Below the pieces are notes generated by a model that saw only the letters and a program-made list of their open reading frames with translations, ran no database searches and was not told where the DNA came from. A program made the position numbers and the translations under genes. Below, one piece after another: positions 1 to 55,522 of a stretch of DNA of 55,522 bases. Each line of letters starts with the position of its first letter. Position 1 is the stretch's first letter. Origin of the DNA: Rhodocyclaceae bacterium (GTDB lineage Bacteria > Pseudomonadota > Gammaproteobacteria > Burkholderiales > Rhodocyclaceae); the NCBI GenBank assembly GCA_030682175.1, contig JAUXOM010000003.1, positions 1 to 55,522 of the forward strand, written 5' to 3'.

Positions 1-940
<940 letters not shown>

Positions 941-1075
941 ATAACCTTGAGTCACGATAATCCGTGAAACTCAATGTGCAACTATGAGCACCGCTCATCG
1001 CGCTAAACAATCATTACCTCCTTTACTTCTTCCGATCTCGTGACCCGGCCTCAACCCCCAGGTCACACCAGTTTC

Positions 1076-1191
1076 AGTCTGGTGCCCATAGCGTCCCGGT
1101 ACCACCCCTTCCCATCCCGAACAGGACCGTGAAACAGGACCGCGCCAATGATAGTGGGCTTACGCCCGCGAAAGTAGGTCAGCACCAGACT
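1076..1191 (+). rRNA. rrf: 5S ribosomal RNA
   Basis: The ends AGTCTGGTGC (1076) and GCACCAGACT (to 1191) are perfectly complementary and form helix I of 5S rRNA. The interior contains the conserved CCCATCCCGAACAGGACCGTG and GAAAGTAGGTC segments typical of proteobacterial 5S. At 116 nt the length is normal. It follows the 23S gene after about 135 bp with no tRNA between, so this is the end of an rrn operon. Confidence 0.97.
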
Positions 1192-1201
1192 ATCCTCACC
1201 C

Positions 1202-1235
1202 AAAAACGCCCCGCAGATTCCTGCGGGGCGTTTTT
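1202..1235 (+). terminator. Intrinsic terminator of the rRNA operon
   Basis: The inverted repeat AAAAACGCCCCGCAG / CTGCGGGGCGTTTTT surrounds an ATTC loop and ends in a T run. It lies 10 bp after the 5S gene. The A-rich left arm makes it potentially bidirectional, although no minus-strand gene needs it here. Confidence 0.93.
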
Positions 1236-1282
1236 GCTTGGCGCAGGATATTTGTATGGACATTCCAGTAAAATCCCGATCC

Positions 1283-2251
1283 ATGAAAACCACCTTCCTC
1301 GATTTCGAGCAGCCGGTTGCCGAGCTCGAAACAAAAATAGAGCAGTTGCGTTTTGTCCAGGACGACTCCGCCGTCGATATTTCGGGTGAAATCGCACGGC
1401 TGGAAAATAAAAGCGCGGGACTCGTCAAGGACATTTACAGCAAATTGACGCCATGGCAAATCGCCCTTGTGGCGCGCCATCCGCAACGGCCTTATTCGCT
1501 CGACTACATCAGCCTGATGTTCACTGATTTCGTCGAAATGCACGGTGACCGCTCATTCGCCGATGATCTGGCGATTGTTGGCGGGATGGCGCGTTTCAAC
1601 GGCCAGTCCTGTGTCGTAATCGGCCACCAGAAGGGTCGCGATACGAAGGAGAAAATCCAGCGAAATTTTGGCATGCCCCGTCCCGAGGGTTACCGGAAGG
1701 CATTGCGTCTGATGAAACTCGCGGAAAAATTCGGCATGCCGGTGTTCACCTTCATCGATACGCCCGGGGCATATCCCGGTATTGGTGCCGAGGAGCGTGG
1801 GCAATCCGAAGCGATTGGCCGTAATCTATTTGAAATGGCGGATTTGCAAGTTCCGCTGCTCTGCAGCGTAATTGGTGAAGGTGGCTCAGGTGGGGCGCTG
1901 GCAATTGCCGCCGGTGACACGCTGCTGATGATGCAATATTCGACCTACTCGGTGATATCTCCGGAGGGTTGCGCTTCGATTCTCTGGAAAAGTGCCGAGC
2001 GTGCGTCAGATGCTGCCGAAACTCTCGGCATTACAGCCTCTCGACTCAAAACACTGGGCCTGATTGACCGGGTTGTGAGTGAGCCAATCGGTGGGGCGCA
2101 CCGCGATCCGCGCGCTGCCGCCCAGTCTTTGAAAAAGGCGTTGCAGGATGCTTTGCGTCAGTTGCAGGGCCTCTCCATGGCCGAGCTGGTCGAGCGGCGT
2201 TACGAACGCTTGATGGGGCATGGTAAATTCAAGGAAGTCACTCAGCATTGA
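1283..2251 (+). CDS. accA: Acetyl-CoA carboxylase carboxyltransferase subunit alpha
   Basis: Alpha subunit of the carboxyltransferase half of acetyl-CoA carboxylase. With AccD it moves the carboxyl group from biotin-BCCP to acetyl-CoA, making malonyl-CoA for fatty acid synthesis in the cytoplasm. The 322-residue product matches the usual length of about 320. It begins [19 protein letters not shown], the typical coiled N-terminus, and carries the crotonase-like core with the glycine-rich [10 protein letters not shown] stretch. An in-frame ATG lies 45 bp upstream (1238) but is next to the rRNA terminator and adds non-conserved residues, so 1283 is preferred. The next gene, tilS, begins inside its 3' end, suggesting translational coupling. 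Confidence 0.96.
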
Positions 2252-3233
2252 TACGCCAGCATCATCAGCCAACTGTCTTGTCCAGGCAGTAGCAGCATGT
2301 CTTGCGCGTTACGTGTTGCCGCGGCACCGTGTCGTGGTGGGATTGTCGGGCGGCATTGACTCGGTTTCGCTGCTTCATGTCCTCGTACATCTGAAGCAAG
2401 ACGGTCAATTGGACTTTGATCTCGCGGCACTACACGTCCACCATGGAATTAGCCCATTTGCCGATCAATGGGACGAGTTTTGCCGTGACGCATGCCAGCA
2501 ATGGCGCGTTCCATACGCCAGCGTGCGGGTGCTTGTCGAGCGATCGTCAAAAGATGGTCTGGAGGCGGCCGCGCGGCGTGCCCGCCATGCGGAACTTTCC
2601 GCTGCCCCTGCCGATTGGATCATGCTTGCCCACCAGCGCGATGACCAGGCAGAAACACTCCTGTTCAACTTGTTGCGTGGCTCCGGTATCGCCGGTGTTG
2701 CTGCGATGCGCGAGCACAGCGGACGACTGTTGCGCCCCATGCTGACCATCAGTCGTGATGAGGTCGAGCAATATGCGCGGCTGCATCAGCTTGCCTGGTG
2801 CGAAGACGAGAGCAATGCCGATGCGCGGCATTCCCGAAACTTTCTCCGGCAGAGCATCCTTCCTGCATTAACCACGCGCTTCCCCGCCACGACTAAAAAC
2901 CTGGCTGCTGCAGCTAGCCGTTTTGCGGAAGCCCATGACATGCTAAATGAGTTGGCAATTGCCGATTATGGCGATGCGCCCGTGGAATTCCCGTTGAATA
3001 TGCAGAAACTGCGGGATTTGAGCGAACCCCGCGCCCGCAATCTGCTGCGTTATTTATTGGCCAGGCAGAACGTCCAGATTCCGAGCGAGGCGCGCATGCG
3101 CGAGGCGCTGCGCCAGATGCTTGAAGCCGATGCCGATCGACATCCGGCGCTGGTGTTCGGGCAGTATCGTCTGCTCCGGCGGCGTGGCTGGATTTATCTT
3201 GAACCTGTTGCGGCATGCGCCGACAAACGCTGA
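2220..3233 (+). CDS. tilS: tRNA(Ile)-lysidine synthetase, short form
   Basis: Cytoplasmic N-type ATP pyrophosphatase that converts C34 of the CAU-anticodon tRNA-Ile to lysidine, so that it reads AUA. The PP-loop SGGIDS is at residues 43-48, followed by the HVHHGIS segment and the [16 protein letters not shown] motif of the catalytic core. The protein is 337 residues, whereas most proteobacterial TilS are above 400. The C-terminal domain seems absent, as in the short TilS known from some deep-branching bacteria. No continuation is seen in other frames; the next sequence belongs to a convergent gene overlapping by 40 bp. The start overlaps accA by 32 bp. Confidence 0.93.
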
Positions 3234-3811
3234 GCCAGTTCCACGGCTGAACGAACCCCCATTTTTTCGAAGATGTGGGCGCGATGGACTTCAACGGTAC
3301 GCATCGCGATCTGCAGATCGTCGGCGATCACCTTGTTGAGCTTGCCGGCCAGAATCCCGGTCATCACTTCGCGTTCGCGCTCGGTCAGGGTGGCAAAGCG
3401 TTCCTCGACCTCGGCCCGGTCGGCGTCTCGCCAGCGCCGACTTTCCTCTGACTTCAGGGCTTCGACCACGCGATCGACCAGTTCGTTGTCATTGAGCGGT
3501 TTCTCTATGAAATCGAATGCACCGCGCTTGAGTGCCTTGACTGCGAGTGGCACATCGCCGTGGCCGGTCAAAAAGATTACCGGCATGGCACAGCCAAGCG
3601 CGAGCAGTTGATCGTAAAGTTTTATGCCGGTCATCCCGGTCATGCGAATATCGAGAATAAGGCAGCCACTCATATCAGGACGGTAGTCGGCGAGAAAGGA
3701 TTCAGCCGAACTCCAGGCGCTTGACTGGATACCCCGAGTACTTAACAGCCAGGCCAGCGCATCGCGAATCGCCGCGTCGTCATCCACCAGATAGACCAGA
3801 CCTTTGTTCAT
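3194..3811 (-). CDS. FixJ/TtrR-family two-component response regulator
   Basis: Transcription factor with an N-terminal receiver (residues 1-120) and a C-terminal LuxR-type helix-turn-helix. The receiver has the acidic pocket D10-D12, phosphoacceptor D54 in LDIRMTGMTG, the T/K signature residues, and KPLNDNELVD at its end. The HTH core is LTEREREVMTGILAGKLNK. The kinase gene just upstream overlaps by 4 bp (ATGA), so this is a cognate pair. A copy of repeat R1 forms the inter-domain linker (ESRRWRDAD). Its 3' end overlaps the convergent tilS. Target genes are unknown; the adjacent liv transporter is a reasonable guess. Confidence 0.93.
   Translation of the reverse strand: MNKGLVYLVDDDAAIRDALAWLLSTRGIQSSAWSSAESFLADYRPDMSGCLILDIRMTGMTGIKLYDQLLALGCAMPVIFLTGHGDVPLAVKALKRGAFDFIEKPLNDNELVDRVVEALKSEESRRWRDADRAEVEERFATLTEREREVMTGILAGKLNKVIADDLQIAMRTVEVHRAHIFEKMGVRSAVELAQRLSAHAATGSR
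3422..3445 (+). repeat. R1 dispersed repeat, short form, copy A
   Basis: It contains CGCCAGCGCCGACTTT plus the flanking GGCGTCT. It lies antisense to the FixJ-like gene, in the linker between receiver and HTH. Confidence 0.6.
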
Positions 3812-5802
3812 GCCGGGGTTACCGGCAAGGATATATGAAAGATGCTACCGCCCTCGGGATTGGTTGCAAACCAGAGCCGGCCGTTATGTGCCTCGACCAC
3901 CGATCGGCAAATATTGAGGCCCACACCCAATCCTTCGCTCTTGGTCGTGTAAAAGGGCTCAAACAATCGCGTGGCCTCTTCAGCAGAAAAACCACAGCCT
4001 CGATCAGCAATCGAAATTAACACCTGGTGGTCTTTGCAGTGGGCGTTCACGGTAAGGGTTCTCTCTGCGGGCGGGGTCTGCCGCATCGACTCGATGCCAT
4101 TTTTCATAAGATTCAACAAGGCTTGTCCCAGCAGAATTCGATCAGCCTGGATGATGGGCAAGTCAGGGGCAATCTTGCGGATTATGCGTGTGTGCTGACG
4201 GCGCGTATCGACTTCAATAAGTACAATTAGATCAGAGAGCAATATTTCCAGGTTGCAGGTTTCTGATCTTGGTTCATGACGGCGCACGAAATCATAGATG
4301 CGCCGAATGATGCGACCCGCGCGCTGTGCCTGCTCCTGACATTTTGCCAGTGCACCATCAATTTCGCTGCTGGGAGCTCCTGCTGCGATCAGGTTGCGGC
4401 AACCCGCCGCGTAGCCGGAAATGGCCGACAGGGGCTGGTTGAGTTCGTGAGCCAGGCTTGAGGCCATTTCGCCCATGGTAATGAGCCGTGCACTGGCCTG
4501 CAGGCGTTCTTCCTGCTGTCGCGCCAATTCGGCGGACCGTACGCGTTCGGTGATATCCACCACCGAGCCCATCCAGCCGGTATGGCGTCCAGCGCTGTCG
4601 ATGAGAGGGGCTTCATGGATCAAGGCATCAAAGATCTCGCCATTGCGCCGTTTAAGTTTGATCTCGAACCCTTCGCTGGGAGCCTCTCCGGCCATTACCT
4701 TCGCATGCATGTTGCGGGTTTCGTCAATATATTCCTCCGCCCAATAAGGCATGGGCGGCATGCGGCCAATCAGTTCTTCGGCTGACCAACCCACCATGCT
4801 GCAAAAGGCTGGATTGATATAAGTAATCTGGCCTTGCAGATTGCGGGCGCGCAGTCCGGTTTGCACCGAGTCTTCCATCGCCTTGCGGAAGGCGACCTCT
4901 GTCTGCAGGGCTGACTCGACTAATAATCGTTGCTGGACATGGCGACGCAAGACCCACAGGCTGAATAATATCAATACCGCCAGCAATGCCAGTGCGGCCG
5001 AAATCAACCTGCCGGCCAGCGGGGTAGGTGACTGGTACGGTATGGCGCGCAAAATCAAACCATGGCCGGGCGGGTCAAACGGTATCTGGTAGCCGCTACC
5101 CGGGGCATCGGCGCCGACCTTGGAGCGTGAGCTGATCAACTGACTGAACTGATCGATGATCTCGACGCGATAGCGCTCGGCAAGCCACCAGGGCGCGGCG
5201 TTTTCAAGCAAGCGACGGATCGAATAAAAGGCCACCACGGTGCCGGCATGATGTCCATCAATGTACACCGGGACATGCACCCCGAAATGCCAGTCGCCTT
5301 GCTGCGTCTGATAGGGGGGGCTGTAGACGGCATGACCAAGGGAGCGGGCCATATGGCTCATCGTGTTTGATGGTTCTGGCCCCTGGTTTTCTCCCTTGGG
5401 CATAGCGGCCGGAATTGGCAGCAGGGCATGACGCACCTTGTCGTCCCGGTCAAGCCAGATGAGCTGATGAATGCTGGTGTCGCCGGTGACGAGGGTCCGT
5501 GCATGGGCATCGAAAACGCCAGGCTGCTGGATGCGCTGGGCGTCAAAGCGCCCCAGAACCTCTTCGTTATGGGTCAAATGGAACCCCAGACTTTGCTCTA
5601 GCCAGAGCATGTCGCTGATCAGCGTGGCGTGGCGTTCTTCCTGTTCGCTTTTTTCCGAAAACCACAGCAGAGCAATGACCGCCGCCACGAACAGAGTCAG
5701 GGCGAGTCGGGGCAGCCACCACAACATGCCGAAGTGTGGTGTTTTGGCGGCCCCGACCAGGTCGGCAGACAATATCGACTCGATGCTTTTTCCGACAGTC
5801 AT
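3808..5802 (-). CDS. Membrane PAS-domain sensor histidine kinase (FixL/DctB-like)
   Basis: 664-residue inner-membrane kinase. Transmembrane segments lie at about residues 28-48 and 268-290 and enclose a periplasmic sensor region of roughly 215 residues that looks Cache-like. A PAS domain follows (about 315-420) with the WMGSVVDITER exit motif. The H-box is MGEMASSLAHELNQPLSAIS with H452; the N-box begins at 564, the G1 box DRGCGF at about 600, and the G2 box GLGVGLNI at 624. Kinases with HELNQPL H-boxes include FixL, DctB and TtrS types. The response regulator overlaps its stop by 4 bp. The signal is unknown. The neighbouring liv genes upstream on the same strand suggest an organic acid or amino acid. 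Confidence 0.92.
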   Translation of the reverse strand: MTVGKSIESILSADLVGAAKTPHFGMLWWLPRLALTLFVAAVIALLWFSEKSEQEERHATLISDMLWLEQSLGFHLTHNEEVLGRFDAQRIQQPGVFDAHARTLVTGDTSIHQLIWLDRDDKVRHALLPIPAAMPKGENQGPEPSNTMSHMARSLGHAVYSPPYQTQQGDWHFGVHVPVYIDGHHAGTVVAFYSIRRLLENAAPWWLAERYRVEIIDQFSQLISSRSKVGADAPGSGYQIPFDPPGHGLILRAIPYQSPTPLAGRLISAALALLAVLILFSLWVLRRHVQQRLLVESALQTEVAFRKAMEDSVQTGLRARNLQGQITYINPAFCSMVGWSAEELIGRMPPMPYWAEEYIDETRNMHAKVMAGEAPSEGFEIKLKRRNGEIFDALIHEAPLIDSAGRHTGWMGSVVDITERVRSAELARQQEERLQASARLITMGEMASSLAHELNQPLSAISGYAAGCRNLIAAGAPSSEIDGALAKCQEQAQRAGRIIRRIYDFVRRHEPRSETCNLEILLSDLIVLIEVDTRRQHTRIIRKIAPDLPIIQADRILLGQALLNLMKNGIESMRQTPPAERTLTVNAHCKDHQVLISIADRGCGFSAEEATRLFEPFYTTKSEGLGVGLNICRSVVEAHNGRLWFATNPEGGSIFHISLPVTPA

Positions 5803-5870
5803 GAATTACGCATAATAATTGACGGCAAAACCGGCATTGGCAGAGGTTGCCAAGGTGCGGCGCTAATCAT

Positions 5871-6581
5871 TCAAACGCCAAGATAACGATGCCAGATATC
5901 GTGATCGGCATCAAGCATGGCCGAGCTGCCATGCCAGACGACACGGCCCTTTTCGATGATGGTGTGATGGTCGGCCAGTGCGATCAGGCGTTCGACATAT
6001 TTATCTATGACCAGGATGGTCTGCCCGGCGCTACGCAAGCTTGCCAGACAGCGCCAGATCTCTTCGCGGATCAGCGGCGCCAGGCCCTCGGTAGCCTCAT
6101 CGAGGATCAACAGGCGGGGATTGGTGGTCAAGGCGCGGCCAATGGCGAGCATCTGTTGTTCGCCACCCGACAACTGGTTGCCCAGATGGTGTTGCCGCTC
6201 GGCCAATTGCGGGAAGAAGGCGAAGACCTTGGCGACAGTCCAGGGATCGCCAGTTGCATGGCGATTGGCGGCGAAGGCGACGAGATGTTCACGCACCGTC
6301 AGGTTGGCGAAGATCTGGCGACCTTCCGGCACCAAGGCGATGCCCTGGCGGGCGATCAGGTCAGGGCGCAGCCCGGTGAGAGCCTTTCCGGCAAAGCTGA
6401 TCTGGCCGGAGCGTGCCGGCATCATGCCGCAGATGGCGCGAACCGTCGTGGTCTTGCCCATGCCGTTTCTGCCCAACAGGGTGGCGACCTCACCCTCCTG
6501 GATGCGCAGATTGATGTCGAACAATACCTGGCTGGTGCCATAGGCGGCCTGCAAGGCGTCAATATCGAGCAGTGTGCTCAT
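5871..6581 (-). CDS. livF: Branched-chain amino acid-type ABC transporter ATP-binding protein LivF
   Basis: Second ATPase subunit of a HAAT-family importer, acting at the cytoplasmic face of the inner membrane. The 236 residues carry Walker A GRNGMGKT (37-44), the signature LSGGEQQ (137-143) and Walker B LLILDEAT (157-164). It also has the LivF-type EGRQIFANLTV Q-loop region. It abuts livG with no gap. The substrate may be branched-chain amino acids, but relatives carry urea, short-chain amides or aromatic acids. UrtE is an alternative, though no urease or urtA gene is nearby. Confidence 0.92.
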   Translation of the reverse strand: MSTLLDIDALQAAYGTSQVLFDINLRIQEGEVATLLGRNGMGKTTTVRAICGMMPARSGQISFAGKALTGLRPDLIARQGIALVPEGRQIFANLTVREHLVAFAANRHATGDPWTVAKVFAFFPQLAERQHHLGNQLSGGEQQMLAIGRALTTNPRLLILDEATEGLAPLIREEIWRCLASLRSAGQTILVIDKYVERLIALADHHTIIEKGRVVWHGSSAMLDADHDIWHRYLGV

Positions 6582-7337
6582 TTACAGTTCGTCGCCCAGA
6601 TACGCGCTGCGCACAGCGGGGTGTTCGCGGACGAAGCTTGGCGTACCGCTGGCGATGATGCGACCGCTGACCAGTACCGAGACGCGATCGGCCAGGCGGA
6701 AGACGATGTCCATGTCGTGTTCCACCAGGAGCACAGTCTGTTCATTCTTCAGTGAGGCGATCAACCGGGTCATGTGCTCTGACTCTTCGGGTCCCATGCC
6801 GGCCATTGGCTCGTCCAGCAGGAGCAAGCGCGGACGGGTCGCCAGCGCCATGGCGAGTTCCAGCGCGCGCTGTTCGCCATGGGAGACGTCGCAGGCCAAT
6901 TGGCTGACTGCAGCGGCAAGACCTACGCGGACAAGCCTCTCTTCGGCCTCTTCGATCATCCGAACGTCGGCGCTGGCGGGACGCCAGAAACGCAAGCTTG
7001 AGCCCCAGTCGCGCCGCCGTGACTGGACTGCGAGCCGCACGTTTTCCAGCAACGACAGATGTGGAAAGACTTGCGTAATCTGATAGGACCGTGTGATGCC
7101 GAGTGCCACGCGGTCATGTGTGGAGCGCCGGGTGATGTCGGTCCCGGCAAACTGCAGGGTGCCTGCATCAGGCAGCAGCGCACCGGAAATCAGGTGGATC
7201 AGTGTGGTTTTTCCGGCACCGTTGGGGCCGATCAGGGCGTGTATTTCTCCCGCGGCAACCTCAAGGTCGACGCCATTCGTTGCCCACAAGCCGCCAAAGT
7301 GGCGCTTGAGCCCGGCGATTCCGAGTAAGGTATTCAC
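6582..7337 (-). CDS. livG: Branched-chain amino acid-type ABC transporter ATP-binding protein LivG
   Basis: First ATPase subunit of the same importer. Walker A is GPNGAGKT, the signature is the variant VSHGEQR, and Walker B is LLLLDEPMAGMG. The family-typical C-terminal EHDMDIVFRLADRVSVL segment is present. Two GTG starts are possible, 7352 and 7337. I chose 7337 because it gives a GTGA overlap with the livM stop, the coupling used across this operon, and leaves a family-like N-terminus. A copy of repeat R1 encodes RFWRPASADVR in the helical subdomain, a region that varies in this family. Confidence 0.9.
   Translation of the reverse strand: MNTLLGIAGLKRHFGGLWATNGVDLEVAAGEIHALIGPNGAGKTTLIHLISGALLPDAGTLQFAGTDITRRSTHDRVALGITRSYQITQVFPHLSLLENVRLAVQSRRRDWGSSLRFWRPASADVRMIEEAEERLVRVGLAAAVSQLACDVSHGEQRALELAMALATRPRLLLLDEPMAGMGPEESEHMTRLIASLKNEQTVLLVEHDMDIVFRLADRVSVLVSGRIIASGTPSFVREHPAVRSAYLGDEL
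6963..6985 (-). repeat. R1 dispersed repeat, short form, copy B
   Basis: On the minus strand it reads GGCGTCCCGCCAGCGCCGAC. It is in frame in livG and encodes WRPASADV. Confidence 0.6.
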
Positions 7338-8269
7338 TTCTGGCGGGTCCACAAGCCGGCCAGGCCACGCGGTGCGAACAACACTACGGCAAGCAGTGCG
7401 AGGCCGACATAGAAATGACTGTGTTCGGTAACGCGCCCCAGCACCTCTTCAAGCCCGAGCAAGGCGATGGCCCCCAGCATGCCGCCGAAACGCTGGCCGA
7501 CACCGCCCAGAATCACCATCACCAGCAGCATGCCCGATTGCGTCCAGTAAAGCTGACTGGGGCTGGCCATGCCGTTCTGATTGGCGAGTAATGCCCCGGC
7601 CAGACCGGCCACGGCTGAGCCGACAACAAAACAGACAAGCTTGATGTGTTGCACCGGGTAGCCCAATGCCGCCATGCGTGTTTCATTCTGTCGCACACCC
7701 GTGAGGGCACGGCCGTAGCGCGATGCGGCGAGGCGCTTGAGGGCAATCAGGCAGATTGACAGCAGCGCCAGAGTCACCCAGTAGAGCGTGGCATCGTTGG
7801 CAAGATCAAGGGGCGCCAGGGTCGAGCGTTGCTCCAGCGACAGACCGTCATCGCCACCGGCAAATTCAAGCGAGATCACCGAGTAATAGATCATCTGGGC
7901 GAACGCCAGCGTAATCATGATGAAATAGACGCCACGGGTACGCAGGGAAACCGCGCCGATCAGTAATGCAGCAAGTGCCGCTGCAGCGACCGCGACCGGC
8001 CAGGTGATCCACGCGGAGAAAATGCCGGCGGTCATCATCAGGGCGACCGCATATGCGCCGATACCGAAAAAAGCGGCATGGCCGAAGGCCACCATGCCGC
8101 CATAGCCGACGATGAAATTGAGGCCCGTCGCTGCCAGAGCAAAGATCAGCAGGCGCGTGGCGAAACCTATGTGGTAATCCTCGCCAAGCGCCTGGAGAAT
8201 GAGCGGCAATACGGCAGCGGCAACCAGCAATGCCACTTCGATCCGGGTAGCGGGGCGCACTTCTTTCAT
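7334..8269 (-). CDS. livM: Branched-chain amino acid-type ABC transporter permease LivM
   Basis: 311-residue polytopic inner-membrane permease with the LivM signatures GLNFIVGYGGMVAFGHAAFFGIGAY (split as GLNFIVGYGGM and AFGHAAFFGIGAY) and about eight to nine hydrophobic segments. The cytoplasmic coupling loop is recognisable (LTGVRQNETRMAALGYPVQ), as expected for the contact with LivG/LivF. It starts within the livH stop (ATGA, 8266-8269) and ends overlapping the livG start. Confidence 0.93.
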   Translation of the reverse strand: MKEVRPATRIEVALLVAAAVLPLILQALGEDYHIGFATRLLIFALAATGLNFIVGYGGMVAFGHAAFFGIGAYAVALMMTAGIFSAWITWPVAVAAAALAALLIGAVSLRTRGVYFIMITLAFAQMIYYSVISLEFAGGDDGLSLEQRSTLAPLDLANDATLYWVTLALLSICLIALKRLAASRYGRALTGVRQNETRMAALGYPVQHIKLVCFVVGSAVAGLAGALLANQNGMASPSQLYWTQSGMLLVMVILGGVGQRFGGMLGAIALLGLEEVLGRVTEHSHFYVGLALLAVVLFAPRGLAGLWTRQK

Positions 8270-9180
8270 GCGCGTGCGGGAAATAGACCCTGTGGACGCC
8301 AGAACAGCATACCCGCCATCAGCAGATAGATCATGATGGATGCCAGTGCCGGGCCGAGGTGGGCGGCAACCTCGGGTGCTGTCGTGGCGCGGAGCAGCGT
8401 TGGCAGGAGCGCCCGCCCCAGCGTATCGACAATGCCCACCAGCAGGCTGCCCAGTAATGCGCCGCGAATCGAACCGATGCCACCGATGACGATGACGACA
8501 AAGGCGAGAATCAGAATGTTCTCACCCATGCCGACCTGCACTGCCAGCAAGGGGCCGAGCAACACCCCTGCCGCTGCGGCGAGCGCTGCGCCGAGCGCGA
8601 AGATGATGGTGAACAGTTGTCGGACATTGACCCCCAGGGTCTCGGCCATTTCGCGGTTGGCCGCGCCGGCGCGCACCCACATGCCGGCGCGCGTATGGCT
8701 GATCAGCAGGTAGAGGAAAACTGCCACCGCCAAGCCGACACCAATGATCAGCAAACGATAGGCCGGGTAGATGAAGCCAAACAGTTCGACCGGGCCGGCC
8801 AGTGCTGCCGGTGGATTCAAGAGCAGCGGCTGCGGCCCCCAGATCATGCGTACGGCATCGTTGGCGATGAGGATCAGTGCGAAAGTCGCCAGCACCTGGG
8901 CCAGATGGTCCCGCAGATACAGACGGCGCAGCAACAGGACTTCCAGAATGACGCCTACCGCGGCCATGCCCAGCATCGCCACTACCACGCCAACCAGAAA
9001 GGAACCGGAAGCCTGCGCCGCCGCCGCGCCAAAGTAGGCGCCGCCCATGTAGAGCGAACCATGCGACAAGTTGACCATGTCCATGATGCCGAACACCAGC
9101 GTCAATCCGGCGGCCAGTAAAAATAGCATGAGACCGAATTGCAGGCCGTTAAGTGCTTGTTCGAGAATGAGCTGGGTCAT
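8266..9180 (-). CDS. livH: Branched-chain amino acid-type ABC transporter permease LivH
   Basis: 304-residue membrane permease with the LivH pattern LNGLQFGLMLFLLAAGLTLVFGIMD followed by NLSHGSLYMGGAY (written here in parts), and a second half ending in IGGIGSIRGALLGSLLVG. It pairs with LivM to form the transmembrane pore. It is the first recognised gene of the operon. No periplasmic binding protein gene occurs in the roughly 170 bp upstream or elsewhere in the window, so binding must come from a protein encoded elsewhere. Confidence 0.93.
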   Translation of the reverse strand: MTQLILEQALNGLQFGLMLFLLAAGLTLVFGIMDMVNLSHGSLYMGGAYFGAAAAQASGSFLVGVVVAMLGMAAVGVILEVLLLRRLYLRDHLAQVLATFALILIANDAVRMIWGPQPLLLNPPAALAGPVELFGFIYPAYRLLIIGVGLAVAVFLYLLISHTRAGMWVRAGAANREMAETLGVNVRQLFTIIFALGAALAAAAGVLLGPLLAVQVGMGENILILAFVVIVIGGIGSIRGALLGSLLVGIVDTLGRALLPTLLRATTAPEVAAHLGPALASIMIYLLMAGMLFWRPQGLFPARA

Positions 9181-9263
9181 CGGCTGACTCGACCTGCCGG
9201 GATACTTTCGGGCGTTGCAGGTTCGACTTTGGTCCGGAAAAAAGACTGGTCCGGGCGGGTCAT
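9177..9263 (-). CDS. Possible 28-residue leader ORF before livH
   Basis: A short reading frame starting MTRPDQSFFRTKVEPATPES ends with a TGA that overlaps the livH ATG (ATGA). No clear Shine-Dalgarno precedes its ATG and no family is recognised. It may be a translationally coupled leader or chance. I see no other gene, repeat or convincing promoter in the rest of the gap 9264-9348. Confidence 0.2.
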   Translation of the reverse strand: MTRPDQSFFRTKVEPATPESIPAGRVSR

Positions 9264-9348
9264 GGAATCAAGAAGCCTGCCATGCCCAATATCGTTTTAT
9301 CTCAGTCGAGACAGCGTGGAGACCTGGATGATTACCTGCAAAACAGGA

Positions 9349-9696
9349 TCAAGCCGGTCGTGGCTTGTTTTGATTGTTGGGTTTGGTTTGGGGTGGCCGA
9401 CCGCCGCCGCCACTAGCGCCACTACCGCCGGATCCGGGCTTGTGTTGCCCTTTGCTTTTCGAGCGATTCTTCGACTGAAACTGGGGCTTCCCGGAGTAGC
9501 TGGAAGGAGGCTGACCGCCAGCCCGATTGCCGGGCGCGGTCTGAATCTCCAACTCGTTCAGTTCGTCCCATTCAGCATCGGTACGATCACGGTCTGGTAT
9601 GGCAAGAAGCTCGCGTATCCTGCGCCGCGGATCAAACGCAACCGCCGCGGGAGCAGGAGAGGAGTTGACTTCGTTCTCCAATGGATTCCCGTTCAA
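9349..9696 (-). CDS. Small basic protein with Gly/Lys/Pro-rich tail, unknown function
   Basis: 115 residues. The N-terminal half has a short ordered-looking motif, FDPRRRIRELLAIPDRDRTD followed by AEWDELNELE. The C-terminal half is low-complexity and basic (KNRSKSKGQHKPG, a run of SGGSGASGGGG and PQTKPNNQNKPRPA). The charge and lack of structure suggest nucleic-acid or ribosome contact, but this is inference. It lies downstream of the initiator tRNA on the same strand and could share its transcript. I recall similar short proteins in related betaproteobacteria but know no function. Confidence 0.7.
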   Translation of the reverse strand: MNGNPLENEVNSSPAPAAVAFDPRRRIRELLAIPDRDRTDAEWDELNELEIQTAPGNRAGGQPPSSYSGKPQFQSKNRSKSKGQHKPGSGGSGASGGGGRPPQTKPNNQNKPRPA

Positions 9697-9779
9697 TCAA
9701 TAATTTTGAGTAAGGGCAACCTAACATCCTTGGCGGGCAAACGATGATCAGAATGCACTCGCCGATTTTCTTTGTAGGT

Positions 9780-9856
9780 TGGTTGCGGGGGCAAGATTTG
9801 AACTTGCGACCTTCGGGTTATGAGCCCGACGAGCTGCCAGACTGCTCCACCCCGCG
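9780..9856 (-). tRNA. tRNA-fMet (CAU), initiator
   Basis: 77-nt cloverleaf with encoded CCA. The acceptor arm begins CGCGGGG and ends CCCCGCA, giving the unpaired C1-A72 that marks initiator tRNA. The anticodon stem has three consecutive G-C pairs (GGG/CCC) around the loop CTCATAA with anticodon CAT. The T arm is GTTCAAATC. Confidence 0.96.
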
Positions 9857-9913
9857 CCAAGTCCGACATTATGCTTGAAGTCATTGAGTACCGTCAACAC
9901 CTTTTGCTGAATT

Positions 9914-10873
9914 TTATTGGATGGATAAAGCCGAATCGAGGCAAAGCCGCAATTCTTCCGCCCAGTCGGGCTGGCGCAGCGCAAAGTCGTGCTGCAGGCG
10001 GTCGCAGTTCAGCCGTGAATTGGCGGGTCGGCGGGCGGGCGTCGGAAAGTCGGCGCTGGCGATACGGCGCACTGCGGGGACTTTTTCAAGCCAGCCGCGC
10101 TCCGCGGCGTCTTCGACGATCGCCGAGGCGAACCCGTGCCACGATGTCGCGCCGGCGGCGGCGAGGTGATAAATACCCTGCTGGCCAGCGTGGCGGGCGA
10201 TGGCCAGGGCGGTGGTTTCGGCAATCATGCGGCTCCAGGTCGGGGCACCGGTCTGATCGGCGACAATGCGCAGTTCGTCGCGTTCCTTCGCTAGCCTGAG
10301 CATGGTGCGCAGGAAATTCTGGCCACGCAGCCCATACACCCAGCTGGTGCGGAATATCAGGTGGCGGCAGCCGCTGGCCTGTATCGCCTGTTCGCCAGCG
10401 AGCTTGCTCCGCCCATAGGTGTTGATGGGGCAGACCGGGTCGCTTTCAACATAGGGAATCGGGTTGCTGCCGTCGAAGACGTAGTCTGTCGAATAGTGGA
10501 TCAGCAAGGCATCCCGCTGTTTCGCCGCCTCGGCCAGAATGCCCGGCGCCGTGGCATTGATGGCGGTGGCGAGGTCAGCTTCGCTTTCCGCCTTGTCGAC
10601 TGCCGTGTAGGCTGCCGGATTGACAATGATGGCCGGATTGACTTCGCGCAACACGGCCCTGATCTGATCGGGATCCGTCATGTTGAATCGTGCTCGATCA
10701 AGCGCGATTACCGTGCCAAGCGGTTGCAGCGTACGCTGCAATTCCCAGCCGACCTGCCCATTAATGCCGGTAAGCAGGATAGGACGCCCCTCCGAAAACG
10801 CCGCTGCGCGACGTTCTCCCCCCAGGGGGCCAAGAAACACTTGGGGCGGCCCGGCGTGTTTCTTGAACGTCAT
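9914..10873 (-). CDS. rmlD: dTDP-4-dehydrorhamnose reductase
   Basis: Last step of dTDP-L-rhamnose synthesis: NADPH-dependent reduction of dTDP-4-keto-L-rhamnose in the cytoplasm. It is an extended SDR with TGINGQVG (35-42), STDYVFDG, the catalytic YGRSK and the C-terminal FPTPARRPANSRL motif. The start at 10873 overlaps the rmlC stop (ATGA), but it adds about 26 residues not found in family members. These are encoded by repeat R2, so the element seems to have landed on the original start and been taken into the reading frame. The gene would otherwise need an unseen start near residue 30. Confidence 0.95.
   Translation of the reverse strand: MTFKKHAGPPQVFLGPLGGERRAAAFSEGRPILLTGINGQVGWELQRTLQPLGTVIALDRARFNMTDPDQIRAVLREVNPAIIVNPAAYTAVDKAESEADLATAINATAPGILAEAAKQRDALLIHYSTDYVFDGSNPIPYVESDPVCPINTYGRSKLAGEQAIQASGCRHLIFRTSWVYGLRGQNFLRTMLRLAKERDELRIVADQTGAPTWSRMIAETTALAIARHAGQQGIYHLAAAGATSWHGFASAIVEDAAERGWLEKVPAVRRIASADFPTPARRPANSRLNCDRLQHDFALRQPDWAEELRLCLDSALSIQ
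10045..10068 (-). repeat. R1-like sequence in rmlD, copy C (uncertain)
   Basis: On the minus strand it reads GCCGTATCGCCAGCGCCGAC. It is in frame and encodes RRIASADF. Part of this overlaps the normally conserved (T/S)AD(F/Y)PTPA motif of RmlD, so the match may be partly coincidental. Confidence 0.35.
10798..10865 (+). repeat. R2 structured repeat, copy 1
   Basis: About 68 bp, closely similar to 36080-36148. It contains an imperfect hairpin (ACGCCGC/GCGACGT), a CCCCCCAGGGGG segment, and perfect arms CAAGAAACAC (10831-10840) and GTGTTTCTTG (10856-10865) around a 15-nt GC-rich loop. It covers the 5' end of rmlD. Confidence 0.75.
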
Positions 10874-11412
10874 GGGTAGGCTTCCGCATCCTGAAAAAGT
10901 GTCCCGGCGGCGTCCTTGGCTGCCAATAGTGGCGTTCCGCTCAGGGGCCAGTCGATGCCGAGGGTTGGGTCGTTCCAGAGCAGCGCCCGCTCATGTTCGG
11001 GGGCGTAATAATCCGTGGCCTTGTAGAGAAAATCGGCACTCTCGGTGAGCGTAAGGAAGCCGTGGGCGAATCCGGAGGGAACCCAGAACATGCGCTGGTT
11101 TTCTGCCGACAGGACGACTCCTGCCCACCGCCCGAAGGTGGGCGAGGTTTTGCGCAAATCGACGGCGACATCGAAAACCGCGCCACTGACGACACGCACC
11201 AGTTTGCCTTGCGGCTGCCTGACCTGGTAATGCAGGCCACGCAACACGCCCTGTTGCGAGCGCGAATGATTGTCCTGCACAAAGTCGACATCCAGGCCGA
11301 GGGCAGCAAAGCTGCGGCGGTTCCAGCTTTCCATGAAAAAACCACGCGCGTCGCCGAACACCTTGGGCTCGAGGATGAGGGCATCCTTGACGGCTGTTGG
11401 AATGACCTGCAT
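10870..11412 (-). CDS. rmlC: dTDP-4-dehydrorhamnose 3,5-epimerase
   Basis: 180-residue cupin enzyme that epimerises dTDP-4-keto-6-deoxyglucose at C3 and C5. Family signatures are DARGFFMESW near the N-terminus, FVQDNHSRSQQGVLRGLHYQ with the catalytic-region histidine, and FWVPSGFAHGFLTL. The length is typical. Its ATG overlaps the rmlA stop by one base (TGATG), and its stop overlaps the rmlD start (ATGA), so all four rml genes should be translated from one message. Confidence 0.96.
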   Translation of the reverse strand: MQVIPTAVKDALILEPKVFGDARGFFMESWNRRSFAALGLDVDFVQDNHSRSQQGVLRGLHYQVRQPQGKLVRVVSGAVFDVAVDLRKTSPTFGRWAGVVLSAENQRMFWVPSGFAHGFLTLTESADFLYKATDYYAPEHERALLWNDPTLGIDWPLSGTPLLAAKDAAGTLFQDAEAYP

Positions 11413-12296
11413 CAGTACACCTTGTCGCGCAACAGGCTTTGCAGGTAGGCGCCATAGCCGCTCTTGGCGAGCGGCGCGGCCAGTGCTGCAAGTTGTTCAT
11501 CGCTGAGCCAGCCCTGACGCCAGGCGATCTCCTCGGGGCAGGCGACCTTGAGCCCCTGCCGTTTCTCCAGGGTGGCAATGAACTGGCCGGCTTCGAGCAG
11601 CGAGTCGTGCGTGCCGGTATCCAGCCAGGCCATGCCGCGCCCCATGATTTCCACATTGAGTTGGCCGGCGGCGAGGTAGTGCCGATTGACGTCGGTAATC
11701 TCAAGTTCGCCGCGGGGTGATGGTTTCAGTTGCGCGGCAATGTCGACCACTTGCGCATCATAGAAATACAGGCCGGTAACGGCATATCGCGATTGCGGCT
11801 GCTGCGGTTTTTCTTCGATGCTGATCGCCTGGCGCTGCTCGTTGAAAGCGACGACGCCATAGCGTTCCGGGTCGGTGACGGCATAGGCGAATACCGTGGC
11901 GCCGAAATCAGTTTCACCCGCGCGCTGTAATTGTCCGGCCAGTTCGTGGCCGTAAAACAGGTTGTCGCCGAGCATCAGTGCCGATGGCTGGCCGGCAATA
12001 AAGTTGCGACCGATGATGAAGGCTTGCGCGAGTCCATCAGGGGAAGCTTGCACGGCGTACTGCAGGTTGATGCCCCAAGCCGTCCCGTCACCCAGCAGTT
12101 GCGCAAAACGCGGTGTGTCCTGTGGCGTGGAAATCAGCAGGATGTCGCGGATACCCGCCAGCATCAGTGTCGCCAACGGATAGTAGATCATCGGCTTGTC
12201 ATAGACCGGCAACAGTTGCTTGGACATGGCCAGCGTGGCGGGATGCAGGCGGGTGCCGGCACCACCGGCGAGAATGAGTCCTTTACGTGCAGGCAT
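11412..12296 (-). CDS. rmlA: Glucose-1-phosphate thymidylyltransferase
   Basis: First committed step of dTDP-rhamnose synthesis, dTTP plus glucose-1-phosphate to dTDP-glucose. The 294 residues begin with the nucleotidyltransferase motif [17 protein letters not shown] and continue with [25 protein letters not shown] and [10 protein letters not shown] are in place, as is the [16 protein letters not shown] segment. The enzyme is normally feedback-inhibited by dTDP-rhamnose. It is 9 bp downstream of rmlB. Confidence 0.97.
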
Positions 12297-12305
12297 GGCG
12301 ATGGC

Positions 12306-13370
12306 TCAGCGTTGGGTGTAGTTCCGGTCGATCCATTGGCGGTAAGCGCCACTCTGGACATGCGATGTCCATTCGGTATTTTCCAGATACCAGGACACGG
12401 TTTTCTCAATGCCGCTCGCAAAAGTCTCCAGTGGCATCCAGCCCAGTTCGCGGCGGATCTTGTCGGCATTGATCGCGTAGCGCTGGTCGTGTCCGGGGCG
12501 ATCGGCGACAAAGGTTTTCAACCCGGCATGACGGCGCCCTTCACTGCCGGGATGTCGCCGGTCAAGCAGGTCGCACAGCGTGTCGATCACTTGCAGATTG
12601 GTCATTTCATTGCGTCCGCCAATGCAGTAGGTTTCGCCCGGCCTGCCCTTTTCGAATACGAGCTTCAGCGCGCGCGCATGGTCATCGACATACAGCCAGT
12701 CGCGCACGTTGTCGCCCTTGCCGTAGATCGGCAAGGGTTTGCCAGCCACGGCATTGCCGATCATCAGCGGAATCAGCTTTTCCGGAAACTGGTAAGGGCC
12801 GTAGTTGTTCGAGCAATTGGTGACGAGGGTGGGCAGGCCGTAGGTGTGCTGCCAGGCGCGCACCAGATGATCCGAAGCGGCTTTGGAGGCGGAGTAGGGC
12901 GAGCGGGGATCGTAGGCGGTAGATTCGTCGAATAGCCCGCTGGGTCCCAGGCTGCCGAATACCTCGTCGGTCGACACATGGTGAAAGCGGAAGGCGGTGC
13001 GCGCGGCTGTGTCGAGACTGCTCCAGTAGGTGCGCGTTGCTTCAAGCAGGGTGTAGGTGCCAACCACATTGGTCTGAATGAAGTCGCCCGGACCGTGTAT
13101 CGATCGATCGACGTGCGATTCGGCCGCCAGATGGATGATGCCGTCGGGCCGGTATTCGGCAAACAATGCATCCATCGCCTGACGGTCGCAGATGTCGTGA
13201 TGACGGAAGACATGCCGCGGGTCACGTCCGGCCGCGGCCAAAGATGCCAGATTGCCGGCATACGTCAGCTTGTCGATATTGACGATGCGCCAATCGCTTT
13301 CGGCAATCAGCAGACGGATCAGTGCCGAGCCGATGAAGCCGGCGCCACCAGTGATAAAGACGACTTTCAT
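12306..13370 (-). CDS. rmlB: dTDP-glucose 4,6-dehydratase
   Basis: 354-residue extended SDR that converts dTDP-glucose to dTDP-4-keto-6-deoxyglucose. The NAD-binding motif TGGAGFIGS opens the protein. [12 protein letters not shown], the catalytic STDEVFG and the [14 protein letters not shown] active-site segment follow. A longer in-frame start (13499) adds arginine-rich, non-conserved residues that overlap the upstream cyclase gene, so MKVVFITGG at 13370 is chosen. It leads the rmlBACD block, 14 bp after the diguanylate cyclase stop. Confidence 0.97.
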
Positions 13371-13384
13371 GGGTAATTCACTCG

Positions 13385-15169
13385 CTAGGCCGCCAGCACG
13401 CGGTTCTTGCCGGCGCGCTTGGCCAGATACATGGCGCCGTCGGCACGCTGGATGGCTTCCGCAGCCTGTTCGTCTGCACCAAGCTCGGCAACGCCGCAAC
13501 TGAAGGTGATGAGCACCTTTTCGTTGTTGTTCAGGAAAAAGCGCCGGGTCAGTTCGCGCTGGACGCGCACCATGGCGCCGACGGCGCTCTCCAGGGCCGT
13601 GTCCGGCAGGATGACGACAAATTCCTCGCCACCATAGCGGGCCAGCGTGTCCTCGGGGCGGATGGCTTCGTGCACTACCTTGGCCAGATGCACCAGTGCC
13701 GCGTCGCCTGCCGCATGCCCCAAGGTATCGTTGATCTTCTTGAAATTGTCGATGTCAAGGAGCGCCAGACACAATTTGCTGTTGTGGCGCCGGGCGCGGC
13801 CCACCTCGGTTTCGAGGGCGTCATCCATGCCCTTGCGGTTGAGTGTGCCGGTCAGCGGGTCGTGGCGCACCAACTGACTGGCATTGGCCAGTTCCTGCTG
13901 CAGCCGCTCGACTTCACGTTCGGCGTCACTGACCTTGCTGCGCATCAGGAACAGTTCGTCACGCGAGCGCTGGGCATTGAGCTGAATGATCCGTGTTTCA
14001 TGCATGACTTCCTGCAGAACTGCCGACAGGTCGGCGATATCGTGGGCCTTGCTGACCTTGTCTGCACACTGCGCGATCTTGTCGTGGTAGTCACTGGTTG
14101 TTTCGGAAAAGTCGCCCAACCGGTCGACAAAGGTGGTCAGCATCTGCTTGATCTGGTCCCTGGCTTCGAGCAGGCTTTTCTTGAGGGCACCCTGCTTGAA
14201 GATCACATCCTTCATGCGCCGCTCGACATCGTCAAGGCGCCGCAGATTGAGCGGTTGATCGACCAGTGCAAGCACCACGGCGATCTGGCCCTGCAGCAAT
14301 TGGTCATCGAGGACCAGTTCGTTGATGTTGTCGATGACCAGGTGCAGCAGGTGCAGCAATCCCGACTTCAACTCAGCCTGATCTTCGACCACGAAATTGA
14401 GGCGATAGCTGAAACGCTTGATATTCGCGACAAAAGCAGTGATGTCATCGGTATTGCGGGCGTTGCGCGCGGCGCCGGCCAGGCCGATCGCCTCTTTGCT
14501 CAGTTCCGGGTGGTCGGCCAGTATGGTACTGATTGAGCTCTCGAGCAGTTGTGCCAGCAAGTCCAGCAAATCGCCACTTGCCCCCTTGGCAGGCTCACCT
14601 GGACGGGCGACGGTAGAGCTTGCCGCCTCGGCAAAAGTCGGCGCTGGCGGGGCGGCGTGGGAGTCGCCCGCATCGGCAGCCATGCCATCGGTCAGCGAAC
14701 TTTCCAGCCCGGCCGACTGCGACCAGGTCTTCAGCAATCCCTGCAGGCGGGCGTGGAGCAGATCCGGTGCGGCTGATGAGGCAAGCACATGCTCTAGTGC
14801 CTCGCGCTTGCGTGCCGGGGTCAGGTCGGCCTGGCGGGCCTCCAGTCGTGTCACCAGGTCGTGAATCAGCACTGACCAGTTGGGCGGCTCTGCCGCCACT
14901 TTATTCAGCAGATCAACCAGTGCCGCATTGAGGCTGTTCCAGTTTTTATCGCTGATCGCACTGTCAATCTGCCGCGCGAAGCGCAATTGCTCCTGGGTGC
15001 TGCGCGGCAGGGCGCCGGCAAGTGCCTTGAGCGATTTTTCTGGAAAGTCCTCGGCGATCGCCGTGCCGGCAATTTCATTGTAGAAAGCCCGATAGTTGTC
15101 GGGCGTCGGTGGCTGACGTTGCAGGGCGAGTCTTTTCAGCGTCTCGCGTGCGGTTTCTGAAGGATTCAT
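13385..15169 (-). CDS. Diguanylate cyclase (GGDEF) with long helical N-terminus
   Basis: 594 residues with no membrane segment. The C-terminal GGDEF domain has an intact active site GGEEF (513-517) and an RPED inhibitory I-site (504-507) at the spacing seen in PleD. It should therefore make c-di-GMP and be product-inhibited. The first 420 residues look largely helical, with a probable coiled coil just before the GGDEF domain ([20 protein letters not shown]), similar to N-termini of SiaD/YfiN-unrelated soluble cyclases. Repeat R1 encodes the linker APPAPTFA (173-180). It lies 4 bp after a NarL-type regulator and directly before rmlB, suggesting signalling tied to envelope sugar synthesis. Confidence 0.93.
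14632..14657 (-). repeat. R1 dispersed repeat, short form, copy D
   Basis: On the minus strand it contains CCGCCAGCGCCGACTTTT. It is in frame in the diguanylate cyclase gene and encodes APPAPTF in a linker. Confidence 0.65.
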
Positions 15170-15173
15170 GTGC

Positions 15174-15815
15174 TTACTCGACGAGGCCGTGGCGCAGTCC
15201 GTAGTGAATCAGTTCCGCAGTGCTTTTCAGCCCCATTTTTTCGAGCAAGCGCGCCCGATAGGTACTCACGGTAGCCACGCCAAGATTGAGTTCGTCGGCA
15301 ATCTGCGTCAGGGGCATGCCCTTGGCGATCAGCACCAGCACCTGATATTCCCGGTCGGTGATGCGCTCATGCGGCAGCTTCTCGGTGTCATCGGCGATGG
15401 CATCCACCAGTTGCTGTGCGACCCCGGGACTGACATATTTCTTGCCCCCGGCAACCTGGCGGATTGCCGTGACCAACTGGTCTGGCGCGCTCTGCTTGGT
15501 CAGATAGCCAGAAGCGCCCGCCTTCAGCGCCCGCAAGGCATAATGCTCTTCCGGGTGCATGCTGAGGATCAGTACCGGTAGCCGCGGGAACTCGCGCTTC
15601 AGCAATTTCAGGGTGTCGATGCCGTTGCGGTTGGGCATCGAAATATCCAGCAGGAAGACATCCCACTCGTTCTGGCGGGCCAGTTGCAGCGCGTCTACGC
15701 CATCATCGGCCTCGCCGGCGACCAGCAAATCCTCGGTTTCGGAGAAGATCTGCTTGAAGCCCTGGCGGACAATCGCATGATCGTCGGCGATCAGGACGCG
15801 TATTTTTTCGGACAT
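15174..15815 (-). CDS. NarL/UvrY-family response regulator
   Basis: 213 residues: receiver with acidic D11-D12, phosphoacceptor D57 in LLDISMPNRNG, K in YLTKQSAPDQL, then a LuxR-type HTH (ITDREYQVLVLIAKGMPLTQ). The start MSEKIRVLIADDH is chosen over an in-frame start 66 bp upstream that lies inside the kinase gene. It follows the kinase gene by 13 bp and precedes the cyclase by 4 bp. Close relatives include GacA/UvrY and NarL. The presence of a HisKA_3-type partner supports the NarL-type assignment. Confidence 0.94.
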   Translation of the reverse strand: MSEKIRVLIADDHAIVRQGFKQIFSETEDLLVAGEADDGVDALQLARQNEWDVFLLDISMPNRNGIDTLKLLKREFPRLPVLILSMHPEEHYALRALKAGASGYLTKQSAPDQLVTAIRQVAGGKKYVSPGVAQQLVDAIADDTEKLPHERITDREYQVLVLIAKGMPLTQIADELNLGVATVSTYRARLLEKMGLKSTAELIHYGLRHGLVE

Positions 15816-15828
15816 TTCAGCTCGGTGT

Positions 15829-17349
15829 TCAAAATAGATTCTGTTGGATGACTTCTTCGTATTCGGCTGGCAGGGTGTCATCGCCGTGGCGCAGTGGCAC
15901 CTTCAGCAGGAGGAGGGCGCCACCCTGCTCGGCCGTGGCTATATGGAAACCCCCGTTGAGACTTTGCACCCGCTCGCGAATGCCGCGCAAGCCGAAAGAT
16001 TTCGGTTTGTCCATGTCGCGCTCGGCGATGCCGCGACCATTGTCGCGAATCTCGATGGTGATGTTACCGTTTTCGCGCTTGAGGCGCACAACTACCAGCG
16101 AGGCATGCGCATGCTTGGCTACATTGGTCAGGGCTTCCTGGACGATGCGGAACAATGCCAGAGACGTATTCGAATCCAGATCGATCCCGTCATCGCATTG
16201 CGCCCGACAGGTGATGCCCGTGCTATGGCCAAAATCTTCGGCCTGACACTCAATCGCCGCAGCCAGGCCGAATTCCTTGAGAATGCCTGGACGCAACTGG
16301 CGGGCGACGCGACTGGCGGTGCCCATGGCCTGATCGAGCAGTTTCTCGATGGAATGCGCTTTGGGGCTCAGGTTGCTTGGCAGTTTGCTGGCCAGTAGCG
16401 CGGCTTCGATTTTCAGCCGGACCAGAATGCTGCCCAGTTCGTCATGAATGTCCCGCGCAATCCGCTCGCGCTCCTCTTCCTTGGCCGTTTCCAGGTGAAA
16501 CGACAGCGCGGCGAGTTGGGCGCGCGATTCGCGCAGGGCGGCCTCGGTATGTTTGGTTTTGGTGATATCGGTGGCGATGCCGGTCCACAGCACCGTGCCC
16601 TCGTCGTTGCGGTGCGGCAGGGAGCGCATGTCGATCCAGCGCTCGCCACTTTCCAGTCGCCCCTCCCAGATCAGGGCGTTGCCGGTATGCGCGGATTCCG
16701 TGAGTGCATCCAGCAGCGGTTTGCGGTCGTCGGCAAACAAGGTATCGAAAAAGCGCTGTGCGGCCCCGCGCAATTCATGCTGTTTGACACCCAGCAGGCG
16801 CATGGAGCCTTCGCTGACATAAAGAAAACGGTATTTTCCGGTAGTTTCGCGTTGCAGGTTGAACACCAGGCCGGGCAGGTTGGATGCCAGGGCACGAAAG
16901 CGCGCCTCGCTGTCGTGCAGCATTTCCAGTGCCGCGCGGTGGTCGGCACGGTGACCGGCTTCGCGGATTTCACGCTCCACCGCAAAAGCCAGGTGGCCGA
17001 GACGATCGAGAAAGACGACATCGTGCGCGCCCGCCCGCAGTGCCTTGGTCGCCGCACGCTGGTTATCCGGCTCGGCGACGATGATCAGCGGTGTGTCGAG
17101 ACTCTGGTCGCGCAGCGTCTTCAGGGTGGTGGCCGGGGTGCAGGCGACGTGGTTGAGGCAGTGCAGGACCGCGTCCCAGTGTTGTTCACGCAGCAGGCCG
17201 CGCAGGGCGGCGATGCTTGGCGCTGGCGTGAATTGGGGGCGGCGAGCCTCACCTTGCCAGCTTTCCACCAACTGCTCGACCATTGCCGCAGTACTGCAAA
17301 CAACAAGCAATCGCAGGGCAGAATCCGGGCTGGTGGCAGTGGTCTGCAT
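15829..17349 (-). CDS. PAS sensor histidine kinase, HisKA_3 (NarX) type, with degenerate receiver
   Basis: 506 residues and apparently soluble. Residues 12-128 have a receiver-like fold (LRLLVVCST ... LIIVAEPDNQRAATKALRAGAHDVVFLDRL) but lack the acidic pocket. The phosphoacceptor position reads LHCLNH, so it is probably a pseudo-receiver. A PAS/PAC domain follows (about 150-262, WTGIATDITKTK), then the HisKA_3 helix with H302 in RERIARDIHDELGSIL, and a HATPase domain (DNGRGI, FGLRGIRERV). The start at 17349 is preferred because upstream codons run toward the tRNA-Thr. It heads a co-directional block of regulator, cyclase and rmlBACD. Confidence 0.92.
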   Translation of the reverse strand: MQTTATSPDSALRLLVVCSTAAMVEQLVESWQGEARRPQFTPAPSIAALRGLLREQHWDAVLHCLNHVACTPATTLKTLRDQSLDTPLIIVAEPDNQRAATKALRAGAHDVVFLDRLGHLAFAVEREIREAGHRADHRAALEMLHDSEARFRALASNLPGLVFNLQRETTGKYRFLYVSEGSMRLLGVKQHELRGAAQRFFDTLFADDRKPLLDALTESAHTGNALIWEGRLESGERWIDMRSLPHRNDEGTVLWTGIATDITKTKHTEAALRESRAQLAALSFHLETAKEEERERIARDIHDELGSILVRLKIEAALLASKLPSNLSPKAHSIEKLLDQAMGTASRVARQLRPGILKEFGLAAAIECQAEDFGHSTGITCRAQCDDGIDLDSNTSLALFRIVQEALTNVAKHAHASLVVVRLKRENGNITIEIRDNGRGIAERDMDKPKSFGLRGIRERVQSLNGGFHIATAEQGGALLLLKVPLRHGDDTLPAEYEEVIQQNLF

Positions 17350-17409
17350 GAATTTGACCAATCGAACTGGAGCACGCAATTGTAGAGGAACAGGGCCGGG
17401 ACGGTCGGA

Positions 17410-17415
17410 TATAAT
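17410..17415 (+). promoter_or_regulatory. -10 hexamer for tRNA-Thr
   Basis: A perfect TATAAT lies 13 bp before the tRNA start. No good -35 hexamer is seen at 16-18 bp spacing. Confidence 0.55.
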
Positions 17416-17428
17416 CCGCGCCGTGAAT

Positions 17429-17504
17429 GCCGGCATAGCTCAGTTGGTAGAGCAACCGCCTTGTAAGCGGTAGGTCCCCAGTTCGAGTCCGGGTGTCGGC
17501 ACCA
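17429..17504 (+). tRNA. tRNA-Thr (UGU)
   Basis: 76-nt cloverleaf with encoded CCA. The acceptor is GCCGGCA/TGTCGGC with one G-T pair, the D arm is GCTCAGTTGGTAGAGC, the anticodon loop is CTTGTAA (anticodon TGT) and the T arm is GTTCGAGTC. The 85 bp that follow, up to the convergent glycosyltransferase stop, hold no clear terminator. Confidence 0.96.
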
Positions 17505-17589
17505 TGATGACTTGGAAAACCCGGAATGGCGGCTCGTCACCCCTCGTGTTTATCTTAATGGCATCTGCAGCCTGCCGTGGTCGCCCGGA

Positions 17590-19197
17590 TTATTTCTGGC
17601 GCTGATAGAGAAACCAGCGCTCGTTGCGATCACTGGGACGGTGGCCTTGCCAGCGCTCTGTCCAGCCGGTGGGCGCTTTCTGGTTTTTGTCGCCGGCGAC
17701 GAGACGCCAATCGCATTCGCGGGTCTGCGTCGGGGGAATTGTGCGTAGGCCAATGAAATAGTCGAGCGAAGCCCGCTGTGACGCTCCGATGCCGACGCGC
17801 TCGAGGCAAGCGACTTTTTGCGGCAGTGCCGCCCGCAGCGAAAGCGTAACCGCGCGATACGATTTGCCGTGGTCGATCCACGATAGCCAGAGCATGGCCA
17901 CTAGGACCCACAACAGTGTCGTGCCTGACGCCCAGCGCAGGGTAGGGCGCCAACTGGCGCGGCGCAGAGCCCAGGACAGCATCCAGGCGAGGGTGATTAT
18001 TACGGCGATCACAATGGAATATGCCGGGTAATCGACAACATGACCCGGTGCCAGCTTTTCGAAGTTATTGGCGATCTTGGGCGGCCAGCCGAAAGCCTGT
18101 GCGCTGGCGCCCAGCCAGATCAGCACGGCAAAGATGCTGAAGGTCGTCATGCCGAACCAGTCGAAGGCATTGGCGGCGCCGCGCCGCAGGCGGTCCACGC
18201 CAGATGCGGCAAGCAGCGTGAGCGGCAGCAACAAGGGAATGACTGCCAGTGTGCGTGACGACCCGGTCATGAACCATGCCAACGCAAGCAGCATGCCGAA
18301 CACGGGAATGGCCAGTGAGGCCATCTGGTGCCGTTGCAGCCAGAGGCTCCACGCCGCGATGGGTAGTACCGGCCAGCTTGCCCAGGCCAGTTGCTCGATG
18401 TGCTTTGCTTCCGGCATGCCGCGGGCCAGCGTGGCTTCGGCGAACTCGTTTTGCCACCACTGCAGCCATTGCGGCCACAGTTCAGGTGCCTGACTGGACA
18501 GGATGACCGGCCAGGCGGCGATCAGTGGCAGGGCAATCAGCAATGCCAGAGCCAGGCTTTTCCAGTCACGGCGAATAATCGGCGCTGGCAGGACGGCGCC
18601 GGCCATGATCAGGCCGACCAGTCCATGGGCCGGGAAGGCCAGGCCGAGGCCGACGCCGAGCAGCACCGCGCCGCGTAATGGCGCGCCGTGCGCCGGTCCC
18701 TGCAGGATCAGGCCGCCGCCCCAGTAGGCGAGGGCGGCAAAGGCGAGTCCGGCAACAGCGGGCTGGGCTTCGTGGAAGGGCAACAGCAGGCCAAGCGTGC
18801 CAATCGCCAGGAGCGGCGCGGAGCGGCCGGCGGCTTCACCGTGAAATGCGCGCGCGGCACCGGTCAGGGCGAGCAGGAACAGTGCGCCGAAGAGGGTGGT
18901 CGCCAGGCGCGCGGCATTGTGGAAATCGAGCAGACTACCGAACAGCTGCCCCAGCAAGGCGGCTACCCAATGGTACAGCGGTGCGGTGTGCGGCCATGGC
19001 TCGCCGGCGATATGGGGGAACAGCCAGTTGCCGTGACTGACAAAGCCGTGGGCGATGCCGATATGGATGGCATCTTCGGTTTTCCAGGGATCGTGTCCGA
19101 CGACGCCCACCAGCAAAAAAATGGCGCCCAGCAACAACAGTGCTGTGGCGGGCAAGCGCGGGGAAACGCCCTGATTATGGAATGGGCCGGAAATCAT
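17590..19197 (-). CDS. ArnT/PMT-like membrane glycosyltransferase
   Basis: 535 residues with about 11-12 hydrophobic segments. It belongs to the GT-C superfamily (GT39/83, ArnT-like), which transfers a sugar from an undecaprenyl- or polyprenyl-phosphate donor on the periplasmic side. The first periplasmic loop has the acidic motif in GHDPWKTEDAIHIGIAHGF and the PHTAPLYHWVAALLG segment typical of the family. The C-terminal periplasmic tail is soluble. The acceptor is unknown: lipid A, glycan or protein are all possible. No arn genes are nearby. An R1 repeat encodes VLPAPII in a loop. Confidence 0.88.
   Translation of the reverse strand: MISGPFHNQGVSPRLPATALLLLGAIFLLVGVVGHDPWKTEDAIHIGIAHGFVSHGNWLFPHIAGEPWPHTAPLYHWVAALLGQLFGSLLDFHNAARLATTLFGALFLLALTGAARAFHGEAAGRSAPLLAIGTLGLLLPFHEAQPAVAGLAFAALAYWGGGLILQGPAHGAPLRGAVLLGVGLGLAFPAHGLVGLIMAGAVLPAPIIRRDWKSLALALLIALPLIAAWPVILSSQAPELWPQWLQWWQNEFAEATLARGMPEAKHIEQLAWASWPVLPIAAWSLWLQRHQMASLAIPVFGMLLALAWFMTGSSRTLAVIPLLLPLTLLAASGVDRLRRGAANAFDWFGMTTFSIFAVLIWLGASAQAFGWPPKIANNFEKLAPGHVVDYPAYSIVIAVIITLAWMLSWALRRASWRPTLRWASGTTLLWVLVAMLWLSWIDHGKSYRAVTLSLRAALPQKVACLERVGIGASQRASLDYFIGLRTIPPTQTRECDWRLVAGDKNQKAPTGWTERWQGHRPSDRNERWFLYQRQK
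18573..18598 (-). repeat. R1 dispersed repeat, short form, copy E (diverged)
   Basis: On the minus strand it reads GCCGTCCTGCCAGCGCCGAT. It is in frame in the glycosyltransferase gene and encodes AVLPAPII in a predicted cytoplasmic loop. Confidence 0.5.
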
Positions 19198-19261
19198 GCG
19201 CCGTTAGTGTGAGGCTATTCGGCAAAGGCCGTCGCCGCTATTGGGATATATTCGAAAAAAG

Positions 19262-19285
19262 AAAAAGGCAGCCGAGGCTGCCTTT
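19262..19285 (-). terminator. Intrinsic terminator after rpmE
   Basis: On the minus strand the stem GGCAGCC/GGCTGCC with a TC loop is followed by TTTTTC and a further T run (19253-19266). It lies about 20 bp after the rpmE stop and probably ends the trxA/rho/rpmE transcript. Confidence 0.88.
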
Positions 19286-19305
19286 AATTCCATTGCGTCG
19301 ATCGC

Positions 19306-19524
19306 TCAGGCAGCGGCGCCGGGGCGCTTGCCGTATTTCTGGCGGAAGCGCTCGACGCGACCAGCCGTGTCGATGATCTTCTGCTTGCCGGTGTAGAACG
19401 GGTGGCATGCCGAACATACTTCGATGTGCAGGGGCTTGCTGTTGGTCGAGCGGGTCTTGAACTTGTTGCCGCAGCTGCAAGTTACCTCGATCTCGTTGTA
19501 CTTCGGGTGAATGCCTTCTTTCAT
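19306..19524 (-). CDS. rpmE: 50S ribosomal protein L31, zinc type
   Basis: 72-residue ribosomal protein bridging the subunits at the central protuberance. It starts [20 protein letters not shown] and has the zinc-binding CSC and CSACH cysteines, followed by PFYTGKQKI and [11 protein letters not shown]. All four metal cysteines are present (the C+ form). A longer in-frame ORF upstream is not conserved. It is downstream of rho on the same strand, the usual betaproteobacterial order. Confidence 0.97.
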
Positions 19525-19549
19525 GATCTTGTCCTCAATTCCATCAATG

Positions 19550-19575
19550 CCAATTGGCCCACTTGGTCCAATTGG
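19550..19575 (-). promoter_or_regulatory. Paired CCAATTGG palindromes in the rpmE leader
   Basis: CCAATTGG occurs at 19550-19557 and 19568-19575. The copies can pair as an 8-bp stem with a 10-nt loop, about 25 nt before the rpmE ATG. It could be a leader hairpin for regulation by the ribosomal protein, or an operator. The function is inferred only from position. Confidence 0.35.
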
Positions 19576-19653
19576 TGCTCGCGGGTAACGCTTGAATTCA
19601 CACTGCGTAGGGTCGCGCATTATCCAGAAAAACGGCGGAGAAATCAACCGTAA

Positions 19654-20916
19654 TCAGTTGCCGCGGCGCATCGAGTCAAAGAATTCCGCGTTGTTCTTGG
19701 TGGCCTTGACCTTGTCGAGCAGGAATTCGGTGGCCTCCAGATCGTCCAGTCCGTAGAGCAGCTTGCGCAATACCCAGACCTTTTGCAGCACGTCCTTCTC
19801 CATCAGCAGTTCCTCGCGGCGCGTGCCGGAGCGGTTGACGTTGATCGAGGGATAGACGCGTTTTTCGGCCATCTTGCGGTCGAGGTGAATCTCCGAGTTG
19901 CCGGTGCCCTTGAATTCCTCGTAGATCACTTCGTCCATGCGGCTGCCGGTGTCGACCAACGCGGTGGCGATGATGGTCAGCGAGCCGCCTTCCTCGATGT
20001 TGCGCGCGGCGCCAAAGAAACGCTTGGGCTTTTGCAGGGCATTGGCATCCACGCCGCCGGTCAGCACCTTGCCGGAGGCCGGCTGCACGGTGTTGTAGGC
20101 GCGCGCCAGGCGGGTGATCGAGTCAAGCAGGATGATGACGTCCTTCTTGTGCTCGGTGAGGCGTTTGGCTTTTTCGATGACCATCTCGGCGACTTGCACA
20201 TGGCGCGTGGCCGGTTCGTCGAAGGTGGAAGCGACGACTTCACCGCGCACGGTGCGCGTCATTTCCGTCACTTCTTCGGGGCGCTCGTCGATCAGCATGA
20301 CGATCAGCACCGCTTCCGGGTGGTTGGCCGCGATGGCATGGGCGATGTGCTGCAGCATTACCGTCTTGCCGCTTTTCGGCGCCGAGACCAGCAGGCCGCG
20401 CTGGCCCTTGCCGATTGGTGCGATGATGTCAATGATGCGGCTGGTGGTGTTTTCTTCGGCGCGAATTTCGCGCTCCAGGCGCAGATGCTCGGTCGGGTGG
20501 AGTGGCGTGAGATTCTCGAACAGGATTTTGTTCTTGCAGGCCTCGGGCGACTCGTAATTGACGAGATCGAGCTTGACCAGCGCGAAATAGCGCTCGCCGT
20601 CCTTCGGGGTGCGAATTTCACCCTCGACGGTGTCGCCGGTGCGCAGATTGAAGCGGCGGATCTGCGAAGGCGACACGTAGATGTCGTCGGGGTTGGCGAG
20701 GTAGGAGGTGTCCGATGAGCGCAGAAAGCCATAGCCGTCCGACATGACCTCGAGCACGCCGTCGCCGAAAACGGTTTCACCCTTTTTTGCCTGATTCTTG
20801 AGCAGGGCGAAGATCAGTTCCTGCTTGCGCAGACGGTTGGCGCCCTCGATGCCGTCAGCGGCAGCCATTTCGAGTAGCTGGCTGACGTGGTGGTTCTTCA
20901 GTTCGGAAAGATGCAT
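19654..20916 (-). CDS. rho: Transcription termination factor Rho
   Basis: 420-residue hexameric RNA-dependent ATPase that ends transcription at C-rich unstructured RNA. It begins [18 protein letters not shown], the Rho N-terminal helical domain. The RNA-binding cold-shock fold follows ([20 protein letters not shown]), then Walker A SAPKSGKT, the [17 protein letters not shown] segment, the R-loop [20 protein letters not shown] and the C-terminal [17 protein letters not shown]. All are canonical. The gene sits between trxA and rpmE, as in most betaproteobacteria. Confidence 0.98.
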
Positions 20917-21022
20917 GGCTGTGCCTGGAGACGCGAGCGGAAACGCCCGGAGGGAGTGTGAAAACGAATGCGGGGAGGGGGAGACTGTACTGCGGGATTG
21001 GGCCGGAACCAGATTGGCGCAG

Positions 21023-21077
21023 CCCGGAATCCTGGCGGGTATGTGTGTGGAGCTAACCCGTACCGCGTGATTCCGGG
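21023..21077 (-). promoter_or_regulatory. Stem-loop in the trxA-rho intergenic region
   Basis: Perfect arms CCCGGAATC (21023-21031) and GATTCCGGG (21069-21077) enclose an inner pair CGGGT/ACCCG (21036/21056). It lies between the trxA stop and the rho start and has no T run. It may be part of a rho leader used in Rho autoregulation, or a processing or weak termination structure. Confidence 0.4.
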
Positions 21078-21092
21078 CGGACTTTAGATGGA

Positions 21093-21419
21093 TCAGAGGT
21101 TACTGTCAATGAATGCCGTCAACTGCGACTTGGAGAGAGCGCCGACCTTGGTGGCTTCGACGTTGCCATCCTTGAACAGGATCAGCGTCGGAATGCCGCG
21201 AATGCCGAACTCCCCTGGCGTTTTGGGATTTTCATCGATGTTCAGCTTGGCAACCTTGAGCCGACCGCTGTAATCCCTGGCCACTTCGTCAAGAATCGGC
21301 GCGATCATCTTGCAGGGGCCGCACCATTCTGCCCAGTAGTCAACCAGGACCGGGATGGCAGATTCCAGAACGTCGCTTTTGAAGCTGGAATCGGTGACGT
21401 GTTGGATATGTTCGCTCAT
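21093..21419 (-). CDS. trxA: Thioredoxin 1
   Basis: 108-residue cytoplasmic dithiol reductant. It has the active site [17 protein letters not shown], the cis-proline segment [11 protein letters not shown] and the usual length. The start at 21419 ([13 protein letters not shown]) is supported by a strong GAGGAG Shine-Dalgarno 5-9 bases upstream; a longer in-frame ORF is not conserved. Rho follows on the same strand. The 135-bp gap to panC upstream holds its probable promoter, which I cannot define precisely. Confidence 0.97.
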
Positions 21420-21554
21420 GTGCTCCTCTATTTTGTAGGGTGTCGTACGTGGAGAATCGTAGCAGAAATTCAAGCGGCGGCCGGGATATCGACGTGATGC
21501 CTTGCCGGAATGCGCTGTCGCGGTCCTGATTGACTACTGGGAAATAATGGGTGT

Positions 21555-22382
21555 CTAGACTTCCAGATTGTCGATGAGTCGCGTCTTGCCCAGACGGGCT
21601 GCGGCCAGGACAACCAGGGCGAAGTCATTGTGGGAGGGGAATTTTAGGTCAATCTTCCGCCGTACTGCAAGATAATCGGGAACCCAGCCGTTGGCGCGCA
21701 GTTCCGCCATGGCGCTATTTTCCAGGCTGGCGAAATCGCGGTTGCCCGCGCGGATGGCCGTGACGGTTTGCTGCAAGAGGCGGTGCAACTGTGGCGCCGT
21801 GGCGCGCTCGGTGGTCGACAGATAGCCGTTGCGTGAGGAGAGCGCCAGGCCGTCGGCTGCGCGCACGGTTTCGCCCGGAAGGATGTCGATCGGCAGCGCA
21901 AACTCGCGCACCATCGAGGACAGCACCATGAACTGCTGATAATCCTTCTTGCCGAAGAGTGCCGCCTGGGGCTGGATGATGCCGAACAGCTTCATCACCA
22001 CGGTGGCGACGCCACGGAAATGCCCCGGCCGGAATTCGCCTTCAAGTATTTCGGCGTGTTCGGCTGGTGGCTCGACGACATAGCGTTGAGGTTCCGGATA
22101 CAGTTCCGTCTCGCCGGGTGCAAACAGGTGATCGACGCCGGCGGTAACGAGTTTTTCGCAGTCGGCGGCAAAGCTGCGCGGGTACTTCTCGAAATCCTCG
22201 CCCGGCCGGAATTGCAGGCGATTGACGAATATCGAGGCAACCACCGTGTCGCCGCGCGCGCGCGCCAGGCGCATCAGAGTGATGTGTCCCTCATGCAGGT
22301 TGCCCATGGTCGGCACAAAAACAATGCGCTTGGCCGTTTTCAGCGCGGCACGCACGCCGGCGATGGTCTCGTGTATTTGCAT
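21555..22382 (-). CDS. panC: Pantoate--beta-alanine ligase
   Basis: 275-residue enzyme that joins pantoate and beta-alanine with ATP to make pantothenate, the vitamin B5 precursor of CoA. The nucleotidyltransferase HIGH-type motif is in [47 protein letters not shown] and [11 protein letters not shown] complete the active site. It lies 9 bp downstream of panB on the same strand, giving two consecutive steps of one pathway. Confidence 0.97.
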
Positions 22383-22391
22383 GGGGAAAAA

Positions 22392-23207
22392 TCAGTAGCA
22401 GTGTTCTGGCGCCGGGTAGCTGCCGTCCTTGACGGCGGCAATATAGGCGCGCACGGCACCTTCGATGCTCTGCGCCTCGGCCATGAAATCCTTGACGAAG
22501 CGACCCTTCTTGCCCGGATAGATGCCCAGCATGTCATGCAGTACCAAGACCTGGCCGTCGCAGTCCTTGCCGGCCCCGATGCCGATGGTGGCGCAGACTT
22601 TCAGCTCGCGCGTGATTTCGTCGGCCAGTTGCGCCGGCACCATTTCCAGCACCATCAATGCCGCTCCGGCATCTTCGAGCGCCCGCGCATCGGCCTTCAT
22701 GCGCGCCGCACCGGCTGCGTCGCGGCCTTGCACGCGATAGCCGCCCAGCGCATGCACGGACTGCGGTGTGAGGCCGATGTGGGCGCAGACCGGTACCCCG
22801 CGTTCGACGAGGAAATGCACCGTTTCGGCCATCACCGCGCCGCCTTCGAGCTTGACCATCTCGGCGCCGGCGGCGAGCAGGCGGCCGGCATTGCGGATCG
22901 CCTGCTCCTTCGACTCGTGGTAGGCGCCGAAGGGCATGTCGGCCAGGCACATCGCCCGCTGCGCCATATGGCCCACGCATTCGGTGTGATAGACCATGTG
23001 CTCCATGGTCACCGGCAGGGTCGAGGTCTTGCCTTGCAGCACGTTGCCGAGCGAATCGCCGACGAGAATGACATCGACGCCGCAGCGATCCTCAAGGGCG
23101 GCGAAACTGGCATCGTAGCCGGTCAGCATGGCGATTTTCTCGCCCTCCCGCTTCATGCGCGCGATTTCAGGCAGGGCAATGGGCTTGTTGGAAGCTAAAT
23201 AGGTCAT
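22392..23207 (-). CDS. panB: 3-methyl-2-oxobutanoate hydroxymethyltransferase
   Basis: 271-residue TIM-barrel enzyme that adds a hydroxymethyl group from methylene-THF to alpha-ketoisovalerate, giving ketopantoate. Motifs are [36 protein letters not shown] and [20 protein letters not shown]. An upstream in-frame extension overlaps folK and is rejected; [19 protein letters not shown] at 23207 fits the family. It is followed by panC. Confidence 0.97.
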
Positions 23208-23250
23208 CGGCTGGGTGGATCGGATGGAAATTAACGGCGCCAAGGATACC

Positions 23251-23742
23251 TTACGGCAGGCGTTCAATGCGCTGTCCGTCAACGTCGGCCAGCAGCTGGG
23301 CGACGGGCCCATGGCCGTCGATGACCAATGTGGGCGCAATTTCGGCCAGTGGTGCCAGGACAAAGGCGCGTTCGATCAGGCGCGGGTGTGGCAACGTCAA
23401 GCCAGGTGAATCGCGCAATTCGGCGCCGAACAGCAGCAGATCGAGGTCGAGGGTGCGCGGCGCATTTTTGATGCCACGCACCCGCCCGAAACTGGCTTCG
23501 ATGGCAAACAGCGTGGCGAGGAAGTCATCCGCGCTGCCGGTCACTTCAAGTGCGGCGACGGCATTGATGAAATCGGGCTGGTCGCGCAGTCCAACCGGTG
23601 CGGTGCGGTATAGCGATGAAACGCTCAGCAGGCGCGCACCCGCCAGTCCGCGCAGTGCTTCGATGGCGGCGCGCACGGTGACGATCGGAGCACCAAGATT
23701 GGCGCCGAGTGCGACATAGGCAGTGACCGGGCGCGTAGCCAT
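23251..23742 (-). CDS. folK: 2-amino-4-hydroxy-6-hydroxymethyldihydropteridine pyrophosphokinase
   Basis: 163-residue enzyme of folate synthesis that transfers pyrophosphate from ATP to hydroxymethyldihydropterin. It opens with [12 protein letters not shown] and has [22 protein letters not shown] and the diagnostic [11 protein letters not shown] with metal-binding aspartates. [16 protein letters not shown] closes it. The true start is 23742; the frame is open far upstream only because it shadows pcnB. It lies 11 bp after the pcnB stop and before panB. Confidence 0.96.
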
Positions 23743-23753
23743 GCGGTGGAACC

Positions 23754-25109
23754 CTAGTCCGCAATAGTCGGCGCTGGCGGGACGGCGTCTCCCGTGGTCC
23801 CCGCGCCGGACTTGCGCCCACTGCGCCGCCGACGCTTTTTCGGGGCGCTGTCCGGTTTCAGCATTTCTTCGCGTTCCGCGTTGCCCGCTTCCTGGAAGGC
23901 CAGCCACCAGTCGGCGAGTTCCTGCGGCGCTTCGCCGCTCTTCGCGCGCAGCAGCAAAAAGTCCCACGCGGCGCGAAAGCGCTGCTGTTCGATGAGACGG
24001 AAGGGCGCGCGGCCGCCGCGCTTCTCGAAGCGCGGTTGCAACAGCCAGATGTCCTTGATGTCGCCAGCGATGCGGCGCGTGATCGCCAGCTTTTCTCCCT
24101 GAGTGTCGAGGACTTCGTCCATCGCGGTGTGCAGCGCGGGCACCGACGGTTCGCCGTTTTTTTTGCGTATTTCCCAGTTGGCGAGCACTTCGTGCCACAA
24201 CAGGGTGGCGAACAGGAAACCCGGCGAGGTGCGTTTATCGGCGCGGATGCGCAGATCCGTATCGGCCAGGGCCAGCATGACGAATTTCTCGCCCAGCGGT
24301 TGTTCGCAAATGACATCGAGCAGCGGCAGGAGGCCCTGGTGCAGGCCATCTTCGCGCAGGCGCTTCACGCATTCGACGGCATGACCGGAAAACAGCAGCT
24401 TGAGCATCTCGTCGAACAGGCGTGACGAGGGCACGTTTTCGATCAGCTCGGCCATTTCACGGATCGGCGCCTGCACCTGCGGGTCGAGGCGCAGGTCGAG
24501 CTTGGCGGAAAAGCGCACGGCGCGCAGCATGCGCACCGGATCTTCGCGGTAACGGGCGCGCGGGTCGCCGATCATGCGCAGGGTTTTTCTTTGCAGATCG
24601 CGCACGCCGTGGTGATAGTCGAACACCGCGCCGCTGGTCGGATCGTAATAGAGCGCGTTGATGGTGAAGTCGCGCCGCGCGGCGTCGTCTTCCATGCTGC
24701 CCCAGACGTTGTCGCGCAGCACGCGGCCGTGCTCGTCCTTCAGGGTGTCTGCGTCATGGGCGGCGCGAAAGGTCGACACCTCAAGGGTTTCGCCACCCTG
24801 CATGACGTGCACGATCTGAAAGCGGCGGCCGATGATGCGCGAGCGACGGAACAGCTGCCGCACCTGGTCGGGCGTGGCATCGGTGGCGACGTCGTAATCC
24901 TTGGGCGTGAGGCCGGCGATCAGGTCACGTACCGCGCCACCAACGACATAGGCGTGGTGGCCGGCCTGTTGCAGGGTCTCGCAGGTGCGGCGGGCGCCAG
25001 GTGAGACACCATCGGGACGGATGCCGTGGCGCTCGGCCGGGATGATCTCGACGGGATGGGGTGAGGGTTCGCCGCGCTTGAAGATGCGGCGCAAAATCTT
25101 GCGGATCAT
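23754..25109 (-). CDS. pcnB: Poly(A) polymerase I
   Basis: 451-residue class II nucleotidyltransferase that adds 3' poly(A) tails to RNA and promotes its decay. The catalytic core is AYVVGGAVRDLIAGLTPKDY with the DVATDATPDQV carboxylates. The RRDFTINALYYDP and RMLRAVRFSAKL segments of the polymerase head/neck follow. CCA-adding enzymes are related, but the length, the basic N-terminus and the basic tail (KKRRRRSGRKSG) fit PcnB. Repeat R1 encodes the last residues (AVPPAPTIAD) including the region just before the stop. It sits upstream of folK, as in many gamma- and betaproteobacteria. Confidence 0.95.
   Translation of the reverse strand: MIRKILRRIFKRGEPSPHPVEIIPAERHGIRPDGVSPGARRTCETLQQAGHHAYVVGGAVRDLIAGLTPKDYDVATDATPDQVRQLFRRSRIIGRRFQIVHVMQGGETLEVSTFRAAHDADTLKDEHGRVLRDNVWGSMEDDAARRDFTINALYYDPTSGAVFDYHHGVRDLQRKTLRMIGDPRARYREDPVRMLRAVRFSAKLDLRLDPQVQAPIREMAELIENVPSSRLFDEMLKLLFSGHAVECVKRLREDGLHQGLLPLLDVICEQPLGEKFVMLALADTDLRIRADKRTSPGFLFATLLWHEVLANWEIRKKNGEPSVPALHTAMDEVLDTQGEKLAITRRIAGDIKDIWLLQPRFEKRGGRAPFRLIEQQRFRAAWDFLLLRAKSGEAPQELADWWLAFQEAGNAEREEMLKPDSAPKKRRRRSGRKSGAGTTGDAVPPAPTIAD
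23763..23787 (-). repeat. R1 dispersed repeat, short form, copy F
   Basis: On the minus strand it reads GCCGTCCCGCCAGCGCCGAC. It forms the C-terminal codons of pcnB (VPPAPT) just before the stop. Confidence 0.65.
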
Positions 25110-25212
25110 GCAGTTATTGTCTTATCGCTCATTGCCGGAAAAATTATTCGGAGTACGGATTCTCCGGGGGATATACAAGGGGAAGTCTCCCCTTGTTCGT
25201 GCATTGGCATCT

Positions 25213-25238
25213 GCCGGCCTCACGAAAGTGAGGCCGGC
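25213..25238 (-). terminator. Strong GAAA-loop hairpin after the HAD phosphatase gene
   Basis: A perfect 11-bp stem GCCGGCCTCAC/GTGAGGCCGGC with a GAAA tetraloop lies one base beyond the stop codon. A second hairpin CAAGGGGA/TCCCCTTG is near 25178-25197. Neither is followed by a T run, so termination is plausible but not certain; 3'-end protection is an alternative. The rest of 25110-25239 has no gene. Confidence 0.5.
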
Positions 25239-25239
25239 A

Positions 25240-25905
25240 TCATACCCGAAGGCTCAGAATGGGCCAGCCCTGCTTGCCGGCATGCCCGCGCAAGGTGTCG
25301 TCCGGGTCGACGGCCACGGGATGGTCGACCTTGGCCAGCAGCGGCAGGTCATTCAGCGAGTCGCTGTAAAAAGTGCTGTGTTCGAAAGCGCCCCACCACA
25401 GGCCGAGCGATTCGAGCCAGGCCTCGACCCGCTCGATCTTGCCTTCGCGGAACGCCGGGGTGCCGCGCGGCGCACCGGTGAACTGGCCGTCCCGGTGGGC
25501 GGGAATGGTCGCGACCAGATGGGGAATGTTGAGCTCGCGGCAGATCGGGCCGGTGACGAAGCTGTTGGTGGCGGTCACGATGGCGCACAAATCGCCGGCC
25601 GCCAGGTGCTGGTCGACCAGCGCGCGTGCCGCGCCACTGATCTGCGGCAGGATGCGCGTAGCCATGAATTCGGCGTGCCAGGCATCGAGTTCCGCGCGCG
25701 GATGGCGCGCCAGCGGTGCCAGCTGAAACTCAAGGAAGGTGTGAATGTCGAGAATGCCGGCCTTGTACTCGTCGTAAAAGATCTGATTTTGGGCCTCATG
25801 TACTTCGCGGTCGAGTACGCCTTTGGTAATGAGGAATTGCGCCCATTCGAAGTCGGAATCGCCGCTGAGGAGGGTGTTGTCCAGATCGAAAAGTGTCAGG
25901 TTCAT
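25240..25905 (-). CDS. HAD superfamily (SerB-like, subfamily IB) phosphatase
   Basis: 221 residues. Motif I is FDLDNTLL with nucleophile D7 and D9, motif II is in VTATNSF, and motif IV is DSLNDLPLL. The all-helical C1 cap resembles phosphoserine phosphatase-like HAD-IB proteins, and the sequence pattern AVDPDDTLRGHAGKQGWPIL is typical of the group encoded beside hda in betaproteobacteria. The substrate is not known; a small phosphorylated metabolite is likely. The start MNLTLFDLDN is preferred to one 30 bp upstream because it fits the family and avoids overlap with hda. Confidence 0.9.
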   Translation of the reverse strand: MNLTLFDLDNTLLSGDSDFEWAQFLITKGVLDREVHEAQNQIFYDEYKAGILDIHTFLEFQLAPLARHPRAELDAWHAEFMATRILPQISGAARALVDQHLAAGDLCAIVTATNSFVTGPICRELNIPHLVATIPAHRDGQFTGAPRGTPAFREGKIERVEAWLESLGLWWGAFEHSTFYSDSLNDLPLLAKVDHPVAVDPDDTLRGHAGKQGWPILSLRV

Positions 25906-25931
25906 GGCTTGTCCAGTTGGTGTTTTCTCTA

Positions 25932-26630
25932 TCAAGGCGTGCCGGGATCCTGTTCGTCGGCAACCAGTGTCAGTTGCATGGCTTCCTTCAACAGCGGCAG
26001 CGTGGCATGGCGCTGGCGTTCCAGCGTGGCGCGGTCAAGCTGGTCCAGCACCGCCATCAGCGAGGGCAGGTCACGCCGGCCGTGCGCCAGCAGGTAACGT
26101 ACCAGGCCATCCTCGACGCGCAGGCCGCGTTCCAGGGCATGGCGGCGCAGGGCGGCGGCCTTTTGCTCGTCGTTGAGTGTTTTGACTTCGTAGATCAGTG
26201 CCTGTCCGATGCGCGTGCGCAGGTCCTCGCGCAACTGTAGTTGCAATGGCGGGCTGCTGCCGGCAAGCAACAGGCCGAGGCCGAGCATGCGTGCCGTGTT
26301 GAAAATGCGAAACAGGGCGATTTGCGCCGCATCGTCGAGGGTGTCGACATCGTCCACGATCAGCAGGCCGCCGGGAGGGGCGGTTAACTCTGGCGCCGCC
26401 GCGGTGCCTGCCAGCAGCAGCGCCGGACGGCGGCGCATGGCAAGCGTCGCCACCGCTGCCAGCAGATGACTCTTGCCGCAACCTGGCGATCCCCAGAGGT
26501 AGAGGGCGTCGAAGCAACCGGACGCGGCCAGCGTGCGCAGCCGCGCCAGCAGTTCCTGGTTTTGGCCGACGATGAAGTTGTCGAGGCTGGGCGCCTGGGT
26601 GGGCTGGAGGTCGAGGAGAAGTTGGGTCAA
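25932..26630 (-). CDS. hda: DnaA regulatory inactivator Hda
   Basis: AAA+ protein homologous to DnaA domain III. With the beta clamp it stimulates hydrolysis of DnaA-bound ATP and so limits re-initiation of replication. It carries a P-loop [11 protein letters not shown], Walker [11 protein letters not shown] and the C-terminal [15 protein letters not shown] sensor region. The family-like N-terminus is [19 protein letters not shown], which begins at a TTG codon (26630); this contains the expected clamp-binding QLLLDL. An ATG at 26699 would add non-conserved residues. It is divergent from purM. Confidence 0.92.
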
Positions 26631-26669
26631 GATGGTTGGCGCAAGACGGTGTGGGCAGGTCAATTCCGG

Positions 26670-26675
26670 TAAAAT
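26670..26675 (+). promoter_or_regulatory. Candidate -10 hexamer for purM
   Basis: TAAAAT lies 74 bp before the purM start in the 118-bp divergent hda-purM region. No clear -35 is visible, so this is a weak call. Confidence 0.3.
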
Positions 26676-26748
26676 CTGCGGCTTCCCGCGCGGAATCAAC
26701 CAACAGGCGGATTATCGCCGCAAATCCATTTTCCCGGCTGCCTCGACA

Positions 26749-27801
26749 ATGAATACATCTTCCAGATCCCCGACGAATTCCATGACGTATCGCGAAGCGG
26801 GGGTCGATATCGATGCCGGCGATGCCCTGGTCGAGCGCATCAAGCCTGCTGCCAAACGTACCATGCGTCCCGAAGTGCTCGGCGGCATCGGTGGCTTCGG
26901 CGCCTTGTTCGAAATTTCGAAAAAATACAAGCAGCCGGTGCTGGTATCGGGCACCGACGGCGTCGGCACCAAGCTCAGGCTGGCCTTCCAGTTGAACCGC
27001 CATGACACCGTGGGACAGGACCTGGTGGCGATGAGTGTCAATGACATTCTCGTGCAGGGCGCCGAACCGCTGTTCTTCCTTGATTACTTCGCCTGCGGCA
27101 AGCTCGATGTGGATACGGCGGCAAGCGTTGTCGAGGGGATTGCCAAGGGCTGCGAACTGGCCGGTTGTGCGTTGATCGGCGGCGAAACGGCCGAGATGCC
27201 GGACATGTATCCGGCCGGCGAATATGATCTGGCCGGCTTCGCCGTCGGCGCGGTCGAAAAAGCAAAGATCATCGACGGTAAAAGCATTGGGCCAGGCGAC
27301 ACTGTGTTGGGTCTGGCCTCTTCCGGCGCCCATTCCAATGGCTATTCCCTGATCCGGCGCATCGTCGAACGGGCTCAGCCCGATCTGGCGGCCGATTTTC
27401 ATGGTCAGCCGTTTGCAGATGCGCTGATCGCGCCGACGCGCATCTACGTCAAGTCCCTGCTCAAGCTGATGGAGTCGCTGACGGTGAAGGGCATGGCCCA
27501 CATCACCGGTGGCGGCATCACCGGCAACGTGCCGCGCGTGCTGCCGGAGGATGTGACCGCCGTGATCGAGAAGTCCGCATGGACGCTGCCGCCGCTCTTT
27601 CAGTGGCTGCAGCGCGCGGGCAACGTCGCCGACGACGAGATGCATCGCGTTTTCAACTGCGGCATCGGCATGGTGGTGGTGGTGGCCGCCGCCGATGCGG
27701 CTCGGGCGAGCGAACTGCTGACGGCGGCAGGTGAAACGGTGTATGCGCTTGGGCGGATCGAGGCGCGGCAGGCCGGCCAGGAACAGACAATCATTCGTTA
27801 G
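26749..27801 (+). CDS. purM: Phosphoribosylformylglycinamidine cyclo-ligase (AIR synthetase)
   Basis: Fifth step of purine synthesis: ATP-dependent closure of FGAM to aminoimidazole ribotide. It has the family signatures [68 protein letters not shown] and [16 protein letters not shown]. The start at 26749 gives 350 residues, the usual size; an internal Met (26782) is possible. It stands alone, divergent from hda. A stretch of repeats follows its stop. Confidence 0.97.
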
Positions 27802-27837
27802 CGTGAAAGTCGGCGTAGCGTTTGCGCCGGGCCAATC

Positions 27838-27910
27838 CCTCTCTCCCGACCTCTCTCCCAGAGGGAGAGAGGAGGCAGATAGCTTCCCTCTCCCGCTTGC
27901 GGGAGAGGGA
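27838..27910. repeat. Pair of perfect CT-rich inverted repeats
   Basis: Two hairpins lie downstream of purM: CCTCTCTCCC/GGGAGAGAGG (27850-27872, 3-nt loop) and CCCTCTCCCGC/GCGGGAGAGGG (27886-27909, 2-nt loop). They resemble common proteobacterial intergenic palindromes. A related sequence, CCTCCCCGC/GCGGGGAGG, is at 29770-29787 next to the other R3 copy. Confidence 0.7.
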
Positions 27911-27922
27911 TTGAGGGAGCGG

Positions 27923-28013
27923 GCTGCCAAGCAAACGCGGCACGCGCCGCCAGGCGCAAACCGCACCGGAGCGTGAACAATAGCGCCCCGTAATGGTCGA
28001 GCGCAGCGAGCAA
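27923..28013 (-). repeat. R3 repeat, copy 1
   Basis: On the minus strand it shares ATTACGGGGCGCT and GCGCCTGGCGGCGCGTG with copy 2 at 29791-29878, in inverted orientation. It fills the purM-ycgR gap. Confidence 0.65.
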
Positions 28014-28020
28014 GCAAGAA

Positions 28021-28045
28021 CCCCCCGCGAGGGGGGGAGGGGGGG
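28021..28045. repeat. C6/G6 hairpin and G-rich run
   Basis: CCCCCC-GCGA-GGGGGG is followed by a further G7 tract just beyond the ycgR stop. It could act as a 3' structure of the ycgR message or form a G-quadruplex on the plus strand. There is no gene in 27802-28057. Confidence 0.45.
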
Positions 28046-28057
28046 CGGGCCAGAAAG

Positions 28058-28795
28058 TTAACCGCCGAGCCTGGCGCGCTCCTCGCGCTGCACGCTGGTG
28101 ATGAACCGCTGCAATTGATTTTCCACGGCCTGGCTCAGGTTGATGAAGCGGCAGCCGATGCGGTCGGCAACCTTCCCGCCGCGTTGCACGGTGCTCTTGT
28201 CACGAATCTCCAGGGTGACCTCAAGCGTGCCGACACCCTTGAGTTCGATCTGGGCGTATGGCAGTGTCTGGCCAATTTCGTAGGCAAGCTGGCTGCCGGA
28301 CAGTTCGGCGGCAATCCCGCCGATACTGAGATCCACCACTGAGAGTTCCATCACTGGCTTTTCTCCCTGCTTGATGATGCAGGTCGGGCGCCGGGTCATC
28401 GGTAGTACCAGGCGGAAAAACTCGCGCCGCTGCAGGCGCGTGTAATAGTCTGGGAGGCGGGTGGCGAAGGCGCGCCGCTTCCGGTAAATGGTTTCGTAGA
28501 CCATCCCGCACATGAACTGGTTTTTAACCCCGTGGGGCGTGCAGACGAAGTAATTGCGCTCGCTCTGCATGAGCTTGCGGTTGGCGGTTTCACTGCCGCC
28601 CCAGTCGAAAATCAGCATGTTTTCGGCTTCATTGATATGCAGCAGCATGGTCAGCACGGTGTCCTTGCCCTCGTTGAAGGACACGCTGATCCGCTCGCCG
28701 TCATTGATCAACTGATGCAGGTAAAACAGGACTTCGCGCCGGTTCTTGGTGGTGAACCTTTCCAGTTCGTCCGCGCTGATGGTCTGGGTGGTCAT
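28058..28795 (-). CDS. YcgR-like PilZ domain c-di-GMP-binding protein
   Basis: 245 residues: an N-terminal YcgR-N-like domain (about 1-115) and a C-terminal PilZ domain. The two c-di-GMP contact motifs are complete: RREFFR (123-128) and DLSIGG (155-160). YcgR proteins bind the flagellar motor or stator when c-di-GMP is high and slow swimming. No flagellar genes are nearby, so the target could be different. It overlaps the miaA stop by 4 bp (28792-28795), so it is probably co-transcribed with miaA and mutL. Two c-di-GMP-related enzymes occur elsewhere in the window. Confidence 0.91.
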
Positions 28796-29751
28796 GCCGG
28801 AATTTTCGCTAAGCGCGCCAGATGCTGATCTACAAGGTGCAGCATTTTGGCAGCAGTCGCGGATTCTGCCAAATCCATTTCGTGGTCGAGGATGCCGGAT
28901 TCGCGCAAAGCCCGCATCCAGGTGAGCTGCCGCTTGGCGAACTGGCGGGTGGCGATGGTGCCGCGTTCGAGCAATGCCGCTGCCGGCAGTTGATTTTCCA
29001 ACAACTGCCAGACCTGGCGATAACCCACGCAGCGCATCGCCGGCAGCTCTGCGCTCAGGCGGTATTTGCGCCGCAAGGCCACGACCTCATCGACCAGGCC
29101 GGCATCAAGCATGGCAGCAAAGCGGGTGGCAATGCGTTCGTGCAGGATTTTCCGTTCCGGTGCGGCCAGGGCCAGCGTCAGCAGGTGGTAGGGCAGGGGC
29201 GCGGCGGTTTGGCTGGCAAAAAAGTCGCCCAGCGGTTTGCCGGTGAGCCGCAGCACTTCGAGGGCCCGCTGGATGCGCTGGGCGTCGGTGGGGGCCAGTC
29301 GCGCTGCCGTGGCAGGGTCGTAACGCGCCAGTTCGGCATGCAGGGCCGGCCAGCCCTGTACGGCAGCTGCGGCGTCGATGGCCGCGCGCAGGGCGGGATC
29401 GGCCGGCGGCAGATCGGCCAGCCCGGCGGTGAGCGCCTTGAAATAGAGCATGGTGCCGCCGACCAGCAGCGGCACATGGCCGCGCGCGGTGATCTCCGCC
29501 ATGATCCGCAGCGCAGCGGCGCGGAACTGCGCTGCCGAATAACTTTCTTCGGGCGTGATCAGGTCGATCAGATGGTGCGGGAAGCGTGCGAGCGTTTCCC
29601 GGTCGGGCTTGGCCGTGCCGATGTCCATGTCGATGAACACCTGGGCGGAATCGAGGCTGACGATCTCGACGGGAAAACGCGCGGCGATGGCGAGCGCCAG
29701 ATCGGTCTTGCCGCTCGCGGTAGGGCCAAGGATTGCCAGCGCTGCTGGCAT
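28792..29751 (-). CDS. miaA: tRNA dimethylallyltransferase
   Basis: 319-residue enzyme that adds a dimethylallyl group to A37 of tRNAs reading U-starting codons. It begins [20 protein letters not shown] with the P-loop, followed by [21 protein letters not shown] and [13 protein letters not shown]. The C-terminal [12 protein letters not shown] motif is present. The frame is open for 83 more codons upstream, but that part is encoded by repeat R3 and a palindrome and is not conserved, so 29751 is the start. mutL precedes it on the same strand, the classic mutL-miaA order. Confidence 0.96.
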
Positions 29752-29769
29752 ATTGCCCGCCCCTCCCGA

Positions 29770-29878
29770 CCTCCCCGCGCGGGGAGGTGACTGTAGCTTG
29801 CCACGCTCGTCTATTACGGGGTGCTCCGTTCCGGCTTTCGCGCGGGTTGCGCCTGGCGGCGCGTGGCGCGTTTGCTCG
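29770..29878 (+). repeat. R3 repeat copy 2 with adjacent palindrome
   Basis: The palindrome CCTCCCCGCGCGGGGAGG (29770-29787) is followed by the R3 core, ATTACGGGGTGCT and TTGCGCCTGGCGGCGCGTGG, to about 29878. It lies in the mutL-miaA gap, inverted relative to copy 1. No gene is seen in 29752-29924. Confidence 0.65.
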
Positions 29879-29924
29879 GGGTGGCCCTTCGCCAACGCTG
29901 CTGCATGAGTGCTGGTATGGCGTT

Positions 29925-31673
<1,749 letters not shown>

Positions 31674-31750
31674 GGGGCCGGATTATAGGCGCTGGGGTAA
31701 ACTGGGAGCGACATGGATGCCATTGGCCAACTCATTGCTGGAGCGTACTG

Positions 31751-32440
31751 GTGAAACGGCGCGCGACGCTGGTCATGCTGATGGCCATGCCGCTGCTCGG
31801 CTGCGTGTCGAGCCCCAAGCAGTTCGCCAAGACCGATGTGGATCGCCTGGCCGACCTGCACCGTCACGAAGTCAATGCCAGTTTGGTGCGCCTGGCTGAA
31901 AAACTGTACCGGCGCAATCCGCGCGAATGGAAAAAAGGCGGACATGCCAATCTCGATGCGGCACTGCTGCAACTGTCCGACCTGGCCCGCCATGCGGCGG
32001 CGTCTTCCGCCGGCGGGCAGCGCGGCACCGTGCTGCTGCTGGCCGGACTGCGCGAAGAGTATCCGCGCGACCGCGTCGCCGCGTTTGTCGGCGGACTCGG
32101 CGACATGCTGAATGACGCGTTCAACGGCAAGACGGAATTTTTCATTCTCGATGATCTCGATGCGCAAAAATTGCATAATGCCGCGCGCAACGTCGAGATC
32201 GCCGCCTGGAAACTGGCGAATGCACGCCGCAGCCAGCCCGAGGGTGATCTTGCGGCGGGCAGCCCCATCCTGTTTTCCAATGAAATGGCGCCGGTGCAAA
32301 ATCTCAGTTTCGAACGCGAGTTCGGTCGCCTGGTCGGCAACCTCGACCTGCTCTCCCGGGTTGTCGCCGACAAGACCAATCGCAACGTCGTCAAGATCGC
32401 CCAGAATTTAGCCACCGCCGTCTTTTTACCAATCAAATGA
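31751..32440 (+). CDS. Predicted lipoprotein, unknown function
   Basis: 229 residues with a clear lipoprotein signal: KRR, a hydrophobic stretch and the lipobox LLGC (C18). The mature part is helical, with no recognised domain, a run of charged residues (NPREWKKGGHANL) and a C-terminal VVKIAQNLATAVFLPIK. Similar proteins seem restricted to betaproteobacteria, but I cannot name a family. It ends in an ATGA overlap with purN (32437-32440) and is divergent from mutL across 77 bp, which must contain both promoters. Confidence 0.85.
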   Translation: MKRRATLVMLMAMPLLGCVSSPKQFAKTDVDRLADLHRHEVNASLVRLAEKLYRRNPREWKKGGHANLDAALLQLSDLARHAAASSAGGQRGTVLLLAGLREEYPRDRVAAFVGGLGDMLNDAFNGKTEFFILDDLDAQKLHNAARNVEIAAWKLANARRSQPEGDLAAGSPILFSNEMAPVQNLSFEREFGRLVGNLDLLSRVVADKTNRNVVKIAQNLATAVFLPIK

Positions 32441-33075
32441 AACGTTACGTCATCCTCATTTCCGGTCGCGGCAGCAACATGCAATCCCTGCTCGATACCC
32501 GACTGCCCGGCACCTGCGCCGCCGTCATCAGCAATCGCCCGGATGCGGCAGGGCTGGCCTGGGCGGCCGCGCGCGGCGTGCCGACCGCGGTGGTCGACCA
32601 CAAGACATTTGCGACGCGCGAGGCTTTCGACAACGAACTTGCCGCCGAGATCGAACGGCGCGGTGCCGATCTGGTGCTGCTGGCCGGCTTCATGCGCGTG
32701 CTGACCGAAGCCTTCGTGCGGCGTTTTGAAGGGCGCCTGGTGAACATCCACCCGTCCCTGCTGCCCGCCTTCCCCGGCCTGCATACCCATGAGGCCGCCT
32801 TGCAGGCCGGCGTGCGCGTGCATGGCTGCACTGTGCATTTCGTCACGCCGTCGCTCGATTGCGGCCCGATCATCGTTCAGGCGGTCGTGCCGGTGCTGAC
32901 GGGCGATACGGCCCATACGCTGGCTGCGCGGGTGCTGGCGCAGGAGCATCTGGTCTACCCGCAGGCGGCGCGGGGCATTCTGGCAGGACGCTGCCGGCTG
33001 GAGGCGGGGCGGGTCATCTGGACGAGCGACGCCACCTCTGCCGAGGCAGTCTTGCGCGTACCAGAGGACAAATGA
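32437..33075 (+). CDS. purN: Phosphoribosylglycinamide formyltransferase
   Basis: 212-residue folate-dependent GAR transformylase of purine synthesis. It opens with YVILISGRGSNMQSLLD and has the formyltransferase active site NIHPSLLPAFPGLHTHEAAL, with the catalytic Asn-His and a later DCGPII aspartate. It is translationally coupled on both sides through ATGA overlaps. The lipoprotein and DUF3108 partners are not known to act in purine synthesis, so the grouping may be only positional. Confidence 0.97.
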   Translation: MKRYVILISGRGSNMQSLLDTRLPGTCAAVISNRPDAAGLAWAAARGVPTAVVDHKTFATREAFDNELAAEIERRGADLVLLAGFMRVLTEAFVRRFEGRLVNIHPSLLPAFPGLHTHEAALQAGVRVHGCTVHFVTPSLDCGPIIVQAVVPVLTGDTAHTLAARVLAQEHLVYPQAARGILAGRCRLEAGRVIWTSDATSAEAVLRVPEDK

Positions 33076-34154
33076 GTGTCAGCGTACGCCGGCCATTCCT
33101 GCTCGCATTGGCGTTTTCGCTGATGCTGCATCTGGTTCTTCTGCTGACTCCGGGCTGGGGCATGCCTCTGGTGGATGAGGCCGCGAATCTGCCGTCGCTC
33201 GATGCGAAGCTGCTGCCGCTGGCGCAGACGGCCGCGCCGGTCATGCCGCAGCCCGTGCCGGTGAAACGGCGTACCCCGCAAGAAAAACCTGCCGCGCTGC
33301 CGCAGACTTCCGGCGCTCCGCCGGCGAGTACCGATGCGCCGGTTGCGGAAAACCTGGCGCAAGCCCCTGAAGCACTACCGACCGCTCAACCGGACAAACC
33401 GCAGCCTGACGCCGTCCCCGATGACGCGGCGGGCCAGGCGGGCGCCGTACCGCCAGTCCCACAGGGATTTCCTTCGGTCACGCCGACTTTTGACCCGGCA
33501 GTTGCCCGTGCCTGGCCGCAGCGCGGCCGCATCCTTTTCGAGGTGACACGCGGCGACAGCAACTTTGTCGTTGGCCAGGCCGAACACCGCTGGCAGCACG
33601 ACGGTGCGACCTATCAACTGCGTGCTGTCACCGAAACCGTCGGCATCGCCGCATTGCTCAGGCCGGCGATGGTTGTCCAGGAAAGTCGCGGCAATCTGGT
33701 GGCGACCGGCCTGCAGCCGCTCGAGTTCAAGAATGAACGGGATGGCAAGCGCAAACTGTTGTTGCGCTTCGACCCGGTGCAGGGGCGCCTGACCCTGGAT
33801 AGTGGCGCGGAAGTGGCCATGAACGAACCGGTGCAGGATCTGCTGTCGATGCTCTATCAACTCAGCACGATGCCGCACGACGCGCAGGAATTTGCGATAA
33901 CGGTGGCGACCGGGCGCAAGCTGGCGCGCCATGTGGTCAGGGTGGCCGAAACGACCCGGCTCGAAACCCCGTTCGGGTCGCGCAGCGTGCTGCATCTCAT
34001 CATGCCACCCGCCAATGGCGTGACAAACGATGATTCCACCGAGGTCTGGCTCGACATCGCCACCCGCCTGCCGCTCAAGATTCGCCATCGCGACCGCAAG
34101 GGCGAAGTTTATGACCAGACCGCGATTGCGGTCGAACTGGACAATACACAATGA
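33072..34154 (+). CDS. DUF3108-type periplasmic protein with proline-rich linker
   Basis: 360 residues. A single N-terminal membrane anchor (about 9-27) is followed by a proline/alanine-rich region to about residue 145. A beta-rich C-terminal domain matches my memory of DUF3108 (LFEVTRGDSNFVVGQAEHRW, LEFKNERDGKRKLLLRFD, EVWLDIATRLPLKIRHRD). DUF3108 proteins are widespread next to purN in betaproteobacteria and have no settled function. A long-form R1 repeat encodes [17 protein letters not shown] (125-141) at the end of the linker. The start overlaps the purN stop (ATGA), and the stop overlaps the next gene the same way. Confidence 0.85.
   Translation: MSVSVRRPFLLALAFSLMLHLVLLLTPGWGMPLVDEAANLPSLDAKLLPLAQTAAPVMPQPVPVKRRTPQEKPAALPQTSGAPPASTDAPVAENLAQAPEALPTAQPDKPQPDAVPDDAAGQAGAVPPVPQGFPSVTPTFDPAVARAWPQRGRILFEVTRGDSNFVVGQAEHRWQHDGATYQLRAVTETVGIAALLRPAMVVQESRGNLVATGLQPLEFKNERDGKRKLLLRFDPVQGRLTLDSGAEVAMNEPVQDLLSMLYQLSTMPHDAQEFAITVATGRKLARHVVRVAETTRLETPFGSRSVLHLIMPPANGVTNDDSTEVWLDIATRLPLKIRHRDRKGEVYDQTAIAVELDNTQ
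33446..33493 (+). repeat. R1 dispersed repeat, long form, copy J
   Basis: It is in frame in the DUF3108 gene, encoding [15 protein letters not shown]. Ends match the short form, with a 24-bp insert between CCGCCAG and CGCCGACTTTTG. Confidence 0.75.
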
Positions 34155-35515
34155 ATAAACGCTCCCCTCTCCGCAACCCCGCTCCCCAGGCGCGTGGCAC
34201 CGCTGTTCAGGCGCCCGGCCACCGCCGGGTTTCAGCCGAGGACGGTACGGACAAGGCAAGCCTGACCCGCATCCTGATCGACCAGGCGATTGCCGCGACC
34301 CACGAGTTGTTGGGCCTGCACCAGCCGGCTGACGTTGCACTATCCGCCTTTTTCCGCGCCCACCGCTCCGGTCCGAAGGAGCGCGCCTTCATTGCCGAGA
34401 CAGCGTATACCGTGCTGCGCAAGCTGCGGACGCTGACCGCCTGGGTTGGCGCGGACGCCACGCCACGCCAACTGGTGCTGGCAGCACTGATCCGCGAAAC
34501 GGGCTTGAGCTATCGCTCGCTCGATGCGGTGTTGTCGAAACACGATGCGGAATGGCTGGCGCAACGCAAGGCGCAGACAGAACCGGTATTGAGCCTGGCC
34601 GAGCAGGCGGATTTTCCCGATTGGCTGGCGGAGCGGCTCTCTGCCCTGATGCCCGCCGCCGAACTGCTGGCGCTGGCCCGCGCCCTGAATCAGCCCGCGC
34701 CCCTTGATCTGCGGGTCAATCTGATGAGGGACACGCGTCCCGTCGTGCTGGCGCAACTGGAAAAGCATGGCATCGCCGCCAAGGCCTGTCCGCTGGCGCC
34801 CGAAGGCGTGCGGCTGGCGGGCAAGCCGGCGCTGTCGCAGTATCCCCTGTTCCTGTCCGGGGCCATCGAAGTGCAGGATGAGGGCAGCCAGTTGCTCGGC
34901 CATCTGCTCGCACCGAAGCGCGGTGAAATGGTGGTCGATTTCTGCGCCGGTGCCGGTGGCAAGACCCTGCTGCTGGGTGCCCTGATGCGGTCTACCGGCA
35001 GGTTGTATGCATTCGATGTTGCCGAAAAGCGCCTGGCCAAGCTCAAGCCGCGCCTGGCGCGCTCCGGCTTGTCGAACGTGCATCCGGTCGCGATTGCCCA
35101 CGAGAACGACCAGCGCGTGAAACGGCTGGCCGGCAAGTGTGATCGCGTGCTGGTCGACGCACCCTGTTCGGGTCTGGGCACGCTGCGGCGCAATCCCGAT
35201 CTGAAGTGGCGGCAGACGCCGCAAAGCGTGGCCGAACTGACGGTCAAGCAGGGCAACATCCTGGCCGCGGCCGCAAAGTTGTTGAAACCCGGCGGGCGAC
35301 TGGTCTATGCGACCTGCAGCCTGTTGCCCGAGGAAAACGCGCACATCGTCGACGCCTTTCTCGCCGCGCACCCGCAGTTTTCGCGTCGCGCGGCCGGTGA
35401 GGTATTGGCCGCGCAGGGTATCACCCTCGAACTGCCCGGCCCCGACCTGCAACTCGCGCCACATATCCACGGCACCGATGGTTTCTACGCCGCCGTGCTG
35501 GAACGCGCGGCGTGA
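34151..35515 (+). CDS. RsmB/NOP2-family RNA (cytosine-5) methyltransferase
   Basis: 454 residues: an N-terminal NusB-like helical RNA-binding domain (about 40-170) and a C-terminal Rossmann SAM methyltransferase. The SAM loop is VVDFCAGAGGKTLLLG. The two catalytic cysteines are in VDAPCSGLGTLRRNPDLKW and YATCSLLPEEN. The pattern fits 16S rRNA m5C methyltransferases of the RsmB (Sun) group. A canonical rsmB usually sits beside fmt, which is absent here, so this may be a paralogue, and I leave the symbol blank. Confidence 0.9.
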   Translation: MNKRSPLRNPAPQARGTAVQAPGHRRVSAEDGTDKASLTRILIDQAIAATHELLGLHQPADVALSAFFRAHRSGPKERAFIAETAYTVLRKLRTLTAWVGADATPRQLVLAALIRETGLSYRSLDAVLSKHDAEWLAQRKAQTEPVLSLAEQADFPDWLAERLSALMPAAELLALARALNQPAPLDLRVNLMRDTRPVVLAQLEKHGIAAKACPLAPEGVRLAGKPALSQYPLFLSGAIEVQDEGSQLLGHLLAPKRGEMVVDFCAGAGGKTLLLGALMRSTGRLYAFDVAEKRLAKLKPRLARSGLSNVHPVAIAHENDQRVKRLAGKCDRVLVDAPCSGLGTLRRNPDLKWRQTPQSVAELTVKQGNILAAAAKLLKPGGRLVYATCSLLPEENAHIVDAFLAAHPQFSRRAAGEVLAAQGITLELPGPDLQLAPHIHGTDGFYAAVLERAA

Positions 35516-36063
35516 GGCACTGGCTGATTGCCGCTGCGCTGGCGTGGCTGCCCTTGGCGGCAGCGGCGGTCGAACTGCCTGCCGTGGGTACCATGGAAGT
35601 GTTGTTCACCCCCTGGGACGATGCCGAAGGGGCGTTGATCCGCGAAATCGGCGCAGCGAGAAAGCAGCTGCGTGTGCAGGCTTATCTGGTCACCAGCCGG
35701 AACATCGCCAACGCGCTGACCACGGCGCATGAGCGGGGTGTCAAGGTGGAAGTACTGGCCGATCGCGATATGGTGACGAAGGGCAGCAACTCGCTGGTGC
35801 CGCAGCTTCACGCCGCGGGCATCGCCGTACGCCTGGAAACCCGCTACGCCGCCGCGCATAATAAAATCCTGCTCATCGATGCGGAAGGAGATGCGCCCGT
35901 GGTCATTACCGGCAGTTACAACTTCAGCTTTTCGGCGCAGGCCAGAAATGCCGAAAACCTGCTGATTCTGCGCGGCAACCCGCGGCTGGTGCGTGCCTAT
36001 CTCGACAACTGGCGGCGTCATCGTGAAGAAGCGCTACCCTATGCCGAAGCACTCCTGCCATGA
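35512..36063 (+). CDS. Secreted phospholipase D-family nuclease (Nuc-like)
   Basis: 183 residues, with a GTG start overlapping the previous stop (GTGA). A signal peptide (HWLIAAALAWLPLAAAAVE) precedes a single PLD domain. The HKD motif is H116-N-K118-ILLI-D123, followed by GSYNFSFSAQARNAEN. Single-HKD proteins of this size are dimeric, metal-independent endonucleases of the Nuc/EndA kind that degrade DNA in the periplasm or outside. Its role is probably nucleotide scavenging; a role in DNA uptake is possible but unsupported here. Confidence 0.9.
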   Translation: MRHWLIAAALAWLPLAAAAVELPAVGTMEVLFTPWDDAEGALIREIGAARKQLRVQAYLVTSRNIANALTTAHERGVKVEVLADRDMVTKGSNSLVPQLHAAGIAVRLETRYAAAHNKILLIDAEGDAPVVITGSYNFSFSAQARNAENLLILRGNPRLVRAYLDNWRRHREEALPYAEALLP

Positions 36064-36079
36064 GAAGACTCCCCCCGCA

Positions 36080-36148
36080 TGCGCCGCTGTGCGGCGCTCT
36101 CCCCCCAGGGGGCCAGAAAACACTTGGGACGGCCCGGCATGTTTTCTG
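36080..36148 (+). repeat. R2 structured repeat, copy 2
   Basis: Arms CAGAAAACAC (36114-36123) and ATGTTTTCTG (36139-36148) have the same 15-nt loop spacing as copy 1, preceded by a perfect GCGCCGC/GCGGCGC hairpin (36081-36097). It fills the gap before the MscS gene and includes its likely ATG. Confidence 0.75.
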
Positions 36149-37455
36149 AGAACACCGGCAAACAGATCGGTGGCTTGCTGATCGAACTCTGGCGCGACCT
36201 GCAACAACCGGCCGTGCTGTGGCAGATCGGCGTGCTGGCGGCCTGTTTTGTGCTGGCCTGGGGGTTTGATCGCTGGCTGGGACGGCGTGTGGCCAGCGGT
36301 GCGGAGAGCGATGTCGTGCCCGAGGGTTCCGCCCATGCCTTCGGTCGGCGCGGACTCAAGCGGCTCGGCTTGCCCGCCGTCATGCTGCTGCTGGTGCTGG
36401 CGGCGCGGCCGCTCCTCGCCCAGTGGCACAGCGTCAATCTGCTGACGCTCGCCATTCCGCTCTTGATCTCGCTGATGGTAATCCGCGCGGTGATGTTCAT
36501 CGTGCGTCACAGCTTCACTGGCAGTGCGCCCTGGCTCGCCGGTTTCGAACGCACGCTGGCGTTCATGGTCTGGAGCGTGGTGGCGCTCCACATTCTGGGT
36601 TTGTTGCCGGAAGTGATCGACCTGATGCAGGGCGTGAGCTTCAGTCTCGGCAAGTCAAAACTCGACCTCTGGCTGATTCTGCAAGGCCTGGGCGTCGTGC
36701 TGGTCACCCTGTTGGTGGCGCTGTGGATCAGCGGCGTTATCGAGGCCAAGCTACTGAGTGCGCGCGGGCTCGACGGCAACCTGCAGTTGGTGTTCGGCCG
36801 CCTGGCGCGCGCACTGCTCATCCTGCTGGCGGTGCTGATCGGCCTGCCGCTGGTCGGCATCGACCTGACCATGCTGTCGGTGTTCGGCGGCGCGCTGGGT
36901 ATCGGCTTGGGCTTCGGCCTGCAAAAGATCGCGGCGAATTATGTGTCTGGCTTCATCATCCTGCTCGACCGCTCGATCCGCATCGGCAACCTGGTCGCGA
37001 TTGGCGCGGGTGCCGCGGGCACCGCGCGCGGCATCGTCACGTGCATTACCACGCGCTTCACGGTGCTGCGCAGCCTGGCCGGCGTCGAGATGATCGTCCC
37101 CAACGAAATGCTCGTCGGTTCGATCATCACCAATGAAACCTTCACCGATCCCAAGGTGCGTCTCACCACGCAGGTGCAGGTCGCCTACGACACCGATCTG
37201 GAACGCGCGCTGGCCGTCATTGTCGCCGCGGCGCGCGCCCAGCCGCGCGTGCTGGCTGACCCGCCGCCGAAGGGCTTTGTCACCGCCTTTGCCGATTCGG
37301 GCATCAATCTCGAAATCGGTTTCTGGATCGCCGATCCGGAAGAAGGCTCGATGCAGATCAAGTCGGACATTCATCTGGCGATCTGGAAGGCCTTCAAGGC
37401 GGCCGGCATCGAGATTCCCTTCCCGCAGCGTGAGGTCAGGCTGCTGCGGAATTAA
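36139..37455 (+). CDS. MscS-family small-conductance mechanosensitive channel
   Basis: 438 residues with five to six hydrophobic segments before the channel core. The pore-lining helix and beta domain show FGGALGIGLGFGLQKIAANY followed by VSGFIILLDRSIRIGNLVAI, the MscS signature. It should release solutes across the inner membrane during osmotic downshock. The N-terminus has more membrane helices than E. coli MscS, more like YnaI/YbdG-type relatives. The start is taken as 36139 (MFSENTGKQIGG). An alternative at 36079 would add 20 residues encoded wholly by repeat R2. Confidence 0.92.
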   Translation: MFSENTGKQIGGLLIELWRDLQQPAVLWQIGVLAACFVLAWGFDRWLGRRVASGAESDVVPEGSAHAFGRRGLKRLGLPAVMLLLVLAARPLLAQWHSVNLLTLAIPLLISLMVIRAVMFIVRHSFTGSAPWLAGFERTLAFMVWSVVALHILGLLPEVIDLMQGVSFSLGKSKLDLWLILQGLGVVLVTLLVALWISGVIEAKLLSARGLDGNLQLVFGRLARALLILLAVLIGLPLVGIDLTMLSVFGGALGIGLGFGLQKIAANYVSGFIILLDRSIRIGNLVAIGAGAAGTARGIVTCITTRFTVLRSLAGVEMIVPNEMLVGSIITNETFTDPKVRLTTQVQVAYDTDLERALAVIVAAARAQPRVLADPPPKGFVTAFADSGINLEIGFWIADPEEGSMQIKSDIHLAIWKAFKAAGIEIPFPQREVRLLRN

Positions 37456-37489
37456 AAGTCGGCGCTGGCGGTACGGCGCCGAAGGCGCC
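37454..37489 (-). repeat. R1 repeat copy K (intergenic) plus GGCGCC palindrome
   Basis: An R1 short form lies at 37454-37479, right at the mscS stop. It runs into GGCGCC-GAA-GGCGCC (37475-37489). This is the only R1 copy outside a coding region, between two convergent genes, and it may act as a hairpin there. Confidence 0.6.
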
Positions 37490-37497
37490 GCTGGCGG

Positions 37498-40137
37498 CTA
37501 CAACAGTTTCAGCAGGTCTTCCCGTCCGGCACCCTGTGGGTCCAGTGCGCGCACCTTGACTTCGACCCGCGTACCCTTCAGCGGGGAGAGTGCCTTCAGG
37601 CCGTCGCCGTCGATGCTCAGGGGCTGCGCCGACAGCATGACGAAATCATCGCCCATGACCCGGAACACCAGGGCATCGGGAAAGTGGGCGATCAGTGCCG
37701 CCGAGAAGCCGGCCAGCGCCTGATTGCCGGTCATCCAGCCGCTGTCCTGGTTGATGCTGGAAAAGTTCTGCAGCAGCAAGACGTAGGCATGGGTGAGATG
37801 GGCGGGCAGGCCATTGCGCAGCATGATCTGCAGATAGTTGGCGTTGTGCGTGCCGGTCAGCGGGTCATCGAAAAAATAGGCGAAACGCTGATGCTCGAGC
37901 GGTGTCTTCGGCATCTGGTCGGCGCTCGTGGGGGGCACAACCTCGCGTAGCACTTCGCAGGCGGCGGCAACCACGTCGGCGGCGAAGCGTTTGCCCGCCT
38001 GTTGCTTGAGTTCCTCAAGCGCTACGGCGACTTCCTTGCGCGCCTTGTAGATGCGGTTGCTGACCATGGCGTCGAAGCTGTCGGCGACCGCCATAATTTG
38101 CGCCAGGCGGGGGATCTGGCCGCTGACCAGACCTTGCGGATAGCCGGAGCCATCCTCGCGCTCATGGTGCGAACGCATGATCTCGGCGAGTTCCTTGTAC
38201 ATGTCGATGCGGTGCAACGTCCGGTAGCCTTCTTCGGCGTGCTGCTTGATCAGTTCGTATTCCAGGGGCGTCAGGATGCCCGGTTTCAGCAGTACGGCAT
38301 CGGGAATCGCGATTTTGCCGATGTCATGCAAGGAGGCGGCGCGCTTGAGCTTTTCGATTTCTTCAGGGCTGTGGCCGAGTCGCGCGGCAATCAATTCGCA
38401 ATACTGGGCGACGCGGCGGGTATGGCCGGCGGTGTAAGTGTCCCGTTTCTCGATCATGTCCACCAGGGACAGGATGGTTTCTTCGTAGTTGCTGATGCGT
38501 TCCCGTTCGAGGCGATGGGCTTCCGTCTGCTGATTGAAGGCATGGAGGGCGAAGCCGATGTCGCCCGCCAGTTGTTCGAGCATCTCGACCTCTTCGCTAT
38601 CGAAGCCCTCCGCGCGCCCGCTCAGGACGCACAGGTGGCCGAGCGCTTCGCCATAGGCGTCGCGCCGCAACGGCAAGGCGATGACGGCATGCACGCCGGC
38701 CTGGATCAATTCTGCGGCAATCGCGGCCGGGTCGCGGGCGATCACGGTGCGGTTTTCAGCCACTGCCTCGCGGCCCGGACCCTTGTCGCGACAGGTGGCA
38801 AAATTGCGCATGATCTCGGTGGGGCCATAGGACTTGGCTGCCACCTCCAGCTGCCCGGCGCGCAGCAGGCCCACCCAGGCAAAGCGGTACGCGGTGTCGG
38901 CAATCAGCCGGTCGCAGCAGGCCTTGAGCATTTCATCCAGCGAGCTGGAGGTGATCAGGATCTGATTGACGTCGGCCACCATCTCGACCACGCTGCGCTG
39001 AAAGCGCTCGCGTTTCAGCAGGCGCTCGACTTCCGCGGTGCGCTGATGCACCCGCTCTTCGAGCGTGGCATTGAGTTCGGCGAGGTCGGCATGATTGGCG
39101 CGCAGGCGACCGTTGATGCGCACCACATAGGCGGTGGTGAGGCTGGTCAGCAGGGTGAAGGCCAGGGCCAGCGCGATCCAGTGGCCGTATTGGGACATGA
39201 ACTCGGCCCGGGTCAGCCGATGCGAATGTTCGTAAGGGCCGATCCGCAATTCCCGCAGCGCCTCGTGAACCGGCTGGTAGTTGAGCGGCAGGGTCCAGCC
39301 CGTGATGTTTCCAGCCTGTGCGGCGGGAGCGTCAGCCGGCATCTGCATCAGGGCGATGGCGACCTGGATGGCGAGTGCTTCGGGCACATGACGCAAGCGG
39401 GCAATTGGCCACTCCGGGTAGAGCGGCGTGGAGAGCAGCGGGGGAAAGCCTTCGACGCGCTGACGGTTGAGGACGAAATAGTCATCGAGACGGATCTTGC
39501 CTTCGGCCGCCATCAGTTCCAGGGTTTCGGTGCGCACCGTGCCGGCGTCGGCGCGCCCGTCGCGCACGGCATACACCGCTTCATCATGGGTGCCGGCGAA
39601 GCCGAGCCGGGCAAAGTCCCGCGCGGGATTCAAACCCTGGCGTTGTAGTTCGCGCCAGCCGACGTGCCAGCCGCCGAAGGAACTCGGATCCGTGGCGACA
39701 AAGGATTTTTTCCGCAGGTCGGCCAGGGTGCGGATGTCCTTGCGGTCGGCGCGCGTGAAAATGACCCCGCCAAAGGTGCTGTGTCCGAAGCGGTTCTGCA
39801 GGGTGGCAATGGCGCTGACGCCGTAATGGGATTCCAGTTCGACGTAATAGGACGAATTGGTCAGGATGAAATCGACCCGGCCCTGCCGCACCGCGAGACG
39901 TACCTCCTCGAAGCCGAGCGGGACGATCTTGAAGGTATTGCCGGGCAGTTGCTGTTCGAGGTAGCCGGCGGTGGCCGACCAGGTCTCAAGCGTTTTCTCG
40001 GGACCGCGCAAGGCCAGCACGCCGATGCTGACATCGGCCGCCAGGGCGGAGGCCGTCAGCCAGCCGCTCATGCAGACGGCTGGAATGATACGTCCGCAGC
40101 ATCGAATAATGATCGCCCAATTCAACTGCATCTGCAC
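37498..40137 (-). CDS. PhnD-like sensor with GAF, HD-GYP and degenerate GGDEF domains
   Basis: 879-residue membrane signalling protein. A signal region is followed by a PhnD/phosphonate-type substrate-binding domain (about 35-300) in the periplasm. Then come one transmembrane helix (319-339), a coiled coil, a GAF domain (about 380-535) and an HD-GYP phosphodiesterase (548-735). The last has H604-D605 in ASLHDIGKIAIPD and HHEREDGSGYP at 657-667, so it should hydrolyse c-di-GMP. The C-terminus resembles GGDEF (DPLTGTHNANYLQ) but the active site reads MGDDF (828-832), so it is probably not a cyclase. The likely role is to couple an extracellular ligand to c-di-GMP breakdown. Confidence 0.9.
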   Translation of the reverse strand: MQMQLNWAIIIRCCGRIIPAVCMSGWLTASALAADVSIGVLALRGPEKTLETWSATAGYLEQQLPGNTFKIVPLGFEEVRLAVRQGRVDFILTNSSYYVELESHYGVSAIATLQNRFGHSTFGGVIFTRADRKDIRTLADLRKKSFVATDPSSFGGWHVGWRELQRQGLNPARDFARLGFAGTHDEAVYAVRDGRADAGTVRTETLELMAAEGKIRLDDYFVLNRQRVEGFPPLLSTPLYPEWPIARLRHVPEALAIQVAIALMQMPADAPAAQAGNITGWTLPLNYQPVHEALRELRIGPYEHSHRLTRAEFMSQYGHWIALALAFTLLTSLTTAYVVRINGRLRANHADLAELNATLEERVHQRTAEVERLLKRERFQRSVVEMVADVNQILITSSSLDEMLKACCDRLIADTAYRFAWVGLLRAGQLEVAAKSYGPTEIMRNFATCRDKGPGREAVAENRTVIARDPAAIAAELIQAGVHAVIALPLRRDAYGEALGHLCVLSGRAEGFDSEEVEMLEQLAGDIGFALHAFNQQTEAHRLERERISNYEETILSLVDMIEKRDTYTAGHTRRVAQYCELIAARLGHSPEEIEKLKRAASLHDIGKIAIPDAVLLKPGILTPLEYELIKQHAEEGYRTLHRIDMYKELAEIMRSHHEREDGSGYPQGLVSGQIPRLAQIMAVADSFDAMVSNRIYKARKEVAVALEELKQQAGKRFAADVVAAACEVLREVVPPTSADQMPKTPLEHQRFAYFFDDPLTGTHNANYLQIMLRNGLPAHLTHAYVLLLQNFSSINQDSGWMTGNQALAGFSAALIAHFPDALVFRVMGDDFVMLSAQPLSIDGDGLKALSPLKGTRVEVKVRALDPQGAGREDLLKLL

Positions 40138-40211
40138 TTCCCGGAAATGTGGCGGTAGCGCGGATTATCGCAGTAAAAGCCTGGGGTAAGCCATGCGTTT
40201 CCCGTCCCGCT

Positions 40212-41210
40212 TTACTCCGGTACGCAAATTTCACCGCGCAGCATGCCTTGCAGTGTGCGGACCGTCAGCAGCGCCAGTACCAGCGACAACACGGACAGCA
40301 GCAGTACGCCGAGCGGCATGAATGGGCCGCCGTTAACATGATGCTCGGTCATGGTCAGCGTGGCGATGGTCATGGCAGCCAGCGGAAATGAATAGGCCCA
40401 GGTGGACAGGAAGAAACGCAGGCGGAAGAAGCGCAGCGCGTTGCTGGCCAGCAGCAGCGTGAGGAACAGCGCAACGTGGTAAAGAATGCGCGCAAAGGCG
40501 TCGATCTCGCCGGGGTTGAGCTTCATCCAGGCGAGGAAGCCGACGGCCGGTGGCGCGATCAGGATGAACAGCGTCGGCGTCAGGCGCTCGGGCAACGGTT
40601 CATGGAAAAACAGGCGGTTCATGACGATCGTCAGCAAGACGATCCAGAACACCAGGCCGATGCTGAAGAAGAACCACGAAACTTCGGGCGGGGCGAAGCT
40701 GGCGCCAGCGATGGGCACGACGACGTTGCCCACCACGGGAATGAACCAGGCCGGGTTGGCGTGTTTGATGTCGTAGCGGGTGTGGTGGATCCAGCTGCTC
40801 ATCACCGTCAGGGTGAACAGCAGATGCAGGCCGGCGCCGATTGTCCAGAAGCTGAAGGCGAGGCCGGGCAGGGTCTCGATGAAGGCCACCGCCAGAAGCA
40901 GCAGGGAGATGGAGATGGTGGGGAAGAAATGCAGGCGGATCGGGTGGGCAAATTCAAGCTGCACCGCCGCGCCGTGCTTGACCAGCTTGGCCAGATAGGC
41001 GACTGACAGCAGGCCGAATAGCCCGAGCGCCCACCAGCTCAGGGCGAGGCCGATTTCCGCCGGCAGTCCAAAGACGTGGTGCGCCTTCTTCCAGGCGATG
41101 GCGAGCCCGGTGGTGCCCATCACGATGGAGAACATGGCAACCGGAAAGTGCTCGAGGCGCTGCCGGGATGGTGAGTTGGCGGTGGCGGGTGAGCTCACGG
41201 TTTTCTCCAT
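40212..41210 (-). CDS. TehA/SLAC1-family (TDT) membrane transporter
   Basis: 332 residues with about ten hydrophobic segments, beginning after MEKTVSSPATANSPSRQRLE with HFPVAMFSIVMGTTGLAIAW, the family N-terminus. It also has IPVVGNVVVPIAG and PPAVGFLAWMKLN. Members are TehA (tellurite resistance), Mae1 (malate) and plant SLAC1 anion channels; the substrate here is likely an anion. The start at 41210 is preferred to one 78 bp upstream that would overlap the rpmG terminator. There is no TehB methyltransferase nearby. Confidence 0.88.
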   Translation of the reverse strand: MEKTVSSPATANSPSRQRLEHFPVAMFSIVMGTTGLAIAWKKAHHVFGLPAEIGLALSWWALGLFGLLSVAYLAKLVKHGAAVQLEFAHPIRLHFFPTISISLLLLAVAFIETLPGLAFSFWTIGAGLHLLFTLTVMSSWIHHTRYDIKHANPAWFIPVVGNVVVPIAGASFAPPEVSWFFFSIGLVFWIVLLTIVMNRLFFHEPLPERLTPTLFILIAPPAVGFLAWMKLNPGEIDAFARILYHVALFLTLLLASNALRFFRLRFFLSTWAYSFPLAAMTIATLTMTEHHVNGGPFMPLGVLLLSVLSLVLALLTVRTLQGMLRGEICVPE

Positions 41211-41262
41211 GCTGTGGGTGGCGCTCTGCCCAGATGGGCACGGCTTCTGAAAAATCCGGCGG

Positions 41263-41325
41263 GCAAAAAGAAAAACGCCAGTAGGCAAAAAGAAAAACGC
41301 CAGTAGGCGTTGGGCCTGCTGGCGT
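41263..41325 (-). terminator. rpmBG terminator with tandem 22-bp duplication
   Basis: On the minus strand ACGCCAGCAGG/CCTACTGGCGT (41315-41325/41297-41307) is followed by TTTTCTTTTT, a good intrinsic terminator. The distal arm and T run are duplicated exactly: the 22-bp unit GCAAAAAGAAAAACGCCAGTAG occurs at 41263-41284 and 41285-41306. Confidence 0.88.
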
Positions 41326-41350
41326 CTTCTCGAACCCGGGTAAGCGCGGC

Positions 41351-41521
41351 TTACTTGAGTTTGATTTCCTTGTAGAGCACGTGTTTGCGTACCTTCGGAT
41401 CGAATTTCATGAACTCGAGCTTTTCCGGTGTGGTGCGCTTGTTTTTGTTGGTCGTATAGAAATGCCCGGTTCCGGCTGTGGACTCGAGCTTGATTTTTTC
41501 ACGTCCGCCTTTGGATGCCAT
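41351..41521 (-). CDS. rpmG: 50S ribosomal protein L33
   Basis: 56 residues, [20 protein letters not shown] then [20 protein letters not shown] and a basic end [14 protein letters not shown], which is the normal proteobacterial L33. It lacks the zinc cysteines, so this is the C-minus form. It follows rpmB by 17 bp on the same strand, the standard pair, and is followed by the duplicated terminator. Confidence 0.96.
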
Positions 41522-41538
41522 GATGTTTTACCTCCAGG

Positions 41539-41775
41539 TCAAACGGCTTCGCCGCGTTCGCGCAACTCGGCGAGAACAACGTCGATGCCTTTCTTGTCGA
41601 TGGTGCGCAGACCGGCGTTGGAAACGCGCAGGCGCACCCAGCGGTTTTCGGTTTCGACCCAGAACTTGCGGGCATGCAGGTTGGGCAGATAGCGGCGCTT
41701 GGTCCGGTTGTTGGCGTGGGAAACGTGGTTCCCAACCATCGGGCCCTTGCCCGTTACTTGGCATACGCGGGACAT
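41539..41775 (-). CDS. rpmB: 50S ribosomal protein L28
   Basis: 78 residues starting [20 protein letters not shown] and containing the [13 protein letters not shown] and [18 protein letters not shown] segments of L28. It is preceded by GGAGC about 15 bases upstream. The 147-bp gap up to the cytochrome gene (41776-41922) must hold its promoter; I see no gene or repeat there. Confidence 0.97.
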
Positions 41776-41922
41776 AATAATTTTGCTCCAGAACTTCGGG
41801 TGACGAAAATGGAAATTTCAGCGCAGGCCAACGCTAGCGAATACTGAACTTGGGCCGGGACTAAAAGAGCCGCGCATTCTAACCGAGACTGCCCGCGTCA
41901 GGCAAGCAGTTTGTCTCTCATT

Positions 41923-42666
41923 TCATTTATGGTCCTGCAGTCGGGTAATGTAGGCGAGGATGTCGTCGATGTCCTTTTTCGTCAGGCGGCCGAGCACGCC
42001 GACGCCTTTGGGCTTGGCCTTGAGTTTTTCTTCCTCCTCTTCCTCGTCGGCGACCAGATCGTGGGGCCGTTCGCCCTTGAGATAGGCGTCCATCTGCCGT
42101 TGCAGATAATTCGTGTATTGCCCGACCAGCATCGGAAAGCGGCCGACGCCCTTGCCGTCTTGACCGTGGCAATAGGCGCACTCCTCCTTGTAAAGCTTCT
42201 TGCCGTTGTCCAGGTCGCCCTCCAGCTTCGGGATGATCATGACCTTTTCCATCGCTTCCAGGCGCGTCAGCGCATCATCGGTGTCTTTGAAGTCGGGAAA
42301 CGTGGTTTGCAGGGTGATATCCGCCAGATAGGCCGAAACCAGTTTGATATCCACGTCCGTCAGTTCGCGTTCCTGCGTGTAGGGCACCATGGGCAGGTTG
42401 AGGCGCTCGCGGGTGCGAAACTTTTTGAGCGAATCCTCGGTAAAAGCCGCGCGCTGCCCGGCCAGGCGGGGATATTCGCCGCGCTTGCCCCCTTGACCCT
42501 GGTCTCCGTGACAGGCGGCGCACGGGCCATAGATCTCCTTGCCGCTGTCTTGCTGGCCAGTGAGTTCGGCGCCGTGCGTGGTGGTGGCGCCAAGCAACAG
42601 GGCGCTTGCGGCAACGCCAAGCAGGCGCAGCGGTGTAAATCTGGCGCGGAATATGGTGCGTTTCAT
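41923..42666 (-). CDS. Diheme cytochrome c4-like protein
   Basis: 247 residues with a signal peptide (LLGVAASALLLGATTTHGAE) and two CxxCH heme sites, CAACH (49-53) and CAYCH (163-167). Each sits in a c4-type domain (PRLAGQ, PMLVGQYTNYLQRQM). It should be a periplasmic electron carrier. An acidic patch DEEEEEEK is inserted before the C-terminal helix. It is the last gene of the nos run and overlaps the second nosD by ATGA (42663-42666), so it is likely to be co-expressed and to feed electrons to NosZ or another reductase. Confidence 0.92.
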   Translation of the reverse strand: MKRTIFRARFTPLRLLGVAASALLLGATTTHGAELTGQQDSGKEIYGPCAACHGDQGQGGKRGEYPRLAGQRAAFTEDSLKKFRTRERLNLPMVPYTQERELTDVDIKLVSAYLADITLQTTFPDFKDTDDALTRLEAMEKVMIIPKLEGDLDNGKKLYKEECAYCHGQDGKGVGRFPMLVGQYTNYLQRQMDAYLKGERPHDLVADEEEEEEKLKAKPKGVGVLGRLTKKDIDDILAYITRLQDHK

Positions 42667-43904
42667 CGGTCCTTGGTCTCCTTGTCGGGATGCGAAAAGT
42701 GGCGGCGCAAATCCGGTGCCGGATCGGTCAGGACCCGGTGAGGTGCCGAAAAAGGTGCCAGGCGTTCGAGGAAATCCAGCAGTTCGAGTGCCGGCGAGTT
42801 GCGAAAGAATGTCGCCAGCGGCGTTTCCATCCAGATGCGGTCGGCAAACAGATAAATCTCGTGCGGCGTGTCGCCAATGCCGTCGCCGTTGCGATCGAAA
42901 CCCTGATAGTCATCCCAGTAATTGCCGCGCCAGACATTGGCGCTGCCGGCGCCCGGTGCGCTGATCGCCACCGTGCTCAGGTTGTTCTCGAAGCGATTGT
43001 CGAAAAAGCGATGGCCGCCCGCTTCGCCATAGAAGAACATGCCGATGATGTTGTGCGCAAAGCGGTTGTTCCTGACCGTCAGTGCGCCGGCGGACTGCGG
43101 TGGCGCATCGACCTTGAGACCCACCGAGCAGTGCAGCACTTCATTGTTCTCGACCAAGGCAGCGTCGCTCTCCTTGAACACAATGCCACCACCGCCGCCG
43201 CTGAGCGCGTGGGCCACGTGGTTGCCGCGCAGGATCAGGCCGGGCGAATAGAGCACGACGATGCCGGTGCCGGTATCCGTGAGCCGGTTGTTCTCGACCA
43301 GCAGACGCGGCGAAAAAATGATTTGCATGCCGTAACGCCCGTCTGTAAAGCGGTTGCCGACAATCCGGTTGTCCGCCGAGTTGGCAAAGGTCAGGTCGCG
43401 TGCGCGGGTGAAATGATTGCCCTCAATGACATTGTGGCGGCTGTACCAGATGCGAATGGCGTCGCCGCGCATGGCCAACTCAAGCGGCTTGCCGGTGATC
43501 CGGTTGGCGGCAATTCGCGAGTGATTGACCTGCTTGAGATGGATGCCGAACAGGACATCGTCAATCTCGTTGTCCTCGACACGATGGTCGTCACCCTCCA
43601 GCAGAATCCCGGCGTCGATCCGGTCGTGCGAGTCGCCGCTGCCGGTCAGGCGCAAGCCGCGCAGGGTCACACCATTGGCGGCGACGGCCAGTACCGTGCT
43701 GTTGCCATCGCCAATGATGACGGCCCGCCGCCCACCTTCCAGGGTCATTGGCTTGCGGATCGCTGCCGGACCGGCGTAGCTGCCTGGTGCCAGGCGCAGT
43801 GTGCCGCCCGCCGGGGTTGCGTCGATCAGGGGCTGCAGGAGCAGGGGCGACGCCGCCAGTGCCGGGGGAACCAGCCATACCATGACATAGGCGAACAGCT
43901 TCAT
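42663..43904 (-). CDS. NosD-like periplasmic beta-helix protein, second copy
   Basis: 413 residues with signal peptide and right-handed parallel beta-helix repeats (NRITG, NNRLTD, NNEVLH, NNRFAHN, DNRFENN ladders). The C-terminus shared with NosD is GNYWDDYQGFDRNGDGIGDT followed by FFRNSPALELLDFLERLAPF. NosD works with the NosFY ABC complex in maturing the CuZ site of N2O reductase. A full nosD is also present at 49637-51022, so this paralogue is extra. It is sandwiched between a possible small ORF and the cytochrome c4, with ATGA overlaps on both sides. Confidence 0.88.
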   Translation of the reverse strand: MKLFAYVMVWLVPPALAASPLLLQPLIDATPAGGTLRLAPGSYAGPAAIRKPMTLEGGRRAVIIGDGNSTVLAVAANGVTLRGLRLTGSGDSHDRIDAGILLEGDDHRVEDNEIDDVLFGIHLKQVNHSRIAANRITGKPLELAMRGDAIRIWYSRHNVIEGNHFTRARDLTFANSADNRIVGNRFTDGRYGMQIIFSPRLLVENNRLTDTGTGIVVLYSPGLILRGNHVAHALSGGGGGIVFKESDAALVENNEVLHCSVGLKVDAPPQSAGALTVRNNRFAHNIIGMFFYGEAGGHRFFDNRFENNLSTVAISAPGAGSANVWRGNYWDDYQGFDRNGDGIGDTPHEIYLFADRIWMETPLATFFRNSPALELLDFLERLAPFSAPHRVLTDPAPDLRRHFSHPDKETKDR

Positions 43905-44023
43905 CGGCTGGCGGGTTTGACGTAATCTCCGCCGGCACTCATCGGCAACGCGCAGGACACGCTGGGCACGATCAGCGCTTTCGACGGCATGATGCTGCCT
44001 GCGCGAGAGAATATTTCCTGCAT
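43901..44023 (-). CDS. Possible 40-residue ORF between ubiA-like and second nosD
   Basis: The frame begins MQEIFSRAGSIMPSKALIVP and ends GGDYVKPASR, with a TGA overlapping the nosD-like ATG (ATGA, 43901-43904). It has one cysteine. The overlap matches the coupling used throughout this locus. However, no homologue is recognised, the frame is open upstream into the ubiA-like gene, and no clear Shine-Dalgarno is seen. It could be a small accessory protein or a remnant. Confidence 0.35.
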   Translation of the reverse strand: MQEIFSRAGSIMPSKALIVPSVSCALPMSAGGDYVKPASR

Positions 44024-44051
44024 TGCCGCGCCGGGCCTCAGTCCTGTTCGC

Positions 44052-45017
44052 TCAAGCCGGACGCCCCCACGGCAGGCACAGGATAATTGCCAGCAGCAGG
44101 CCGTGCGCGCTGGCGGCGAGAATGGTCAATTTGAGTGCCGGCACCAGTTCTGCGGGCTGTCCGGCGCCGGACCAGAGCTGGCGCGCCGCCATGATGCTGG
44201 CAAGCGCGGGCAGCAATGCAATCAAGACCGTCACCGGCAGTTCGCCCAGCAACACCATCGCCAGCAACCAGCCGTAGGCCAGCGCGGCAATCGCCACATA
44301 GCCCCAACGCGCCCGTGCCACACCCAGCTTCACCACCAGGGTGTGCTTGCCCGCAGCGGCGTCCGCCTTCACGTCGGGAAACTGGTTGATGTAAAGCACG
44401 TTCGCCACCAGCAGGGCAAAACCCAGGCCTGCGGCAACGGGCACAAAGGAAAAACCGTGGCGTTGCACGAAGTCGCTGCCGACGACGACCAGCAGCCAGC
44501 CGGCAGTGATGGCGAATTCGCCCAGCCCCCGGCTTTGCAGCTGCAGGGGCGGCGCCGAATAGGCCCAGCCGACGATCAGTCCGGCCAGGCCAATCAGGAT
44601 GAGCCCCGGTCCACTGACGGCCGTCAGCCATAGTCCGGCAGGAATCACCATGGCCAGCAGGGCATAGCCGAAGATGCCGGTGACGCGCAGGGTCAGGACG
44701 CCGTTCTGGATGAAGCGGCTGCCGCCGGTAAATGGAAACTGGCGTTCCGTGTTGGCCGCGTCGCAACCGGAAAGCGCATCGTAGTAATCATTGATGACAT
44801 TGGCACCGGCATGCGCCAGCAGGGCGAAGAACAGGGTCACGGTAGCCAGCGTCGGTCCGACTTGAATGCCGGAAAACGCCGCCGTTGCCAGGCCGAGTAG
44901 GCCACCGACGAAAGTCACCGAAAGGAAGGCGGGACGCGTTGCGGCAAAGTAGCGCAGCACTGGATTCGGCAGGCTCTCGAGGGTCGGTTCCAGTGGTTTT
45001 GGCATGGGCGTTTCCAT
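44052..45017 (-). CDS. UbiA-family prenyltransferase, MenA-like
   Basis: 321 residues, eight or nine membrane helices. The first aspartate-rich motif is NDYYDALSGCD (76-86) and the second is in NQFPDVKADAAAGKHTL. This is the MenA-type pattern (NDxxD plus DxxxD) rather than the UbiA one. MenA attaches a polyprenyl chain to dihydroxynaphthoate in menaquinone synthesis. No other men or mqn genes are in the window. The gene is within the co-directional nos run, 20 bp after the tlpA-like gene. A role in making a quinone used by N2O respiration is inferred, not shown; heme O synthase or other UbiA members fit less well. Confidence 0.85.
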   Translation of the reverse strand: METPMPKPLEPTLESLPNPVLRYFAATRPAFLSVTFVGGLLGLATAAFSGIQVGPTLATVTLFFALLAHAGANVINDYYDALSGCDAANTERQFPFTGGSRFIQNGVLTLRVTGIFGYALLAMVIPAGLWLTAVSGPGLILIGLAGLIVGWAYSAPPLQLQSRGLGEFAITAGWLLVVVGSDFVQRHGFSFVPVAAGLGFALLVANVLYINQFPDVKADAAAGKHTLVVKLGVARARWGYVAIAALAYGWLLAMVLLGELPVTVLIALLPALASIMAARQLWSGAGQPAELVPALKLTILAASAHGLLLAIILCLPWGRPA

Positions 45018-45037
45018 TGTTGATTGAGTGCAGGCGC

Positions 45038-45529
45038 CTACTTGAGCGCTGCCGCACTGGCGGCTTCCAGTTCGGCCCGCGTCATTGCCCCCAGCTTGCT
45101 GGCGACGATTACACCCTGCCGGTTGATGACGACGGTGTAAGGCAGGCCGGCCTTGCTGTTGCCCAGTGCCTGCAGCAGGGCGATACCCTTGTCCTTGGTC
45201 AGCAGCACCGGGTAGTTGATGTCGTAGGCCTTGGCAAAATCGCGCACCGGCGCCGCGGCGTTTTCGATGTTCAGGCCGATGACCTCAATGCCACGTGCCC
45301 TGTAGCGTGTCTGGATGTCCACCAGTTCCGGAATCTCGACACGGCAGGGTGCGCACCAGCGCGCCCAGAAATTCACAATCAGGGGCCGGCCCTGGTAGGC
45401 CGCAAAGGGCACCGATTTATCATCGAGATCAAACAGTGTCGCGGCGAACAGCGGCGCGCTCGACAGATTCCCGGCCGCAGTGGCGGACAGGCTGATGCAA
45501 GCCAGCAATGCGGCGGCCCAATATCTCAT
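45038..45529 (-). CDS. TlpA/ResA-like periplasmic thiol-disulfide oxidoreductase
   Basis: 163 residues with a signal peptide (WAAALLACISLSATAAG) and a thioredoxin fold. The active site is WCAPC (58-62) in VNFWARWCAPCRVEIPEL, and the cis-proline is in GLPYTVVIN. Such proteins reduce apocytochrome c heme cysteines or keep copper-site cysteines reduced during CuA assembly. Both fit a nos locus with several c-type cytochromes and the NosZ CuA centre. Its ATG overlaps the nosY stop (ATGA). Longer in-frame upstream sequence shadows nosY and is rejected. Confidence 0.92.
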   Translation of the reverse strand: MRYWAAALLACISLSATAAGNLSSAPLFAATLFDLDDKSVPFAAYQGRPLIVNFWARWCAPCRVEIPELVDIQTRYRARGIEVIGLNIENAAAPVRDFAKAYDINYPVLLTKDKGIALLQALGNSKAGLPYTVVINRQGVIVASKLGAMTRAELEAASAAALK

Positions 45530-46353
45530 GGCAGATCGCCGCGACGGAACAGGTGATAACCCAGCGTCGCCGCCGCGAGGCCGAGCACGGCGGGATAGAC
45601 GAGCGCAAAAATCTTGAAGCCGGTAACGCCGAAGAGATCGAGAATCACGTAAGCCGAGGGGCCGAGCACGATCAGTTGCGGATCGAACAGCGCCAGCGCC
45701 GCCGTGCGGAAGACCTGCAGCGGGTTGGCAAGCGCGATGGTGACCGCCAGCTCGGGCGCCACCCTGCCCTGGATCATCACGCCGAGCAGGATCAGGTCGA
45801 GGAACAGCAGCAGCGTCAGCCAGACGAAAAAAGCCGCGCCCTGGGCCACGTCGGTGCCGCGCGCCACGGCCGAGATCAGCATGCCGATGCCGAGGAAGCA
45901 GGCGGCCATCACGGCCAGCAGTGCCGTGTAGTAGCCGAACATGCCCCACGGCACCTCGATGCCGACCGCCAGCGCCCACAGCACCGCGCCGAGCATGGCA
46001 AGAAACACCGGCGCGAAGATGACCACATAGCGGCCAAGGATCTTGCCCCAGAACCAGGCTGAGAGCGACACCGGCAGCGAGAGCAGGTATTCGAAGACGC
46101 CGGCCTCGCGGTCGCCGGCCACCGAGCGCACGGTGGTGATCAGCACGAAGATCGGCAGGATCGCCATGGTGAGCTGGATGTAAGTGACCAGGAGGCGCGA
46201 CAGGCCAATGAAGCCGAGCACGCGCGATTCGGTCAGGCCGAACAGAAACAGCAGCGCGACGATGCCGCCGAACACCAGCGTGTAGATATGGAACCAGCGC
46301 GCGCGCAACGATTCGACGATGTCCAGCTTGGCGGTGAGCCACAATTGCTTCAT
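45526..46353 (-). CDS. nosY: NosY, ABC-2 permease for NosZ maturation
   Basis: 275 residues, six membrane helices, ABC-2 type. It starts MKQLWLTAKLDIVESLRARW and has the NosY pattern GDREAGVFEYLLSLPVS and WFWGKILGRYVVIF. With NosF it powers transport of a sulfur species or drives NosD-dependent copper loading in CuZ assembly. It begins 2 bp after the nosL stop and overlaps the tlpA-like start. The order F-L-Y differs from the F-Y-L seen in many clusters. Confidence 0.94.
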   Translation of the reverse strand: MKQLWLTAKLDIVESLRARWFHIYTLVFGGIVALLFLFGLTESRVLGFIGLSRLLVTYIQLTMAILPIFVLITTVRSVAGDREAGVFEYLLSLPVSLSAWFWGKILGRYVVIFAPVFLAMLGAVLWALAVGIEVPWGMFGYYTALLAVMAACFLGIGMLISAVARGTDVAQGAAFFVWLTLLLFLDLILLGVMIQGRVAPELAVTIALANPLQVFRTAALALFDPQLIVLGPSAYVILDLFGVTGFKIFALVYPAVLGLAAATLGYHLFRRGDLP

Positions 46354-46355
46354 GC

Positions 46356-46823
46356 CTATTTGCCCTTTGCGAGGATATGGACGCTCATGTCCGGGAACGC
46401 CATCGATCCCGCCTGCGGCAGTGCCACCGCGCCGAGGTTGTAGCCCATCGGCGAGGTCTTGCTGAAATAGTGCGCCGAGCGGGCATCGAGCCAACGCACC
46501 TCGTTGCCGCTGCTGGTGACGTCGGCCACCCACAGTCGCGTATCCGCCTCCGTCATCCACGGGTAGTTCGTGAGTTTGTCGCGCAGCCAGAACACGGCGC
46601 AGCCGATATCGTCGAACTTGAACACCGTGTTCTTCGGCCCGCCGCGCATCTCGGCGGCGAAGCGGCGGTCGGAAATCACCATGTTGCAGCGGACGCAGGT
46701 GTCGCGGTCCCATTTGATCTCGGCCATGCCTTCCGGCCAGCCTGCGTTCTTGCCGCAGGCGGAAAGTGCGGCGGCGAGCGGCGTGAGCGCGAAACCGGCG
46801 ACAAGAAATTCGCGGCGTCTCAT
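46356..46823 (-). CDS. nosL: NosL copper chaperone lipoprotein
   Basis: 155 residues. It begins MRRREFLVAGFALTPLAAAL and has a lipobox LSAC, so it is an outer-leaflet lipoprotein. The copper-binding motif is DTCVRCNMVISDRRFAAEM, followed by FKFDDIGCAVFWL. NosL delivers Cu(I) to apo-NosZ. The start at 46823 is chosen because upstream codons belong to repeat R1; it is one base from the nosF stop, giving tight coupling. Confidence 0.95.
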   Translation of the reverse strand: MRRREFLVAGFALTPLAAALSACGKNAGWPEGMAEIKWDRDTCVRCNMVISDRRFAAEMRGGPKNTVFKFDDIGCAVFWLRDKLTNYPWMTEADTRLWVADVTSSGNEVRWLDARSAHYFSKTSPMGYNLGAVALPQAGSMAFPDMSVHILAKGK

Positions 46824-46824
46824 G

Positions 46825-47736
46825 TCACTGCGCCGTCCCGCCAGTCCCACGGGGATTTCCTTCGGTCACGCCGACTTTTGCGTCGGCTTCCTTGAGCGAG
46901 ATGTCGCTGATCAGCGCGACATAGCGCGAGGTCATGCCCATGAAGCGCAGGCGATCCGGCCCCGCCACCGCGCCGCTCCATTCGAGGCCACCACCACTGT
47001 GATCGGTAAAGTGCCAGCTCGCCATGGCCTTGGCGAAGGCCGGCTCGGTGCGCTTGACCACGATGCGGCAGTCGAGGCGGCCAGCGAGCGCAACGTCGTC
47101 GGCGACGCGGTCGTCGAGTACCACCTTGCCCATGTCGAGTTCGATCACGCGATTGACCAGGGTCGACACCTCGTCGATGCGATGGCTGGAAATCAGCATG
47201 GTCGCAACCGCGGCGCGCTCGGCCAGCAGTTCGAAGAAGATCTTGCGCGCCGCGGGATCGAGGTTGGCGGCCGGCTCGTCGAGCACCAGCACCTGCGCGT
47301 CGCGGCCGAGTGCGATGGCGATCAGCAGTTTCTGTTTCATGCCACCGGACAACCTGACGAACTGGCGCGCGACTACCCCATCAACATCGAGGCCAAGCCG
47401 CCTGGCCAGGTCGAAAATGCGCTGGGGATCGCTATTGCACAGCGAGGCGGCAAAGTCGATCAACTGGCCCACCGGCATTTTCAATGGCGGCGGCAGTTGC
47501 GGCACAAAACCGATCATGCCGAGCACGGCAGCGCGCTCGGCGCGCGGCGAGCGGCCTTCGATGGTGACCAGGCCAGCGTGGTTGTATTCACCGAGCAGGC
47601 AGCGGATCAGCGTGGTCTTGCCGGCGCCGTTGGAGCCGATCAGCGCAACGCGCTCCCCCAGCCCGATCTCAAGGTCGATGCCATCGAGCACGCGGGCGCG
47701 GCGGAATGTCTTGGCGACGTTCTGGAATTTGATCAT
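46825..47736 (-). CDS. nosF: NosF, ABC ATPase for NosZ maturation
   Basis: 303-residue cytoplasmic ATPase partner of NosY. It has Walker A GSNGAGKT (34-41), signature LSGGMKQK, Walker [14 protein letters not shown] and the H-loop SSHRIDE. The C-terminal extension typical of NosF is present. The last 18 residues ([17 protein letters not shown] and the stop region) are encoded by an antisense long-form R1 repeat, so the element has replaced or extended the natural end. It directly follows nosH. Confidence 0.95.
46831..46881 (+). repeat. R1 dispersed repeat, long form, copy L
   Basis: It is antisense to nosF and encodes its extreme C-terminus ([17 protein letters not shown]). Its end is within a few bases of the nosF stop and the nosL start. 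Confidence 0.75.
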
Positions 47737-48723
47737 TCAGAGTAGTTTCGAAAGGCCCTTCACTTCGAAGGTCAATGACCCCGTCGGGCAGGTATCAACG
47801 CACAGTCCACAGCGCGTGCAGTCGGGGCCGATCGGCACCTCGATATCGACGGCGCGGCCCTTGATGACAACGTCAAGCACATGCGGCACCAGGCAGACCT
47901 TGCGGCAGTCGCCCTCGTGGAAACAGCCGGCCAGCTTGTACTTGATGCGCAGCGGCGAAATGATGCCGACCACGCCATAGGTTAGGCCGATCGGGCAGGC
48001 GTAGCGGCACCACGCGCGCTTCGAGAAAAACACCTCGAACACCAGCAGCGCCAGCACCCACAGCAACGCCAGGCCGGGGCCGTAGATCAGCGCGCGCGAG
48101 AGGATGCCGGTCGGTGAGATTGCCTCGAACACCGTGTAACCGGTGGCGGCGGCGAGCACGGCGAAGATGACCCAGAACACGCTGCGCAAGCGGCGATCGA
48201 TGGTCTGGTCGGTAACCAGCTTTTTCTTCACCAGGTAGAGATGGAGTTTTTCGGCCCACTCGGCCAGCAGGTGGTAGGGGCAGACCCAGGAACAATAGGC
48301 GCGGCCGCCGAACAGTATCCACAATACCAGCACCGTGCCGGTGCCGATCAACAGATTGGTGATGATGTGCTTGTGCGCGAGCATCACCTGCAGCGCGGAA
48401 TTGAGGTCGACGAGGTGGAAGCCGATGAAACGCGAAGCGGTCAGCGCGCCTTCGAGCAACTGGATGTCGAAGTAGAAGGAGACGGTGAATAGCAGGTTGA
48501 CGATAAGCAGCGTCGCCCAGCGGCGGTTGCGCCACTTGGTCGACTTCACCTCGTGGGCCCGCAGGTGCGCCTTGGTCGCCTGCAGGTCGGCCTTGTTGGT
48601 CATGCGCTTGAGCTGATGCGCCTGCTGCGCCCGCGCGCTGATCTGTTCGGGCTTCTTCGGCGCGCGGCCGAACATGATCATGATCTGCTCGCGGAAGCGG
48701 CGCTTGAGCACGTTCTCGCTCAT
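47737..48723 (-). CDS. nosH: NosH, NapH-type membrane iron-sulfur protein
   Basis: 328 residues, four to five membrane helices, with CSWVCPYHLL and CRYACPIGL cytoplasmic motifs. A C-terminal ferredoxin-like part has CFHEGDCRKVC and CTRCGLCVDTCP. With NosG it is thought to oxidise menaquinol and pass electrons toward NosZ in clade II systems. The ATG at 48723 overlaps the nosG stop (ATGA) and is preferred to a GTG 12 bp upstream. Confidence 0.94.
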   Translation of the reverse strand: MSENVLKRRFREQIMIMFGRAPKKPEQISARAQQAHQLKRMTNKADLQATKAHLRAHEVKSTKWRNRRWATLLIVNLLFTVSFYFDIQLLEGALTASRFIGFHLVDLNSALQVMLAHKHIITNLLIGTGTVLVLWILFGGRAYCSWVCPYHLLAEWAEKLHLYLVKKKLVTDQTIDRRLRSVFWVIFAVLAAATGYTVFEAISPTGILSRALIYGPGLALLWVLALLVFEVFFSKRAWCRYACPIGLTYGVVGIISPLRIKYKLAGCFHEGDCRKVCLVPHVLDVVIKGRAVDIEVPIGPDCTRCGLCVDTCPTGSLTFEVKGLSKLL

Positions 48724-49640
48724 GATGTCTTCCACACCTCGCGCGGCACAATTTCAATGGCGGCTGGCTCCACCGGGCAGATCATTTCGCAGACACCGCA
48801 GCCGACGCAGGGTTCGTGCACCACCGGCGATTTCCTTTGCGTGCCGTTGGGCGCGAACACGGTCTCGATGGAAATCGCACCCTTGATCGGACACTCGCGC
48901 ACGCAGAGGTCGCATTCGGCAACATCGTAGGGGTGCGCGGCGACCTTGATCGGTTTCCAGCGGTCTACGGCCATGTAGCGGAGCCGGCCCTGGAAGGCAG
49001 GGCCGCGCGCCTGACCCTTGAAACCCTTGCCCTGGATGGCGAGACAGGCCTCGGGCCGCGTCAGACGCGCCACGCCGATGCGCTCGGCGAGATTGAGCGT
49101 CGGCTCGGCGTCCTGTTCCTTGGCCAACAGGATGGGCTTGGCCGCCATCGCGGCACCGGCCCGCACCGTCATGAAGTCCGGCTTTTCGTAGGTGAGCGAG
49201 CCGGTCGGACAGGCGAGGATGCACTGCACGGCGTCGCAGGAAAAATCGCAAGCCTGCGCCCGGGCGTCGATGTAGGGCGCGCCAACACCAATGCCGTCGA
49301 CGAGATCGGCCAGCTTGATGGCCGCCACCGGACAGACCTGCACGCACTGGCCGCACTTGATGCAGCTCGCCAGGAAGTCCTTCTCGTCGAGCGCGCCGGG
49401 CGGCCGCAACCGCTGCTTCTGCGCATAGACCAGCGGCAGGAAGCCGGACAGCGCCGCGCCGAGCACGCCGCCGGTAAGCAAGATGGTGCGCAGCACGCGC
49501 CGCCGCGCCTGCTGACGGCGCTCCTTGGACAACGGCGCCGTCCCCATTTCACGCGGCGATCCGGCTGACGCCGTCCCGCCAGCGCCGACTTTTGGTTGCG
49601 GCGTGGTGGAATCCTCTGGAAGCTGCTCTGCGTCGCTCAT
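48720..49640 (-). CDS. nosG: NosG, NapG-type ferredoxin
   Basis: 306 residues with an N-terminal membrane segment (RTILLTGGVLGAALSGFLPL) and four 4Fe-4S cysteine clusters: CIKCGQCVQVCP, CDFSCDAVQCILACP, CDLCVRECP and CVGCGVCEMICP. It is the partner of NosH in quinol oxidation. The gene overlaps the nosD stop by ATGA (49637-49640). The first 30 residues are unusual: repeat R1 in antisense encodes KVGAGGTASAG before the arginine-rich membrane-entry region (KERRQQARRR). Confidence 0.94.
   Translation of the reverse strand: MSDAEQLPEDSTTPQPKVGAGGTASAGSPREMGTAPLSKERRQQARRRVLRTILLTGGVLGAALSGFLPLVYAQKQRLRPPGALDEKDFLASCIKCGQCVQVCPVAAIKLADLVDGIGVGAPYIDARAQACDFSCDAVQCILACPTGSLTYEKPDFMTVRAGAAMAAKPILLAKEQDAEPTLNLAERIGVARLTRPEACLAIQGKGFKGQARGPAFQGRLRYMAVDRWKPIKVAAHPYDVAECDLCVRECPIKGAISIETVFAPNGTQRKSPVVHEPCVGCGVCEMICPVEPAAIEIVPREVWKTS
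49568..49594 (+). repeat. R1 dispersed repeat, short form, copy M
   Basis: GCCGTCCCGCCAGCGCCGAC plus TTTTGG, antisense to nosG, encoding KVGAGGTA near the NosG N-terminus. Confidence 0.7.
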
Positions 49641-51022
49641 GCGCGTCTGGCCGCCGGCTTGGCGAAACGCGGCAGTGCGTCGCGCATCTGCATCTCGGGC
49701 GCGGAGAAAGGCGCCAGGCGCTCGAGGAAGTCGAGCAGTTCGAGCACCGGCGAATTCCTGAAAAAGCGCGCGGCGGGTATTTCCATCCACAAGCGGTCGG
49801 CGTAGGCGTAATTCTCGTGCGGGGTATCGCCGATGCCATTGTTGTCGCGGTCGAAGCCCTGATAGGTGTCGAAATAATTGCCGCTCCAGCGGTTCTTGTC
49901 GCCGTTGCCGCGCCCGCCCTGGAACACGTCGGTCAGGTTGCCCTCGAAGACGTTGTCCGTCAGCAGGTTACCGCCCAACTCGCTGGTGAACTGCACGGCG
50001 ATGCCGTTGTAGGCGAAGCGGTTGTTCGTGAAGCGGATCGTCGTGTCGGGCTGGAAGGGCGAAAGATCGGAACCGACGCCGACGGCGCAGTAGATGATCT
50101 CGTTGCCGGAAACCTCGATGTTGCTCGATTCCTTGAAGCCGAAGGCCATGCCGGCCGCGCCGGTGGCGTGCGAGATCACGTTGTTGCGCGCGGCACCGCC
50201 TTCCATATACATGAAGTAGATGCCGACGGCATTATCATGGAAGCGGTTGTTCTCGACGAGGTTGTTGTTGGCAAACATGAAATGAATTGAATAACGGCTG
50301 CGCTTGCCAATGTTGCCGCGAAAGATGTTGTCGTTGGAATACCACGCCACCATATCACGCGTATCGACCACTTCGTTATCCTCGATCAGGTTGCGATGGC
50401 TGTACCACAGGCGCAGGCCGTCGCCGCGCATGCCGAGGTCGAAGGGCTTCGATTTGATGCGGTTGCCGCGCAGCGTGGTGTCACTGGATTGTTTCAAGTC
50501 GATGCCGAACAGACAGTTGTCGATGACCAGGTTTTCGATGCGGTTGTGGTGGCCGCGCACATCGAGGCAACTGTCGTCGGTGTCATGCGATTCTCCGGAG
50601 CCGGTCAGGCGCAGCCCGCTGAGGACGGCACCGTCGGTTCTCAGTTCGAATACCGTTCCCTTGTCACCGGCATCGATGGTGACCTGGCCGCCGCCGTCGA
50701 TGGTCAGCGGCTTGTCGACCCGCACCGGGCCGGCATAGATGCCCGGCGGCGGCTTCAGCACCGAGCCGGCCGGCGCCGCATCGACCAGTGACTGAAAGGG
50801 CTTGAGACCATGCACACGGCGGTCACGCTCGTGCAGCATGAAGAAGGGCTTGGGCCGGTCGACATCGACGCGCGGGGCGTTGCTCATGTCAGCCGTTTTC
50901 CCCTGTAGCGGCGCCTGGGTCTCGGCTGCGGCGACGCCGCGCCAGCCGATCTCGCCGCCGGTCTCCGCCGCGACCAGCAGCGTCGACACGCCCAGCGCCA
51001 GGAGCGGTAGCAGGGCGCGCAT
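49637..51022 (-). CDS. nosD: NosD, periplasmic copper-site maturation protein
   Basis: 461 residues with signal peptide and parallel beta-helix repeats (NRIENLVID, NRIKSKP, NEVVDT, NNLVENNRFHDN, NEIIY, NNRFAYN). The NosD C-terminus is GNYFDTYQGFDRDNNGIGDT followed by FFRNSPVLELLDFLERLAPF. It acts with NosFY in the periplasm on CuZ assembly. Its position between nosB and nosG is the clade II order, so this is the canonical copy. The second NosD (42663-43904) shares the tail but is shorter at the N-terminus. Confidence 0.95.
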   Translation of the reverse strand: MRALLPLLALGVSTLLVAAETGGEIGWRGVAAAETQAPLQGKTADMSNAPRVDVDRPKPFFMLHERDRRVHGLKPFQSLVDAAPAGSVLKPPPGIYAGPVRVDKPLTIDGGGQVTIDAGDKGTVFELRTDGAVLSGLRLTGSGESHDTDDSCLDVRGHHNRIENLVIDNCLFGIDLKQSSDTTLRGNRIKSKPFDLGMRGDGLRLWYSHRNLIEDNEVVDTRDMVAWYSNDNIFRGNIGKRSRYSIHFMFANNNLVENNRFHDNAVGIYFMYMEGGAARNNVISHATGAAGMAFGFKESSNIEVSGNEIIYCAVGVGSDLSPFQPDTTIRFTNNRFAYNGIAVQFTSELGGNLLTDNVFEGNLTDVFQGGRGNGDKNRWSGNYFDTYQGFDRDNNGIGDTPHENYAYADRLWMEIPAARFFRNSPVLELLDFLERLAPFSAPEMQMRDALPRFAKPAARRA

Positions 51023-51025
51023 TCG

Positions 51026-52009
51026 TTATTCGGCGGCGCCTTCGCGCAACTGCTTGCGCCGCAGCAGGATGGCGAGCGCCAGCGCAAAGCCCGTCACCAG
51101 CAGCAGTGCGTAGCCCCAGTAGGGGTAAGAGTAGGTCGAGAACTGCGCTACCTTGCCCTCGCCGAACACCGTCGGCATGAAGGGCTTGACGGTGAAAGCG
51201 CCCCAGGGGTGCAGGTTGTGGCCGAAGAACCACAGCCAGCCGGCGTACGTGATGACGAAGAACACCGGCAGTAGCGCCGGCACGGCGGCCAGCAACAACT
51301 GGAACTGGCGAATCTTCCAGACGCCGAGCACGACGATGCCCATGATGGCAATCAGGCCGGCGATGACGATATGGGTGATCAGCATGACGTTCGCGCCCCA
51401 TGCCTTGATCCGGTCCGGGTCCTTGAAGTAGGTGCCGGAATCGCGCATGTAGGTGTCGACGTGCCTGGCCAGATGGCCGAGCACATACTGGTCGACGATC
51501 ATCCAGGCGGCCACGGCGGCGAAACCGGCGGCGAGAATCATCAGCCGCAGCCTTTGTTGCGCCACGGCGAAGGCCAGCAGCATGACGGAGAAGAAGCCGA
51601 AGAAGAACTTGGCCAGCGGTTTTTCCACCGGTGCGCCAGTGGCAATGGGGAACATGCCGACGTAGTGGTTGATGGTGTTCATCTCATGGACGCAGTCGAG
51701 GCCCTTGGCCCCCTTGTCCATGTCCTTGCCGGCGTCAAGGATGGGGTTGTAACGTTCCACCTCGTGCGAGAGGTCCTTCTGGATGATCTCGCCGGCCATG
51801 CGCGTACCCTTGCCAGCCGCCTTGCAGCCGTTTTGGACGCCGTCGAAATGGAAGTGGATGCGGATGCCGTCGGGGAAGGCGTCCGGCGGATAGTTGGGCG
51901 CGGTCAGCGACACCCACCAGATCGGCGCGAAATAGGCAGCGATCATGGCCACCAGTGCGATCAGGGTGAGGCCGGCGACAGGGGTATTGGGGTTGCTGGT
52001 GAACTTCAT
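51026..52009 (-). CDS. nosB: NosB, membrane protein of clade II nos clusters
   Basis: 327 residues with five to six membrane helices, starting MKFTSNPNTPVAGLTLIALV then AAYFAPIWWVSLTAPNYPPD. A long periplasmic loop with GIRIHFHFDGVQNGCK and HEMNTINHYVGMFPI follows. NosB is known almost only from clade II nos loci and is required for N2O respiration in Wolinella, but its mechanism is unresolved. Its presence here is the best gene-content evidence for clade II. It is 3 bp upstream of nosD. Confidence 0.94.
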   Translation of the reverse strand: MKFTSNPNTPVAGLTLIALVAMIAAYFAPIWWVSLTAPNYPPDAFPDGIRIHFHFDGVQNGCKAAGKGTRMAGEIIQKDLSHEVERYNPILDAGKDMDKGAKGLDCVHEMNTINHYVGMFPIATGAPVEKPLAKFFFGFFSVMLLAFAVAQQRLRLMILAAGFAAVAAWMIVDQYVLGHLARHVDTYMRDSGTYFKDPDRIKAWGANVMLITHIVIAGLIAIMGIVVLGVWKIRQFQLLLAAVPALLPVFFVITYAGWLWFFGHNLHPWGAFTVKPFMPTVFGEGKVAQFSTYSYPYWGYALLLVTGFALALAILLRRKQLREGAAE

Positions 52010-52094
52010 AATGGTGATCTCTTTCGGACCGCAACCGCGGCCGACGGATCGGCGCGCGGGCTTGATTACAGCACGGTCTTGCTTATTTGCTTGC

Positions 52095-52829
52095 TTACTT
52101 CTTCTTGGCGCCGGCCTTCGGTTTGCACATCGAACCTGGCATCGAGAGGCTCGCCTGGTAGGCGGAAATCGCCACCAACTGCTCGTTGGTGTAGGGCTTG
52201 ATGACCTTCACCATGTCCGGGTTGGCATTGCGACGATGGCCGTCGCGAATCTCGGTCATCTGCCGCAACAGGTACTTGTAGTGCTGGCCGGCGATCACCG
52301 GATAGAACTTGGCTTTGTCGCCCTCACCGTTCTTGCCATGGCATTCCAGGCACTGCTTTTCGTAAAGTTCCTTGCCCTTGGCGTTCTGGAGAGCGACGTC
52401 CTTGCCCTCATACTTGCCATGATCGACGGGGACACACAGACTTTCGATATAAGCCGAGGTGTCGGCCAGATCCTGCGGATCGGTCATTTCCTTGGCGAAG
52501 GGGTACATGGTCGGGTTGTCGCGCAGGCCCATGCGGATGTCGGCCATCTGCTTGATCAGCACGGTGGTGTGCTGACCGGCGAGCTGCGGGAAGGTGCCGT
52601 CCGGGCGACCGGCGCCGTTGGGCAGGTGGCAGGCGCCGCAAATCTCGTAGGTCTCCTTGCCGCGCTTGATATCACCCTTCTTGGCCAGCGCCTCCTTGAG
52701 TTCGCCTTCCATCTTTCCCCACTGGTAGTCTTTCGACTCGATACCGGCAGCCTTCGGTGCCGGCGGGCCGGCGAAGGCGATGGCGGGGAGCAGTACCATG
52801 GAGAACGCAAGCGTCAATGTCTTGATCAT
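52095..52829 (-). CDS. Diheme cytochrome c of the nos cluster
   Basis: 244 residues with signal peptide (LAFSMVLLPAIAFAGPP) and two heme sites CGACH (64-68) and CLECH (160-164) in c4-like domains (FPQLAGQHTTVLIKQM, YPVIAGQHYKYLLRQM). It is a periplasmic carrier, probably passing electrons from NosGH to NosZ in the place of NosC proteins. It sits between the monoheme cytochrome and nosB. The 85 bp between it and nosB hold no visible feature. Confidence 0.93.
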   Translation of the reverse strand: MIKTLTLAFSMVLLPAIAFAGPPAPKAAGIESKDYQWGKMEGELKEALAKKGDIKRGKETYEICGACHLPNGAGRPDGTFPQLAGQHTTVLIKQMADIRMGLRDNPTMYPFAKEMTDPQDLADTSAYIESLCVPVDHGKYEGKDVALQNAKGKELYEKQCLECHGKNGEGDKAKFYPVIAGQHYKYLLRQMTEIRDGHRRNANPDMVKVIKPYTNEQLVAISAYQASLSMPGSMCKPKAGAKKK

Positions 52830-52839
52830 TTTTTTATCC

Positions 52840-53145
52840 TCATTTCAGTTTTGACAGGTAACCCGCCAGCGCCTTGATTTCCGCGTCGCTGACCAGATGC
52901 ATCACGCCCTTCATCGCGGCGCTCTGGCCGTTGGCGCGCGCACCGCTCTTGATGTCCTTCATCTGCTGCTCGGCATAGGCGGCGTTTTGGCCAGAAATCT
53001 TGGGATAGGTGGGTAGCAGGGGGGTTTTGGCATCCTTGCCATGGCAGGCGACACAAGTCTTTTCCTGGTAGAGCTTGGCGCCGTCGGCGGCGAAGGCCGG
53101 AACAGAAACCGCAAGTGCGGCGGCCATCAACAGGGCATGCTTCAT
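52840..53145 (-). CDS. Monoheme cytochrome c (NosC-like)
   Basis: 101 residues, signal peptide (HALLMAAALAVSVPAFAADG), one heme site CVACH (31-35) and a probable Met ligand in AMKGVMHLVSDAEI. It is a small class I cytochrome c with the YPKISGQNAAYAEQQM pattern of c5/c553-like proteins. It is the first gene after nosZ and lies downstream of an FNR-type box. A longer in-frame start is rejected in favour of 53145, which has AAAGGAAA upstream. Confidence 0.93.
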   Translation of the reverse strand: MKHALLMAAALAVSVPAFAADGAKLYQEKTCVACHGKDAKTPLLPTYPKISGQNAAYAEQQMKDIKSGARANGQSAAMKGVMHLVSDAEIKALAGYLSKLK

Positions 53146-53190
53146 GGTTTTCCTTTCGCTATGGTATGTATTGTGGCGGATGTGCTGAGT

Positions 53191-53232
53191 GAGTCTACAC
53201 ACCCGCCCACGTACTTCCTTGAATCAGATCAA
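53191..53232 (-). promoter_or_regulatory. FNR/DNR-type site and promoter upstream of the nos cytochrome genes
   Basis: TTGAATCAGATCAA (53219-53232) matches the FNR/DNR consensus TTGAT-N4-ATCAA at nine of ten positions. On the minus strand a -10-like TAGACT (53196-53191) lies where it should if the box is centred at -41.5, the class II activator position. The box is 74 bp before the cytochrome start. It would give the accessory genes an anaerobic promoter separate from that of nosZ. Confidence 0.6.
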
Positions 53233-53244
53233 TTTACTCAACAG

Positions 53245-55522
53245 TTACTTCACTTTTTTAGCGCCATTCTGTTCGAGGTAGGTTTTGGCGCGCAGGCCGA
53301 GGTCGGCGGTCTTGACCTGGTATTGCCAGATTTGTTCGGCCCAGAGGTTGGCGTTTTCCCAATCCTTCTTGGCGGCGAACGCCTCATGCCTTTCCTTCAG
53401 GCCCTTGGTCTTGCCCAATTGGTCGAAGGCGTCTTCCACCATCGCGACGACGTCCGGGAAGTCCTTGTAATTGACGCTGGTGATGTAGGCCACCACGGAG
53501 TCGATGATAACCAGGGTAACCACCACCTTCTTCACCGTCGCCTTGTAATCGGCTTCCGTGTAGCTGCCCTTGGCCAGTTCTTTCTTGCTTGCCTTCCAGC
53601 CCTTCGGCTTGACCAGCAGGTAGCCCTGCATCTCGAGGTGGAGTGCTGAACAGAACTCGGTGCAGTAGTACGGATAGACGCCTTCCTTGTCGGCCTTGAA
53701 CTTGACCGTGACGGTCTTGCCCGGCTCGACCGAGGCGTGCACGTTGTAGGTCGATACCGCAAAGCCGTGGGTTTCGTCCTGCGCCCGCTCGAGGTTGGTC
53801 AGGTGGATCGTCACTTCGTCGCCGACATCGACCTCAATGGTTTCCGGGGTAATGTGCGAACGGATCAGGGTGCCGAACACCTCGACCTTGTTGCCCTTCT
53901 TGACGGTCTTCTCTTCGCCGGCACGCACGGCGCCCGGGTGCGGCCGGTCGGTGCGGCTGTCGGTGCCGACCTTGTAGCGCACGCCCGGCTTCAGCTTACC
54001 GGCTTCGATGGCGACGACGTAGTGCGGCTCGCCCAGCGGCAGCGGCATGTCGTAGAGCAATTGCATCTTGTCGCCGCTGATGTCGATCAACTGGTGGTTC
54101 TGCGGATGCAGGGGCCCCACCGGTACGAAACGATCGATCGCCAGCTTGTTCAGCGCGACCAGATACTTGCCCTTCGGCTCCATGGAATCGCCTTCCATGG
54201 TCATCAGGTGGCCAATGTTGTAATGCACGGAGAGCTTGTCGAGCACCTTGCCTTCGCAGTAGTTCCACTTGGCGACCTGGCTATCCACATACAGGGAGGT
54301 GTAGGCCACGCAGGGCTTGGCGTCGTATTGCGTGTGCAGGGGGCCGAGGCCGAGGGACACCTGGGTATGCAACGTGTCCTTCATGCTCAGCACCGGGATG
54401 CCGTACGGATCCCTGGATTCGAACTTGCCGTCCTTGATGGCGGCCATGATCTTCTCGAAGGAGAACACCGAGACATGGGTGTCGAGCTTGCCGGCGACGA
54501 TGATGAACTTGCCGTCCGGCGTGACGTCGACGCCGTGCGGCGACTTGGGCTCGGGGATCAGGAACAGGATGCCTTCCTTGATGGCCGTTTCCATCATGAT
54601 GATGTTGTGGCCGTTGATCTTCCTGGCCTTGCCCTGCTTGACCAGTTCGGCGGCCTTCTTCCAGTTGATCACGTGCATGTAGTCGGTGTCCTTGGCGGAG
54701 CAGCCGGCTTCGTACGGCGGGCGGCCTTTCTCGATGCCGCCGACGTAACGCTCGGTACAGAAGGAGTTGGTGAATGACCAGCCATCGCTTGGCCCCTTGC
54801 CGGCGTCGGAGAGGTCCTGCGAGTAGGGCGGCAGTTCGAGCGAGAAGGATTCCTTCTCGTTGATGCGGCCTTCCTTGCGGTCGAATTTCCAGTAGGTGAT
54901 GCCGCCACGATATTTCTCGTTGAATTCTTCCAGCGGATGGAACTTCCGGTTCTCAAGCGGCGCGGCGTATTGCGCGGCGTCGATGATGTATTCGGTATTC
55001 GGGGTGACGAAGGCGCCACCGTGCATCGACTTGAAGATCGGGTTAACCACGATCTGCTTGGTCTCGAAGTCGCGCAGGTCGATCACGCCAATCCGCGGGT
55101 TGGCCTTGTCGTTGATGAAGAGGAACTGGCCGTCGTATTTGCCCTGGGTCTCGGAGATCGCCGGGTGGTGGGTATCGCCCCAGTTGATTTCCTTGCCATC
55201 GATGTTGCCTTGGCGCAGCACGGCTTTCGAGTTTTCGTCGAAGCCGTAACCCTGCCAGGGCTCGGGGGTGAATACGCCGATGTACTTGAGGATGCGCATC
55301 GAAGGAATGCCATAGACGATGACCTGACCGGACTGGCCGCCGGAACTGAAGGCAACAAACTCGTCGCGCTTGCCGGTGGGGACATAGGTCTTCGACGCCG
55401 CCAGCAGGTCCTGCTGGCTCAAACCACGCCGTTTCATCACGTCTTGCAGCGACTCCTGCGACCAGGCCGCGCCGGCCGCCGTAAGTCCAAGTCCCGCCGC
55501 CAATAACAGCGCAGTGGCCCGC
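53245..55522 (-). CDS. nosZ: Nitrous oxide reductase NosZ, clade II type (5' end outside window)
   Basis: Periplasmic copper enzyme reducing N2O to N2. At least 758 codons are in the window and the first residues lie beyond its edge; the visible start (RATALLLAAGLGLTAAGAAW) is the middle of a signal peptide, so the TTG at 55503 is not the start. CuZ histidines are in WGDTHHPAISE, SPHGVDV, GLGPLHTQYD, YNIGHLMT and LHPQNHQLIDIS. The CuA site is YYCTEFCSALHLEMQGY. After the CuA domain come about 116 residues (53245-53595) with no CxxCH. The C-terminal tail and cluster content support clade II. Confidence 0.95.
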   Translation of the reverse strand, partial: RATALLLAAGLGLTAAGAAWSQESLQDVMKRRGLSQQDLLAASKTYVPTGKRDEFVAFSSGGQSGQVIVYGIPSMRILKYIGVFTPEPWQGYGFDENSKAVLRQGNIDGKEINWGDTHHPAISETQGKYDGQFLFINDKANPRIGVIDLRDFETKQIVVNPIFKSMHGGAFVTPNTEYIIDAAQYAAPLENRKFHPLEEFNEKYRGGITYWKFDRKEGRINEKESFSLELPPYSQDLSDAGKGPSDGWSFTNSFCTERYVGGIEKGRPPYEAGCSAKDTDYMHVINWKKAAELVKQGKARKINGHNIIMMETAIKEGILFLIPEPKSPHGVDVTPDGKFIIVAGKLDTHVSVFSFEKIMAAIKDGKFESRDPYGIPVLSMKDTLHTQVSLGLGPLHTQYDAKPCVAYTSLYVDSQVAKWNYCEGKVLDKLSVHYNIGHLMTMEGDSMEPKGKYLVALNKLAIDRFVPVGPLHPQNHQLIDISGDKMQLLYDMPLPLGEPHYVVAIEAGKLKPGVRYKVGTDSRTDRPHPGAVRAGEEKTVKKGNKVEVFGTLIRSHITPETIEVDVGDEVTIHLTNLERAQDETHGFAVSTYNVHASVEPGKTVTVKFKADKEGVYPYYCTEFCSALHLEMQGYLLVKPKGWKASKKELAKGSYTEADYKATVKKVVVTLVIIDSVVAYITSVNYKDFPDVVAMVEDAFDQLGKTKGLKERHEAFAAKKDWENANLWAEQIWQYQVKTADLGLRAKTYLEQNGAKKVK

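What the first reader, a model, noticed from the sequence alone, without database searches (positions are those of the whole stretch)
3422..49594. R1: a dispersed short repeat living inside genes in several reading frames
I count 13 candidate copies in 55 kb sharing a core close to CCGCCAGCGCCGACTTTT: 3422, 6963, 10045, 14632, 18573, 23763, 30516, 30621, 31070, 33446, 37454, 46831 and 49568. All but one (37454) are inside open genes, with no frameshift. Read in the host gene, six encode VPPAPTF-like, three RRxASADF-like, two KVGAGGTA-like and one ESRRWRDAD. So at least four frames and both orientations are used. The copies sit in linkers (MutL, cyclase, regulator, DUF3108), loops (LivG, glycosyltransferase) or termini (PcnB, NosF, NosG). 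Known rickettsial palindromic elements behave this way; I know of no described equivalent in betaproteobacteria.
Basis: partly seen in the sequence, partly recalled or inferred. Interest (0 to 1): 0.78.

Follow-up and report, generated by a model that had tools for sequence, protein, structure and literature searches.

The report
Genome-wide DNA signal resembling uptake sequence
A 25-letter DNA word is scattered hundreds of times through the genes of one branch of environmental bacteria and is kept at the DNA level rather than for the proteins it passes through, so it probably marks the cell's own DNA for uptake, a trick known so far from only two bacterial families.

Summary
The repeat is real and far larger than the window showed. 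All 13 copies exist: ten are a 25-nt motif (CGCCGTCCCGCCAGCGCCGACTTTT), three are that motif split by a 24-nt insert. The genome holds about 600-700 copies against 0-4 in reversed-pattern controls, on both strands, in all six reading frames. It is not a palindromic insert: it does not fold, and orthologues lacking it show no constant length difference, 25 of 66 none at all. In gap-free comparisons its third codon positions are far better conserved than those of the flanks (0.846 against 0.607), first and second positions are not, so DNA sequence is maintained. Within the family it is confined to 21 of 199 genomes in 6 of 68 genera, one group on a MutL tree with two apparent losses, and it has dialects around a largely constant core. 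This is the pattern of Neisseria DUS and Haemophilus USS. I infer a third, independently evolved DNA uptake sequence, longer than either. Uptake and receptor are untested. Confidence in uptake function about 0.6; in a maintained DNA signal, very high.

The parts
3421..3445 (+). 25-nt motif copy, antisense in a response regulator gene (3194-3811 -), read ESRRWRDAD
6962..6986 (-). 25-nt motif copy, sense in a branched-chain amino acid ABC ATPase gene (6582-7352 -)
10045..10069 (-). 25-nt motif copy, sense in an RmlD-domain gene (9914-10873 -)
14633..14657 (-). 25-nt motif copy in the linker of a GGDEF protein (13385-15169 -); at >=20 bits in 15 of 18 same-genus orthologues found whole, own copy included (without: G016, G017, G006)
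18574..18598 (-). 25-nt motif copy, sense in a gene for a 535-aa protein, hydrophobic by eye, without a Pfam hit at 1e-5 (17590-19197 -)
23763..23787 (-). 25-nt motif copy at the C-terminus of a poly(A) polymerase gene (PcnB, 23754-25109 -)
30516..30540 (-). 25-nt motif copy in the MutL linker (MutL 29925-31673 -)
30624..30672 (-). long form (motif split by a 24-nt insert) in the MutL linker; short form in the G015 orthologue
31070..31094 (-). 25-nt motif copy in MutL, read RRLASADF; several species differ here by substitutions without length change
33443..33491 (+). long form in a DUF3108 gene; the G009 orthologue has the short form, exactly 24 nt less at this place
37454..37478 (-). 25-nt motif copy overlapping the stop codon of the frame ending at 37455
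46831..46879 (+). long form at the C-terminal end of an ABC ATPase gene (46825-47736 -)
49569..49593 (+). 25-nt motif copy (45.1 bits, the highest in the sample), antisense in the N-terminal part of a 4Fe-4S protein frame (48720-49790 -)

Best explanation
The repeat is a genome-wide DNA self-recognition signal, most likely a DNA uptake sequence that evolved separately in one clade of Rhodocyclaceae. Shown here: a 25-nt, about 33-bit, non-palindromic motif in hundreds of copies, on both strands and in all reading frames, placed in permissive positions, conserved at the DNA level between species, present or absent by genus, and varying by dialect around a largely constant core (CCAGCGCCGACTTT). 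Inferred: a type IV pilus component binds the motif on external DNA, DNA carrying it is taken up and recombined preferentially, and this bias both spreads new copies (by substitution or by recombination in linkers, gene ends and spacers) and keeps old ones. Lineages that lose the receptor or competence would then lose the motif. Also inferred: the 24-nt insert and the hairpin units are secondary sequences that have accumulated on the signal.
For: Copy number: 679 core places against 4 reversed; 100 copies in a 434-kb sample at 13 bits, reversed 0, three more down to 10 bits. Orientation: 29 sense, 30 antisense among 59 in-gene copies, six frames. DNA-level maintenance: third codon positions 170/201 against 2772/4564 in flanks (nominal p=4e-13, bases not independent), higher in 21 of 24 comparisons and on average at 6 of 7 sites (30516 is the exception); first and second positions equal to flanks. 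Gap-free motif identity 0.877 against flank 0.783, random windows 0.780 against 0.781. Permissive sites: 95 of 197 motif comparisons gap-free against 2779 of 3164 control comparisons. Clade: 21 of 199 family genomes, 6 of 68 genera, 56-482 exact cores, the other 178 at most 10; 3 changes on a quick MutL tree, readable as one gain and two losses. Dialects. ComEC in 21 of 21 genomes tested. The like is reported for DUS: 97% identity against about 85% average, absences often facing gaps, permissive regions (PMC2397512, sections 8, 9, 11 read) and dialects that follow phylogeny (PMC3630211, passages).
Against: No uptake or transformation experiment exists. ComEC is also present in all non-carriers tested, so it does not discriminate. 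No receptor was found: the own FimT-like minor pilin is only 34% identical in the closest relative G009, which shares the motif, and FimT-like hits (E<=0.01) occur in 31 of 31 genomes. The motif is longer than DUS (up to about 13 nt, PMC12616744) and has 600-700 copies where a Neisseria genome has almost 1,500 (PMC2346458). Close inverted pairs, described as frequent for DUS and USS, are rare: 1 of 5 pairs under 300 nt. Most motif-lacking orthologues align with gaps (60 of 66). The 24-nt insert and the 42-54 nt tandem arrays are not predicted by the uptake idea. Outside the carrier clade G064 has 41 near copies and G097 19, and contigs labelled Gallionellaceae and Gammaproteobacteria carry 3-5 copies in 8 kb. 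At one compared site (30516) third positions are not better conserved.
Confidence: 0.6

Rival explanations
1. The motif is a binding site for an unknown chromosomal protein (nucleoid organisation, segregation, recombination or repair), kept by selection on chromosome function rather than by DNA uptake.
For: DNA-level conservation and presence by genus would fit any sequence-specific binder. 35 motifs in 42 kb of MutL from 24 carrier genomes, 0 in 18 non-carrier genomes, recall a link with repair, but MutL was examined because the window had copies there. A weak strand tendency is not excluded: 59 of 100 own copies lie on the strand opposite to the local G excess (p=0.09), and own contig C7 has 30 + and 16 - (p=0.054).
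Against: No strong polarity: contiguous stretches give 13/10 (G017), 10/11 (G026), 4/4 (G011), 9/12 (G019), 7/11 (G079), 3/7 (G009), 11/9 (G012) + and - copies. Spacing is random (CV 0.95; simulated 0.98, 95% range 0.81-1.19). Chi and KOPS are short and polar (recalled), and I recall no chromosomal site of 25 strong positions in hundreds of copies.
Confidence: 0.2
2. The motif is a miniature mobile element (like rickettsial palindromic elements, REP or MITE) that inserts in frame into permissive places.
For: Most motif-lacking orthologues are gapped (60 of 66). One MutL site in G012 looks like a 27-nt insertion (8 comparisons at 26-27 nt). The long form and tandem arrays show that length changes occur here.
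Against: No fold. No constant length difference, 25 of 66 are zero. Third-position conservation. In-place substitutions at MutL 31070. Almost no degraded copies.
Confidence: 0.12
3. The motif is a by-product of amino-acid or codon bias in linkers (Pro/Ala-rich or Gly-rich stretches).
For: Frames that encode small residues are favoured (VPPAPTF 18 and KVGAGGTA 20 of 59).
Against: Reversed control 4 against 679, six frames and intergenic copies, third-position conservation, at most 10 exact cores in each of 178 other family genomes.
Confidence: 0.01

Closest known systems
Neisseriaceae DNA uptake sequence (DUS)
   Same: Hundreds of copies or more, in genes and spacers; conserved above its surroundings; in permissive regions; absences often face gaps; dialects with a constant core that follow phylogeny (PMC2397512, PMC3630211).
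   Different: 25 nt and about 33 bits rather than up to about 13 nt; fewer copies; unrelated sequence and another family; few close inverted pairs; no receptor known; uptake untested.
Pasteurellaceae uptake signal sequence (USS)
   Same: Dispersed motif with intragenic frame or orientation bias (PMC2346458); total extent up to 32 nt (PMC12616744, introduction).
   Different: USS has a 9-nt core with weaker AT-rich flanks; here 25 contiguous positions are nearly all strong. Different family and sequence.
Rickettsial palindromic elements (recalled)
   Same: Repeats inside open genes without frameshift.
   Different: Those are larger palindromic inserts; this motif does not fold, has no fixed insertion length, and is conserved at third codon positions.
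Cyanobacterial HIP1 (recalled)
   Same: Highly iterated dispersed oligonucleotide, also in genes.
   Different: HIP1 is an 8-nt palindrome.

Membership tests
DUS/USS uptake sequences | hundreds to thousands of copies of one short motif in the genome | tested here: met
   679 core places at <=2 mismatches, reversed control 4; 582 of the 25-mer (two positions left open) at <=3 mismatches, control 0
DUS/USS uptake sequences | both orientations, in genes and spacers, in permissive positions | tested here: met
   59 in genes, 38 intergenic, 3 straddling; 29 sense, 30 antisense; 95 of 197 gap-free against 2779 of 3164 controls
DUS/USS uptake sequences | motif more conserved than its surroundings between species | tested here: met
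   0.877 against 0.783 in gap-free comparisons; third codon positions 0.846 against 0.607, 6 of 7 sites
DUS/USS uptake sequences | clade-specific, with dialects around a constant core | tested here: met
   core largely constant, not invariant, and copies were found with the own-genome matrix
DUS/USS uptake sequences | natural transformation machinery in carriers | tested here: inconclusive
   ComEC in 21 of 21 and prepilins in 7 of 7, but non-carriers have them too; other competence genes were not searched
DUS/USS uptake sequences | cognate pilin receptor | tested here: inconclusive
   FimT-like hits in 31 of 31 genomes, not tracking the motif; no PDB hit named ComP in the tables for two own pilins
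DUS/USS uptake sequences | motif raises DNA uptake or transformation | not testable with these tools
   needs an experiment
DUS/USS uptake sequences | frequent inverted pairs acting as terminators (common, not strictly defining) | tested here: not met
   1 inverted pair among 5 pairs closer than 300 nt in 434 kb
Rickettsial palindromic element | palindromic, hairpin-forming insert (recalled) | tested here: not met
   fold z-scores 1.07 and -0.26 for the two strands
Rickettsial palindromic element | insertion of a fixed-length unit (recalled) | tested here: not met
   25 of 66 motif-lacking orthologues have zero length difference, no common value
REP/BIME with a RAYT transposase | extragenic palindromes mobilised by a transposase (recalled) | tested here: not met
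   59 of 100 copies lie wholly inside genes and the motif does not fold; a transposase was not searched for

The most novel reading that the evidence does not exclude
The motif is a genome-wide self-mark of a kind not yet described: a 25-nt DNA word kept by a drive other than pilus-based uptake (for example biased recombination or repair that copies motif-bearing strands), on which a second, 24-nt sequence is parasitic, entering the motif at one exact internal position.
Probability: 0.25. Interest if true: 0.92.

Novelty: new variant of a known kind. Interest (0 to 1): 0.83.

Why it matters
[quoted passage not shown] A third, separately evolved system with a 25-nt signal, six carrier genera (motif profiles from five of them) and two apparent natural losses would make open questions testable: how uptake specificity arises, whether uptake sequences spread by drive or by selection, and which pilin residues read the signal. 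It would also offer a way to follow recombination and foreign DNA in uncultured environmental bacteria.

Tried and rejected
Rejected: chance or composition; protein-level conservation; a fixed-length mobile insert; a palindromic or structured element; a known Rfam family (gathering threshold, finds only rRNA and tRNA in the window); strongly polar sites. Led nowhere: ComEC presence and FimT as discriminators; PDB searches with two own pilins hit ordinary pilins; my first pilin extraction missed G006 minor pilins, so I draw nothing from it. Papers: no paper holding both 'DNA uptake sequence' and Rhodocyclaceae, none holding the core as letters; in the listings I saw titles and starts of abstracts only, and none was about this motif. 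PMC7371117 was seen in passages and not used. The library holds open-licence PubMed Central papers only, so print elsewhere is not excluded. A bias towards repair genes was seen only in MutL, a gene chosen because it had copies. The regular expression for long forms found only 3; I counted about 17 (one degenerate) by eye. The ten G187 stretches were chosen around listed + strand matches, so their 24/24 strand count is biased and I replaced it by contiguous stretches. G002 stretches were chosen to include its arrays. The MutL tree left out genomes whose MutL came in pieces (such as G002, G014, G015, G018, G024, G034, G206).
Full report
Observation. The core CCGCCAGCGCCGACTTTT has 10 hits with up to 3 mismatches in the window, against 0.15 expected from shuffles. 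Lined up, the copies share 25 nt, CGCCGTCCCGCCAGCGCCGACTTTT, with nothing conserved outside. The remaining three listed sites, 30621, 33446 and 46831, are a long form: the same two halves with 24 nt between CGCCAG and CGCCGAC.

Scale. The window is contig C27 of a 3.49-Mb draft genome. The 16-nt core occurs 679 times with up to 2 mismatches (333 + and 346 -), against 4 for the reversed pattern. In a 434,239-base sample (the window plus stretches of four other contigs) a weight matrix trained on the sample finds 100 copies at 13 bits or more, 0 with the reversed matrix and 0.3 on average with ten permuted ones; only three more appear when the threshold falls to 10 bits, so there is almost no tail of degraded copies.

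Placement. With a simple gene caller of my own (coding fraction 0.88), 59 of 100 copies lie wholly in genes, 38 between genes and 3 across a gene end. Spacers are enriched (38 of 97 against an 11.9% share, p=7e-12). Of the 59, 29 are sense and 30 antisense, and all six frames occur: VPPAPTF 18, RRxASADF 10, RQRRL 1, KVGAGGTA 20, SRRW 5, KSALAGR 5. The consensus has no stop in any frame (sequence itself). Spacing along the sample is random (CV 0.95; simulated 0.98, 95% range 0.81-1.19). There is no strong strand polarity: seven contiguous stretches of 59-120 kb from seven other genomes that carry the motif have 13/10, 10/11, 4/4, 9/12, 7/11, 3/7 and 11/9 copies on + and -. A weak tendency is not excluded: own contig C7 has 30/16 (p=0.054), and 59 of 100 own copies lie against the local G excess (p=0.09). 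The strands do not fold.

What happens at the same place in relatives. Regions around the MutL and GGDEF genes of the window were taken from nine same-genus genomes and pooled with other stretches of three of them. For 46 motif sites and 197 comparisons (not independent), the orthologue has the motif at 24 bits or more in 120, at 14-24 bits in 11, and below 14 bits in 66, of which 60 are gapped. In gap-free comparisons motif identity is 0.877 against 0.783 for the flanks; random windows give 0.780 against 0.781. Only 95 of 197 motif comparisons are gap-free, against 2779 of 3164 control comparisons, so the sites are permissive ones. Among the 66 absences the length difference over the motif and 75 nt on each side is zero in 25, varied in the rest, and near 27 nt at one site only (G012 in MutL, 8 comparisons). 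At MutL 31070 several species differ from the motif by substitutions without length change.

The decisive control is by codon position. Eight in-gene short copies of the window were tried against 17 same-genus genomes; seven gave gap-free comparisons, 24 in all, 11 of them at MutL 31070. Third positions inside the motif agree in 170 of 201 cases against 2772 of 4564 in the flanks (0.846 against 0.607; nominal p=4e-13, the bases are not independent), while first positions (0.836 against 0.857) and second positions (0.901 against 0.895) do not differ. The third-position excess holds in 21 of 24 comparisons and on average at 6 of 7 sites; 30516 is the exception. The DNA word, not the peptide, is being kept.

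Distribution. At up to one mismatch, 17 of 18 other same-genus genomes hold 203-568 core copies and G006 holds 2. Of 199 family genomes in 68 genera, 21 genomes of six genera (g1, g2, g9, g62, g70, g88) hold 56-482 exact cores and the other 178 hold at most 10 each. Of 368 other genomes drawn from the class, none has more than 4 near copies of the 25-mer. On a quick, one-gene MutL tree of 43 genomes, rooted at the midpoint, the carriers need three changes, readable as one gain and losses in G006 (a long branch) and G032. Near copies of the 25-mer number 582 in the own genome, 524 in G009, 797 in G026, 741 in G079, 674 in G019, 546 in G141 and 359 in G187, but 0 in G006, 1 in G032, 0 in G020, 2 in G035, 41 in G064, 19 in G097 and 9 in G123. 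It also gave contigs labelled outside the family: Gammaproteobacteria RIFOXYD12 with 5 copies in 8 kb, Gallionellaceae UBA2239 with 3, a glass-biofilm gammaproteobacterium with 3, and Thiobacillus, Rubrivivax, Sideroxyarcus, Lysobacterales and Planctomycetales contigs with 1 each. These may be mis-binned, mislabelled or real carriers; I did not settle it. Among these 110 stretches the closest DNA to the own sample is from unnamed Rhodocyclaceae MAGs at 85-87%.

Dialects. Profiles come from copies that the own-genome matrix scores at 14 bits or more, in five of the six carrier genera (g70 was not sampled). The own consensus starts with C (80%); within the genus G017, G002 and G011 start with T in 81, 72 and 60% of copies. 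G026 of another genus reads CCAGCACCGAC in 71%; G187 of a third has T at position 8 in 83% and only 52% G at position 10, where many copies have A; G079 and G019 are looser at positions 7-8. The stretch CCAGCGCCGACTTT is the most constant part but not invariant (C at position 21 is 64-68% in G002 and G017). At the MutL 31070 site G026 carries the motif in its own dialect. MutL holds 35 motifs in 24 carrier genomes (21 of them have at least one) and none in 18 non-carriers; the GGDEF linker copy is at 20 bits or more in 15 of 18 same-genus orthologues found whole, own included (not in G016, G017, G006).

Mechanism. Copies that arise in place or by recombination, sit in permissive positions, have no strong orientation preference, are kept at the DNA level, fall into dialects and are lost as a whole in some lineages are what is described for DUS: 97% identity against about 85% average, absences facing either single mismatches or gaps, and permissive positions (PMC2397512, sections 8, 9 and 11 read); dialects that follow phylogeny with a constant core (PMC3630211, passages); intragenic orientation bias (PMC2346458, section 3). 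I therefore infer an uptake sequence. What is not shown: transformation, uptake bias and a receptor. ComEC is in all 21 genomes tested, carriers and non-carriers; prepilins are in all 7 tested; the own FimT-like pilin does not follow the motif (34% identity in G009, about 60% in G002, G004 and G017).

What the uptake idea does not explain. About 17 long forms in the own 434-kb sample, counted by eye, have the insert at the same internal position with a variable TCCC-loop-GGGA part; the orthologues of 33446 in G009 and of 30621 in G015 are short, and 60 kb of G009 has none. One in G005 and two in G026, one of these with a diverged right half, suggest that the insert is older than the genus. Hairpin units of 21 nt (CGCCGTACCCCATGCGGGGCA and TTTCATACCCGCTGCGGGGCA) precede or replace the left half of some copies. 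G002 has arrays of period 54 in which motifs are followed by an inverted imperfect copy, and the own genome has arrays of period 42 and 45.

Verdict. The finding is real, strong and larger than proposed. The analogy with palindromic elements fails; the analogy with uptake sequences holds on every sequence feature that I tested except frequent inverted pairs. A 2025 introduction (PMC12616744) names only two families with such specificity, and my literature searches found no report of this motif, within an open-licence library only.

Noticed in passing
window 30624-30672, 33443-33491, 46831-46879: A 24-nt sequence (TCCCACGGGGATTTCCTTCGGTCA and variants with a different loop) sits inside the motif at one exact position; orthologues of two of these sites are short. 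About 17 such forms in 434 kb of the own genome, two in 100 kb of G026.
   Followed up: partly
own contig C7 near 126418-137436; G009:C20 near 59456: Hairpin units of 21 nt (CGCCGTACCCCATGCGGGGCA, TTTCATACCCGCTGCGGGGCA) stand before or replace the left half of some motif copies.
   Followed up: partly
G002:C1 at 566168-566399, 580733-580802, 590699-590822 and elsewhere (L255, L269-L273): Tandem arrays with a 54-nt period in which the motif is followed by an inverted imperfect copy.
   Followed up: no
window 10788-10866 and 36071-36149: A second dispersed repeat family containing CTTGGGGCGGCCCGGCG; its 12-mers occur over 20 times in 434 kb.
   Followed up: no
G123:C1:1461265-1502267: A genome outside the carrier clade has five of its nine near copies of the motif clustered in about 41 kb, all on one strand, which looks like DNA imported from a carrier.
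   Followed up: no
G006: A same-genus genome (2.3 Mb, 87% complete) with a long MutL branch has practically no copies.
   Followed up: partly
G064: 41 near copies in a genome outside the carrier clade, between carriers and non-carriers.
   Followed up: no
L085, L104, L106: Contigs labelled Gammaproteobacteria and Gallionellaceae carry 3-5 motif copies in 8 kb: mislabelled, mis-binned or carriers outside the family.
   Followed up: no
window 29925-31673: MutL carries three copies; 35 motifs in MutL of 24 carriers, 0 in 18 non-carriers, recalling the bias of uptake sequences to genome maintenance genes that PMC2346458 cites.
   Followed up: partly
G000:C132:42339-42887 against G009:C4:264103-264603: The best FimT-like matches between the two closest genomes are only 34% identical although their MutL is 90%, suggesting replacement or fast divergence.
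   Followed up: no
L031-L047: 17 viral-collection stretches carry the exact motif; L031 has 6 copies in 8.6 kb and may be host DNA.
   Followed up: no
window 1-1190, 9783-9856, 17429-17501: End of a 23S rRNA gene and a 5S rRNA gene at the window start, and two tRNA genes.
   Followed up: no
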